A stretch of DNA of 64,000 nucleotides from Deuterostichococcus epilithicus. Lineage: Eukaryota > Chlorophyta > Trebouxiophyceae > Prasiolales > Stichococcaceae. The stretch covers positions 1,054,001 to 1,118,000 of the forward strand of contig JAVTLE010000003.1 in NCBI GenBank assembly GCA_033439295.1. The letters run 5' to 3'. Positions within the stretch are counted from its first letter, which is position 1. Each line of letters opens with the position of its first letter. The notes under the pieces are model-generated. The model was not told where the DNA came from. It searched no databases and worked only from the letters and a program-made list of their open reading frames with translations. Positions 1 through 64,000 of this stretch are shown here, piece after piece. The position numbers were made by a program, and so were the translations under genes.

Positions 1-227
1 TTTCGTACTGGCACGAATCCAACTCGTTGGCTGTGGCTGTGCCGAGCGCCCCTCATGCAGCTCCCCTATCTCCTCGTGCACCCTGAGGCTCCGCTGCGGC
101 CGCTGCCATCCGACAGTTTGCCCAGAAGCCGCCGCCCTGAACCCTCAAGGGGTTCCGCTGCGGCTGCTGCCACCTGACCAATCGCCCTACACCTGCCGTC
201 CTGAACCCTCGACCCTGCCGCACACAG
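1..227 (+). repeat. Intron/5' flank with a 64-base tandem duplication
   Basis: This stretch lies upstream of the first visible exon of the ACT-domain gene and ends in an acceptor (cacacag|GG at 227/228), so it is probably intronic. Positions 87-150 and 151-214 are two diverged copies of a unit with an exact 64-base period. Both carry CCGCTGCGG near the start and CCTGAACCCTC near the end. I see no convincing coding exon here. Confidence 0.6.
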
Positions 228-2913
228 GGTGCTGGAGATCTCGGACCAGGTGCGCACGGTGCTGGGGCAGTCGGCGGCCGAGTGCGCCATAACCCCCGCG
301 CCATCCGACTCCGAGGCGGGCGACTCGGCAACGTCCATGGCGGCGCGGTGCGCCTGCAAGGACGCCAGCCCGGTATCGCCGCTGGCGCGGCTGGTGGAGC
401 GGCGCGCCGGCGGCGGCGGCGGCGGCGGGTCCACTGCCGCCTCCTCCTCCTCCTCCTCCTTCGGCACGCTGCTGGTGCGCAGGCTGAACTGTCATGGCGA
501 CCATCTTTGCGCCGTCATGGCGGCCACCTCGAACCCCCAGCAGTCAGATCGATGCAGGGGTGGGCGGGGCGCCTACAACGGGCGCCTGCGGCGGGCGCCT
601 GCCCGCGGCAGCTCGCGCCATGTTGGAATCAGGAACCCGCACGTCCTGTGTGCACCTCGGCGTGTGCACCGCGGCGCATCTCAGCGACCCCGCAAGCAGC
701 GGCAGTCAGCTGGTGCAACCCCCATCCAGGCGCCTGCCTCTGGCACGCGCAGGCGGAGGCCGGCGGCGACGAACACGGCGGCGACCTGGAGGCGGTGTCG
801 GTCACGCTGGACAATGCGACCACGTCTGCCTACTCCCTGGTCACCGTGGTGGCCGCGGACCGCAAGGGTTTAGTGTACGACCTGATGCGCACGCTCAAGG
901 ACATCCACCTGCGCGTCGCCTACGCCAAGGTGCATGCCGCGTGCTGTACTGAGCCTCTGAGCCTCCGCAGCCTCAACGGCCAGTGGTGCACGGCTGTCCG
1001 CGGGCAGCTGCCACGCTGAGCTGCACAATGAGGCGGCCGCATGCCCTAGACCATGTGTCTCACGTACCCATGCTGCACTCTCTCGGCACTGCTCTGGTGG
1101 AACCTCAACCTTCGGGGCTGTCTCGAGATCAAGACACGGCAACCTCTGGACGAATCTCCTGCTGAAGTGTCTGCACGGCTGGTCGCAGGTGGGGGTGCGG
1201 GACGATGGCATGTGCGAGGCGGACCTGTTCGTGCAAGAGGTGGACGGCGGCCGCGTTCGCGATGCGTGAGTCCTCTCCGCTGACATCTGCAAACATCCTT
1301 CCGCATGTCGCGATGCTCTCTGCGCGACTCGCCTGCTGGAGCCGGCTGATCCCGGCTGTGGCACCTCCCCCTGAGAGCCAGCTCGGCAAGCGCGCCGGTG
1401 CTTGTGGCTTGGCAGCAGTTATGGCCACCAGCCTTTCCGTCGTCCCAGCTGCCAGCCTTTCGTTCGAAAGGCTGGAGGCGTGCACCCTGCGTGCAGCCTG
1501 CGGCTTTTCTTGATGCTTCAGACCGCCATTCAAATCAGGCTTTTCTCAGGCGCTGTGCGAGGTGCAGGCGGAGCCGCTGAAACGCACGAAACTCGCATCG
1601 ACGCTGCCGATGGCCAAGCTCCTGAACGGGCGACTCGATGCATCAACCGTGTCGTGCGCAACGCTCCGCGGAAAGCGCAGGCGGAGCTGTGCATCGCCTA
1701 AAGTGCGCGGTGGCGTCGCCGCTGACCTCCCAGCCGTTCCGCCGCTCCGGCCTCCAGCCGCTCAACAGCCTCCTGCGCTGTCCTGCAGGGAGGCGCAGGC
1801 AGAACTGGTGGAGCGCATAAAGTACGCGGTGGCGCTCCCCGTGCGCATCTCCATCAAGGACGTCTACGACGACACCTGCACCGAGCTGCTCGTCACCGCG
1901 CAGCTGGACTCGGGTGCGTTTTGGCGCCGCTGCTGCTGTGCTGCCGGTCAGCGTGCGCAACCTATCAAATGCGCCCAAGCGGGGAGGTGGGGGAAGATGG
2001 GAGGAGGGCTGCCTCAAGCACTGGATCGTGCACCAGGCTCCCACAGCCTCCACCCCCCCGCAGCTGCAACTGCAATCACAGCGCCGTCTATATCAACACG
2101 CCTGTGTGGTCGACCGCCCTGCAGGCGGGCGGGGGCGGCCGCGGGTGACGTATGACGTGACGGCGGCGCTCAATGCGGCGCGCCTCTGCGTCTTCATGGC
2201 GGACATCTACGTGGAGCCTGTCGTCGAGGTGGCGCCCCCCGGGCGCCGCCCCCAGGAGCTGCACCGCTTCCTGGTGCACACGTCGGACGGCAGCCGGCTG
2301 TCGTCGGCGGCGCAGAAGCGGTGAGGCACCTGCTGCGCTACCCAAGGTGTATTAAAGCTTTTCGCAAAACCTTTTATACCCCTCGGCGCTACCAGGTGGA
2401 GACGGAGGGGCTCATGTGGGTATGCGACCTCTGCCTGAAACTCATCCTGGCATGTCGCCGACTGCAACTGCGGCTGTTACAATCAGCTTTGCAGCAGGCA
2501 GCCGCCTGCAATTCCTGGTGTACATCCACCCTCGACAAAGCTGTTGTAGCTGCGCATTCCCCAGCCGTCATCGTCACCTCGTCTGAGAAGGATCTTCCCA
2601 ATCACGCGCGCGAGGCCTTTGGTGTGAGAGGCGAGTTGTCGTGCTGGTCTGCGGCCACTAGAGCTGGTACCAGCGTCCTCTCGACACAGAGCATCACATG
2701 TTGGCAACGGTGTCAAAATACTATCCCCTTGCGCACAGGGCCATGTACGACAGGGTGCGCGCGCAGCTGGGCGGCACCGTGGCGGGCAGCGCCAAGCCCA
2801 AGCCCAAGCCCAAGTCGGCGGCGCCGGCAGCCAAGCCGGCGGCGGCGCCCACGCTGCAGGACGACGGCCGCGAGCTCATCGACTCGCTTGCCAACTGGAA
2901 ATGGAGCAGCTGA
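228..2913 (+). CDS. ACT domain-containing protein (ACR11/ACR12-like), 5' partial
   Basis: Six exons are visible: 228-474, 753-929, 1189-1265, 1789-1913, 2125-2320 and 2739-2913, stop TGA 2911-2913. The joined frame is open for 331 residues. The first exon begins at an acceptor, so the start lies outside the window. A Gly- and Ser-rich stretch opens the visible part. A first ACT domain (YSLVTVVAADRKGLVYDLM) follows, then a second ACT-like unit (TCTELLVTAQLDSG and ARLCVFMADIYVEP). The Lys/Ala/Pro-rich C-terminus ends in LANWKWSS. Plant ACR proteins with two ACT domains are plastid amino-acid-sensing regulators, for example of glutamine synthase/GOGAT. That role here is inference; no catalytic domain is seen. 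The 523-base intron before 1789 holds two echoes of that exon's start. A TGTAA signal at 3741-3745 could end the transcript. Confidence 0.75.
1549..1846 (+). repeat. Exon-edge triplication in ACT-gene intron
   Basis: The true exon start (GCGCAGGCAGAACTGG from 1793) is preceded by two diverged copies, near 1675 (GCGCAGGCGGAGCTG) and near 1563 (GCAGGCGGAGCCGCTG). The offsets are about 118 and 114 bases. Similarity continues through the matching acceptor region and about 45 bases of exon. The most distant copy still reads in the exon's frame: VQAEPLKRTKLASTLPMA against AQAELVERIKYAVALPVR. Confidence 0.8.
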
Positions 2914-5285
2914 GGGGGGTGCGGCCTGCCTCGCTGGAGCCAGCCCGGCCGCAGGCGTCAGCGGGCGGACGCGCCTGGGCCAGTGGTTGCTCAGCAGCCT
3001 CTGATGCCGCGGGACTGCATTGGGGCCTGGCTGACGCGGCGCAGCCGCAGAGGCGACGAGTCGCACAACAAGTGAGCGTGACGGCGCCGGTAGCGACCAG
3101 AACAATTGAATGGGGCTGAGCGCCCAGTTGCGCGATCAGCCCCGAGGCGTGCTGACTATGCGAGATGTGCCATGAGATGACTGCTGTGGAAAGACGCAAT
3201 ATCAGCATCCCAGCTATTCGAGGGTGTGCAGGGGGGGCTGGGGGGGACGCGGTCTGTGACACTCCACAGCCTCTTGCGCAGCGGGGCGTGACGGGAGCTT
3301 CGCTCGTGGCAGTGGCGCCTGTCTGGATGCACGTTCGGATGCACCGGGCGGGCATTGCTGCTGCTGCCGGGGTGAGCATTGGGCTCCATGCGTGCTGGTT
3401 GCATGTGGAGGCCTCCTGCCGCGGCAGTCTGGGTGTATAGCAAAGCAGGCAGTCAACTTTGGCGAGGCCTCTGTGAACGTCGAGAGTGACGAAGGGTCAC
3501 AGCAAGTGAATGGAACCGCAGTCCGTCTGGTGTCTCGAGCCGCCGCAGTGAGCACAGCGCAGCAGCGCAGGCCCTGGCATCCAGTTTTCTCTGTTTTGGT
3601 TTATCTGCATGCTCCAGAGTTCAGGGTTATCGCACATGTATGCGCTTGCCTAGAATGGTTGAACCTAGATAGGTATGTACCTAGTTGCTTTGCTGAATGT
3701 GTGCTGAGACAATAAATAAAAGTTCATTGGGGGGCTGGACTGTAAGCAGTACTTCCAAGAAACACAGCCCATTTATCGCTGTCACGTCCCATCCACGCTC
3801 TGGTGCATCAGAAGTCGGTTGTGAGCGTCAGATTCGAGCCAAAGCTCTGCCGCTTATTCTCGGCCGCCGTGTCGCGACTCTCACGCCTGCGCATCCGCCA
3901 GTCGGAGTCGCGTTTTCCGACTCTTGTTCTGACCATAGGACATGCATGCGCATGTCCAGAGGTGAACAGTGCAAAGCAACAAATGCAGCATACAGCAAAG
4001 CAACAGAGCGCACTGCTTGCTGCAGCACCGCCAGGCGCGCCGCCATCTCGGCGCTCTTGAGCGTCAGAGCCCCAAACTTCTCCATGTAGAGGGAGCAGGA
4101 CTCCTGCTTCCTGTTCGTATCTCCAGCAAGCGCCGCCTTGCTTCCGGCTGACGAGAGCCCCTGCGCCCTGTTGGCACACGCTGCCTGCGAAATACACCGG
4201 AAGAGGCAGCCATCATAATCCACGATCGCAAACTGTGTGTGAATTGTGCCGAAAGCGAGCCAAAACACTCCCCACTCCTTCATGGCAACCGCAATCTCAA
4301 TAAGCGCCCGCCGCCGCTGCCAATCACTACCGTCTTCTGGCGCAAATCAAACCTGAGCTCGCTGACTGCCAGGCAGTTTGAACAGGCGTGGATCGACCAC
4401 TGCAACTGATGCTATTATGATTCGCTCCTCCGGACCTCCTGGAGCTGGCCGCGAACATCGGTGTGCGACTCCTCGGCGTGCTGCCAGAAGGCAGAGATGT
4501 CACGTTTGCGGGCTGCGTTCATGGTAGCCGCGCCTCCCGACCACCAAGCCACCACCTGATATCTGTCTTCTCCTGAACTGCCGCCTCAGTTTTGTCCTGC
4601 GCCGTACCATGCACATCCACGCGCTTTAGACATGCCTGCCATGAAAATACAGTATATGTCCATAAACGCGGGTCATTTGAGAGAAGGCGAAATTTGTCGT
4701 CCAGCAGGGCGACGTACAAATGAGATCGCGACGTCAGCAAACACGAGACTCGCCTGCCGAATTTGGCCGCTAGACAAATGACCGAATGTCTACGGCATGC
4801 CAGTAGTTTTGGAGTGACCATAAACCGTGTCACACATGAAAGTGGGTCAGACGGCTGCCAGACACATAGAAGTTCGCATTTCACTCGCACATCCTCATTC
4901 GAATCGAGAGTGCTTACCTCCGGTGCCAGCCAGCCTCCAGTCGTGCGGCACCGTGGAAGCCATCTAGCAATGATACGATTTTTCGAAATCGCACGCGAGG
5001 ATCAGCTTTGACACATAAAACATTGAATGAGCCTGACGGCATTTCCGAGAGAGACAGGCCCGCCGTTTCAGATGCGGCGGGCGGGAAATGCCGCCCCCAA
5101 TGAAAGCCATTTTTCACACTGAGATGGATTTGGTGCTGCAAGAGTGTTGACAGCAAGACCCATGTCATACGTCACAGCAATTCATCAGAGTTTGAAGCGC
5201 GGTAACACCAGAGAGAGCGGCACAGGGTTCACTTGAAAGCTTCTGGCAGCCATCATGCAGCTTCTGCACATGAGTATTGTCCGGA
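2914..5285. other. Convergent intergenic region with possible unrecognised coding island
   Basis: Region between the ends of the ACT gene (+) and TIPIN (-). The first 830 bases are probably ACT 3' UTR, with TGTAA at 3741-3745. About 4.4-5.2 kb looks lower in GC than the neighbours. On the minus strand, 3828-4522 has stretches that look coding: AARKRDISAFWQHAEESH near 4.5 kb, KEWGVFWLAFGTIHTQFAIV near 4.25 kb and MEKFGALTLKSAEMAARL near 4.07 kb. I could not join them into one gene and do not recognise the family. They may be exons of a small unknown gene or decayed sequence. Confidence 0.35.
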
Positions 5286-8200
5286 TCAAGACATCGCCAA
5301 CTCGAGCAGCTCGTCATCGTCCATGTCTGCGACGTCGACGCCCGCCGGCAGCTGCGTGCCGGCCCCTTGGCTGCCCCCGCCGCCACCGGCCTCGCTAGCT
5401 GTCTCGGTACCACCTGCTGCCAAGCCGGCATGGCCGCTGCCGCGGTTGCCGGCTGGGCCGCCGCCATGTGCCGCTGGAGTGGTGCCGCCAGAGGGCGCCG
5501 TCGTCGATGCGGAAAGGGCGCCCGGCCCCGCCCACACAGGTGGTAATTCCAGGTCCTGCGCGTCCAGCAGCTGTGTGTCCGCCTGCGGCGCGAGCGGCGT
5601 CGCTGGCTGCGCCTGCAGCAGGCAACGGGCGCGATGATGTCCCTGCAGATGGCTGACACTCAGCGAAGCAGATCTGTCTAAGAAATCGAGGCGCATCCGC
5701 CCGCGGCGCAGCGCCTGGATGCAGATCCGTGGTGCCCTGCCATCCAAAAGGGGCAGCCAGACTTATGGAAATCCCCCGCGGCGATCTTACCTCAGTGTAG
5801 GCCTGGGCTGCGGCAGACCCTGGCGCCTCTGCTGCCGCCGGGACATCCACAGCCGCAGCCGCCTGTGCAGCGGTCTCAGTGTCTGCAGCGTCCATCGGCG
5901 CCGCATCGTCTGCATCCTCCAGGGCCGCCAGTGCGAGCAGCTCGTCCTCCAGCGCCTCCTGTGGCGACATCCATTTAATCTGAACGAGGCCGTCATGCGT
6001 GACTTGCCATGGGATGATGTCCTCTGACATGACACACCCGACCCAAAAGGTCTGGCGGGTAGGGAGCCATCAGGAAAGCTCAGTTCCATGCACTTGGTCT
6101 GTGTTGCGTCCTTCAGCCCAGACCGTAGACATCCTGCTCTGCAGTCAAGTGCGAACCATTCCATATGATCTGCCTTGCGAGCACTAGGAGTGTCACAGCA
6201 CCAGGCTGACAAAGGGGTCGCGGCGGGGCGTCGCCACCTGCATGGCGGATTGCGGCGGCGGCGCAGCGGCGGCAGCCCCGCCCACCGCACCCTCGTTGTC
6301 ATCCTCCAGTGCTGCCAGCGCCAGCAGCTCGTCTTCCAGCGCCTCCTTCGGCAGTAGCACAATCATGTGTTTGGAAGGAAATGAAGATGAAGAATGAAGT
6401 GATCATGTGCACGATTGGGCCTCCAGCGCAGAGCCGCCGCGGCGCCTGGGCCACCATGCCACAAGTCTTGCTGCTGTCAGCCGTGCAGCATTGCACGTCT
6501 GGCGAGGCGCCTCTGCGGCCGCACCTGCGAAGCGGTGGGCGGCACGGTGGCGCCCCCGGCTGCGGGCTCCTGATCGCCTTCGTTCTCGTCCTCAAGGGCC
6601 GCAAGCGCCAGCAGCTCGTCGTCCAGCGCCTCCTGCACAGCACCAATGCGTGAGGCATATGGCCTTTTAAGGTTTTGTGCAGCCTGGCCTCATGGTTGGA
6701 ACACCGGCTTGAAGCCTTGACCTCATGGGCCAAGCAGCACATTTCGTGACAGCAAAAGTTGCGAAAGCGCCCCTTCAAGAGGGCCATCAGAGCGACGTCT
6801 CTCGTCTGCCTTTTGCACCTTGGGTTCACGTTACCACAGCAAGGACAGGGCACCAGACTCAGCCGTGTGACGACTGGCACAGTATGGCTCAACAATGCTG
6901 CTGCACTCCCTACAAACGGTCATCACCTGGGAAGCGGTGATGGCGGGCGCCGCCGCGCCGGCGGCATCAATGTCCATGCCTTCACCTCCCGGTGGCCTGC
7001 CGACCATGTCGTCAAACGTTTCCTCTGGCACGGCCTGCTCCTGCAGTGCCACAACGATCAGTCGGCTGCAGACATAACAGGACGTGTTCCTTCTGATGAC
7101 AAAGGATACACGAGATGTGCTGTCACTGACAACACTCGCGCTTGATGCAAGTCTTGCAACCCCGCCCGGCACCTGGGTATTGGCACAGCACACATGCCTT
7201 CCCTCGCGAATAATGCAAGCCTAGACATGCCCAGTCCGGCTTGCCAGGTCCGCCAACATCTCGACGTGCAAGCAAAGGTGAGCTGAAGGATGCGCACCCA
7301 CTGCTCGGCCTGCAGCGCCACCAGCTCGTCGTCGTCCATGTCAGCGCCGCCGCCCCAGTCGCCGTCATTGTCATCATCATCTCGCGCCCCCGCGCCGACA
7401 TCAGGGTTGGCCGCCTCTCGGCCCTCTGCTGCGGCAGCGGCGTCCGTCGTCGCCGGCTCCGGCTCCGCCTCCTTCATGACGCCGTCGCGCAGGCCACGCA
7501 GCTCAATCTGCACAAGGATACCGAGTCGACTTCTGCATCATGCGCATGTACGAGATATGACACAGGAACAAGGCAAATCGAACGAGTCAGACGCCAGCTG
7601 GTGCATGGCAGCTGGGCTTGCGACCTAGCCTTGCAGGCAGCGGGCAGCCGCGCGCTTCGCATAGCCTATCCACACCGAAACCCAGCACTGTCCCACACTG
7701 ACTTCCTGTTAAGTGCCATCCCACAGAGCCACATGACGGGCGCACCTTGGAACACATGCGGTTGGCCCCAGGGGTATTGAAGGCTTTGAGTTCTGAACCA
7801 CATTTGCGGCCCCAGTCACCTTGAGTGCGTGCGTCTGGCCCATCTTCTCCAGGTCCTCCAGGAAGGCGTCGTACGGCAGCGCCGGCGCCACCTGGCGGTG
7901 CCACCGCTCGTACATGTCCAGCAGCCGCCGCAGGTCGCCCGCCTGCCAGCGCCAGAGCGACTCGTCTGCTGGCCGGGGTCAGCAACACGTCTCCTTGGCA
8001 TAATCTGTCGCGCCCTGGTGCCCGTGAAGCTGCAGCCGTCCGCAGGGCGGGGCTCAAGTCTTTGTGTGTGTGCCCTGGCAGCCGAAGCGGGCTGAGAATG
8101 AGCACACCGCGGCGCGGCGGTCCCCAGCAGGGCCGCACCTCGTGGCCTGGCCCCTTGAAGGCGGCGCGGAACTGCGCCGGGAACACCTCCGTCAACTGCT

Positions 8201-9157
8201 TGAAGCCGCTGTCCTTTCGCAGGTCCTCCGTTGTGACCTTGGGCCGCTTCTTGCGGGCGGCCTTGCGCTTCACGCCCGCGGCCGGCGCGGGGGCAGCCCT
8301 GTGAAGAGTCGCCACCCACCATCAGCTACACCAGCTGGTTCATTGGGCAGACCCAGGTGAGCATTTTCGCCAGTGCAGCCGGTGCGATGCAGGCCAGCCA
8401 TCTGCATCAGACCGACAACAATCAAGAGGTGGGACCGTGATAGGCTCTTACCCGGGCAGCGGAACATCGTTCTCGTCCGTCCCGCCCGCGGGCCGCGCAG
8501 TGCCGCCGCCGTCCCGCGGCACCCACTCCTCCTGTGGCGCCGTGCAGTCCCGCGACCAGTGGCCCGTCTTGCCGCACTTGAAGCAGCCGGTCGGTTGCGG
8601 CGCCGAGCGGCGCTCCTGCTGCGTCTGGAAACCGCCGCTCTGCAAGCAAACCCGTGCATTCTGGGAACGCAAGCTCACTGGCCGCACACATCCGCCTTGC
8701 AACCGACAGGGTTGGCTCTCTGACCTGATGCAGGCGCTGACACACAACGGATCACTAGTCATATAAGTCTCAACTACTCACCTGCTGCGTGCTGCGCTGG
8801 GTGCCGCCCTGGATGCCGGCGGCGCTGGCGGCCTGAGGGCGGGTGCCCTGCGGGATCCACTGGTCCGGCGGCACCGTGCACTGGCTGGACCAGTGGCCCG
8901 TCTTGCCGCATTTAAAGCAACCTTCAAAACGAATCGGAAAGCACTCAGGCAGATCCGGGGAAGGACTCGACACAAAGACGATGTGCGGGCAACCATGCAA
9001 GGAATCGCACGATGCACATCTAGACCAGGCTTGCGGATATGCCACACTTCCGCTGCACTGCAGGCCATTGAAGGCCATTGAAGTTGCAGTATGGAACTGA
9101 GAACTCATCAGAAAATGACTGCGGCCACCCACCCGGGGCGCGCTCCACAGCAGCCAT
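5286..9157 (-). CDS. TIPIN: TIPIN/Swi3-domain replication fork protection protein with zinc knuckles
   Basis: Eleven exons: 9133-9157, 8782-8921, 8452-8639, 8139-8298, 7820-7960, 7298-7507, 6927-7040, 6525-6632, 6238-6345, 5791-5958, 5286-5612. They sum to exactly 563 codons. Two CCHC zinc knuckles (GCFKCGKTGHWSSQC and GCFKCGKTGHWSRDC) sit in consecutive exons. The Swi3/Csm3/TIPIN domain follows (RPKVTTEDLRKDSGF through LRRLLDMYERWHRQV). The C-terminal half is acidic and built from repeated modules (EALEDELLALAALED three times, with MDDDEL motifs). Zinc-knuckle TIPIN is a known plant arrangement. TIPIN pairs with Timeless at the replication fork and helps checkpoint signalling. The 25-base first exon rests on splice phase and is the least certain part. 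The gene is divergent from the DUF3700 gene. Confidence 0.88.
5791..7040 (-). repeat. Tandemly duplicated acidic exons in TIPIN
   Basis: Exons 6525-6632 and 6238-6345 are both exactly 108 bases, phase 0, and start EALDDELLALAALED or EALEDELLALAALED. Exon 5791-5958 starts with the same module. Exons 6927-7040 and 6525-6632 both end in TASQ before a GT donor. Whole-exon tandem duplication with flanking splice sites explains the pattern, and any copy could be skipped without breaking the frame. Confidence 0.85.
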
Positions 9158-9698
9158 TGCGGAGTCGGCGGCGCGCGGAGCGCTCTGCGCGCAGACTTGT
9201 GTCAGCACGCGTCTGCGATCACACTTCCGTCTGGAGGGTCTTCATAAGGCAGGGAGCTGCTGTCGAATGGACAGCGTGCACGCTGAGCAGTGGTTCTACG
9301 CTATGCACACCTCGCCAAGTGACAACCGGATGCCCGACGTGCAAGTTTGCAGATGGGGAGAAATCAAGGCAGCGCAGAACTTTTGGAACGCTTTTGGTGA
9401 CGAATGCAGCGATGTTTGCGCTTTGAGACTGCAGACGTTGCTGCAATGCAATGCTGCATTGCGCATTTACTGAATTCAAATCGACCGTGTCCCCGTTGAT
9501 CCTGAGTACTCCCCTGGGAAAGGTTCTAATCTTTGCCGAAGTATTCCCTTGTCGTGCTTCGCCTGAGCACGCGAAGCTGGCGCTCCCACCCTCTTGCTGC
9601 CTTTGCAACCCCGGCCCTACCAAAAACTTCATCGCTGACTCTACTCAGGCCCTCAGCCGCCTCCCGGCCGTTCTGCCACCGCGCTCGTCTGGCCTTTT
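9158..9698. promoter_or_regulatory. Divergent promoter region TIPIN / DUF3700 gene
   Basis: A 541-base gap between two head-to-head start codons, presumably holding both promoters. It contains a hairpin-forming palindrome, GCAATGCA-loop-TGCATTGC, near 9443-9462. No TATA box stands out. Confidence 0.45.
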
Positions 9699-12034
9699 AT
9701 GCAGACAGACCACTATCTTGCCTATATACCAAGGTGAGCGCATGCCGCGTTCCTCATCGTTTCTGAAGTTGCATTGCATTCGCACACAACGGTCCGGCCA
9801 TGGCACCTGTTGCCATGCGGTCAAACTATGCTTCCGGAGGTATGGCTCACCTGGACTTGCCCTTTGGTGCAGGTCCACGTCCTCGCCAAACTGGCTGCCT
9901 TTCAGCTTCGGCGGGAAGAGCCTCGAGCGGGCCATCGGGCAGCGCCTTAATGGCCTGCTGAGCCGGTGAGTGCGGCCTTGCAGTTTGACCAGGATGGCCC
10001 GAAAATTCCGACACTTGCCAGCAGCGTCGGTCGCTGGCGCTGCGCGTCCGCCCTCGTGGCATGTGCTGCCCTCATGCGATGCCTGCAGCCTGCTGGACGG
10101 CCCGGCGTCCGCGTCCCGCCAGGCCAGCAGTGCTGCCTCACGTGCAGATCACGGCAGGGCTCACGCAGCTTCGCCCCACGCCCAAGGCCGCTTGCGTGCT
10201 TGCAGAGGCTTAGCAGCCCACCCTTCCAGCACGCTAAGCGCGATAGCATGCCAGCCGCGCCGTTGGGCCAGCATGACGTCTGCTTCTCGGCAGCCTCAGC
10301 TCATGTGACTAAGCTTTCGGAACCAAACCGTGCAAGCTCTTGCCTTGCCATCGCAGGAGCCTGACCTTCGATGCGCCGGCCCTGAGCGCGGAGGAGGGGC
10401 TGGCCGGCCAGCAGACGCAGACCTTCCGCTGCGACGGCGCAGGCGTCAAGGTTGTGTTCCAGGCCAAGGAGATTGCCGGGGAGCTATACCGGGTCAAGCC
10501 CGCGGTGTTCCAGACGCGCAACGAGATCTGCATCTTCCATGGGTGTGCCTGCTCTTCAGCCGCAGTTTTGGGGCCGACCCTGCTCATGCATGCCGCCCGC
10601 TGCAGAACTCCTCAATATCGCTATCGCACCTCGCCGCATGCAGCAGCCGTGCACATGCTCAGGCGACACATCCTCCAGCAATAACAAGTCATGCTATGCC
10701 TGTGCAAATGCCTCAACTCCCGCTCCTCTTACAAAAGAACCGCTGCTTGCAGGTACCTTAGTAACCTGGAAGACCTGATCGACCTGCTCGCAAAGAGCGG
10801 CCGCACGCGTGGCTTTGGCGTCCCTGCTGTGGGAGCGGCCCAGGATGGCGCCCTCGCCGCGGAGCTGCTGCTTCACATGTACCACTCCACCCGCGCCTCT
10901 GATCTCCTGATCATGCTGTCCGAGCTGCAGGTGAATCAAAGCTGAATTCCAATGTGAAAGTGCATCTGACACTCGGAAGCTGGGATTGAAATTGCCTGCT
11001 TATCGATACGCTCGGTCGGGTGACTGTGCGATGCTCTGCCCCAACTTCTTTTCATCAAGAGCAGCACAGCTCCCGGCGTCTGTCGTCCGTGACAGCTGTC
11101 GCTTCGAGACAGACAACTGGATCTACGGTGAATGGTGAAGTCTCAACTTCGCAGGGCGTCTACAGCTTCTGCATCTACGACTCTACGAAGAAAAGTGTGT
11201 TTGCTGCGCGGGACCCAAGCGGCAGGGAACCCCTATTCTATGCTGTGGATGAGGACGAAGCCATCAGGTGTGCACTGCGGCACTTATCAATTTAACCCAG
11301 CCTGCGCCGCTTGAGCACAGGAACCCCTGACTGTGCTGTCTCACCTGCCGGGGTGGGATGTCGCTTGCGGCGATGCTCCGGACGACGGCAGTGTGCACTC
11401 ACAGCGCATGTTCACTTCCCTGCAGCCGCTGCCCCGTCTACATCTGTGCCTGTATGCATCTCGCAACCGCGATTGTCACTAGCATTTTTGTTAATGAACG
11501 CAGCTTCACGAACAAGCCTTTCAACGTGCCCGGCGGCGAGCGCCTGGAGGACTGGGCGGAGGTGCCGCCGGGGCACTTCATTGCCGGCAAGCATGCCCGC
11601 CTGCAGCAGTTTGCGCTCACCCCGGAACAGCTGTATCAGCGCGAGGTGCGCTGCTGACAGGCTGATAGTTGCCAGACAGGGAACTAGGGAACTGCCAGAT
11701 GGGCAGCCTTGCATGCCTGGCGCTGGCATGCAACCCCAGTGGTCCCGATCAGCATGCAGCCAGACCTGCTGGGCATGCTCCTGCTGGAAGCAGCTGCAGG
11801 GTATGAAGGCTTGCAGCCGCAGCGGTTGCTGTGGCACAGCGACCTGGTGAGTAGGACCCTCTGCATTTTGAGGACAGCATTCAATCACGATCGCAGGTGT
11901 ACGAGTCGATGGAGGATGAGGGCTCGCCGCCACCCGCCAGCCCGCTGACGCCCGGCCGCCTGCCGGAGAACAGCTCGCTGAGCAGCGTGCAGAGCAACTT
12001 TGACGTGGACGCCCTCTTCAGAATCAGCATGTGA
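9699..12034 (+). CDS. DUF3700 / GATase_7 domain protein (stem-specific TSJT1/AILP1-like)
   Basis: Seven exons: 9699-9733, 9873-9965, 10357-10542, 10753-10930, 11155-11267, 11504-11645, 11897-12034. They sum to 295 codons. The start MQTDHYLAYIP is chosen because its 35-base exon ends in the required phase at a GTGAGC donor. Residues from LTFDAPALS onward match the plant DUF3700 fold: EICIFHG, YLSNLEDLIDLL, GVYSFCIYDSTKKSVFAARD, GREPLFYAVDEDEA, then VPPGHFIAG. This is a class II glutamine amidotransferase-like fold, but I see no N-terminal nucleophile cysteine, so catalysis is doubtful. Plant relatives are aluminium-, auxin- or stress-induced proteins of unknown activity. The C-terminal tail is rich in Ser and Pro (SPPPASPLTPGR) and ends DVDALFRISM. 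Confidence 0.8.
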
Positions 12035-12739
12035 GCGACGCCGCACGCCCAGGACAGGGCGGCGATGCGGCGCACCACATCTTTGCGGCAGAATACATAC
12101 CTATCTGAAAACCCCCTAGGGCGCCTCGTGCAGCTGTGTGATGGAACCTGGATACCTGTTTTGGCACAACCCCTGATTTTTCTCGTCGTCTTGCCCTGCG
12201 AAGACCGACCCCGCTCTTGGTTTACATGGCGAGTCAATTGACGTGTGGATTTTGCTGTGGTGTGGAGACGCATCTTCTTGTCAATTTTGGGAGCCTTGTG
12301 ATTGCGATGGGAAACAGCCCGACAACTTTGTCCTGCGTGCATCTGTCACATCTCCTCACTCTTCAACGATCACATGCCCCCCGTCGACTCTGCTGCATGA
12401 TCTGGCCACCGCTGCTGTCCTGACAGCAATAGAATCCTCTCTCCTAATGCCGCCATAGAAAATCCCACCATTCTGCCGGTGGAACACGCCTGTTTAAATG
12501 TCCCAATCCGCTGCAAACTGGTGCTGCACGGTTCTATCTGCAAATGCCTACAAGTTGCTCGTGTGCATGCCCCAATCAATTCTGTTCTGAAGTTCTCGTG
12601 CTCACTCTTCATCCCTCACAGTGTCAACCTATGCAAATACATGTGCTACAAGTCCCACCATCTAATGGTTGCTGGCCGTCAGGGTGCTTGGTCTCGACAG
12701 CTGCGCACAGCCTGGCCAGTTGGGAGGCATCCGTGAAGC
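12035..12739. other. Convergent intergenic region
   Basis: Gap between the stop codons of the DUF3700 gene (+) and the serine decarboxylase (-). TTACA at 12222-12226 is a TGTAA signal on the minus strand, 514 bases past the decarboxylase stop. Otherwise it is AT-richer sequence with no coding signal I recognise. Confidence 0.5.
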
Positions 12740-15700
12740 TCAGTCGCTGGTGTGCAGCGCGCGCGCGTCGGCTGCCAGCTGGGCGGTGGCGGCAACCGCG
12801 ACGCGCGAGCGCGATGCGATGAGGTTGTTCATGAACTCCTCCAGCAGCGCGATGGTGATATTAGGCATCACCACCACGTGCGCAATGTCGCCCTGCAGAA
12901 TTCGATGATGCGGGGATGAAGCATCTTCAAGTGCGGTGTCTTGGCTGCGCAGGTCGCCTGCAGACACCGCGCACTTGCGGCAAATGACTGTACATCCCGC
13001 CGCCGCGGCGCAATGCAGCGCCCGAAGCAGCTCGCCCAGTGGTGAGAGACTTCCACTGTGGGAACACGTCAGCTTTGTGGTGACAGTGCACGCACCTCGC
13101 AGGCGAGCTGCCACTTGCGGACGAAGGACTCGTCCTTGGGGCGCTCAAACACGACGGTGCTGCTCAGCTCGTTCAGCATGCACTTGATGCCTGCGTGCTC
13201 CAGCATCGCCTGCAGGCACACACTGACGAAAGTGGCACATAAAAGAAGTGCATGTGCAGAGCCTACACAACTTCTGCCACTCAGACCGTGGCTTGCCAAA
13301 GATTGTGATTATTGCGTCTGGCGAGCTGCAGCATCCCTCCCGTCAGGAACCTTCCCCCCTATCACACTGCAAGGACGCCTCCGCTCCTGCGTTGTGGCTG
13401 GCAAACCTTCCCCGTGCATCGAAGCGCTGAGCCGTGCAACAGTGGGAGGGGTTCTCACACCAACAGGAGGATGGAAATGGAGCAGAGCAGAAAGGCGGCA
13501 CCTTGAGCAGGTGGGCGTTGCGGAGGCACTTTTCCACGTCCCGCCGCATGCCCTCGTAGCCCTTGAGCGTGAGCGTGTACCACATGTAGATTGGCGCATG
13601 CCCGTTGCGGCTGCCCATGATGGTAGCGTCCCTCGAGTTCAGGTACTCCACCTCGCTACAGTGCGCAACTGACAGAGCCTTGTTCTGTGATTTGCGATCC
13701 TTTGTTGTGTGACGGTTGTTGTTGTCGTGTGAAATGCTGGCAAGGAAGTGCAAGTCGTAGCAAGGGTGGCGTAACTGCGCGCCGCAAAGCTGCCAGACGC
13801 ATGAAGGCATCATGCGGCGTAGGCACCAAAACCGGCACCTTGAACCCCCATAACGGTTAGCTCTGCACATCAGGTGGCGCACCTAGACAGGGCCATGACG
13901 TAACGCATGCGGGTGATGACGACGCCGCAGGGCACTGGCGCGCCCACGAACTTGTGGCCGCTGACGCTGACGGAGCCGATGGGCTTCTTGAAAGTCACCA
14001 TGGGCGCCGCCTTCACGAAGGGGATCTGCGGGCAAAAGCAGCGGCGCAGCGTGAGGTGTGGAAATGGCTCAGTATGTCATGATGACAGCTTCGTGAATGT
14101 CAATCGTGGGCGCAGCCTTGACATGAAGGATCTGCGCCAGTGCACAGCAGCAGCGCCGCTGAGCTCATGTGCTCTGCATCATGAAATGATGTCATGGCGA
14201 CGCCTGGTGGGCGGAAGCAGCAATCAGTCAGAGCAAGCTGCGGCAAAAAAAAGCCCAGACAGATCCGATCGAACCCGGCAGCGCAGTTTGCGCAGCACGA
14301 AGCACAGGCGGTCTCTGCTGTTGCGCCAGCCGGAACCGCGGGCTCACCATGAGGCCGAAAAGGGCGCCGTCGCAGTGGATGAAAAAGCGGTCCTCGCTGT
14401 AGCCTGCGCTCTCGAGGATGGCCAGCACCCGGTCCAGGTCATCAACAGCGCCGCGCACCTGCAGGGAGCACAGCGCTCTGCGGTCAAGGGCAAGCAGCGG
14501 TCGCAGGAGGCACTTCCGCGTCCATCAGGACGGCCGGCACCCTGTCGAGGTCGTCCACCGCACCGCGCACCTGCAAGGTGCCCAGGGTTTCATGTCAGGG
14601 TTTCAGTAGCTGTGTGCGCTGCATGTGCAATGCGCTGCCTCGAAGCTGTGCGCTTGTCGCTGGTCCGGGCCGGCCTCCGTGCCACGCACCTGCGCCAGCC
14701 AGGGTCTGTAGGGATGAACATGCATGAGGGTGAATGCTTTTGCGGCCCCCAACATGACCAGCTCCCTTACTTTGGTCGTCCACTGCGCTGCGCAACCTGT
14801 AGGGTTTCGGATATGGTGGCATCATGAGAAGATTATGTGTCGGCCCTTGCAATCCCGCATGCGCGCGCGGCTGCTCCGGCCAGGGCCCCTGTTTGGCATA
14901 CTCGTACTTCAGGAACCGGGATCCATGTAGGGCAACCCGACTCCCCAGCAGCCCTGCAGCGTGAGCCGTGGTGGCGCAGCGGCGCGCAACCCTCGACAAG
15001 CGCCCAGGTTCAGCGCCTTGCCGCCGTCCCCGGCTCCGCTCATTCCCCTCTCCGCATTTCACAGTTCACACCCGCGGCCTTAAGTTGCAGTTTCTAGGCG
15101 CAGTCAGGCGCATTCAAATGCAGTCAGACGCAGTCGCACCGTGGTGCCAATGTTGACATTGATGATGGCGGGCCGCGCCACGTTGGCGCGCAGCCGCTCC
15201 TCCAGCTCGTCATAGTCGATTTCGCCCGTCGGCAGTGTCGCAACCTGCGCAGTTTTTGCACCAGCAAGCGTATGGACCAGGACCAGGAGCAGCAATTAGC
15301 TGGTCATCCACTTGCTGGCTTGCGCCAGCACGTCAGCCGCCAGCACGGCAGCCAGAGGATTGGCGGCACCGCAGCCGGAGCAGGGCTGCCCAACGGACGA
15401 CCAGGAAGGGCAGATGTCAGCAGGCATGCAAGGGTTCAGGGTTTTGACCACCTCGATGGCGTCCATTCGGTACATGCGCGCCGCCTTCATGACCGAGTAG
15501 TGCGTCTCCTTTGACGTGTACAGGATGCCTGCAGGAGGTGGCCAAGCACGGAGTCCACCGGTTTCTTGCAGCAAGCGGACCGTCAGCGGACCGTCGTTTG
15601 TAAAATTGCCACACAACCTTCAAGGCAAGGCGCTGCGCCGGCGCCCTTGCCGCAGAGCCCAGCCTGCCCGTCAATTGGGCTGCGCGCCTCCCGAGCATTG

Positions 15701-17694
15701 CAGGGCAGAGGCGAGGCTGCACAGTCCACGGGCTGACGAGCCAGGGTCGTGAGCGCCTCAGGCATGACGCCTGTGTGTTTCAGTCCCCGACATGTGGACA
15801 ACCAGCTGTCGGCGCACCGTCAGGCAGGTTCTCGCGGCCGACCAGGATGCCGTGCAGGTTGCCCTCAGTGCCGCAGTTGGTGACATAGCCCCAGTACTCC
15901 TCCGTGTCGATCTCCCACAGCTTGGCGAACCAGTTCAGCACACCGATCTGCGCGGCAGGGGGAGGCGCTGCTTGGCGTGAGTTTTGGCAGGGCGGAGAGC
16001 GGGAAGCCCAGCGGCTGGATTTCCGACCCGGAGTTGCAGGCGTATTGCTCGCGGCTGAATCATTGAAGCTCTGTCTGTCGCAGGCTGGTTCGCCAGGTCA
16101 GGCCTTGCGGCCCTGCTGCGTGCTGCAGGCGCCAGGTCAGGGGGCCATCACCGTGGTCAAGAGGAGAGGTGATGTTGGGGCGGGACACGCGGGCAGCCCA
16201 CCTCAAACTCGCGGGAGTGGACGCCGTAGTTGGACTCGATGAAGGGGTCCCCCAGGTTGTTGATGCTGAACTTCTCCAGGCCCTCCAGGGCGCCATAGTC
16301 AAAGTCCAGGTTGTACGGGTACCTGGATCAGGGTTTTGGGGCAGGGTCTCCATCAGACTGTTGGTGCTATCGTTTCCTCCCCCTCCAGCGCACCATAGTC
16401 GAAGCCCAACTGTCACGCGGGCGCCTCGGCAGGAGTTTGGGGAGGGTCCGGAAGAGGGACACCAGTTCCGCTCGAACGCTGCTGACTGGCGCCATGCCAA
16501 TGCCTGCTGTCGTCAACCGCTGTGGCCGGTACAGAAGTCGAGGGCGCCTTGCAGCGCGCAGTGCTGGCCGCTGGCTGCCGAAGCCTGGCGCGCGGCCGGC
16601 GGCTCAGGAGGCGCCCTGTCCGTGCCGCTGCCGCCGCAGCCGCTGCATGCGACATGGGAGCCGCACGGCCCCCCGAACCACGGATCTCGGCAGGACCGGG
16701 AGCACCGGAACGCACCCCATGTGGTGCTTGGTGCGCTCCTGAAGCCGGTCGCGGTAGGCCTGCAGCACGCCGGCCACCTGCTCCTGAAACTCCTGCGGTC
16801 GCATCATCGCCGCCACGGATCAGCACGAGGCCGCAGGAGTTGGTCATCCGTCGGGGACCCCTGTCCTGCAGACTGGTGTTCGTCCCGCAGTCCGCGGCTC
16901 CGTGCACCCGCCGCGCGCTGGTCGTCACCGGCTGCCTCGGAGGCCTGCTGAGCATGCTCCAACTCCACTCAGACTGCAGTGGAAGCGTCCACCGCATCTG
17001 GGGCTGTGCAAATGACAGATTGAGGCGACGCCGACTCACGAAGCGTGTTGCCACCCCTCGGACTGACACGCAGCATGCATCGCACCTCTGGAGACTCATG
17101 CACGCCGGCCTCCATCACCGCCTGCGCCGCAGTGTAGTTGTGGGTGATGTTCACGGGGCCACGCACTGGCAGCGCCTGCGTCGGCAGCAGTGGCTGCCCC
17201 TCCGCGGGCTGGACCACCGCCTCCTGCGGTCTCGGCGACCGCATGGGGCTCTTTGGCTGCGGCACAGCGCACGTGCCGCCGTCGCCGTTGGCGCCGCGGC
17301 TGGTTCCGTCGCCGTTGCCACTCGCGCCACTGTCTCCGTTGCCATGGGAGCGCGGCACGGCGCGCGCTGGGCTGCCGACGGCGAAGGCGCTGCTGCCGCT
17401 CGCCTTTGCGAGGTTGCTGCTGCTCCCGGCGCGGCTGCTGCTGCCGGACCTTGCGGGCGAGCGTGGCGTTGAGGCCTGCAGCAAATCCGGCACCGGCTGT
17501 GCCGGCAGCAGGCCACCCTCGAACTGCTGCTGCGGGAGATGCGGCATTGTAGCCGGCGCATGGTCCAGGATTGAGCCTGCACCTGAGGGCCCATCACGTG
17601 GCTCCTCGCCGATCGCGTGGCTGCGCGGCTCTGCAGCATCTGACACTGGCGTAGGCCGGCGCTGTAAGGTTGCCAGCACGGCTGGATCCGCCAT
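12740..17694 (-). CDS. SDC: Serine decarboxylase (PLP-dependent, group II)
   Basis: Eleven exons: 17086-17694, 16716-16792, 16202-16322, 15818-15947, 15452-15528, 15140-15244, 14348-14458, 13883-14025, 13502-13655, 13096-13209, 12740-12892. They sum to 598 codons. From about residue 215 the match to plant serine decarboxylase is close: [64 protein letters not shown], then the PLP-lysine motif [25 protein letters not shown] and [13 protein letters not shown] follow. The enzyme makes ethanolamine from serine for phosphatidylethanolamine and choline lipids. Histidine decarboxylase is the main alternative name for this subgroup, but similarity to plant SDC is strong. The N-terminal ~200 residues are low-complexity Ser/Gly/Ala/Pro. 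Three introns carry echoes of the following exon. Confidence 0.93.
13985..14137 (-). repeat. Echo of SDC exon 8 in the preceding intron
   Basis: Exon 8 starts at 14025 ([14 protein letters not shown]). A diverged copy starts at 14131 behind GCGCAG and reads [14 protein letters not shown] in the same frame. The offset is 106 bases. Confidence 0.75.
14426..14576 (-). repeat. Echo of SDC exon 7 in the preceding intron
   Basis: True exon 7 starts at 14458. A second copy of its edge starts at 14570, 112 bases upstream in gene orientation, behind its own TTGCAG acceptor. Both encode [11 protein letters not shown] over 11 codons. The six differences I count in those 33 bases are all silent. The copies then diverge (LAILESAG against PAVLMDAE). 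Confidence 0.85.
16281..16420 (-). repeat. Echo of SDC exon 3 in the preceding intron
   Basis: Positions 16281-16303 (exon 3, encoding FDYGALEG) recur at 16381-16403 with an offset of 100 bases. The copy also encodes FDYGALEG, and the four differences I count are silent. No clean acceptor precedes the copy. Confidence 0.8.
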
Positions 17695-18750
17695 CGGGGC
17701 CCGCGATCACCAACTCGAAAGCCCTTGAGGTGCTGCTCCCGATGCAGGTGGTGCAAATCCAGCCAGATTCGGCGCCGCTGCGAGCCAAGACTGGGTCTTG
17801 AGATCGCCGCTCTGAAATGCTGATCAAATAACGACACTGAGTTGAGGGCTGCAACGCGAATATGCTGGCTATGAATATTTTCGGAGAAGGTGCATGGGGA
17901 GTCGGCGGAAAGCCTGGCGGTAGCAAAGCTGTCGGGCAAACTCCAGGCTGCTACTGTCCCCGCAACTAAGGAAACGAGAACCAAAGTGCGAGCGGGTGGA
18001 ATGCACCCAGGCGGGGTCGGTCAAGCGTGTGCACAGTCGCGAAAAAGCACCTGACTTGAGGGGCTGGGCTGACCGGAGAGGCGCCAGGTGCGCGAAGGGC
18101 GGCAGCTGCAGGAGGGCACTGTCAGCAGATTCCAGGCTGCAGGCGTTTCGTATGGGTTTTTAAAAAGCTTGGGTCCCCTGCACAACTGTTATAATAACGT
18201 GCAGCAGGTTGACAGCGCCGAGGAATACTCGTGCGTAGGATGTAGGTAGGTAGGTACCAACACTCAAATGTCTGAATATCGCGTGTTGCAGGTAATATCT
18301 TCTCTCTCTTACCTCTCTCCACCAGGTTCCATCAAATAGTTGACCATGGCCAGGTGCCGACTGTGCTACAGGTGCGCTTGCAGCGGCACGCTCTGTGCCG
18401 CGGTCCGCGGAAAGCCTATCTTCAGGTGTGTTGGTGGCTGAAACGACTGCTGAAAGGCTGATCAAGCTAGGTATATCCTGAGGTGCTCTGATGATCTTGC
18501 AACGGCAAGTATCGTAGCTGTTCTTAGATGCTTGATGTGATGCTTTGCCCCAGTGCATCCGGCGCCACCTGCGGCACAGGAAGCAGTGAGTTGGTCAGCT
18601 GCTCATTATGTGCCCCACCCAGGAGGCCCTTTGCCTCACGTCCCATCAGATCAATAACTTATAATTTTGCACCGCACTGCGCGTGCCTGGGCGCGAGACC
18701 AAACGCACGACGTGCGCTGCGAGCACACTGACAGTCAGAAGGAAAGCCCT
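17695..18750. other. Spacer between serine decarboxylase 5' end and RNase III 3' end
   Basis: Both flanking genes are on the minus strand, so this should hold the SDC promoter and 5' leader and the RNase III 3' UTR. It has a short GTAG microsatellite near 18239-18256 and AT-richer sequence around 18.1-18.3 kb. I see no gene. Confidence 0.4.
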
Positions 18751-21700
18751 TCAAGAAGACAAAACAACCCCCACCTGCAAGAGCGCAGCCCGTGCGGCTT
18801 CCTGTTCTGCGTCCCGCTTAGAAGTGCCAGACCCCTCGCCAAGCACCTCCCCGCCCAGCTTCACAGTCGTCCGCCACATTGATCCGCTCCCCTGCACATA
18901 TGGCGAACAGGAAAGCTGTGAGGTGGGCGCGGCGCTTCGTATGGCAGACGTACCAGAGCACTCGAAACAGAGCTGGCGAATGCAGCAGGCAGTCTGCTCC
19001 ATGCGAGAGGCAGAAGCACCCGAGGTGTGCTCATTACAGTCAGGCGTGCTCACAGAGACTTGTGCATCCTAAGACCACACGGGCTGCCCGCCTCCTGACA
19101 GTTCCTGGGATGAACATAGGCAAATGCTGGATATTCTCCTGGCACACGGGCTCCTTCGAGCCCGCAGTGGGCTGCCCACCTCCAGGAAGCGGCTGGCGTG
19201 GAATCTGGGGGGCCTCAGCTCCTTGATCTGGCACTGCTCGAACAGGATGCCCTGCAGTGGAGGAAGCACTTGCTGGGAGGCTACCAACTTTGCACGAGCA
19301 ACACGCGCGAGCCCCGACAGGGGGCACATTCTCAGTCGTGACGACATGGCAAAGGTTGCGCCAGGCCGGGACCTCCGACCCAAGCGCAGAGCCAGCACTG
19401 TCAGAGGGTCAAGTTCTGCCGGCACCATGTACTGCCAGCAGCGATGAGTACGCACCAGCAAGTGGACGGCGGGACTCCTCCGCAACCCTCGGCGCACCCT
19501 GCAACTGCAAGTGCAGTTGCAGTTACAACCCTGCACTTGCTCACCTTGAAGTTGCTGTTGATGGTGGCCGTCCGCACGCCCAGCACGTCCTCGATGAGGT
19601 GGCAGGTAAAGTCGAAGGCGGTGCGCCAGCCGTGGTCCAGGAACACCGCGCCGATGAGCGCCTCTGACACGTCGCCGCGCACCTGGTTGCCCCAGTGCCC
19701 TACAGGCAGCGGTTTGGCAGGGATGGGGCTGCAGTCTGTGCCGGAGAGCCGCCGGCAAAACCCGACCACAATGACACCGAAACTTGTGGACCTCTCCCCA
19801 CCATGCAGTTCCCAGCCTTGGTGCTGGCACACCCAAGGCAGCAGCAGTTCACGGCGGCAGCCGGCCACGCATCACAGCGCACGCTGCGCTAGAAACTGAC
19901 CGACCACAGGCTGTCTTCCGGCTGTCAAGCCTCCGCTGAGACGAGCATGGTGAGGCCTGTTCATCAGCACTCACCTCCGCTGAGCATGGTGAAGCCGCTC
20001 GAGGCGATGTAGCGCTCCAGCTGCAGATGCTCAGCCATGCGCAGCAGCGCCCTGGCATCGATCAGCGCATTCTGCACCTGCGAAAAGCACCTTTCACGAA
20101 TCTGGAGGAGCCGTGATTGAAAAATTCATTACCAAAGCACACATAAGTTATCAAGCAATAAAAAGACCAGAGTCCAACAACACCTGCGTCATCGACCCCT
20201 CAGTGGCATCGGGATACCGCTGCATGAGTAGCGCCCGCACCGCCAGGCCCAGCACCGCATCCCCCAGGAACTCCAGGCGCTCGTACGAGTGCGCCACCAC
20301 CTGTGGCACCCCAGCGGCTATCTGGTAAATCAGTCCCGCTGCTCCAGGGTCACCAGGCTGAGGCTGACGGGTTGGTGACCGACTACTTTTGCGCATCCAG
20401 GGTCGCTGAGATCTAGGCCGGCCATGGGCTGACATCTCGTGTCCCTCATGTGTCCATCACAGTACTCGACCCCTGCGCCGTGCTTGTGTTAGGCCAGCAG
20501 GCAAGCATCCCAGGTGCAGACGCAAGCTCACAGCATGGGCGCACAGCAGTTTTGTACCAGGCCGGGCGGCAGCGCCGAGGGCGTCGTGAGCGCACAGCGG
20601 TACAGCTGTGGGTCTTTGACAGGCAAGCCCAGCAATGCCTCCAGCCGCCAGCGCGGCACGTCCTGCAGCGGCAACCCCTGGAAGCGGCCTGCACGAAACG
20701 GTGCACACGAGCACGTTGGCTGTTGACACGTTGAATGCTTCGTCAGCCTTCGCAATCAGCCGCCGTCCTTCACGCAGGCGCCGCCTGACCCCTGTTGCAA
20801 TGCAAGGTCTCACCACACAAAGCACATCCTACATACTCAATGGGACAGCTCCATGAGGATGAGGGGGTTGTTGCATTCTGGTTCGAGGTCGAACAAGGGT
20901 GACACGCTTCTAACATTGCACAGAGAAAGGGGCATACGTGACCCACCTTTCCTGTCGAAGCCTGCCTTGTCGAGTGCCGCTCGCCGGCTGCCAGGGAGCT
21001 TGCCATCTACGCTGCTCAGCATAAGAGCCAGGGTAGGCGACGCATGCACCTCCGGGTGCGGCGGCAGCCTGCCCAAGCGCAGGCGCCGCCGCCAGCGGAA
21101 CGGCAGCGCCCACCACAGTCGCTTCAGCGGCAGCAGGGCCCACTGTGCGACCTTCTGCAGCAGCCTGCAGGGCGCAGATTCAGCTTCTGGCACTCGGTCG
21201 TGTGTCCTGCCACAGAGGATTATGCAGCATATGCACATCTGCCACGACTCTGTGCAGAAGGTGCAACATTGCAATGACAGGAGGGCCCTGCCTGGAAAGC
21301 GCCAGCAGGCTGAAGGCGGCAGCCAGTCGGCCGTGCCAGCCGTTGCTGGCAGCTCCTTCTGAGGCTGGCGTGGCCGCCTCCTGCAGCTGCGGCTCACATG
21401 CGCCGTTCTGAGAGCGGTCGCCGCCTGGCTGAGCAGTGGCAGACAGGCACTCTGCAGCATCATGCTGCCGCTGCTGCTGCTGCTGCTGCTGCTGCTGCCC
21501 TGCATCTGGCTCGTCCACCCCGTCCACGTCGCTCTCGTCGCCATCCGAAGTCAGCTCGGCTTCTGCTGACAGGGCGCCATTCTCCGCCGCCGCAGCCCTG
21601 GCTGCGGCCCGTCGCTCTCGTCGCCTCGCCCGTCTCGCCTCCGCCGTAGCCTGCTTCCTGTCCACCGCCTCCTGCTGTTCGTGATTCTCTTGTTCGGCAC

Positions 21701-21999
21701 GCTCCCGACGCAGCGCTAAGCGCAGCTGTCGCTTGCTGAGGCCGGCTGATGCTGTCGCCTGCTGCTGCTGTGTCGTTGCATTGATGCTGCCCTTGCTCCA
21801 TCCGCCGGAGTCGCCAAAGCGGAACAGCAGCGAACCGTCCGGCAGTTCTGCAAGTTCGAGATGAAGCTGTTGCTTTTGTTCAGGTCGATGCACAGACGTG
21901 CAGTGAAGTATGATTCACAGCGCCTCACCTTCCACAAGCGTTGGTGGTGCCTTCTTTGCTGCAAATGCGATCACGCGGAGACGATGCACCGTGCCGCGC
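18751..21999 (-). CDS. Ribonuclease III with dsRNA-binding domain, long N-terminal extension
   Basis: Exons placed: 21929-21999, 21292-21847, 20947-21164, 20545-20688, 20184-20338, 19975-20077, 19545-19699, 19180-19251, 18751-18915. The joined frame gives 545 residues; the first exon is probably missing. The RNase III signature ERLEFLGDAVL and the second acidic motif DVSEALIGAVFLDHGW carry the Mg-binding acidic residues. A dsRBD follows, ending TTVKLGGEVLGEG with SKRDAEQEAARAAL. One RNase III domain plus one dsRBD is the bacterial or organellar arrangement, so rRNA or intron RNA processing in plastid or nucleolus is likely. The N-terminal ~280 residues include an Arg/Ala-rich coiled region and a Gln run from a CTG repeat. 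Joining those exons relies on splice phase and one GC donor at 21291, so that part is less certain than the catalytic part. Confidence 0.8.
19930..20000 (-). repeat. Echo of RNase III exon end just inside its intron
   Basis: On the plus strand CCTCCGCTGAG...AGCATGGTGA recurs at 19930-19953 and at 19974-19992, spaced about 44-47 bases. In gene orientation the end of exon 19975-20077 is repeated just after its GTGAG donor, with a three-base insertion. Confidence 0.7.
21471..21498 (-). repeat. CAG/CTG trinucleotide repeat (Gln run)
   Basis: About nine CTG units on the plus strand, read as glutamines in the N-terminal extension of the RNase III protein. Confidence 0.85.
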
Positions 22000-22502
22000 C
22001 TGCAGAAAGACCAACGAGGTTCACTGCAGCTGCGTTACGATGTTCAGTGTTGCCTGGCCCGGCAGCACTTCACCTGGGCTGTCCTGATGTCACTTTGTAC
22101 TACGGGGCCTTGCCTGGCAGCCGGGGTTAAGACGATACCCACAGATGTTCTATAGTTGGTTTCAATCTCCTTCCAGCCACTTGCTTGGCGCTCTGAAGGC
22201 CGTGGCAGACAGCTGCTCGGATGCATGTCACAACACTCTATCAATACTGGAGTGTGCTGGCAAGCTCCATGATCAGTGCGGGTGTTTCGGATCCGATTCG
22301 ATCGACAATGAACAGTCGGTGCGCATGCGCATTTGCGCAAACAAATGCATGACGTCCCGAGTCCCGAGCGCAGCACGCAAAGCAGATTGCAGGCAGCGGT
22401 CATCACAATTGCATGTAAAGAAAGAATCGTTTGGACGCTCTCGGTACTTGTCTGCTGCTGTTGCCTGTCGAAAACCGTCTGCACCACACCTGCAGATGCA
22501 CC
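22000..22502. promoter_or_regulatory. Divergent region between RNase III and UBZ4/SAM genes
   Basis: About 500 bases between two head-to-head genes. It probably holds both promoters and the unplaced first exon of the RNase III gene. No motif stands out. Confidence 0.35.
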
Positions 22503-24634
22503 ATGATGACGGCCGACAGCTACCAGTGCGACATTTGCCAGCGCGACCTGTCGCTGCAGAGCTTGACAACCAGAGTGAATCACGTCAAGCGCTGCACAGC
22601 AGGTGGGTTCGGGGGCTGGACTGACGGTCTTGTGTAGCAACAGTGCACAGAAGCGGGTTTGCCTGGCGGACAGCAGAATCGACAACAGCAGTTCTGGCCC
22701 GCAGGCGGAAAACCTGAGCCGATTGCGCAGGAAGGACTCATCGCCCACAGCGGCGACGTCAGGTCGTGGCTGCAGGTGCGTTCAGTGTCGCCCGCGCAGA
22801 GTCCCTGATCTGTGCAGCCGAGCGTTCTGGCATGCCCATCATCGCCCCTGCCTTGCATGAAACAACAGATGCAAAGGCGCTCGAAACAGAAACACCCCAA
22901 ATCTGCCTGGTTGACATGCAGAGCCTGGGCCTGGAGCGCCACGCAGATGCCTTTGAGCAGGAGGAGGTTGAGGTGGAGGTGCTGACGACGCTCAGCGACG
23001 CCGATCTGCTGGCGCTGGGCGTACACGATGCAGGTGCTGCTGCACGCGATGTATCCTGCAAGCTGCACTGCACGGCGTCACGCGTAGCTCGAGCACAAAA
23101 GCATGGACTGACTGCCTGGGTCATTGCTGACATATGCAGCCTCGAGGCAGGCGATCGTCTCAGTGGCGGCGCAGCTGGCAGCGCCGCAGCGCCGCCGCAG
23201 CCCGGTCAAGGCCGCTCTGCCGCTGCAGTCGGTCGAGAACCAGCCCCGCAGGTCGGTGCAACGCCTGCCCGCAGGAGTGCTTGTCATGGCCCATCCAGCT
23301 TCCCTAGGAATGCCACATACTGCACCTGCCTTCATGACAGGCCCAACCAACCTGACACGTCACGTGTTTCGCAGGCAGAAGCGGCTGCTAGCAGGGGGCA
23401 GCAGGCCGTGTGGCCGGCCTGCACCTTCCGCGTCGCGTGACAAACCGCCAGCCGCCGCCAGGCCGGCATCGCAGCAGCTCACACTGTCGCTGCCCGATGC
23501 AGGCGCCGCGGGGGTGACTGTCGGCCTCGCGCCGCCAAAGGCAGCTCAGCCAGGCAGGCATCCTGAGAGTTTTGCTGGGCGGCAACATGTGGCGGTGGTC
23601 CTCTTGAGGAGCTGCGGCTCATGATGAGCGACAGAGGAACAGTCCTGCCTGAATTGCAACGCACTCCACTTGTTGTTCCACATCTGCTCGCTTGCCGCCG
23701 CAGGAAGCGCAGCATCCACACTCAAGTCGCTAGTGGCTGCCAGCCGCGCGGCTGCAGATACGGATAGCTCCGCGGCTGCCCCAGACTGCTGCCGCGCAAC
23801 TGAACAGCGACTGTTCGACAGCTTGCATCCTGCTGCAGCGGCGGTGGCTGCGCTCAGTAACCGAGACGGCAGCCAGGGCGCGACCGCACCGCCAGCCGGC
23901 ATGCAGCCCGACGGCAGGCCAGGTATAAACGTTCCCCAAGGCATCTGACCGTGGGTGCATTGCGGCTGCATGCTGGGGAACTCTTGTGCCGTCAGACAGG
24001 TTTTTGTTCCTGTTGAAGTGAACTGGTCCACTCACGTCTCCCGCGCAACCACCCGAGCCTGCGTCTTGGCAATGCAGGTTGGCGGTGGTGCGGCGCCAAG
24101 CGTGTCAGCTTCGAGGACAGCCTGTGGGCGCACGCCGGCGGCTGCACCGCCATTGCGAGCATGCCCTCCATCGAGCAGCGGCTGCAGCAGCACCTGACGG
24201 CCGCGGCCGCCGCCAAAGCACAGGCGGCCGCGGCCGAGCCCCGGCTGCAGCAACAGGCAGACATCAGCACACAGCCGCGGGCGCCGCAGTCTGGCAGGCA
24301 GGGGGGCAGGGGACAGCGGCAGGCCGGCCGGCAGCAGCAAGGCAGCAGACCGGCGGGGCAGGGCGGCAGGGAACGGCCGCCGCCGGCCAGCGTCGCCGGC
24401 GTCAGACTGGCGGCGCTGCGGGAGGAGCTCGCCTCCGCAGAGCAGGTGGTGTGCGGCGCGCCTGCACGTGCCGGTGTGAGACAAGGAAGGCGATTGCATG
24501 GTTTGCTTAAACGAAGAAGGTGTGTGTGCCAATTGGAGAGTCACTCCGGTTCCCCGACTGCGTAGGTGGTGGCTGACCTGAAGGAGATGCTGCGGGACGC
24601 AGAGGAGGAGGCAGGCGTCATCACATTGGACTGA
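22503..24634 (+). CDS. UBZ4 zinc finger and SAM domain protein (putative DNA repair adaptor)
   Basis: Eight exons: 22503-22602, 22651-22775, 22922-23033, 23140-23251, 23375-23553, 23704-23922, 24078-24445, 24566-24634. They sum to 428 codons. The N-terminus has a UBZ4-type finger (YQCDICQRDLSLQ, then NHVKRC) with a C-x2-C...H-x3-C pattern. Such fingers bind ubiquitin in SLX4, RAD18, FAN1 and SNM1A. A SAM domain follows (VRSWLQSLGLERHADAF through DADLLALGV), then a low-complexity linker. The C-terminus has KRVSFEDSLW and a Gln/Ala-rich coiled coil ending LKEMLRDAEEEAGVITLD. No nuclease domain is present, so an adaptor or scaffold role in ubiquitin-dependent repair is inferred. The intron at 23554 has a GC donor. 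TGTAA lies at 24686-24690. Confidence 0.7.
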
Positions 24635-25432
24635 CAGAGAGAAACTGTGGAACAACCACACATTGCACTGCATGAGCGTGGGCGCTGTAATATATTACGT
24701 ACGATGAGTCCACCCTCAGCACGCACGAACTTCAGCAGGATCATCGGATAGACCAAAGCAAGTGGTGCTTGTTCACGCTTGTGTGCTCCGACAAGCTGCG
24801 GCTGACAATCCAGCCACCATCCGCTGGCGACTTGTTAACAAAATGGCGGCGATCTGACTGGAGAAGGCATATCACCAATGTTCCACCCCCCAGCACCGAC
24901 GGCTGCATGCAGCCACGGAACTGCGGGGCGCAACACTGACGAGGCGGATGCCTCGCCAGAAATGAGGCCGAGGCCTCCCAACTGGGCACGCCGCAACCCT
25001 ACCAGGCGGCGCGCCCGCTCACACCCTCTGCGGCTCCCTCCACAAGCCGTACAGTCGACAATGCTTCCTCAAAGACCCTCCCAACTTCTGNCTCCTCACC
25101 ACAATCATGCTCCCGGTCCCCCCACCCACCCCCCCACACCTGACTGTTCCGGCTGTGCCAAGGCAAGGCCGGCGTGTGGGTTCAAGCACTCGAATTATGA
25201 CAGCTTGTTCGTGCGGAGATGCCTCCCCTTTAGGTGCCTGGCTGCCTGCTCCTTGTTGCTTCCTGTAGATGACACAGACCCCCCTTTCTTTCCCCTCCTT
25301 TCTGAGCCCGGCGCTGCTGCCCAGACAAAGCTTCGAGGCTGCCCGAGCCCAGTGCTCGTGCCACGGCTGCGCAGCCTCGATGGGAAGCTGCGGCGGCATG
25401 CGCCGCCCCGAAGAGACGGTCCCGGAGCCGCC
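24635..25432. other. Convergent region, including 3' end of the G3BP-like gene
   Basis: Between the UBZ4/SAM stop and the uncertain end of the G3BP-like gene. TGTAA at 24686-24690 sits in a small palindrome (TAATATATTA). An undetermined base lies at 25091. No further gene is recognised. Confidence 0.4.
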
Positions 25433-25585
25433 CTACACGCTGCCGGCAGCAGCGGGCTGCTCCGGGGTAGTTGCGGGCGCCGGCACGGGGGCGCCAGGCG
25501 GGGGCCGCGGCCGCCGCGGCCGCCAGGGGGCCCCGGCCGCTTCCGGGCGGGCCCTTCCCCCGGCCGCCNTCGGGCCTCGGGCCGN
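25091..25585. other. Undetermined bases (N) in GC-rich sequence
   Basis: Single Ns at 25091, 25569 and 25585. The last two fall inside the RGG exon of the G3BP-like gene and make its reading frame uncertain. Confidence 0.95.
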
Positions 25586-28500
25586 GCCCGCGGCCACCGT
25601 CCGGCGCATAGCCGCGGCCGCCTGCAAACTCGCCTGCAGGTTTGCAAAGCATAGGAGTGTCAGACGCGGGCGGGGGGGGGTGGGGGTGCAGATGTAGCAA
25701 CAACACCAGTCAGACAGCGCCTGGAATGCAAGGTAATAACTAACTGCAAGAGCACACGGTGTGACTGGGGCACGAGAACAGGCGCAAACTATTGTTGCTG
25801 AAAGGCGTGAAGCGCGCACCACGGCCAGGACCGCGACCGGCCATTGGGGGGCCGCCCCGCCCGGGGCCACGTCCGAAGTAGCCGCCGCGGCCGCCGTCAA
25901 AGCGGCCAGCGCCGCGGCCGCCGTCGTAGCCGCGGCCGCCGCGGCCGCGCAGCAGGTACAGCGGCTTCTTCTCGTCCACGCGCACGGTCTGCCCGTCGAT
26001 GACCACCTGCAGGGTTGAATCATTGGGGTTCAGGTTTGAGTGGGTTGACCCAACAGCATTTGCCTGGCATGCGGCCGGCGGCACTGCAAAACTTTGACGC
26101 CCTGCACACTGCACTTGCTATGGTCTACGGCTGAGAACACACATCAAGGCTTGCCCATGAGACAGAAGATGGGGCGCATGACTAAAAGATACAAAAACAA
26201 GCAGCAACTTCTTGAGGCACACCGGTCCAGTGATGGCGGCGGAGGCCGATGCGGGCTGCTCGAACTCGATGAATGCGAAAGAGGGCTTGTCTTTCTGCGA
26301 CTTGAGGTTGACCGCGCGGCTGTTGGGCGCCAGAGCGCCAAACTGCGAGAAAACCTGTGCAGTAGAGCGGGCAACGGGCGTTCAGCGCAGCGCGCAAGGC
26401 TGGATGGCTCCTCAACGCTGGCATGCACCATGCAGATGCCAGCTCACACGACAACCAGGTGGGTCGACCACACCCCTTTCATGGGAATAAAGGGTACAGA
26501 CAGGCTCCTCTGCAGGCGGGACGAGGGGCACACTGCATGGCCGATGGTCACAATGGTCGGGAAGTGACACAGCAGGTCTTTCGGCGAGCACCTTGGTGTT
26601 CTGGAGTCAAGTTTTAGGGGCACGCACCTCGGCCAGCTTGTCGGCGGTGATGTCCAGCGGCAGGTCCTTGACGAAGATGGCGCAGCCAGGGGCATCCTCC
26701 TGGCCGTAGCCGCCTGGGGCGGGCGCCGGCGCTGCAGGAGGAGGAGGAGCAAGCAGTCAAGACAAGGGGGTTTTCACCTGGACAAGTCAGGGGTTGTGAC
26801 TGTGCGGCACCAGCACGCATGATGCGGCGTGCGATGCAGACTGCGCGCACAAGGCAGAAGAAACCCGGTGAGGGGACATGCTCGCACCTTCCGCACCGTT
26901 GCCGTCGGCGGGGGCGGCGGCAGCGGCCTCGGGGGCAGGCGCAGGCTTGGGGGCAGCGCGCGGTGGCGCGGGCTTGGGCGTGGCCTTCGCACCCTGCTTG
27001 AGGCGCTCGGCGTACCTGTGAAGTATCGGAAGCTGGACATCAACATACATCTACACTGAGCACATTGATGTCCATGTCTCGGTCAGGGCGTCAAGCACCT
27101 CGTGCAGATGTCGAATCGGCCAAGCTGCCTGCGGAACGCTGGCGGGTTGACACGGTAGGCAGACTCACGTCAGCGGCACAGAGGGCGTCTCGGGCTCCGG
27201 CTCAGCCTGCGGTTCCGGCTCGGCGGCAGCTTCTGGCTCCTCCACGGACGCTGGCGCTGCCGCAGCCTCTTCTTGGTCAGACTCTGGCGTCGCCTCAGCA
27301 GCGGCCTCGGGCTCCGCCTTGGGCGCCTGCTCGGCCGCCTGCTCCGCCGGCGGCGGCGTAGGCGCCTGCTGCGCCGCGTCGGCCGGCGGCTGCGCCTGCT
27401 GCTGCGGCGGCGCATGCTGCTGCTGTGGCGGCGGCGCCTGCGGCTGCTGCTGCTGCTGCTGCTGCGGCTGCTGGGCCTGCTGCGGCGGCAGCGCCGGGAT
27501 GGGCGGCATTGACGCGGGCGGCATTGAGACCGCGGGCGGCATCGGCGTGCCGTTGAGCTGCGGCGGGTGCTCGATGGCGCCAGGGTGCAAGATTGTGGGC
27601 GGCGCGGCGTAGCCGTTCTCTTGGGGCGCCGAGGCGGCCGGGGCCTCATGGCTGAAGCCCTGCGGCGCGGCAACCGGCTCCGGCAGCAGCCGGAACAGGT
27701 CGTTCAGCACAAAGTAGCCCTTCTCTTGCACCGCCAAGAAGAAGGTCTGCGTGAAGCTGCGCTTGGGGCGGTTCTGCGAAGTCAGAAAAAAGTACACAGT
27801 CAGGAGACGGGGCCAGTGCCAATGCACACGATCACTGCATGTGCTATCAAATGGCAGCCACGTAGGACAAGCGCCTACTGAAACAAGGGCTGCTGCATGT
27901 AGGTGCATCGGCAAGGTGCAGCGACTGTCTGGTGTTTCGATTCGTGGGGCTTACCGTGCACCGCAGCGAGCCGGTGACCTGCACGATGACGCCATCGTTC
28001 AGAGAGTACTGAGAGTCCACCGAGTAGATCTCCGTCACCGCGTCCTGGTAGCCCAGCGACATGACCTTGTCGTGGATCTTCTGCGGAGTCACGACACCAC
28101 CAGCCGTCAGCGTCAGCGTGAATGATTCTGCGTATACTCAATCACAGGTCAATTACAGCACTTCAATGTACTCAACTTACAGGTACTCAAGTTAAAGGGA
28201 CAGATCTGCCATGCATGCAAGGCGCTTTGATGCACAGGTAACATGCATGCAATATGCATGTGCATAAAACCCCGGCCCCCTCTCGGATGAGGGCTCTGTG
28301 CGGTTCTGTGCATGGATGCACATGCAAGCTGACCTGCTGGGAGTTGAAGACCAGGGCCTCGGCGGAGCCGGGCTCAGAGTACATCATGGTCGAGCGGTCC
28401 GTGTAAAACCGGTGCAGCAAGTGCGGCTGCTTGTGCAGCACCGTGTAGTACTGCGTCACAAACTGGTTGCCCACCTGCGGGCGCAGGGCGCATGCACTGG

Positions 28501-28724
28501 GAAACTGCTGTGTGCACCCGATCGTCCCGAGGGGCGACATTGTCCACGCACTCGACTGCTGCAATGGAAATCGTTCGTCGGCAGGTGCCCCAGTCCAGCA
28601 TGCACGAGCAGACAACAAATTCCACGTGGGATGGCTCAAAATGTCTCACCGCCTGGGGGAGCGGCGAGGCGCCAGTGGGGTCTTGCTTTCCGGCCGTACC
28701 ATGGCCAGGGTAGGAGGTCGCCAT
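25433..28724 (-). CDS. G3BP: G3BP-like protein: NTF2 domain, RRM and RGG box; C-terminus uncertain
   Basis: Exons: 28650-28724, 28334-28474, 27955-28080, 27169-27773, 26888-27015, 26628-26731, 26223-26354, 25820-26006, and a last exon from 25633 downward. Residues ~20-130 form an NTF2-like domain (GNQFVTQYYTVLHKQPHLL, DAVTEIYSVDSQYSLNDG, RSFTQTFFLAVQEKGYFV). Exon 4 codes a long Gln/Pro/Ala then Glu-rich linker. The RRM has RNP2 IFVKDLPL and RNP1 PSFAFIEF. The C-terminal part is RGG-rich (RGRGGRGYDGGRGAG). This is the G3BP architecture; relatives nucleate stress granules and bind RNA and Caprin/USP10-type partners. The last exon contains two undetermined bases (25569, 25585) in very GC-rich sequence, so its frame and the stop are not secure. 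The end I give is one of several possible. Confidence 0.85.
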
Positions 28725-29434
28725 GCTGGTGACCGTCGCCCAGCGCAGCCAGCTCCTAGGAAGCCTGCAATCAGAGGAAAAACTGCGAGCTGCTACAACA
28801 GGGCAGACTTGTATCTGGACCTGACATGTTTGAGACATGGCGGGCTTGTTCTGTCGCACGATCGATTTGCGGGGCCAGGCGTGCGCCCGGCTGGCACACG
28901 ATCCAATCGCTGCTGCAAGCTGCTCTAAGTGCGGCCGATGGGCGACACAGCCAGTGACGGTGCTAGGTCGAGATGCAGCTGGCTCGAGGTACTTGCAGCT
29001 CCTCTGTTGCCCGATATGAGACGCACCGACGGCACTGGGGGGTGGCGACTCGCTGCAAGAGCCGCCCTGGATATTTTTGAGCTCTGGTGCGCCCGCCGCG
29101 GGCGCTGACACCGCTGAGCTGAAGGCCGGACCGGGTGGGCGAAGTAGCCTGGCCCTCCACCAGCCTTCCTCTCTGCAAAGGGCCCGCGCGAGCACGGCGA
29201 TCTGCACAACATGTGTTGCAGCAGGGTTTACTCGGGTCCAGGCAGGGTTTAGTCAGCACTGCAACCATTTCGCTGCGGGCATACCATGGACAATTGCACA
29301 CAGAACGGTTGCACGATACGGTACCTGTGCCACAGGTACATCTGAGTGTCTGAAACGTTAGAGACGCGCCATCCACATCACGCCCGCTGCACAGAACGCC
29401 AAGTTCCTCGTTGCAACTCCACCTGCGCCTGTGC
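28725..29434. promoter_or_regulatory. Divergent promoter region G3BP / SET-domain gene
   Basis: A 710-base gap between head-to-head start codons. It contains two CAGGGTTTA copies 22 bases apart near 29222-29251. No classical core promoter element is evident. Confidence 0.4.
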
Positions 29435-32340
29435 ATGAGCGCCGCTGACGCATTCGCTGGGTGGCTCGCGTCCAACGGCGTGACGCTGCATGGAATCACA
29501 TCTGCCGCTGTGTCAGATGGGAACAGAGGCGTGATCGCGGATCGCGACATCCCGGAAGGTCAGCTGCCGTCGCCCGTGCCGCTGCCGCACCCTGGTGCAT
29601 CAGCAGGCCTTTGTCATTGGGCGTTGAGATTTTGCGTTGCAGCCAGCTGATGCTTGAATTGTCGTCTTGTAGGCGGACTATTGCTTCAGGTTCCAGAAAA
29701 GGCCCTGATCACGAATCGTGCCGCCCGTGCCGATGCCCGCTTTGCCGCAGCACTTGACAATGCCGCGCCCCACCTGACGCCAGTCCAGGTTTGCCAGACT
29801 TCCGCCTGGCTATCGTATGGGACCCGCGTGTGCTGTGTGTGCTCGATCGCTAGTTGAACATGCACCGGTGTGCTTTTTGCTGTGCCGCCAGAGAACCTGC
29901 ATCGGAATGTTCGTTCTTGTGCAGACTCTGGCGGCGTACTTGCTGTATGAAGCGTCCAAGGGGTCGCGGTCGCGCTGGGCGCCGTACTTGGAGCAGCTGC
30001 CGCCTGACTACTGCACTTTCTTCACCTGGACGGCTCGTGACATCAGCGCTCTGCAGGTGCTGTGAGAGTGAGGACCCCTGCGTGCCAGAGCTCTGCACAA
30101 AAGCTTGCTGAGTGTTGCCCGGCTCCGTTCCGATGCCCAGCCAAGCTGCACCACGGCCACAGGTGGAGCATGCGGTGTGCGAGGCCGCGGAGAGCTGCCG
30201 GGCGTTGCACGAGGAGGGGCAGACCACCCTGCCGCTCCTGATGTCACTCGGTGCGCGGGCAGAGGTTTGTCACCTTTGTCTGCTTCTGTTCACAGGCAAC
30301 TGGTGCACACATGCACTGTGCTGCACTGGCCCGCACCAGGCAGCTGCACCCTGAACCCTAAACCCCTCGATCCAAGGGGCTCATCCCCTTCGGTGCACAG
30401 GGCTCGGGGAGCGCTGGGCTGGCATCGGCGCCTGGCAGTGGGCGGCGTCCACTCTGGCGTCCCGAACCATGCACGTGCCTTTCGACGCGGCAGGTCCGCT
30501 GCAGCACTCGCGCCTGGGCTGCTCGAGACAGATGGTGCTCGCTGAGCGCTGTCGCCGTCTACTGCTCGCGGGTGCTGCTGCCGCGTTCGGTTGCCGTCAG
30601 TTGCGCCGCGCGATGGCCCTCAGAGTCGCAGTGCTCAGACAATTTTGGTCGAGTTCGGTCGATTCCATATGCAGGCGCCCTTACGCCTTTTGGGGACTTG
30701 CATAACTACATGGCGCCACCGCCGCCATTCGTTCCCGACGTCGCAGGCGCGTTTGGCCACTACTCGCATGCTGAAAGCCGGCACTGCCATGCTTGACGGC
30801 AGCAGCCTTCTTGGTTGCTTCTCCATGGACCCTCTCCCCTGCCGCAGGGCACCACAGGTCACGCCTGTCATACATGCAGGCGTGTCGGGGCTGCACGCGC
30901 TGGGGCAGGGGCGCGCGTCTGGGGATGGCGCCTTTGACGCGGCTTCGGAAGAATATCGTCTGCACACGCGCGTGCCGCTGCGCAAGGGCGACCAGGTGTA
31001 CCTGCTGTACGGCACCTACACAAACCTGGAGCTGCTGGGTACGTTTCGACAATATCTTCCCAGTTTGATCAGAGCCAAATGCTCCAAAATTGTGTCCAGC
31101 CGGCCAGGCGGCAGACCGTGCCCACCTGTGGGTGTGCTCTCCGCTCATCCTGCAGAGGGTCTCTGGCAGGGAGCGACAACCTTGCCGCCACGATTGTCGG
31201 CGCTTCGTCCTGCAGCTGCTGAGTGCAGCAGCTAGATTGCCGATGGCCTCAGATTCGACCTTGCAATGGGCATCCCCGAGCTGCTCACTTCTTGTTATTG
31301 CCGCGGCAAGTGATGCCAGTGATTTGTACCGTTTAGAGCACTACGGCTTCCAGCTGCCCGACAACCCGCACGACACCGCGCTGCTGCCGCCGGCGCTGCT
31401 GGCCCGCTGCCTCGGGGGTGACGCCGCGGTGGCACTGCCGCCGGCGCAGGCTGCTCTGCACTGCTGCGGCGTGCCCACATGGCGCCTCTTGCAGGCGCGG
31501 CTGCCCACCCTGCATTGCCCCGCTTGTGGACATCCTAAGCGCAGGTCAACGGTGGCCTGTCTTTGGCGAGGCCGGCCGCCCATGCCACGTTGTGTCCTGT
31601 GCTGCATGCCATCAACTCAATATTGGTCCCACATGCTGCAAGATGTCTCAAAAGCCAGAGTCTGTGTTCGGACGGAACTGGCGGAGTCGTGCTGCCAGTC
31701 TCATGGTCGCAGTCGTGTGTATGCAGGCGCTGCGGCTGGCGGCCGCGTCAGTCAAGGAGCGACGCAATGGCGGGCACCTGGCCGCTGCCGGCATGCCTAT
31801 CAGCTCTGTGGCGGAGGCCAGGCGAGTGGAGCCTGTTGATTCACCGACGCTGCCGAACTAAGCTCAACTGCAAGCCAACCCTGCAGCCTTGAGGCACAGC
31901 AGCACCAGCTTGCACCTTGCCAGTGCTGTGCGGCCGACTCCTGGTGTCGGGGTCGCCGCAGGGCCTTCGAGCTGCTGGGCCGGCTGTGTACAGAGGTGCT
32001 GGCAGCGCTGCCGACGACCGTCAGCGAAGACATCGCCGAGCTGGCGGGGGTGCCGGCGGAGCAGCAGCGCCTCACGCTGGCACTAACGTGGCGTGTAGGT
32101 TACAAACGGCGAGTGGCACCGCTCTCATCTCGTGTCATGGCTTTGTGGCTGCGTGGCTGTGTATCCTGCATGGCTTCAGCGTTTAGGTACCTTGGCCATC
32201 CTTCATGGCAGATCTACACCACCTTGTCCACAGTGGAGGCTTGGCGAAGCGGATATCGTCGCTGGCGCAGGATTGTGCAACGAGGGCAGCATGTGGCTGA
32301 GTCTACGCTGCGGCATCTGAAGGGACTGAAGGAGAAATAG
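29435..32340 (+). CDS. SET-domain protein lysine methyltransferase (Rubisco LSMT/SETD-like)
   Basis: Eleven exons: 29435-29558, 29673-29788, 29925-30056, 30163-30250, 30401-30493, 30675-30746, 30880-31038, 31337-31494, 31727-31821, 31962-32108, 32271-32340. They sum to 418 codons. The SET core is split as in LSMT/SETD3/SETD6: VSDGNRGVIADRDIPEG, SRWAPYLEQLP, SRTMHVPF, LTPFGDLHNY (the NHS-like motif), then VPLRKGDQVYLLYGTYTN and EHYGF. A Rubisco-LSMT substrate-binding region follows (RAFELLGRLCTEVLAALPTT). Usual substrates are chloroplast or cytosolic protein lysines; I cannot name the target. A canonical NH residue pair in the cofactor motif is replaced by HN. Four of the ten introns need GC donors (30747, 31495, 31822, 32109) to keep the frame. 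Confidence 0.85.
30747..32270 (+). other. GC-AG introns in the SET gene
   Basis: Introns starting at 30747 (GCGCGT), 31495 (GCGCGG), 31822 (GCGAGT) and 32109 (GCGAGT) follow AG or CG and end in AG. Only these donors keep the exon phases and the conserved protein continuous. Confidence 0.75.
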
Positions 32341-33144
32341 CCAAGGGTCAGGAGACTAGCACGAGCAGACCACGGTTGGGCGACCAGCGGGACCAATGCG
32401 GCTGTCCATGCTGCGCATTTGCGGCCCACAGGTGGGACCATTCCTCGCTCAAACGCATCGCTGCAGGAGACATTCTTGCATGTCCTCAATCAGACATCCA
32501 TCGCCCGATAGAGTGCAATCTCTGACGCTCTTCATCGCATCTTGCAGGGCAGCGCCCTTCAGGAGTCAGGCCAGTCAACTAATTTCAGTGATGGCTTAGA
32601 GACTGGAATTGAAGTCAATTATAGAGCAGAGCCAGGACCACAGAACAACGAAACGATCACCTGTTGATACACTAACAAGTCTTCCTATCAGTGAACGTCC
32701 GCTTGTGTACAAACAGTACGGATGCGCAGCTGCATGTACGCCGCCATTGCAACACCGCCACGCGTGGCAAAAGCGATGCTGAAGCCGAGATTCTTCAACC
32801 CGAGTTCCCTGAGTGACCTCCGAAAGAAATGTACAAGTACAGCCGTGCGGGCCCATACGATTTGGCAATCTGATGGATCAAGATCGCCATATTACCACAT
32901 CCAGCATGTTCCCTCGTCTCAGCTCCCACCAGGAGGTCTTGCGGACTCACCCGATTCTTCGCAAAGTCGGTCAGCAGATCGCCTGGCTGTTGTCGCCCGC
33001 CCATACATTGCCCGCTAGCACGCATTTTCTGTCGCGTCATCTGTTCATTCAGCGTCAGGACCAACGGCATGACCGCCGCCGCCGCCTGCAATGCTAGGAA
33101 TCGCTGCCCAGCCGCACATGTGTTCCGCCTCGTCATCTGCTCAT
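32341..33144. other. Convergent region with echo of the AlkB gene's 3' end
   Basis: Gap between the stops of the SET gene (+) and the AlkB-like gene (-). Positions 33035-33052 nearly repeat 33131-33148 (17 of 18 bases), an offset of 96. This is a degenerate second copy of the end of the last AlkB exon and the sequence just past its stop. Nothing else is recognised. Confidence 0.6.
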
Positions 33145-36100
33145 TCAGTCGTCGTTGGGACCGACTGTCTGGGCCACATCGCTGTTGCCGCCGTCGCTGT
33201 CGCTGCCTGCCGCTTGCAGTGCCAGGTACTCGTCCAGTCGAGGGTCCATGACATCCATGAAGAGGCCCGGGAACAGCGCCTAGTGGCAAACGGCGACACC
33301 CACTTCATCATCGGATTGATCGAAAAGTGTGCAGACCTGTTTTCTCACAAGCAAAAACGAAGTGTGCTCAGTCGCTGTGGAGCAAGAGCATGTAAGCGGG
33401 GCGCATCCAATATCAGACAGGTGCGCACCAGCAATGCCATGGCCGGGTAGCTCGCCGGCAGCTGCGGCGCCTCGTCGACATCCTTCAGCGCCTGCAGCAG
33501 ATGCGGTAACACTCATGCCTCACTCGAGTCGGCTGCTGCGCCGCCCGTGGCGCCTTCGTTGCCCCATCAGCGAAGTAGCAACTGCTCGGGGTCGCTGCCG
33601 GAGCGCGTGTCTGCCAGCGTTGCCGTGCGGAACCACCGTCCTGCAGGTTGGTGGCGTGAAGGGCAGCTGGCTTCAGACTCGCCTGGTATGGGCGGCTGGA
33701 GGTGAGGTGGTGGTCCGCATGGCGCTGCAGACGGAAAGTCATGGCGCTTGTAGCAATCCAGTTGGCGTTCCAGCTGTGCTGCGCTGCCACCTTCTCGTAC
33801 CTGCGCGGAGCAGTTTGCGCCTTGAGAGCGTCAGACAAGCACGAGAGAAACGAAGGCCTCCTCGGGTTCCATGCTTCCACGGCTCCCCGAGGTGGGCCAC
33901 ACCTCCGAAATGACCAGGGTGGCGCAGGAGGTGCAGAGGGGGCGATGAGGACCAGAGCAACACCACACTGGCAGCGTGTAAATTGCAACAGTTGCAACAA
34001 AGAATCGCACACACACCTGCCGCTGGGCAGCTGCTTGCGCTCCAGGCCCCAGTGCTCCAGGTAGTTTACCTGCACCGACACCAGATGTTGGCCATCCAGG
34101 ACCAACATCGTGCACATGCATCCACACATCTCCAACTGCTCTGGCATGTCAGCGCACCTCATCACTGCACCATCAGCACTGCCCACAACCCGATGGCGCT
34201 CCAAGCATGTGCACATCCGCTGGCAAGCTCCAGCACTGGGATGCTACACCAGCAGCTGTGCAAAGAAGCTGGTCGAAAGCCCACCACTTCCAGCAGCAGC
34301 ACCGAGCCGGCGGCCTGGCCGACGAACATGAGTAGGCCCGTCGGCCCGCACGTCTCGTATGCCACAGCGGACAGCGCCAGCGGGCAGGCCGCCCACCAGA
34401 TCATCCTGCGCCGGCGGAAGGCGCGCACTTCTCAGAGCATACCCTCGACGACGCATGGGTGACAAAGCAGCAGTGCAGCATTGCCTGATATTCCGAACTG
34501 TGTGCCAGCGTGGGCAGGGACTGATGCCTTCGGCGGCACTGCCGACTGGTCCACTGCCAGGACAGCAGGACTGCTGTGCATCGCAGGCCTCGTGCTTCGA
34601 TTCAATTCAAGCGTCATAATGCGTGCCGGGCCCCGCACATGTTGCGGGGCCTCCGTATCGCAGCTGCACCACATTCCGAGTCCCATGCTTCAGTCCGCGG
34701 GCAGCGGCCGGGACATCATCTCGGCACCTGTTGCGGGGGCTCCACAGCGGGATGTGCTTTGCACGCAGGCGCTGCAGCTCCGCGGCGGCGCCGTCCTGCA
34801 CGTGGCCCACCACGCTGCGCGGCACGAACTCGTACAGCGTCTCGCCGCGCCGCGCCGTCGCCGGGTCCGAGTGCTTGCCCACCTGCGTCAATGTGGCGAA
34901 GCGGCATGTCACAGTCCACCAAGGTGCACCGAAGGTGCAGGAGCCTCGACCACACCAAGGAAGGTAGCGGTGGTGGCAACCTTCACGGTTGCCAAACTTG
35001 CTGCGGCTTGCAGGCGGCCCGGTCAGCAGACACTTTCCACGCAAGGGAAGTGTCCCACAGGCCGCAGTGCGACCTCACTTCCATCACGCTGCAGTGCCAG
35101 GCAAGCGACGGCCTGTGCATCGCCGCTGTGCAGGCGGCGGGCCGTGCTCTGTTGCCAAACATGCGGTGGCTCGCGCATTGCTGTCGGGTAGGCAGCGGCT
35201 CATGTGTTGCCCTGCGGAGACAGCCTACATTGACGTGGTGTGCCATGTGCGCCAGGCTCCAGTGCATGTAGGCCACGGTCGCCAGCAGCACCGAGGCCAG
35301 GAGGTTGTCGCCCTTGCGCCTGCTGTGCACCTGCAGTGGCGCGTGTATGCCACAAGTGAGCGCCCTGGTGGCTGGAGTGTGTTGGGGGTATCCGGGGCGC
35401 CGGCTGGCCTGCCACAAAGCTGTTGGTGTGGGGCCTATAGAATTGGGGCGCGATAATGCGGCGGCGTTGAGCAGCCTAGCGGACGAGTCTGACAAAACCC
35501 CACCAGCTCATGTACAACCGTCAGCATGACGCCGCCCGCCGCCGCCTGGCTGATGATTACGCCTACGCATAGCAGCAGGAATATTTCATTCCGCAGCACA
35601 AGGAAGTCAAAGAAATGACATGGCAAACATGGGCAGCCAAGTGCAAGAGCAGCTTCAGACGGCACAACGACCAGACGCAATGGCATTGCGGTGATGGCAG
35701 CGCCAACGCGGAAGCCAACATCGGCGTTCATCTGAACATGTCTTCAGCGGCACCCACCAGTGAGCGCCAGCGGGTGCAGCTCGTGGGTGCCCACCACGTG
35801 GCATGACACCGCAAGCACAAGCAGGTGCACCACCGCGAAGGCGTGCAGCACCCCGCGATATGCCGGGTCCTTCTCCAGCATCTTGGCGCGCTCCTGGCAG
35901 CCAGGCAGACTAGTCCAGATTAACATCAAGAATGAAGAGTCAATGAGGTCCTAGCTGGCTGACCAAGCGACAAAGACAAGTTCGATGCTTGCATAACCGA
36001 CTGTGCACTGCCAGGTGCAGACTACAGTTGTGCCCTCAATGCCAGGAGTGCTGGGGGTGCGCGGCGACTTGGCGCCACTGACCAACAATTAGAGAGCTTG

Positions 36101-36903
36101 ACGCAGGCAGCAGTAGATGTAGTGAGCAAGCTGCAACTCAATTGCAGAAGTGCATTGGACCTGAATCATTCCAGCAACTTGCATTGTGCGGTAGGGATGT
36201 AGCCATGGCCCACGATGCCGGCAGGACACAGCCACCTGGTCATCGCAGCCCAGGTCGCGGCCGAGCACCACGTCCAGCGCCGGGACTGCAATGAAGTCGC
36301 ACAGCGCGCCCACCGAGGCAAAGGCCACCGACACGGCCAGGTGCAGCAGCCCCGAACCCGGCCAGTGCTGCTTGATGAGCGCCCCCACCGCGCCGCTCTG
36401 CGGGTGCCAGATACGGTGTGCACGACTCAACCAGCACGACAGCTGTCAAGCAACTCCAGTGCCACATGCGTGCTAGATGCGGACCCATCGATAGCATCGC
36501 ACCAGCTGCTGGGCGCCGCAGGCTGCGGAATTTTATGCACAGCCGCCTTACCTCAAAGCTTGTGACAAAGGCGAGCAGCTGGTTGACCCAGTCGGGTCCG
36601 TACACGCTGCCGTAGGCTGCCAGCAGAGCGCTGGCTGGCATGATCAGTGCCGGAGTATATGCCTGCGTGCGTGCAGGGTTGCGATCGTGTCACTATCTTC
36701 TCGCAACACACACCCAGGCCGTCTCGACAATGAATTTCCATCATGTGTGTGTGCTGGAGGATCTCGAGGATCGAATGTTCAACATGACGCACCAGATAGC
36801 CCGGGAGCAACAATTTGTATAGGGATCCGAAGGGCGTGTCGGCCTTCTTGGACTGGAGGCGCTTTTGGATGCTGTGCACCGGGCTGAGCAGGATGCTCGC
36901 CAT
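33145..36903 (-). CDS. AlkB-like alkane 1-monooxygenase (integral membrane di-iron enzyme)
   Basis: Twelve exons: 36793-36903, 36552-36662, 36236-36397, 35758-35893, 35504-35652, 35229-35330, 34728-34882, 34285-34405, 34017-34069, 33683-33800, 33429-33491, 33145-33279. They sum to 472 codons. Family motifs appear in order: ALDVVLGRDL (~120), the first His box HELVH across an exon join (~222), HMAHH (~250), DPATARRGETLYEFVPRS, NYLEHWGLERKQLPSGRYE (~350), QHSWNAN, and the last His box LQRHADHH (~391). APQLPASYPAMALL and MDPRL follow. Several hydrophobic segments fit the usual six membrane helices. The second His box differs from the usual EHxxGHH. The enzyme hydroxylates terminal carbons of alkanes or fatty acyl chains with rubredoxin or ferredoxin electrons; the substrate here is unknown. 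It is fully spliced, so it is a resident nuclear gene. The intron starting at 33682 has a GC donor. Confidence 0.9.
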
Positions 36904-37524
36904 TTCAGAGCCGCCTCCGGACTCGCAGACGGTCCGCGCGAGGCGTGGCTGCCGCCTCGGCAGGCGATATTTGTGCGGATACACCGTGGGTGCAAACCTC
37001 GGACTGCAAAGCGGACGACCAGACCGCGAGCAGCCTGCGCAGCAGCTGTTGCGAGTGAGAGCTTGCGCAGCCATGGCCTGCGAGCTGTTTGCAACACAAA
37101 GTGGTGTCGGGAAATGGCGCGCCCTACGCTCAACCGAACTTCCGACACAGTCACCCCAGGGAACGGGTAGGGTCCACGAGTAGGCTCTAGGGTGGGTTGG
37201 CCATCGATTTGCCAGAATCTGTGTGTCTTGGGCTCGTCTGAACATTACACATTCTCCCACTTGTCCTAGTGAATCAACACAGACTGAAAGCAGCTCAGCA
37301 GCTGGCACGCACGCGCTCGCTTCAGCAGCAGGGCTTGACAGGCCCACGTTTTTCCCAAGCACCATCCCCTACTGTGCCTATCCTGCCATGGGTGGCAGCT
37401 GCCCAGTCCGCCGCCACCAGGGCAGAGCGGCGAACTCCATGCGGGCTTCTGTCAGGCTCTCGCGAGCCATGGCCTTGTTTTAGATCCCTGAGCTGTGCGG
37501 CGCGGCAGGACTCCAGCCTTTGCA
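36904..37524. other. Spacer: AlkB promoter side and calnexin 3' UTR
   Basis: Both flanking genes run on the minus strand. TTACA at 37245-37249 is a minus-strand TGTAA, 276 bases past the calnexin stop, so the calnexin 3' UTR probably ends near 37.2 kb. The rest should hold the AlkB promoter. No gene is seen. Confidence 0.5.
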
Positions 37525-40500
37525 TCACTCGCGGCGGGCCCGCGTGGTACGCTTCCGGGCACCGGCGGCCGCCGCTGCGTCTGCCTCCTCTTCCTCCTCC
37601 TCCTCCTCCTCCACCTCCTCTGCCACCACCGCTGCAGCGTCGTCGGCTGTGACTGTGTCCTCCTTCTTCGCCTGCGCCAGGCTGTCCGCCACCTGCCGAC
37701 ATGGGAACAGCCAGCAATAAACGCAATGGTCCGATGGGGATCTTAACCCTGCAGCCTCATGGCAAAGGAATGTCAGGCGAAGAGCACAGACACCCAGATC
37801 ACGAGCGTGACGGCAGATAGAGAACGGCAGTCGCAACGCACAGCGCTGCCGCCTGAGATGGCGAGCACCAAAGGCAGGGCGCTGTCGACGGCATCACACA
37901 GAGGGGCGCACCTTCTTGCCACCGAACAGGGCACCGGCGGCGCTGACCAGCAGCGCGAGCACGGGCAGCACTGCCGCGGCGTACAGCACGTAGGGGCGCT
38001 CTGCCACGAAGTCGATGGCGGCCTGCGCGACCGGCTGCGCCGGCGCGAGGAATGGCAGCCTGTCGACGACCGCCGACAGCGCGTCGGAGGCCTTCTCGAA
38101 GATGCCGCCGCTGTCCGCCGACTTGGCGGCTTCCTCCTCCTTCTTGCGGGCTGCCTCCTCCTCCGCCTCCTTCTTCGCCGCCGCCGCCTCCTGTTCAAAA
38201 CATGCATTACTACATAAAGAACTGGTGTCACAATAGGAAAGCCACACTTTGCGCTCGCACTACATGCGTGAAGGTGGTCGTGTGTCTCTGCTTTCGGTGG
38301 CTGTTACCGCAGCCTCTGGCGCCTCTCGAATCGTACCTCGTGACTTACACATCGGAGGTTGCACTTGGATCAGGGAGGTGGACCTACAGTCGAAGCTGTC
38401 GGCCAGCCTGCAGGGGTCGAGGCAGTCGGAGACACCAGAGCAAGCCCGCGCACCTCGACCTCGTGCTTGGGCGTCCAGGTCTTTAGGCGGAAGGCCTCAG
38501 CGACGGCCGGGTCATTGGCCACAACGACGTCGTCGAAGTAGTAGTTGTTGTCCATGGTCCAGATCTCGATGGCGGCCGCAGAGATCTTGCCCAGGTTGGC
38601 GAGCGGCGTGTCATCCTTGACATACGCAGGGTTTGCGATCCGCGCCGGCTTCCAGATGCCCTGCGGCGCAGCAAGGACCATACGTGTGACACATCATGCG
38701 AGACATCGTGCAAAGGAGCGACTGCATGGCAGGTGTTCGGGGCACAACAGGCATGAACGAGTGGCTTGCTGTGCAGGGAAACACAGCGCATCTCCGCCCC
38801 AGCTGTTCCCGAATAGCCCGGGCCTGAAACAGCATCATGGTATTGCTTGCGCAGCAAGTAGACCGAGGCTGCCGGCTTCAGGCCATTCACACAGCCATGA
38901 ACAGCAACACTGACTGCTGACGGCATGGCTGCCTGGAGAGATCGCAAAATGGCAGCAGCCAAGGGGCCTGCTCCATGGGACCGATGTGACAGAGTTGCGA
39001 GCAGCAGACAGGCGGCCAGTGCCCTCTCACCTTGTACTCGGGGTTGTCAATCATGGGCGGCACCCACTTGCCCTTGTACGCTGGGTTGGACTTCGTGGGC
39101 CGCTTCCACTCGCCGCAGCCGGGCGCGTCCTTGCAGGCGGGGTTGGAGATGCGCGGCGGCTCCCAAACACCGTCCTCCTCCTCGTCCCAGTCCTCCGGCT
39201 GCTTGGCGTCTGCGCCACCGTGTTAGGCCGGCAGTTTCAGTGCTATTCAGGGTCGCGCGACATGCCGGAGATATATGCCATGCAGGGTCCAGACTTGTCC
39301 ATGCACAGGTGCTGCAGCAACCCCATCGCGCTGCACAGTGAACAGCACGGGATGCCACAAACCATTGGCCAATGCAGCGCCGTCTGATGCAGCCTCTCGC
39401 CCTTGCAAGCAGCGCAATGTGCAGGCGGCAGGAGAGGAGCCGGGAGCCCTGCATCACTATGGTAGGATTGCCAGTTGCATCTTACCAGGGTCGTCAATCT
39501 CGTCAGGCTCGTCATCCAGCCAGCCGCCCGGCTTCTCGGCGTCCTCGTCAGGAATCTCGCGCGGTGCGTCCTCGTCCCAGTCCTCCGGCTTGGCCGCCTC
39601 GGGGTCGGGGATCCTGCCGCACATGGACCACTGAACATCGACATCTGAATAGCAACATGCTTGTCAATTGCTGCCGTTTTGCCCCCTGATGCCAACATAC
39701 TTAGCATGCAATTTACCACATGCAAGCAGCTGCCTTTCTGCAAACCTGCTTTGCCTCATGCAGATGTTGTGCATGCTGCGCAATGCGCATGCATGTATCA
39801 TGCAGCCTTCGAAATGAGAAGTTGGGCACGACCTATCACATCAGGGCCATGACGCGGCGGGCTGCCAAGCAGCTGGCGCTTTCTTCGGCACACTCACTTG
39901 GCGATGTCGACCCAGGTCTCGGGCTTCCGGTCCTCGGGATCGTCGATCTCCTCCGGCGGGTTAATGGCCGGCTCGAAGTCGTCAAACAGGCTGCCACTCT
40001 TCTTGCTCACGCCATCGATGAGGACATCATACCTATCCAAAAGCGCGGGCGGAGTTGTTCATGGATCGGCACTTGGCATGACCTCTCGCAAACATAATCA
40101 CCAAGGTCGACCCAACCGACGTGGCGAAAATGTGTTCAAGGGCGCATTGTTGGTGTTTGCAGGCACTGGCAGGCGGCACAACACGGCTGGGGGTCCGGAT
40201 GACGTTCAAGATAATGGCGGGCAGGACGGCAGACACGGGATTGCTCACGTGTTGTTGGGGTGCAGAACAGCAGTGTACACGTGTGTCTTGTCGTCCAGCA
40301 GGACGCTGGGCGGGAACTTGAGGTGCTTCTCCTCGATCTCGCCCGTCTTCGGGCTCTTGTGCCGCAGGATCAGGTGCACCTGTACCAATGCGGCCACCAG
40401 GTAAGGCCACACTGATTATGGCAGCCTGACAGCACCTTAGTGCTCGAAGCATTCCTGCATCATCTACCAACTCTTGGTCTAGGACATGCACATCCTGCCC

Positions 40501-41192
40501 ACGCTAAGCTGATAAGGGCAGCTTTCTGGCCGCACAACCTGCGTCAGATGGCTCCCCACCTTGTTGGTCGCGCCGCACTTGTCGGGGCCGAACATGACGG
40601 TGTACGCCGAGTCGTCCTTGAGCTCCTCGAACTTGACGTCCGCATCTGCTGTCAGAAACTTCATGTAGGCGCCGCCGCACGTCAGGCCGTCGGCGAGCTT
40701 CAGGTCGTACTGCAGGACCAGGCCCTGAGCCGGGTCCGTCACCTCCGGCAGCGCCGTGGCGATGCCGTAGTGCCGCGCTTTCTCCGTCACCTGTGCAGCA
40801 GGGTGCAGCGGAACGACATCAGTATCGGATACCTCGATGAGAATATGGAGCATCGTAGTGGGCTCTTGCCATTCGATGATATGACAACCAATGAGCTGTG
40901 TTTGACATGCAAACTCTTCAGAACGATTGAGTTGCCCGTCAGTGACGATCGAGGCACCACGCAGCCAGATCAAGGTGGCAATCAGACAGGGCGCCACCTT
41001 GAGTGCAACGTCGCTGAGGCCCTTTGGTGCCTCGGCAGCGAATTTGCCATTGTACTTCTCCGCTGAAGAGTGGGTCCAGCGCTCTGTGAAGCTGGAGTCG
41101 AAGCTCTCAGTGAACGAGGCGCACTGCGCTTGCGACACCAGCAGCACTGCCGCCAGCACGCAGGCCAGCATGGCCGCTTGTTGCCGCGACAT
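37525..41192 (-). CDS. CNX: Calnexin (ER membrane lectin chaperone)
   Basis: Nine exons: 40998-41192, 40560-40790, 40249-40379, 39898-40032, 39486-39613, 39031-39209, 38454-38660, 37912-38190, 37525-37692. They sum to 551 codons. The N-terminus is a signal peptide ([17 protein letters not shown]). The lectin domain contains [19 protein letters not shown] and NTYDVLIDG. The P-domain has the two repeat types: [54 protein letters not shown], and [22 protein letters not shown]-terminal lectin strand ([17 protein letters not shown]) precedes a charged coil and a membrane helix at about 468-490. The cytosolic tail is acidic and ends [11 protein letters not shown], an Arg-based ER-retention type end. 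It binds monoglucosylated N-glycoproteins with Ca2+. It starts 332 bases from the divergent TMTC gene. Confidence 0.96.
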
Positions 41193-41524
41193 CGTTGCAG
41201 CTGCCTTTGACTCGACGGAAGTGCTTTGAAACCAATCGCCTGCGGCTGTGCCAAGAGTGCATGAGGCAAACACGCCCGGTCTGCCCCCTGGAAGAATCGT
41301 CGAGTGATGTCCTCCCGCCATATTGGACCAATCAGAGGGCAAGGAGCAAGGGTCGATCTTGGGCCGGCCGCAAACACGTCAGCACTTTTGCATGCATGTT
41401 TTGCAGCCTGTGTTGCGCTGAATCTGCACTTGATCGAAGCCTTTTCACATGATCGAGGTTGAACATCGACCTTTGCAGATGTCGCGCAGGGTGGAGGTCT
41501 GAATATGCGCATTTGATATCTCCC
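41193..41524. promoter_or_regulatory. Bidirectional promoter of calnexin and TMTC with a UPRE-like element
   Basis: A 332-base gap between head-to-head ER protein genes. It contains CACGTCA at 41375-41381 (TGACGTG on the minus strand), the core of the bZIP unfolded-protein-response element bound by XBP1/bZIP60-type factors. Shared UPR control is inference. Confidence 0.5.
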
Positions 41525-44500
41525 ATGCAGCAGCGTCAGATCACCGCTCTGTTGTCGCTGGTCTGCGTGCTCCTGTACTCCAACACATTCTTCTCGGAAT
41601 TCGTTTTCGATGACACCTTTGCTATCGTACGTATGTGCGTGCTGCATGGAGATCGCCTGACCATTCGCCTCATGACGCGGCGAGCTGACGCTTGATGTTC
41701 GAATGCTAACTCACAGGTCGAAAACAAGGACGTGGTGGACAGCAACGCTCCTCTGCAAAGTGTTTTCCGACACGATTTCTGGTGAGGCACGGCACCTGCA
41801 TGTCATCAATGGTGAGGCGGAGGGCACATGGCGTCGGCGTGGCTCTCTCCAAATTCAAAATGCCTCGTCGCAGGGGCCAGAACATCAGCTCGCCGCAGAG
41901 CCACAAGTCCTACAGGCCCGTAACGGTCCTTTCCTTCCGGCTGCTGGCGTGCATCGCCCAGCGCTTCACGGCTGTGCCGGCCTCTGGGCTACGGTCAGAT
42001 CCGTCACAGGCACAGGACCGCCCGCCGCCTTTCGGGACGGCGCCCTTTCACCTGGCTAACATCCTTCTACACTTCGTCGTCACGCGCCTTGTTTACAGGT
42101 TCGTTTGCTGCAAGCGGGTGATGTTCCTTCACCCCTTCATTGACGTTTCCGGCATAAAGTCCGACTGCTCCGCGCAGCTTGTCGCTGAGACTCAGTCAGA
42201 TCCGGGAGGCCGGCAAGCAGCAGCTGCCGCACAGTCATTCGACAGCCAAGCAGCCGCAGGATAGCCAGCAGGCGCCCACGCAACGGCGCCATGGCGGCAA
42301 GGGCCAGCGGCCCGGTGTCGCCGCGCCGCAGCTGGTGCGGCACACCCCGGCAGTGGCGCTGCCGCCAGCGAGCCAGGCAGCATGCGGGAGGGAGGCGCTG
42401 CTGGCGGCGCTGCTGTTCGCGGCGCACCCCGTGCACACGGAGGCAGTGGCGGGCCTCGTCGGCCACGCCGAACTGCTGTCTGCTGCCTTTTTTGCCGCCG
42501 CGCTGCTGGTGTACATGCGCGCGGCCGATGGCGGCCATGAGGGCGCACGCAATGCAGCACCCGGAAGCGGCGTGCTCTGGCGGGGCTGGGGACAGTGGCC
42601 GCTGGTCGCTGCTGCGCTGGCACTGACGCTGGCGGCTGCCTTTGCCAAGGAGCCCGGCATCACCGCGGTGAGCGCGCCGCACCCGGCGCATGATGATGCT
42701 GGCCTCCAGGAGCTGCTCTTGTTTGCAGAGAAGTGATCATCTCTCTTTAGCGCATTTGCGACAGACCCGCTGGTGGTATGCTGCGCGCAGCTAGCGCCCA
42801 TGCTGCTGTATGACACACTGCTTGCGCCCATCAGCGGCGGCTGCAATGGGCAGATGGGGCAGTGTAACGCTGGCAGCCTGCTGCTGGGCTGCCGCGCTGC
42901 AGCGTTAACGGCGGTCGCGGCGGCGTATGTTGGCGTGCGGCAGGCAGTCACCGGCGGTGCACAGCTGGTGTCCATCTACAGAAAGGAGTGCGCTCTGGAG
43001 ATGGTCTCTGGCATTGCTCTGCGTGCCGTGGCCTGGGTCGTGATGTCATCGAGCTCTGGCTTGAGATGTTGCAGCATGCAAGCGTGTGTCGCCGCCCTGG
43101 CTCTGCGGTGCAAGGCATGCAACAGCACTTGCTCCTGTGTTGGTGTTGGTGATGGAGGCGATATTCCACTGAGGTAGCTGCCGTCGCTGCAGGTGGAAAA
43201 CCCCATCCCATTTGCAGACGACGCCGTGGGGCGGGCGCTGTCCACTGGGCACCTGCACGCGCGCTACTTCGGCCTGCTGCTCTGGCCGAAGCGCCTGAGC
43301 GCCGACTGGTCGTTCGCCTGCGTGCCGCTGGTGCAGTCGCTTTGCGACCCTCGCAACCTGGTGACGGCGGCGCTGTACTCGCTGGTCGCTTGGGCTGCCT
43401 GGACCACGGCTCGACTGGCGGCTGCCAGCGTCTCTGCGGCAGCCCACAACGGCAGTGGCGGCGGCAGTGGCAGCGGCAGCAGCAGCAGCAGCAGCAGCAG
43501 CGGCGGCACTGCGACCCGCAGCAGGAGCGCCCAGAGACCTGCTGCCTGCCGCGGCGGCGCGGATCGGCTGCCTGGCGGCGGCGCAGAGGCAGCGTGGGCG
43601 TGCTTCGTGTTCTGCGGCCTCCTGGCGGCGCCGTTTCTGCCTTCGTCCAACCTGCTGTTCTACGTAGGCACCTTCATCGGCGAGCGGCTGCTGTACATCC
43701 CCTCCATCGGCTGCTGCCTCCTGCTGGCGCGCCTCCTGCTGGCGCTCGAAGGTGCGGAACTGACTGCTCTTTGGACAACGGGGTACTAAAGTCAGAGCCA
43801 TCACTGCTGTTGTCTCCACGCTTCTAGCAGCAACATGTCGTTCAAGTGCGCATGACAGCACCCGAGGTCCCGGCAGCGAGCTGCGGGCGGCTGCAGCGCA
43901 GGCGGCCTGGCAGCCGGCTCCTGGGGGAGTGCCAGGCTGCCCGCCGCTGCGCGGCGCCATGGTGCAGCGGTCGTGTGCGGCGCGCTGCTGGCAGCGTATG
44001 GCGCCAGGACCTTTGTCAGGAACTTCGACTGGACCGACGAGGGCACGCTGTTCCTGGCTGCCCATGAGGTGCGGCCTGCGGTGAAACATCATTCCCATGA
44101 GCCTCTGACCTCGACATTCCGTGGTGCTGCATTTGCTTGTGTGTCATGCCGTGCCCTAGAAGGCGAGCCATACAGGCGCATCGGACGCATGCTGCAGTGC
44201 AATACTCACGCTCCAGCCCCGTGCGAGATCCTGCAGCACTACAACACCTTGGACCTGTTGCCCCCGGCAGGTTTGCCCCGACAGCGCCAAGGTGCAGCTG
44301 AACAATGGCATCCTGCAGCGGCGCAGCAGCAACTGGACAGGCGCGCTGGCGCACTTTGACCGGGCGCAGGCCATCGAGCCGGGCTACTGCGAGCCGACAT
44401 TCTGGCGCGGCCTGACGCTCGTCAACAGCAACAGGCGAGGCTCGGTGCCCGGCATTAGGGTGTTTGAGGCTTGTGGCCGGCTAGCCGCTGCTCTGTCGAC

Positions 44501-46456
44501 GACGCAGCGCCTGCACGCTGGGCTCAGGGTCAACGCTCAATCCGACGGCGTGCCCATGCAAGTCCTGGGAGTGCGTGAAGGGGAAGAGCACGACTGCACG
44601 GCTGGGCCTATGTGGGAAGGCAACGCTGATGCGGCAGGCGGCTGGGGCCGCCTGCCAAGGTGTCTAGGGGTTTGGAACGGCATTGAGGTGCGCTGGGCAC
44701 AGCATTTCAGAACCTTCGTTGCGAAACATCTGCCGGGGCGCCGCAGGACGGCGGAGGGGCTGTGGCAGGTGCAGGTGGAGGTTTATCTCGACTGAGGTAG
44801 TGCAGGGAAAATGCATGTCAGCTGAGGCGCTGTTTGTGATGGTGCAGGACGGCGGAGGGGCTGCGGCAGCTGGAGGCGGCGCTCGGGTGCAAGTACGTGG
44901 CAGCGAAGGCGCTGCAGGCTCTCAACCAGGCGTACCTTGTGCTGCACAGCAACAGCCGCCAGAACCCCGTGTTCCTGCAGGCGAGCAGTCAGATGTCCCA
45001 TTGCCCTGCGTTGTGCTATGGTTTGGGTGGTCAGAGCCGCATGAAAGCATCATCACCACTCGCTGCACACCTGGCCAGCCCCGCTGCTGACACGTTCAGC
45101 TCGTCTCCTCGCTACGGGACTGGTGGTGCCGCAGGATTGGGCGCGCATCTTGGCCAAAGCCAAGCGCACCAGAGAGGCGTGCGAGGTGTATGAGCAGCTG
45201 GCCGGTCTGGCGGTGGCGGGTCCGGCAGGTGGCCCTGCGGCGGGGGTGTCGGATGCGGCCCGCGCGGCCGAGCTGTGCCTGCTCGCCATACAAGCGGCAG
45301 GCGCGCAGCCAACGGGGCAGCACGTTCATGTTCCTTCTGCGGAGAGAGGCGACCCGCGGGAAGGCTGCAACGTGTGACCCTGAACTGCAGCGTCCCTGTA
45401 TCGAGCCGCACTACCAAGCCTGAGGCTGATGCAGCTCCGAGGCTCGACCAAACACTGGATGCTGCCCGCGCAGGCGGCCAGGATGCCGGGCTGGAGCAGC
45501 TGGCAGGCTGCGTGCGCGCCCGCGCCGCCGCGCGTGCCGAGGTACAGCGCCGTGGCCCAGGCTCGCGCGATGCGCTGCAGGCGGTGCTCGGCTACCTGGC
45601 TGCTACGCGGCAGCGCTGCAGGGGGGCCGCCGGCGGCGGCGGCAGCGGCGGCGGCGGCGGCCTTGACGTGGATGATGACCAGGCTAGGGCGCAGGCGCAG
45701 GCGGCGCACACGGCGCTCGTCCACCATGTGCAGGTGAATTTGGACCACTGACACTCCAACTTGCGCAGTCACAGACAGCGCATGTGATGGTGATCCTGAG
45801 CTGCGGGCTTGGCCCTGTATCAGCGGGGGAAGAAAGCTTCGGAATGCGGTGTGTCGTGACTGTGCAGGAGCGGCATGCGGCGGACCCGCACCTGCAGGCG
45901 GAGTGGGCTGCCATCCTCGTGGCGGACGGGCGCCCCGCGGAGGCGATGCAGCACTACCAGGCGAGCGCATGTCAAATCGTCCACTGCTTTCTGCTCGCAT
46001 CCTGGCGCTTTTGCTCGCCACCCTCTTTGACGAGATGCACTGCATCCCGTCATGCTCATGACAAACATGTGTTGGCCAGACTGTCGGTATCATGCCATGC
46101 TCGGGGTGACCAGCTGCTGTTCTAAATGCAAATGTTCTGGCTCGCAGGCGGCTGGCGTCCTGTTCAGCGGGCAGCATGCGGCACAGGCAGGAGCAGGCGC
46201 AGTGCTGGATCTGGGGCTCAGTCGACCTCTGACCGTCGACGAACGCGCCGGCAAGGTGGCTCGGGCCTTTGATGCGGCGCTGCACCTGCGGCCAAACAGG
46301 CGGTCGGCGTGCACACTGCTGCAGTCTAAGTGTGCGACACTCCGATGGCTGCTGCAGAGCGTGTTGCCGGCTGATGTGCCTCGAGGCCTGTCCGCGCAGC
46401 AACAGGACTGCATGGCACAGCTCAGCCAGCAATGTGGTGACTTTGCACACAATTGA
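41525..46456 (+). CDS. TMTC: TMTC family ER membrane TPR protein (putative O-mannosyltransferase)
   Basis: Thirteen exons: 41525-41626, 41717-41781, 41874-42098, 42178-42667, 42791-42967, 43193-43751, 43902-44068, 44271-44434, 44848-44980, 45135-45300, 45474-45733, 45868-45960, 46148-46456. They sum to 970 codons. The N-terminus is a membrane anchor followed by the GT-C style acidic loop (FVFDDTFAIVENKDV). Then come YRPVTVLSFRLLACI, HLANILLHFVV, LLFAAHPVHTEAVAGLVGHA, KEPGIT, and the DUF1736 region (ARYFGLLLWPKRLSADWSFA). TPR-like helices follow (KVQLNNGILQRRSSNWTGAL, ACEVYEQLAGLAV and later units). Animal TMTC1-4 O-mannosylate cadherins in the ER. Algae lack cadherins, so the target is unknown. 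Four introns appear to use GC donors. Some inserts, such as a Ser/Gly run near 43.5 kb, are low complexity. Confidence 0.88.
44435..46147 (+). other. GC-AG introns in the TMTC gene
   Basis: Introns starting at 44435 (GCGAGG), 44981 (GCGAGC), 45301 (GCGCGC) and 45961 (GCGAGC) all follow CAG. The 13-exon sum is divisible by three only with these joins. Confidence 0.75.
44741..44884 (+). repeat. Echo of TMTC exon 9 start in the preceding intron
   Basis: The first 17 bases of exon 9 (from 44848, GACGGCGGAGGGGCTG...) recur at 44747 behind a CCGCAG acceptor, offset 101. Past that point the copies diverge. Confidence 0.85.
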
Positions 46457-46707
46457 CAATGTCAAAGAACTCCTCTTGTCTTTACATACACATACGGTAC
46501 CCAGTTGGGCACGCCAGGACACCATGTGTAGAACCCGGTGCAGCCATTGCCAACCAACTTCAATTCTCAGTTCAGTACCCGCTAAACCACAAAAAGGCAT
46601 TGTTCGGGCCAACCGGTCAGCTTGGGACGGACAGCGTGCCCACGATCCTTGCTGCTGCACCGTCTGTCTACACATGCCATGCGCTGCAGCAGTCTGCGAC
46701 ACAGTGT
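46457..46707. terminator. Convergent 3' ends of TMTC and Elongin C
   Basis: A 251-base gap between two stop codons. TTACA at 46482-46486 is a minus-strand TGTAA, 222 bases past the Elongin C stop. It would make the Elongin C 3' UTR run almost to the TMTC stop. Confidence 0.5.
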
Positions 46708-47276
46708 TCACATGTCCAGGTAGTTTGCGGCCATCAGCAGCTCCAGCGCTATCTCAGGCTCCACCTTGAACTCCGGAATGTCCTTGCTGGGCCTGCGCAG
46801 CAGATCAAGTAGCTCACACTCGGCGCATTTGGAATCAACAGTCGTGGCATGGCCAGTACAAGCCCTTGGGATGATATTGAGGGCGGGCCGGGCGCTCACG
46901 CATTGGCCCATCGCAGCTTGTAGTAGGCGTACTGGCACACTTTCTCCAGGATGGGCGTCGAGATCTCCGGGAACCTGATCTCGCCGAGCTCCGTCTCCGT
47001 GAAGCTGCCTGCGCATTTCACCGAATGTGTTGCAGCCGCGATGCGCCGCTTTGGAATGTGCAACGAAACAGCTTCAGCAAATTTCAATCTCAGGAGCAGG
47101 AGAAGCGTGACATGCTCTTCATGTGTGCATTGAGGCACATGAGACCACAATGAAACGCCTGCCGCACCCTGCGAGCTAAGCATGTTTTTGACGGTGGCCG
47201 AGACGCAGGCGGCCTTGTAGTCGACCAGGAACTCGAAGCCCTCAGCGCTGATGAGCTTCACCGTGTCCTTGGCCAT
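46708..47276 (-). CDS. ELOC: Elongin C (SKP1/BTB-fold adaptor)
   Basis: Three exons: 47168-47276, 46900-47008, 46708-46792. They sum to 101 codons, so 100 residues against about 112 in humans. The start MAKDTVKLISAEGFEFLVD is the natural one. Conserved family blocks are SATVKNML, EIRFPEISTPILEKVCQYAY, and the C-terminal EIALELLMAANYLDM. Elongin C joins Elongin B and BC-box proteins to CUL2/CUL5-type ligases in animals and also acts in transcription elongation. Plants and algae keep the protein without clear CUL2/CUL5. It is divergent from DCAF1 across about 1.1 kb. Confidence 0.95.
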
Positions 47277-48352
47277 GTTTCAGAGCTTATTCGATGACTG
47301 TAGCTGGCCGCGCTCCAGCGGGCTTGCTGCCGGCGCCAACAGCAGCTTCTGCACAGGTCAAGCAGCCGGCTGGATGTGGATGCGTCGAAAGACTGTACCA
47401 GGTCTAGAGGCCCCCTCAGCACGGTGCGCTGCTTCAAAGGAACGAGCTGCGTCCCGGTCAATGGTACCAAGTCAGTCGGAGAGCTGGCTGGCACTGTACG
47501 CGGCGTAAAAGCCAGGAGTCACAATCCAGCAGCACTCAATGGAAGCTTTGTTGTCCAACGATCTTTTGTCGTCTAACGATCTGTGTTGCAGCTCGGTCTT
47601 GCGGCAAAATGCAAGCAAACTGGTGTTCGTGATGATGCAATCGCTGACGTCAAAGCCCTAACAGCTTGCGCAGTCCCCCGCAAGCGTTCGCGCCCCTTGC
47701 GACAACCTTTGCCGGCCCTTCTGCAGCGGAGCCTAATAGTCATCACCGCCCGTGAAGGTCAGTTCACGCCGGGTGTGCCGGCGTTGCGCACAGAGCGGCG
47801 AGTGCAGGGCCTGATCTGCGCGAAAGCTCGGCCGCATCCCTTGCCTGCAGCTGACACCTTTTCCAGACTGCTGCAACCTTGTGACGGCTTGAAGAGCCTC
47901 AGGAGGCGTCACAGCTGTGGTTGGCCACGCGCATGCGGCTGGGCGCTTCCCCCCGACACACACCAGCCTCATACCCACCACACTGACGGTGAGCCGAGGT
48001 GCCTGCTCGCAATGACACGAAACAGGCAGACGCGTACGGCAATCAATCATGCTCGCAGACGCTGGGGGAAGGTCTCCCGGTGGCCGGCAGCCTTTCGGCT
48101 GTCGCGTGGGTTTGGTGCAGACCCGAGGCCCCGCCAGACTTTCCAGAAGCGCGCTGCTCGACCGACCAGCGCGGCGTCTGGCCCGGATGCTGAGCGCAAA
48201 TCGCTCAGTGAATGTCTAGCTGGTGCTGCTGGGTGGGCATTACCCGAAGTGCTCCCTTTCACTCCATGTGCAGGCCCTTCAGACAGGTAGCTAAGGAGCC
48301 GGGGCACGATCGCACGGAACGGCCTGCGGAGGAGTTGTCGCCACGAGGCAAC
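47277..48352. promoter_or_regulatory. Divergent region Elongin C / DCAF1
   Basis: About 1.1 kb between two head-to-head start codons. It contains a near-perfect direct repeat (CCAACGATCT / CTAACGATCT, near 47555-47582). Long open frames here look like chance products of GC-rich sequence. I recognise no gene. Confidence 0.45.
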
Positions 48353-51300
48353 ATGGAGCTGGAGCTGCTGCCCCTGTGCCACGATGCCGCAGGGCCTGCG
48401 ACTCCAACGGTGAGCTGCACCTGTTGGCTGACTTCTGTCCGGGACGTCCTGCAAGTAAACCAGCCGTAACGTAGACGGTGGCCAGGCTGTGGGCGCGACT
48501 ACCGCATCCGAAGGATCAACAGAATGCTTAGAAAGGCTTTGGGCGCATGATGGGCGCCAGCGCGTGACCTGCGGTCTTTCCAGCGCCAAAGACGCCATCC
48601 CCGAGCCAGCTGTCGGAACTTTCACACGGACAGCCGATGTTGTGGCGTGCTTGCGCTCTGACCGCCGCGTGTGCGACCGCAGCGAGTCTTTGCAATGTCC
48701 TGCATCGATTTGACTACCAGGAGCAACGCATATAGCTTCTCGAGCAGTTGCGACCGGCATCGAGCGAATGGACCGGTCCGATAAATTCGGTCCCAGGATG
48801 GCGCCGCCCTCTTACCCTCGCAGACTAGGTGTTGGCAGCGCGAGCTGCAGCAAGGTTTCAGGGACGTGTGTGCCTGACCTTGGACACATCGCACATCGTG
48901 GCAAAGCCCAACATGGCTTGCGGTGTCAGTTGAGGCACCCGGTGCCATCGCGCCGCAGTGGGCACTGCCACTCAAATACTGCCACGCTGCCGCCGATGAA
49001 CTATCCGAGCAATAAACAGAAGCAATTCATCCTGAGACTTTTCACCTGACGTGCAGCGCGCCATGGAGCTGCTGGGCGTGGCCCGGCATGGTGCCGACGC
49101 CAGGTCCCGCATCGCTGCCGCCAACCAGCTGGCGGCGCTGCTGGAGGACGCCGAGGAGAGCTTCAAGCTTGCGGTCGGCGACGCGCCCTCGCGCCCGGCG
49201 CAGCGGCCCCACCACCCCGTGGGCAAGCTGCTGTCCGTCGTCCGGCAGCAGCCGGAGGCGTTTAGCGCCGTCATGCAGGTCCGTCGCTGCCCGCCGGCTG
49301 TGATTGAGGATGTGAGGATCGAGAAGGTGCTCACTGGGCAAGCAGCCGATTAGACTTCGAGCAAGCGAGGAATTGGATGTCAGCTGACGGCGGCCGGCAC
49401 CGCCCTGTCCTCAGGCGCTGCTGGTGGCACGGCCGCCGCCGGAGGGCCCGGAGGGCGATGCGCACCTGGCGGGCTGCGTCGCGGGTCTGCGCCTGATGCT
49501 GGCGGCGGCGGCCGCGGGCCCGGAGGTGACCAGCGTGCCGCTGCGGGGCACCACGCTGGAGGACGCCGTGAAGGCTTGGGTGTTGGTTGACGACAGCAAG
49601 CCCCCTGCCGTCCAGTGAGCTCCTTACTAGCAGCTTCCATTGTCAGAGCCGCCGACTTGCAGTTTGCCTTCATTGTGCCCTGGGACCTTGACCATGGCAA
49701 GCACAAGTATGCAGCAGCAGTGGGTGCCTGCCTTGAGCGCTTGTGCGTAACCGGCCTCATGCTGATGCTGCTGCAGGGGCGACCCGGCGCCGGCCAGCGT
49801 GAGGGCATTCCTGCTGGAGGCACAGGCGACGTACGCCACAGGCGTGCTGGCTGTCTTGATCGAGGACCCGCAGACGTCACAGGTTGGCTGCGCGCTTTCC
49901 GTGCAGACATGCCTGGGCAGCGGCATGGCGCGTGCACAATCAACCCTTCCTGCCCTGCGCATCCCAACAAGAGGACGATGCTTGCAGACCGGTACTTGAC
50001 GTCCTGTCTGGCCACAGCACACAGTTTCACGTTACACTACAGAGGCAAGACGCGCCTTCCATCCACCATTGGCGTCCGGCTCCGCAGGTGTTTGTGCGGT
50101 CTGACATTCCGTCCAGCCTCATGCGCTACCTGCGCCGGTGCGTCGGCGGCGCCGCAGCAGTCATCCAGGCTCCCAGCGCCGCCGCGGCCAATGGCACCGG
50201 CAGCCTGGCGGCGCCCGCGGACCACATGCGGGAGCTGCGGCGCGAGAACGTTGTGGCGGCGCTGACTCACCTTGGAGACTACCTGGAGTGCCTGGGACCT
50301 CTGCTACATGTGAGTTTGCATTCGGACACGTTCATATGCTGGTGTCCTGTTGTGCATGAGGGGTCATCCGTGTTCGCACCAACTTGCTGTACCGATTGCA
50401 AAGCAGTTTTGCAAGCCGAGCACTGCTCTGAGAGAGAGAGCGACGTGCATGCCTTTGCACTTTGTCTGTTTCAGCAGTGCCCGGGACGACACATGAACAT
50501 AGTTGTGTCGCACCAACTGTGCGTGCAGCGATCCGTCCGTGGGCTGCATCATGGACCTGCAGGTGCGAGGATGCCCTGTGCTCGTGCCTCAACAGCATCT
50601 GCAAGTCGCAACTGAAAGACCACTTCGTCGCCACCCGGCTTGGAGGAGAGAACAGTGGAGCCTGAGCGGATTCTGTGCTACACACAGGAGCACACGGTGG
50701 AGGCATGCCTGCAGCTGCTGGGGCGGGACCTGGGACTCATTCGCTCCGCGGAGGTGCTGTGCTGCATGGGCGCGCTGCTGGCGCACCGCCGCGTGGCGGA
50801 GGTCCTGGCGGAGGCAGACCCGCGGCTGCAGCGTGTGCTGGGCGTCCCCATCACCCTGCACACCGCAGGCGAGCACAAGCAGAAACTGCAATATTCTGCC
50901 CTCCAACGCAAGCATCCCTGCTGTCAAGGCCAATGGCATGTGCTCAGCGCAGCTGACCTCACTGCCACTCAATCCATGAATGAGGCATCAGTGGACCCAA
51001 TGAGGCGGGGTATCCAATGCTTGTTTGCTGGCAGCCTGTCGCCCATATTGCCGGCTTCTGCTGGGCGTTACCTAGTGTCGTTGCCCCAGGTGGCCCGAGC
51101 TCTGCTGCAGGCTCTCACGTCCGCTCCTGCCACCCGCAGATGGCCTCTCGCAGATCATCTTCGCGCTGTCGGCAGCGCCGCTCACTTTTGAGCGGCTCTC
51201 GGCAGGCTGCGCGTCCCAGCTGGCGGCCGCGGGCCTTGCGATCCTGGAGACCGGCAGCAACTGCGCCCGCAAGAACGCGTCGCTGTTCTTCAGCAACTCG

Positions 51301-54300
51301 CTGCACTTTCCGGCCCTGCTGTCGGCATTTGACGTCCAGGTGATGCCCAGATTGGCTATGCGCCCCTGCTCACGACAATGCCAGCAAGCGACCTGGCCTA
51401 TCTGCTCCGTGAGGCCATGTTCTGGACGCCGAGACTCCCCAGACCCCAAGTCGCAACCGTCTGCAGCTTCACACCCTGCGCCTCTGCAGCCGCCGCTGCC
51501 CCCACACCCTGCTCGGCAAACCAGTCAATGTCGACGCAGGGCGGCCTGCGGAAGCTGATGGGGCTGCTGCACACGACGCTGCACGCGCTGCGGCGGGCGG
51601 AGGGTGCGGGGGACGTGCGAGCAGAGCGGCAGCTGGGCTACCACATCGCCGACACGCTGAGCCACTACTTCCGGACCCACCTGGTCCTGCACGCTGCGGG
51701 TCTGCAGCGCCGCCTCGCCGGCGCTTGCGCCCCCAAGCAGGTCGGGCCTCCTCAAGCAGATGCTCGATCTCTTGCAAGGGAGGGATCTTGGAATTGTGGG
51801 GACTTGCACGCCTTGTGACAGCGGCTTCCTGCCCAGCAGATGCACCCGCACCGCCCGCCACCGCCCAAGCTTCCAGCCGGCTTTGAGCTCACTGTGAGCG
51901 CTGAAAGCTGCGGTTGTCCCGCTGCAACGCAGTCGGGCGGCGCGCACCGGCCGGTGGACGTGCAGCAGGGCAGCTTCGACCGCGTGGTGGCCGGCCTGGG
52001 CGCCGAGCGGCGGCTGGCAGAGGCCTTTGCGGCCACGCGGTGGCACCCGTTGGACGACTTCATGGCCTGCGATGGCCCGACGCTCATGCTGGACCTCATC
52101 CAGGCATCGCCCGGCGAGCGGTGAGGTTTCTTCGCAACCCCTGATGAAGGAAAAGCTGCTCGGCGCAACACTCGGTGCGCCACTGTGCTTGGTTCGTTTC
52201 GTGAATGCTGTTGCAGGAGCACGGTGGCGCTCTTTGCACAGCATTATGCGCGGTGACACCCAGCCAGCGGCGGTCGGCTTTGTCACTTGTCTCGTCACTC
52301 CAGCGCTCCTCTGCCACACCGATGATTCCCCTGCATCGATGCTGCTGGGGGCTCCTGCTGATGCACTGTTGCACGTTCGTGCGCCAGCTTCTTTACGGAG
52401 ATGGCGATGTATGCGCTGGACGTGCTGGCGGTGGTGACGCTGGTCCCGGCGACGCGGCGCCCCATCCTGGCCGCGCGCATGCGCCGCTCGCGCATGGGCG
52501 TCTCCATCCTGCTGGGCGCCGCCGCCGGCCACACCTTCATGGGCAACCCCGAGGCAAGCTGTTGTTAGAAGTTGCACTGCTCTCTTCATGAAGCGCGACA
52601 AGATCGCAAATTGTGCAGCAGACTCGTGATCGAGCCGGTGTGTTGTCGCGGGATTGTCATTGGGTTCGTCGCATGTCCACACCGACACAGGCATCCTGCG
52701 ACCTTTTCTATGTCCACCGATCCGATGACGGCTGGCGGCCATGGGCAGGCTTCTGGAGACCAGCAGTTGCAGCGGTAAACGTCTAATATATCCTTCGTTA
52801 TGCACAGGTCATGGCGGCGGCGCTGGTGGTCCTGGGCAACTGCCTCCAGCCACCGCCGGCGCTGGAGCCGCTACTGCCGGCCGCGGTGGGCTCGCCCGCG
52901 TCCTCGCGCCCTGCTAGCCCCAACGCCTGGCTGTCGCCCGTGGGCCGGCAGCCTGCGGCGGTGCGGGCCTCGCTCTCTGATATCGAGCATACCCTGATGT
53001 GGTCGGCTCAGGCAAGGAGTCGCCATTCCGGCGTAACCTTCCCATTGCACTGCGTCAGGCAATGAGCATGTATTGGTTGAACCTGCTGCACTGGCCGACA
53101 CAGGGCAATCAAGTGAATGTTGATGGAATGAATCCCTGGAATTCCCTTCATCCGCGCTCAGGAGCGCCACGGCTCAGACGCGTTGCCGGCGCATCTGGAG
53201 GCGACCCTGGCACTTGGACGCAAGGCAATGCGGGCTGCCAATGGCATCAAGGTAGGCTGCAAGTCCCCAAGCGCCCTCAACAAGCTGCTTTTTCATCATA
53301 GCAACGAGACGACATCTTTTGCACTGTGCAGCCCATGCTGACGGGCAACGCGCGAAGAATCCCGGCAAGTAGCTGCTGGTTATCGACGACAACAGCATAG
53401 ACCCACCAAACAAACTTGATCCTGTTCAGGTGCTGCTGGCACTACTGGGCGGCCGGCCAGGCGGGGGCGCCGCCTCCGGCTTCCACCCCTTCCGTGTGCG
53501 GGCGCTGGCGTGCCGCTGCCTGCTGGGCCTGGCCCGCGACCCCTCCATCCGCAGCATCCTGGCCACTCTGCAGGTGAACATCACCGCCCCGCCTGCAAGC
53601 ATGCAGGCTTGGCGCCGACGTGATCAGGCCGCTTCGTGGCGCTGTGTATCACTGCAAAGCCTGTGGATCGACCGTCAGCTTGGAGGTTCCATCAAACATT
53701 ACGTAAGCTCGTTGCATTCGGATCTCGTCCAGGTGGGCCGGACGCTGGCGGAGTCGCTGCACCAGGCGGCGGGCGGTGCCAGCCTGCACCGCATGGCCGT
53801 GTCTGCAGCGGACGCGGGCGCCTCGCCGCCGCCGCCGCACACAAACTGGCACTCCTACTACAATGACTTGGCGCTGCAGCTCATCGCGTCCACCACAGCG
53901 GCAGGCACGTGCCCTGCGGCCCGCAGAAGCATCTACATGTGCCACCCAACTCCGAACCAAAGCGTTTGCCAATTCTGCATGATGGCACTGCGCCTTCTGA
54001 CTTGCTGCTCATGGTTGTCTTCCTAGCTTCGTCTCCCTAGCTTCCACCAGCTGCCCATTACTACCATGCATGCGTGGCCGCAGCAGAGTCCTGACCCTCT
54101 GGTCTGTCTGACGTTTAGGCGCCGGCGTGAGCTCGGCGACGCTCGCGGTCATGCCTGGCGGCGGCGCCCCGGCAAATGCGCTGCAGGCGCTGGAGCGTGC
54201 GGCGGCGGCCGCCGCGACGCCTCTGGCCTACCAGCCCGCCGAGCTGCTACAGCTGATCGCGGAGCACCTGCGGGCCAGCGGCCTCAACGCCAGTGCGGAC

Positions 54301-57300
54301 ACGCTGACGGGCGAGGCGCGGCTGACGCCGTCGCCAGCGTCAACGGGTGCCAGTCGCCGGCGTCCGGCAGAGCGGCCGGCCCAGCAGCCGACTGAGCACA
54401 CGGCTGCAAGGGGGCCTGCTGAGGACGCAAGCGGGGCTCATAGCACGGTCCAGGCAGCGGATAGGGACGGCGGCGCGGCAGCAGGCGAGGACGGGCCGCC
54501 GCCTGCCAAGCGGAGGCGGCTGAGCGTTGCGCGGGGCCTGCAGGCTGCTCTGGCGGCGGCTGGCGCCTCCGCCTCGCCAGATGTCGGCAGTGGCTTGCAT
54601 GCGCACCAAGCGCCACAGCCATCCACCGACACACGAACGCCCGCTGAGGGAGGTGCAGCTCACCCTCCTCCACAGCTGCTGCTGCTGCCACCCCGCGGCT
54701 TGTCGCAGACAGCTGCGCAGCCTCAGACTGTTGAAGGCGTGGACGCTGACGATGCAACATGGCTGAACCGCCTGGCGCAAGCGCCCGCGACCCGGGAAGC
54801 CGCCTCAGGGCCCGCCCTCATGAGCAGCCTCCTGGCAAATCTCCCCAGCAGGCCAGCAGGCCCAGTAGGCCAGCCGCGCGCCTCAGGCAGCCGCACCAGC
54901 AGGCCAGCGACCGATGGCGGCCTGCCGGCAACATCATCAGCGACGCCTGCAGCGACGCCTGCCGACATCGGCGGCGGCGGGAAGGTCGATGCAGCAGCGA
55001 CCAGCCGCCTGCATGGCATGGTCATGGCGCACCTCCGGGCGCAACACGAGACCGCGTGCGCCGCGGCAGCAAACCCCATATCGACCCTCGCGCCCATCTC
55101 CCTCCTGGAGCCGCACGTTTTGCCTAAGGTTGTTGTTCGTCTGTCTGATTCCAGCACCTAGGAGCTGTCGCTTCACGCCAGCGCCACCCTACCTGTTGCC
55201 TTCTTGGACACGCGACTAGTCAATGTTGAGATGCTGGTCTGGACCCCCGGCTGAGATTAAAGGACATGCAGGATGTGGCCTCTGAGGCACATACATTTCG
55301 AGCATCCTGGTCGCAGGCTGGCAGGCGCGAACAGGCGCCGCGCAATGCGGCGCTGCGGCTGCTACGCAGGCAGACAGTCGGGCCGCATGGCGGCGCCGGC
55401 GGCCGCCGCCTGCAGCGCCACCTCATCCACTCCCGCTACAGGTGTCTGTCCCAGCCCTCTGCTGCCGTGGCTCGAAAGGACTCTGCACATCCGCGGGCTC
55501 CGCCCGGCCGCGCCTGTGCAAGCTGGCGTGACAGCCACGAGCTCCTCAGGCGGCTGTGGCATTGCGTGTCCATGCTCTTCACGATGCCGACCTGCCTTCA
55601 AGTAAATTGATTGAAAAGCACTTGCTTGTCAACGAGTGTCGGCTGCCTGCCCCGCAGGGTGGTGAGGAGCCTGCGCAACGAGCACCTGTCGGTGTTCAAA
55701 TGCGCGGCGTTTGTGGACCATGGCGAGCTGCTGGCGGTTGGGATGCACTCTGGCGAGGTGCGGCTGTGCGGCCTGAGGAGCAGAATGTCGAAAATGCCAG
55801 AAACACCGGCTGGTTTCCTGCAAGGGTTTGTGACGCTCGACCGATGGACGATCACCAGATTTCCGCAGGTGTGATGTCTCACCCATAACCGCAAATAGGT
55901 TGTGAAGTCTCGGGGCTTACTAGTGCTGCAAACCCCTGCTGTTTTGCAGGTGCGGCTGTACGACCTGGCGAGCGGCGAGCTGGCGGGCTGTGGCACCGAG
56001 TTGCATGCTGCGCCTGTCAACCTGCTGCAGACGCGCGCTGGCGCCGGTGGCGCCGATACAGTGCTGCTGTCCTCCTCGCGCCAGGTGCCGCAGCAGTACT
56101 GTCTCCATGCCAGACTTGCACTGGGTTTCGCACCTGCCGCACGTTGCCTTGACATGCCAAGATTGCCAGGCTGGTTGGCTGTGTCGAGCTCCTTGGTGTC
56201 GTACATGAGCCAAACAGATCAACCTCCGCATAGCAGTCAACCAAACCAGTGCCAGTGTTGGGCGGCAGGACGTCAAGCTGTGGGATGCGCTCGACTTGTC
56301 CAAACCGCCGGCAGTCACATTCACCGGGTACCGCGCCGGCCACTTCAACCGCTGCGGCACCCAGATTGCCGCAGTGGCCTCCTATAGCAGGTGAGCGCGC
56401 AATTTACCGGAAATTGGTGCTTTTGGCCATCGAGCTCTCGGCATTGTCCTGCGTCTTGACAGGCTTTACCTCTGCATTCTGAAGATTGCAGAGCCTTGTA
56501 GGCCAGATCGACCCCTGCTAACACACAACCTTGATCGCAGACGGACATCCATCTTCGATGCGGTCACGGGCGCAGTGGTCCTGCAGCTGGAGGACGCGTC
56601 GGAAACCATCGGCGGCGGCGGCGAGCGCGCTCAACGGTGCGTCCGGGCGCACCCTCTTTCCATCAGTTCTCCATGTCCATGCTTATCCAAGCCATGCAGG
56701 TGCCCGAACGTCCTTGTAGGCTGGAAAGCCAGTTGAACCGCGGCAAATCATTCATTCCCGGGCCGGCACAGCACTGACGGTGCGACGGCCGCACATCTAG
56801 CCCGTCCAAGCTCAAGATGCGCTTACATCTGTGCCGCCGTCAAACTGCTTCCCTTTGTGCATCCAGAATGGCAGGGTTTGCGCTGCCGCAGGTGCTGCCG
56901 CGACTATGCGGTGTTCTCCCCGGCGGAGGACTGGACGCTGATGTGGGGCGACCAGCTGTGGGATGTGCGCACGCCGCGCGCCGTGCACCGCTTCGACTCC
57001 TTCAGCAGCTTCGCCACAGGCTTCTTCCACCCCGCTGGTGCGTCAAGCTTTGCAAGAACACTGAGCAATCCTCTGATTTGGCCATGTCAGATGCATACCG
57101 CATACATTCACCTGCACCACCTAGTTTGCCATCGGCCTTTTGCACCCCGCCGGTGTGCCGCTGCAACGTTGTCGTCTGGACTCATTCATCTGGCATGTGT
57201 CATCCGGGAGGTCTTAGTTGTGCATCATGTGCTCTGAAGGCCACCAGGTCAAATCCTGGCGCCGCTGCTCCGCACCCTGCACAGTGCGGAGGAGCTTCGC

Positions 57301-59571
57301 CTTGACTGCCTTCAGGCGACGCCGCAGTGCGTGGACAGTGACTAGGATGTCGGCAGTGTAGGCCGATTGTGATGAAGCTGCGGCATCGCCAGATGTTCGA
57401 CAGGTCGATGCCAGCCATGATGTCATGCGCTGCAGGGTTGGAGGTGCTGATCAACAGCGAGGTGTGGGACCTGCGCACGCGGCGGCTGGCGCGGTCGGCG
57501 CCCGCGCTCGACGGCGCGGCGCCTGTCTTTGCGCACGCCTCCTCCGACGTCATCTACGCGGCGCAGCGCCGCCTGTTCGACGACCTTGGTGCGATTCTTT
57601 GCGCCCCTCGTGCCAGGTTCCCACCTCCACTAGGCCTCACGTGGGCTAAAGGCTCCCCAGGCTGAGAGCAGAGGTTGTCGGTCCCTGCCAGCAGGCCTTG
57701 TCCACTATCGGCAGGACCTGACTGGCTTGGGTATCTGGGATGTTGAGATATCGCTCGGCACTGACGGCGTGCCTGGGCCGGCAGACGTGGAGTTGAGCGG
57801 GCGACGCGCGCGGCACCCGCTGCACACAGCGTTCCGGGCCGTCGATGCGCGCGACTACACCGAGATCGCCACCACCGACGCCGACGGCCGCGCGGTGCTC
57901 AGGTGCGGCGCAAGGGAGCACTGGCATCGGTTGCCACCCCTGCCACCCCTGCAGGGTCTCTTTCCACACTTTGCCACCACTGATGCCGTCGGGTGCGCCG
58001 CGCTAGCGTCCCGCACCCGCGAGTCTCGCACGCTTGCCCCTGCCGCACCTGCGCGGTCGCTCCGTCACAGTGTCTCCGGCTTTGGCGTCGGCCCTGCGGC
58101 TGCTGCCTCCCTCGCCTAGCTCCATTTGCAGGGTCATGTGGAGCTGCAGCGAGCGGACTGAGCCAGGTGCGTGGCAGCGGTCAGCGCTGCGGTCGGCGCT
58201 GCGGCTCCTTGCGGCTGCTGTGGGTGTCGGCAGTGGGTTCTGAGTGGCGTCCATGCCGTGCTTCCGCAGCATTTCGGTGGACGCCGGCGACAGCTACCTG
58301 GCGGCGGTGACGGCTGAGGGCGGCGAGGCCGCCTCCTCCGCAGTGCGCGTGTACGAGATCGGCCGCCACCCCGCCCTGGTGCCCCCCGCCTCCTCAGTCT
58401 GCATGCAGATGCTGCTCAACTGCGTCCATGTCATGAGAGGATGTTTTGAAAGATTTTTGAAAGATTCGTGCAACCAAGGCAAGATGCCTCTGCTGCCATG
58501 CTCTCGCCCAGACCACCACAACCACAATTAAAATCGCCCGCCCAGGCATTTTGTTAGTGATTACTCCAATGGGTTTACGCCTCCTGACGACAGGACGACG
58601 ACTCAGACGGCGACGACGCCGCTGCAGACGAGGAGGAGTCTGATGGGGAGGATGCAGAGGAAGACGAGGACGATTCCATGGGCGCCTCCGAAGACTCTGA
58701 CGAGGACTCGTTGGCGGCGGCGGCGGCGGGTGGGTCGGGGGCGGACGACAATGACGATGACTCCACGTCGTCGCTGGAGGACGCCGCTGCTGTACTGTTT
58801 GCGGACGCGCCCCCGGACGGCACCTCCGACTCTGCGGGTAACGCTATTTGAAGACTGCCTTTGACTCCGCATCTGCCGCCATGCCATAAGGGGTGTTGGG
58901 AGAGGGGCCGGGCCCAGGTTGCGCAGGCGAGGATTCATGGTGTGCGCACTGTCGCACTCCAGATGCAGCACATGCTTGCAGCTGTGCGGCACGTCTCTAA
59001 AGGAAACCTTCTCTGCGTGCGGCCCACCCTGAGCAGGCGCCAGCGCGCCGCCATGCGCACGCACCACATACGCGCGGACTGCAGACCATGCCATGTGCGC
59101 AGCTGCACAGGAAACGAGCGAGCCAAGCACTGTAGGCTTGCCAGCGAGCTGTCCAATGCCCATTGCTGGTTGGCGCATTGCAGGGTCTGATGACGGCGCA
59201 GGTGGCGGGCTGTCAGACGAGGATGGGTCCGACGGCATGCCACGCTTCTACGAGGAAGAGGTGGGGGCCTTGACAGCAGCGCTGCCCTGCGTCATGCCTG
59301 GCATTATGGTTGACAGAGCTTGGTCCAAGGGACCGTGCACCGCACCCCTCTCTAGCATGCTGCAAGACACATCCTCCCCCGCCACAGCTCCTTGTATTCC
59401 TCTGTCGTCTGGACAAAGCAGTACAGAGCGTCACGGTTTGTGTGTGGCCAGGGCATGGCGGGCAGCGAGGATGACTGGGAGACTGACAGCAGTGGCAGCG
59501 ACGGTGGCGCCGCAGGCGCAGGCGTGTGGCAGGACGCGGTGCCTGCATGGGCGCGCCGCCGCCTGCGGTGA
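48353..59571 (+). CDS. DCAF1: DCAF1/VprBP, CUL4-DDB1 substrate receptor with LisH and WD40 domains
   Basis: I place 27 exons summing to exactly 1712 codons. Landmarks: exon 1 48353-48409, exon 2 49057-49278, LisH exon 54119-55128, WD exons 55272-57902, acidic exon 58594-58837, last exon 59452-59571. The N-terminal half is an ARM-like repeat region (CDS ends such as FMACDGPTLMLDLIQASPG and YALDVLAVVTLVPATRRPI match plant DCAF1). The LisH motif is YQPAELLQLIAEHLRASGL. A second helical motif is MVMAHLRAQHETAC before ANPISTLAPISLLEPHVLP. WD40 repeats contain ELLAVGMHSGEVRLYD, QDVKLWDALDLSKPPAV, LEVLINSEVWDLRT and AAFRTVD-like FRAVDARDYTEIAT. An acidic Asp/Glu/Ser tail ends in WARRRLR. DCAF1 presents substrates to CUL4-DDB1 ubiquitin ligase and is essential in plants. 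Exon 1 is inferred from splice phase only. Confidence 0.93.
50869..54118 (+). other. GC-AG introns in the DCAF1 gene
   Basis: Introns starting at 50869 (GCGAGC), 52554 (GCAAGC), 53012 (GCAAGG) and 53905 (GCACGT) follow AG. They are required to join conserved DCAF1 blocks in frame. Confidence 0.75.
55758..55973 (+). repeat. DCAF1 intron whose first bases copy the next exon
   Basis: Intron 55758-55949 starts GTGCGGCTGTGCGGCCTG, and the next exon (from 55950) starts GTGCGGCTGTACGACCTG. About 20 of 24 bases match, each copy following an AG. Confidence 0.85.
57007..57160 (+). repeat. Echo of DCAF1 exon end in the following intron
   Basis: The end of exon 56892-57037 (encoding FATGFFHPAG) recurs at about 57122-57157 with one base missing and many third-position changes. 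The offset is about 115 bases. Confidence 0.75.
57860..58220 (+). repeat. Echo array after a DCAF1 WD40 exon
   Basis: The end of exon 57692-57902 (EIATTDADGRAVL) recurs at about 57969-58008 (HFATTDAVGCAAL), offset about 105. A further similar pair (TCGGCCCTGCGGCTGCTG near 58086, TCGGCGCTGCGGCTCC near 58193) lies about 107 bases apart. Much of the 367-base intron may be stacked units of about 100 bases. Confidence 0.7.
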
Positions 59572-60530
59572 AGGCTGCCGGCAATTGCTTCCGCCACTGC
59601 CGCTGCTGCCTTGGAGGTCTCAAGAGCAAGTTACCTACCATGGACAGCGCCCGCTCATGAGGGTTGACGGTGGGGCGGTCACCTAACTGTTTGAGTTGGT
59701 TTCAGCATGTTGTAGTCGGGCCAAGAGGCCGATAGTCACGACGTTCATTTGCGGCTGGTCATCAGTGAGGAGCGGTCATCAGTCAGAAACCTGTCGTCCT
59801 TGCAAAAGCCATCGCACCTGCACGTTGTTCCACGACAGGTCTGCTGGCGGTTGTTGCTAGCTATCTCGGTTCTTCTAGATCTAGACGGCAGTTAGCGAAT
59901 GGAACGATATTCAAACATATGCGTCCCCTCGGATCGCTCCAGACAGCATGTTGTCGGTCCAGCTGCGCAAGTGAGAGCATGTGGTCAATTTTGCACGCAC
60001 CAACTTAATCCGAAATATAAACTATACCGCTACGGCATGCATTTCCAGAGCCAGGGTGCGCTGCATCAACACGAGCACTATTCAGGCATGGAGACCATGC
60101 CGATGCGTTGCCAGAGCCAGGGTGGCAGGCAAATGTAGGACACAAGTTTCATCGCACGAGTACAGTTGTGGAAGAGACTGATGCTCGAAGATGAAGTGAA
60201 ATGTCGTCGGCGGGAACAGTATGGCTATTGAGTCTTGCTCTCATCAGCTGGCTGCTGTGAGAATTCTTGCCGCTCAACATCAAGATGCTGGAGCAGGAGC
60301 TTGGCTTCAGTATTCTTGCGGCTCAGAAGGTGCTTGGCATCGACCGCACAGTGGAAAGGACTTTCGATTTGAGTGCAGCTTGCTCAGTCCCGCCAGAAAA
60401 CTGTTCGGCGCTGGTTTAAATTTCTTCTCTTAAAAAAGGCTGCTAAACTAAAAGCCAAAAGTGCGTTCAGAGCGGGAGTCGAGGTCAAAAAGCACGTCGA
60501 TAAATTTGTCTCCTCTGCGCAGTCGTGAGT
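59572..60530. other. Convergent region between DCAF1 and F-box genes
   Basis: Holds both 3' UTRs. A short direct repeat (CCAGAGCCAGGGTG at 60045-60058 and 60111-60124, within about 25 similar bases) has a 66-base period. AT-richer than the coding neighbours; no gene recognised. Confidence 0.45.
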
Positions 60531-62601
60531 TTACTGGTAGGGCTGGTCAATCAACTCCAGGCGACCGAAATCGGGGTCAGTTATGAAATCTAAGACGTCA
60601 ATCCAATCCTTGCGGCGCTTGCTGTCGTGCTCGACTACATTAGGTGCAAACGCCTGGGCTCGCTCGAGAACCTCCGGCGTTGCTGACCCGCTGACATAAC
60701 CGTTGTGCTGATCAAGCCGGTGGAGGCACAGCGACTTTGGCACGGTGCGCTCGTTGCCGCTGCCGACCAGGCCCAACATGACGGCTTCGACTCGGCCAGC
60801 CGCCCGGAACCCGCAGTCGCTCATGTCGATATGGCGGCACTGCTGCAACCCCACCAGCTGGGGTGGGAACTTCTGCAGGATTTCGTCCCTGAGACTGAAA
60901 TATGTCATCCGGCTCAAGCACGCCAGCTTCGGCATCTCTTTCAGCCCGCCGTCCACTATGTGCAGGCTGTTTAGCTGCGGCAGAGCGCCGATCGCATTGG
61001 CCAGGGCCACCGGCAGCAGCCCATCTGGGCAGAAGCGCCAGTAGTGTCGCAGCGACAGGTGCCGCAGCGCCGGCAGTTGTGTGAGCGCCGCCGCCAGCGT
61101 GTCAAGCTGCCGCTGCTGCTCCTCTGGCGACAGCCACTCCCGCCAGTGCCCTTTCTGCGGCTCGATGCACAGCCGCAGCAGCGATCGCGGCAGCGTGCCG
61201 GCACACTGCCCGCGGCTGGTGCGCAGCGCTGTGAGCACCGTCAGCTGCGACAGCTCCGGCATGCGTTTGCAGTCTTCCGGCTCGCTGAACCAGAAGTCTG
61301 TCACGCTCAGCTCCTTCAGCGCTGGCAGCGCTGGTGCGCCGGCAAAGCCGCAGTCGTGCAGCTGCATCGAGCTCAGGGCTGTGAGCGCCGTCATGCATGC
61401 CGGCAGCCTATCAGCAAATAAAGCAATGGCGCGAGCCGAGGACGCACAGGCTGCGAAGACCGGAGCAGCCAGATAGGGCCGCCAATAACCGCTCGATGGA
61501 CCTCGTGGAGATCGGGTGCATGCCCAGGTTAGCAGCGTATTCCTCCTCAGGTATTCCTCGGTGGTCCAGCCGAGGCCCAGCGACTGCACACAGGGAACAT
61601 GACGACACGTCGGAGATTCGACAGAGGTGTGCCAGAGGTAGCGACAGATGTGTTTTGCCTCTCGATAGTGTGCCCTGCGCTCTACCGTGTACCAGAATCT
61701 GCAAGATGAGCCGTCCAAGTCCCGCCAAGTCCAAAGACATGCCGATCTGCATTTGCGCTGCAAAATTCTCAACGGCGCTCACCTGCAGGTGTGGCAAGCC
61801 GGCGACCGCGGCCGCCAGCGCCTCATCACCAGACGCGGAGAAGTCGGTCATGTCCCAGAGCGCCAGAAAGCGGAGGCTGGTGCACATGCCCGCCAGCATC
61901 ACGGCGGCGTGCCAGTAAAGCCAGAGTAGGTGCTCTGTTCGACATCGCCGAACTCAGCCTCGCCAATCACGAGGCGGGGGAGCCCTTCGCCGTGGTATAA
62001 AGTGCCAGCAGGGACTCCACGATGGGCGCAGCGCACAGTTCGCCCTCTAAAGCCCTCATCGCCGGTGGCGCCTGTGCCATAAAAACATCACCCTTGCAAT
62101 ACAATGGCCTCGCCTTGATGCTGCTGGTGTGTCTTTCGCGGTCAGTCGCTTCATGGTTCAGGCACACAGCTTTGTGGGCAATTCATCACCTCCGACAGCA
62201 GGAAGCGGCTCGGCAGCGCCACGCGCTGCAGCGCTGGCAGGCGGCGCGAGACCCACTTCAGCAGCGTTGCTGCCCCGCCCGGCGTGAGTACCATGCCCTT
62301 TCCCTCGGGATCTTCTGAGTGCGTCCAGAACAACTTCTGTCTCAGGCGCACACCTGCCCATAGCTGGCCACCTGATGCAGCGGCCAGCGCAGCGAACCGG
62401 CTGGAAATGCTGGCAGCTCGCGCCCTGTGAGGACCCGAGACGGTGAGCTTCGCGTCAGACACGCAGTGCCACACGAAAGGCGTCGGCATGTGCGTTCTCA
62501 TATGGAAACCGTGAGGATGCAGGATGTTTATACCTGTGATGCGTGTCGAGGCGCTGGAGAATCTCAAAAATGAGCTCGTCTGGAAGTTGCAGCAGAGACA
62601 T
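60531..62601 (-). CDS. F-box and leucine-rich repeat protein
   Basis: Six exons: 62534-62601, 62190-62424, 61991-62071, 61783-61932, 61448-61545, 60531-61407. They sum to 503 codons. The F-box is at the N-terminus (MSLLQLPDELIFEILQRL, continuing SISSRFAALAAASGGQLW). The rest is LRR: LRFLALWDMTDFSASG, LLAALSGCSGLRSL, TALTALSSMQLHDCGF, ALPALKELSVTDF, QLPALRHLSLRHYW, ALPQLNSLHIVDGG and similar. F-box/LRR proteins recruit substrates to SKP1-CUL1 ubiquitin ligases; the target is unknown. The C-terminus after residue ~440 has no clear LRR. Exon 3 to 4 needs a GC donor at 61990 and a weak acceptor, so that join is the least secure. Confidence 0.85.
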
Positions 62602-63534
62602 GGCCGGCTTGTGGACAGCGGGGTGTTTGAATTTGCGGACATCTCTCGCAATGTCTTGAAGCTTGGTTTGGGTGCGGTTCCAAAGATGCCAGCGCCTACG
62701 CTTTTTCAAGGCTCCAATGTCTTTGACGCAGTAGCTCTGGAGTCTTGACGGGACCCTGTGGGCAAGAGATTTACCTAGGCGCGTGTTGTTACATTGGCTC
62801 TTGGAGTTTCCGATATGCCGCCGAGGATTTATCATTACGATCAGTGGTACGTAACGGCTCCCCCTGACCCCACGATTTACTGTCCCACCTCAAGCGCAGG
62901 CGGGTGGGATTCACTCGAGCAAGGTCGGGCAGACATGCACAAATCAGCAAAAGCACCTGTCTGGAGGGGCTGGGCTGGATCCGTCGGAAGGGCGTGATGT
63001 GCGAACACAGTCCGCTGTATCCCTCGCAATCGCCTGCTGTCAGTGCCCCGATATGCCTCTGGCCTGCTGACACTGCCCCTGCAGCAGCCGCCGCTTTTCG
63101 CGCACCTGGTGCTCTTTCCGTCAGCCTGACCTTCGAAACAGGTGCCTTTTTCTGTTTTGTGCATGTTGTTTAGCCGACCCCGCTTGAGTGCATCTTACCC
63201 GCTTGCGCGTTGGAGACACTCTCCGTCGTTGCGAGGACACTGTGCTGTCAGTGCCCTCCGGCAGCCGCCGCCTTTCACGCACCTGGCGCCCTTCCCGTCA
63301 GCCCCGCCCTCACATCAGGTGCCTCTTCTGATTGTGCATGCTGTCTGACTCTTCATGCAATCCATAAATTTCCAGCAGGCTGCTTCCACCTCCCAATACC
63401 TTGACAGGCACATTGGCAAATCACAAAATCAACAGAGATACAGCCAGCGACACTGTCCCTGTGTGACCGTTGAGCCACTCTCTGTACAAATGAACCAACG
63501 ACACAGAGACGTGAGGAAGGCCAACACGATGTGC
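62602..63534. other. Spacer with a 177-base-period duplication
   Basis: Between the F-box start and the Vma12-like stop, both minus strand. 63030-63171 and 63243-63348 are diverged tandem copies. They share CTGTCAGTGCCC, CAGCCGCCGC, CGCACCTGG and TTGTGCATG blocks with a 177-base offset and a gap in the second copy. No gene is recognised. Confidence 0.55.
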
Positions 63535-63586
63535 TCATTGCCGCTTCTTCTCTGCGGCGCCTGGCGCTTTATGCTCTGTGGCGATG

Positions 63587-63637
<51 letters not shown>

Positions 63638-64000
63638 GGCCGTTGCGCCTCAGGATGCCGCTGCTGCGACTTCTGAGCACCCAGCTCTGGCGGGAAGCTT
63701 GTCCGCAGGATGAGCAGCAGCGTCTCCAGCAGCATGGCAATACTGAGCCCGATCATGCCGCCCACCATTTTCTGCGGGGATGTCACAGCATGCGATCAGG
63801 CCGGCGACATACCACTTGAATTGCATGCTCTGGCCGCAAAACCAGACTCGAGAAGGGCCTGAAGTGCCCCTAAGCGACTGCGTTTGAGTGGGACATCTAG
63901 GGTGCAGGATCCTCACGTAGGCGGGTCGGGAGGACAGCGCGCCGCCGGCGACGTGGCCCATGGCATAAAAGGCGCCCATCATGGCCAGCACGTGCACACC
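63535..64000 (-). CDS. VMA12: Vma12/TMEM199-type V-ATPase assembly factor, 5' partial
   Basis: Two exons are visible: 63917 to the window edge, and 63535-63771 with stop at 63535-63537. The sequence MMGAFYAMGHVAGGALSS then MVGGMIGLSIAMLLETLLLI gives two membrane helices in the Vma12 pattern, ending ILRTS. Vma12 family proteins sit in the ER and help assemble the V0 part of the vacuolar H+-ATPase. After the second helix comes a Gln run of 15 from a CTG repeat and a short Lys/Arg tail. Identification rests on the last ~110 residues only. Confidence 0.65.
63589..63633 (-). repeat. (CTG)15 / CAG trinucleotide repeat
   Basis: Fifteen uninterrupted CTG units on the plus strand, read as 15 glutamines on the minus strand near the C-terminus of the Vma12-like protein. 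Confidence 0.95.

What the first reader, a model, noticed from the sequence alone, without database searches (positions are those of the whole stretch)
1..64000. Introns in many genes carry diverged echoes of the neighbouring exon edge
Seen directly in at least seven introns of five genes (ACT, serine decarboxylase x3, RNase III, TMTC, DCAF1 x2-3). A copy of 20-50 bases spanning an exon-intron boundary lies about 45-120 bases from the true boundary, always in the same orientation. Similar-sized tandem duplications also occur outside introns (87-214, 33035-33148, 60045-60124). This looks like a genome-wide habit of short tandem duplication that, where it spans a splice junction, enlarges introns and supplies spare splice sites. 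I know of single cases of intron gain by tandem duplication but not of a genome with echoes this frequent.
Basis: partly seen in the sequence, partly recalled or inferred. Interest (0 to 1): 0.85.

Follow-up and report, generated by a model that had tools for sequence, protein, structure and literature searches.

The report
Exon edges copied into neighbouring introns
In this alga-like genome about one predicted intron in ten holds a worn copy of the edge of its own exon about 110 bases away, far more than chance gives, which suggests that repeated small repair accidents at exon edges make its introns longer.

Summary
My self-trained gene finder called 552 introns in the window plus 200 kb of contig C1. 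An exon-edge copy (score >=28) sits in 52 of 552; swapped introns give about 0.9 and the reversed own intron 5. Offsets are mostly 80-160 bases. The copies decay almost neutrally, occur in 37 of 148 introns of 300 bases or more, and form ladders at 14 of 54 edges (2.5 expected). The proposed mechanism, tandem duplication spanning the junction, fits only a minority. Usually the copied block (~50 bases) is exon plus a median of 6 bases of splice site, next to ~60 bases of unrelated filler. In 8 of 8 young pairs tested (core identity >=86%) the adjoining intron is not duplicated. Filler-type pairs inside introns are rare: 2 seen, at least 21 expected from a uniform process. Filler is enriched for this genome's telomere repeat (8/46 vs 16/676). 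Best reading: staggered-break repair with filler at exon edges, tolerated because the duplicated splice site lets the insert be spliced out; close to the Daphnia neointron model but tied to exon edges. No transcripts or relatives were available.

The parts
1793..1841 (+). ACT-domain gene: start of exon 1789-1913 (true copy)
   Evidence: ACR9-like ACT domains by Pfam
1675..1721 (+). ACT gene: first echo, offset 118, 40/49 identical
1559..1586 (+). ACT gene: second, weaker echo, offset 231, 21/28 identical (ladder; score 21, low)
14415..14469 (-). Serine decarboxylase: acceptor edge of exon 14348-14458 (true copy)
   Evidence: serine decarboxylase 8jg7 aligns
14527..14581 (-). Serine decarboxylase: echo, offset 112, 45/55 identical; read as an exon (14514-14570) it adds 19 aa absent from 8jg7
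14774..14804 (-). Serine decarboxylase: further ladder echo, offset 338, 25/31 identical (a 13-base piece, 12/13, also at 14681-14693, offset 231)
14088..14136 (-). Serine decarboxylase: echo of exon edge 13983-14030, offset 106
16359..16408 (-). Serine decarboxylase: echo of exon start 16258-16308, offset 100
44743..44778 (+). TMTC gene: echo of acceptor edge 44844-44879, offset 101, 32/36 identical; adjoining intron not duplicated
   Evidence: TMTC domain by Pfam
57973..58061 (+). DCAF1-like gene: plain tandem copy of donor region 57868-57961 (exon end plus ~59 intron bases), 71% over 95 columns; here the intron part IS duplicated
57111..57166 (+). DCAF1-like gene: echo of donor edge 56999-57055, 68% over 60 columns (score 27, just under the strict cut-off)
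19932..19957 (-). RNase III gene: weak echo of exon edge 19976-19996 (26 columns, 77%)
   Evidence: borderline
34635..34654 (-). Predicted gene 33145-36903: 20-base echo of donor edge 34724-34743 (18/20)
80..210 (+). Plain tandem pair 80-146 / 141-210, 74% over 70 columns
33009..33207 (.). Tandem pair 33009-33108 / 33105-33207, 65% over 114 columns
60037..60124 (.). Short pair 60037-60058 / 60103-60124, 91% over 22 columns, 44-base spacer, outside predicted genes

Best explanation
Most echoes are scars of small insertions of about 110 bases at an exon-intron junction. Shown: a block of about 50 bases (exon edge plus a few bases of the splice site) is present twice in direct orientation. The copies are separated by a spacer of about 60 bases (sd 24) with no clear match to either flank. 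The intron-side copy decays almost neutrally. Some edges carry several copies. Inferred: the block is the filled-in overhang of a staggered double-strand break. The spacer is filler joined in during end-joining, sometimes telomere-repeat DNA. The change survives because the duplicated overhang carries the splice site, so the exon-proximal site stays in use and the older copy plus filler is spliced out with the intron. Repeats of the event at the same edge push older copies inward and lengthen the intron. Why breaks fall at exon edges is not known. One possibility is that breaks arise mostly in exons and only those that take the splice site along are tolerated. The other is a transcription- or splicing-linked break.
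For: Excess, orientation and offset. The matching profile falls to background within about 20 intron bases (48 pairs). Young pairs: of nine filler-type pairs picked, eight had core identity >=0.86, and in all eight the adjoining intron scores 8-16, at or below the 95% point of its shuffles and under the 5% point expected had it been duplicated; the ninth (0.79) is uninformative. Near-neutral decay: mismatches 0.163, 0.178, 0.224 by codon position. Intron-internal filler pairs: 2 against >=21 expected. Two fillers tested have no second copy in the genome; introns share no families apart from tandem paralogues. Telomere 7-mers in 8/46 fillers against 16/676 intron ends, Fisher 5e-5. Ladders at 14/54 edges, 2.45 expected. 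One predicted intron (90 bases, offset 90, telomere-like filler by eye) looks like a birth by the same event.
Against: Direct repeats in the Daphnia work are, as I recall, much shorter than 50 bases, and overhangs that long are unusual. I have no before/after pair: three young cases had no paralogue elsewhere in the genome, and the one tandem paralogue pair showed six indels of 18+ bases, none an echo. Most fillers (38/46) hold no exact telomere word. Same-strand similarity of filler to its neighbourhood is slightly above control (18.4 and 19.2 against 16.9 and 17.0). A templated insertion of the exon edge into the intron would leave almost the same scar. Exon-edge concentration is not itself predicted by random breaks.
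Confidence: 0.45

Rival explanations
1. Templated insertion: a break inside the intron is repaired by copying a ~50-base patch from the nearby exon edge (template switching, polymerase-theta or synthesis-dependent annealing); the spacer is original intron sequence.
For: Needs no filler; gives the same direct-repeat-plus-spacer layout and also leaves the adjoining intron unduplicated; spacer unique in the genome in two cases.
Against: Templates should be intronic at least as often as exonic, but intron-internal pairs are rare (2 against >=21); block ends at the junction are unexplained; spacers are richer in telomere words than intron ends without echo.
Confidence: 0.25
2. Plain junction-spanning tandem duplication, then faster loss of the intron-intron part because both of its copies are free to change.
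For: True for a minority: 5 of 35 exon-intron pairs with offset 40-200 have a spacer of 10 or less, e.g. C1:177541 (92%); also window 57868-57961/57973-58061 where the intron part is visible. Plain pairs are as common inside introns.
Against: In 8 of 8 young filler-type pairs the intron side scores below what duplication would leave (hand-picked, not all young pairs); paralogous introns stay alignable at 72% where exons are 89%, so introns do not evolve that fast.
Confidence: 0.15
3. RNA route: a fragment of pre-mRNA protected at the splice site is reverse-transcribed and captured at a nearby break.
For: Would explain blocks that are exon plus a few splice-site bases at both exon ends.
Against: No direct evidence. 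Blocks crossing exon-exon joins were not looked for systematically; none was noticed in the alignments printed.
Confidence: 0.07
4. Echoes are kept for a function such as decoy or alternative splice sites.
For: Echo GT/AG intact in 30 of 38, about 22 expected from block identity; one echo in serine decarboxylase is open in frame (19 aa).
Against: Near-uniform mismatches over codon positions; echo sites weaker in 34 of 38; alignment ends favour intact dinucleotides.
Confidence: 0.05
5. Chance, protein repeats or gene-finder artefact.
For: Gene models are unsupervised and some echoes were called exons.
Against: Excess is present without any gene model; swapped, reverse-complement and displaced controls are low at these offsets; several echo alignments carry gaps that break the frame.
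Confidence: 0.03

Closest known systems
Daphnia pulex neointrons by repair of staggered double-strand breaks (PMC4202315, passages read)
   Same: Insertion flanked by direct repeats; repeated bouts of staggered breaks proposed to lengthen introns; 55/90 new against 100/617 established introns hold internal repeats (their counts).
   Different: Here the repeats are ~50 bases and tied to existing exon edges; filler is partly telomeric; only one convincing candidate new intron, the rest enlarge existing introns.
Intron gain by tandem genomic duplication of AGGT exon segments (review PMC3443670, passages read; potato case PMC4974935, listing and start of abstract only)
   Same: A duplicated exon segment ends up inside an intron.
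   Different: That model predicts intron length = offset and no filler. Here offset is usually shorter than the intron; predicted intron 68 (length 90 = offset 90) fits but has 32-36 bases of filler.
Direct repeats near intron splice sites (PMC11782384, abstract and passages read)
   Same: Reports direct repeats at or near exon-intron borders.
   Different: Pairs of 4-30 bp compared between the two borders, in 213 introns; not ~50-base copies of one border inside the intron with swapped-intron controls.
Telomere-repeat insertion at double-strand breaks in mammals (PMC2246262, passages read)
   Same: Telomeric repeats as filler, in some cases with duplication at the site (6 of 130 rodent and 4 of 25 primate loci in their table).
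   Different: No exon-edge link in the passages read; here most fillers hold no exact telomere word.
Small tandem duplications by fill-in of complementary 3' overhangs (PMC8355091, passages read; rice patch-mediated repair, seen only as a reference there)
   Same: Biochemical route from staggered break to direct repeat.
   Different: Engineered breaks in cells; no exon-edge link and no long filler in the passages read.

Membership tests
Junction-spanning plain tandem duplication | Two adjacent copies; repeat length equals offset; intron part duplicated too | tested here: not met
   Not met for 30 of 35 exon-intron pairs by the spacer cut-off (>10); intron side unduplicated in 8 of 8 informative young pairs. 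Met for 5 of 35.
Intron gain by tandem genomic duplication | Intron length equals the offset of the repeat | tested here: not met
   Among 54 edge hits only predicted intron 68 (90/90) convinces; one other (71 bases, offset 69) rests on a 14-base match.
Staggered-break repair with filler (Daphnia type) | Direct repeat flanking an insert of unrelated DNA | tested here: met
   Block about 52 bases, filler about 63 bases in 34 events; filler largely unrelated to its 800-base flanks (>=30 in 4 of 200 comparisons, 0 of 1200 control).
Staggered-break repair with filler (Daphnia type) | Ancestral allele lacks both one repeat copy and the insert | tested here: inconclusive
   No usable paralogue found; no relatives held.
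Introner elements | Many introns share one sequence family | tested here: not met
   All-against-all search of 552 introns: 14 hits at E<1e-3, 12 of them within a set of tandem paralogues.
Telomerase-filled breaks | Filler is telomeric repeat of the species (CCCTAAA here) | tested here: inconclusive
   8 of 46 fillers, enriched about 7-fold against controls, but 38 lack an exact word.

The most novel reading that the evidence does not exclude
In this lineage exon edges are a specific, recurrent target of a break-and-fill process that duplicates the splice site with ~50 exon bases, adds filler (partly telomeric), and drives much of the growth of long introns from their ends inward; the targeting may be coupled to splicing or to exon-limited R-loops.
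Probability: 0.3. Interest if true: 0.8.

Novelty: new variant of a known kind. Interest (0 to 1): 0.62.

Why it matters
How introns grow and where new intron DNA comes from is a long-standing question, and usually the evidence has decayed. Here one copy is held by coding constraint, so the scar stays readable: 37 of 148 introns of 300 bases or more still show it. A genome with dozens of such events per few hundred kilobases would let the process be measured, and would test whether breaks are aimed at exon edges or only tolerated there.

Tried and rejected
Chance repeats and composition: rejected by shuffles, displaced targets, swapped introns and reverse complements. Protein repeats: exon-exon pairs exist (13 of 60 unique pairs with offset 40-200) and were kept apart. 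Introner families: not found. Filler copied from elsewhere: no second genome copy in the two cases tested; filler against its +-800 base neighbourhood gives at most a slight same-strand rise (18.4 and 19.2 against 16.9 and 17.0; four of 200 comparisons reach 30). Filler-type as a general local process: rejected by the intron-internal deficit (the territory ratios and the mutation model are my assumptions). Paralogue before/after comparison: one tandem pair, no echo indel; three young loci have no paralogue. Genome-wide telomere-near-splice-site patterns (11, 27, 140, 85 against reversed controls 1, 0, 2, 3) mostly show that telomere words are common, so I do not lean on them. Rfam found nothing over its gathering scores in the window. 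My first gene finder run collapsed to two giant genes and was replaced. The alignments printed were self-matches and were discarded; its profiles and segment scores stand. In that segment test the control mean is raised by a tail (means 12.9 real, 13.8 control; medians 12 and 11), so one search was run as a sharper test. Three comparisons were also self-matches and were redone.

Rows dropped: introns of 100 bases or less in parts, of 150 or less in the profiles; fillers outside 20-130 bases and identity under 0.72 in parts; the satellite near C1:653000-653560; low-complexity bases masked in the scans. The mask hid at least one more donor echo in the exon after intron 157, which one search found and one search shows. 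One search used ten hand-picked pairs (nine filler-type, one plain), not every young pair; C1:87401, 96704, 132397 and window 60037 were left out.
Full report
What was examined. The window is G000:C3:1054001-1118000 of an unnamed 46.8 Mb genome in 21 contigs. G+C is about 62% and the telomere repeat is CCCTAAA. It looks like a green alga to me, but that is a recalled impression, not a test. All counts below rest on these 264 kb, about 0.6% of the genome, unless a genome search is named.

The observation without gene models. Ungapped direct repeats in the window are 27 against 4.0 in shuffles, with 11 against 0.3 at spacing 100-199. In C1 the gapped scan gives 104 near pairs (score >=34), 67 of them at offsets 50-199, with a steep fall after 200. 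Displacing the target by 9 or 17 kb leaves 1 and 7. Displacing by 5 kb leaves 47, all in the bins from 575 bases up (a separate distant repeat).

The observation with gene models. A self-trained two-strand gene finder converged on 59 genes and 552 introns, with donor CAG|GTGCG and acceptor TGCAG|G. Pfam and PDB searches support several window genes: ACR9-like ACT, serine decarboxylase, RNase III, TMTC. The DCAF1 name has only sub-threshold WD40-type support here. Exon edges find a copy in their own intron in 52 of 552 introns at score >=28, against 0.35 (donor) and 0.5 (acceptor) in swapped introns and 3 and 2 in the reversed intron. Offering up to 200 exon bases gives 24 and 30 hits against 1.3 and 1.6 swapped, 4 and 2 reversed. 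Echoes are rare in introns under 300 bases (15 of 404) and common above (37 of 148).

Anatomy. At donors the order is exon edge, splice site, filler, copy of exon edge and splice site, rest of intron. At acceptors it is the mirror image. In 34 better events the offset is 112 +- 27, the block about 52 and the filler about 63 +- 24 bases; the block's intron-side end has a median of 6 bases inside the intron at both kinds of edge. Exon-side identity is about 0.6 in an ungapped profile of 48 pairs and falls to background within about 20 intron bases. Segments 8-48 bases into the intron show no similarity at the same offset (45 pairs, mean 12.9 and median 12, against 13.8 and 11 in 406 controls). 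The sharper test takes young pairs one by one: of nine filler-type pairs picked, eight have core identity of 0.86 or more, and in each of the eight the adjoining intron scores 8-16, at or below the 95% point of its shuffles and under the 5% point expected had it been duplicated at the same age. The ninth (0.79) is uninformative, and a pair classed as plain (C1:177541) scores 17, just above its shuffles but also under that 5% point. A minority are plain: 5 of 35 exon-intron pairs; in the window 57868-57961 with 57973-58061 is one by its alignment.

Exon-edge concentration. Among unique pairs with offset 40-200 (60 in all), 30 are exon-intron with filler, 5 exon-intron plain, 5 intron-intron plain, 2 intron-intron with filler, 13 exon-exon, 5 other. 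Class and location are associated (Fisher 0.005). A simulation of detectability after double decay expects 21 or 38 intron-internal filler pairs from a uniform process, depending on the territory ratio (1.6 or 2.9); 2 were seen. The ratios and the mutation model are my assumptions.

Decay and recurrence. Mismatches per codon position of the exon are 0.163, 0.178 and 0.224, so the intron copy changes almost freely. Fourteen of 54 echo edges have a second echo at score >=22, against 2.45 expected. In the window the serine decarboxylase edge at 14458 has copies at offsets 112, 231 (13 bases only) and 338, and the ACT edge at 118 and 231. Serine decarboxylase 8jg7 aligns without the 19 residues of the first echo, which supports the true edge.

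Filler. Telomere 7-mers are among the most over-represented words in introns (AAACCCT 24 against 5.1). They occur in 8 of 46 fillers against 11 of 338 intron starts and 5 of 338 intron ends without echo. By eye, two of the youngest fillers are telomere-like throughout (introns 157 and 68), and the youngest pair has a telomere piece in its filler. Others have none, e.g. C1:682746. Two fillers tested have no second copy in the genome.

Reading. The layout matches repair of staggered breaks with filler insertion, described for new introns of Daphnia (PMC4202315, passages read). Long overhang and exon-edge position are what differ. I think the duplicated splice site is why such insertions are tolerated. 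Whether breaks are aimed at exon edges, or merely arise in exons and survive only at the edge, is open. Templated insertion is the strongest rival and cannot be excluded without a relative.

What is in print. My searches covered intron gain with tandem duplication, filler DNA, direct repeats, interstitial telomeres and splice-site duplication in the held library. Their listings did not show a genome with exon-edge echoes at this frequency. Five papers were opened (PMC4202315, PMC3443670, PMC8355091, PMC2246262, PMC11782384), in passages. Subscription journals are largely not held, so this is weak evidence of absence.

Limits. No transcripts, no relatives, unsupervised gene models that sometimes took an echo for an exon, one extra region, rough simulations, and a hand-picked set.

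Noticed in passing
window 5836-6646: Three exons of one gene repeat the same acidic peptide at spacings 387 and 287: tandem exon-intron duplication with all copies apparently coding.
   Followed up: partly
window 8487-8922: Two zinc-knuckle-like exons (my reading of the translation) repeated at spacing 334.
   Followed up: no
L022 (C1 about 652950-653560): Short satellite with a 153-base unit.
   Followed up: no
L022-L023 (C1 about 653500-664700): Tandem gene pair with paralogous introns 72% and exons 89% identical; a usable yardstick for intron change in this genome.
   Followed up: yes
L014 (C1:578631-578777): The exon that has the young acceptor echo (intron 157) also seems to have a donor echo at offset 114, hidden by the low-complexity mask; my gene finder ran the exon on to the copy.
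   Followed up: partly
whole genome: Interstitial telomere words are common near splice-site-like motifs (140 AAACCCTA within 30 bases before TGCAGG, reversed control 2), which may only reflect how common they are.
   Followed up: partly
window 14514-14570: An echo in serine decarboxylase is open in frame with splice sites usable by the gene finder (57 bases); it might be an optional exon.
   Followed up: no
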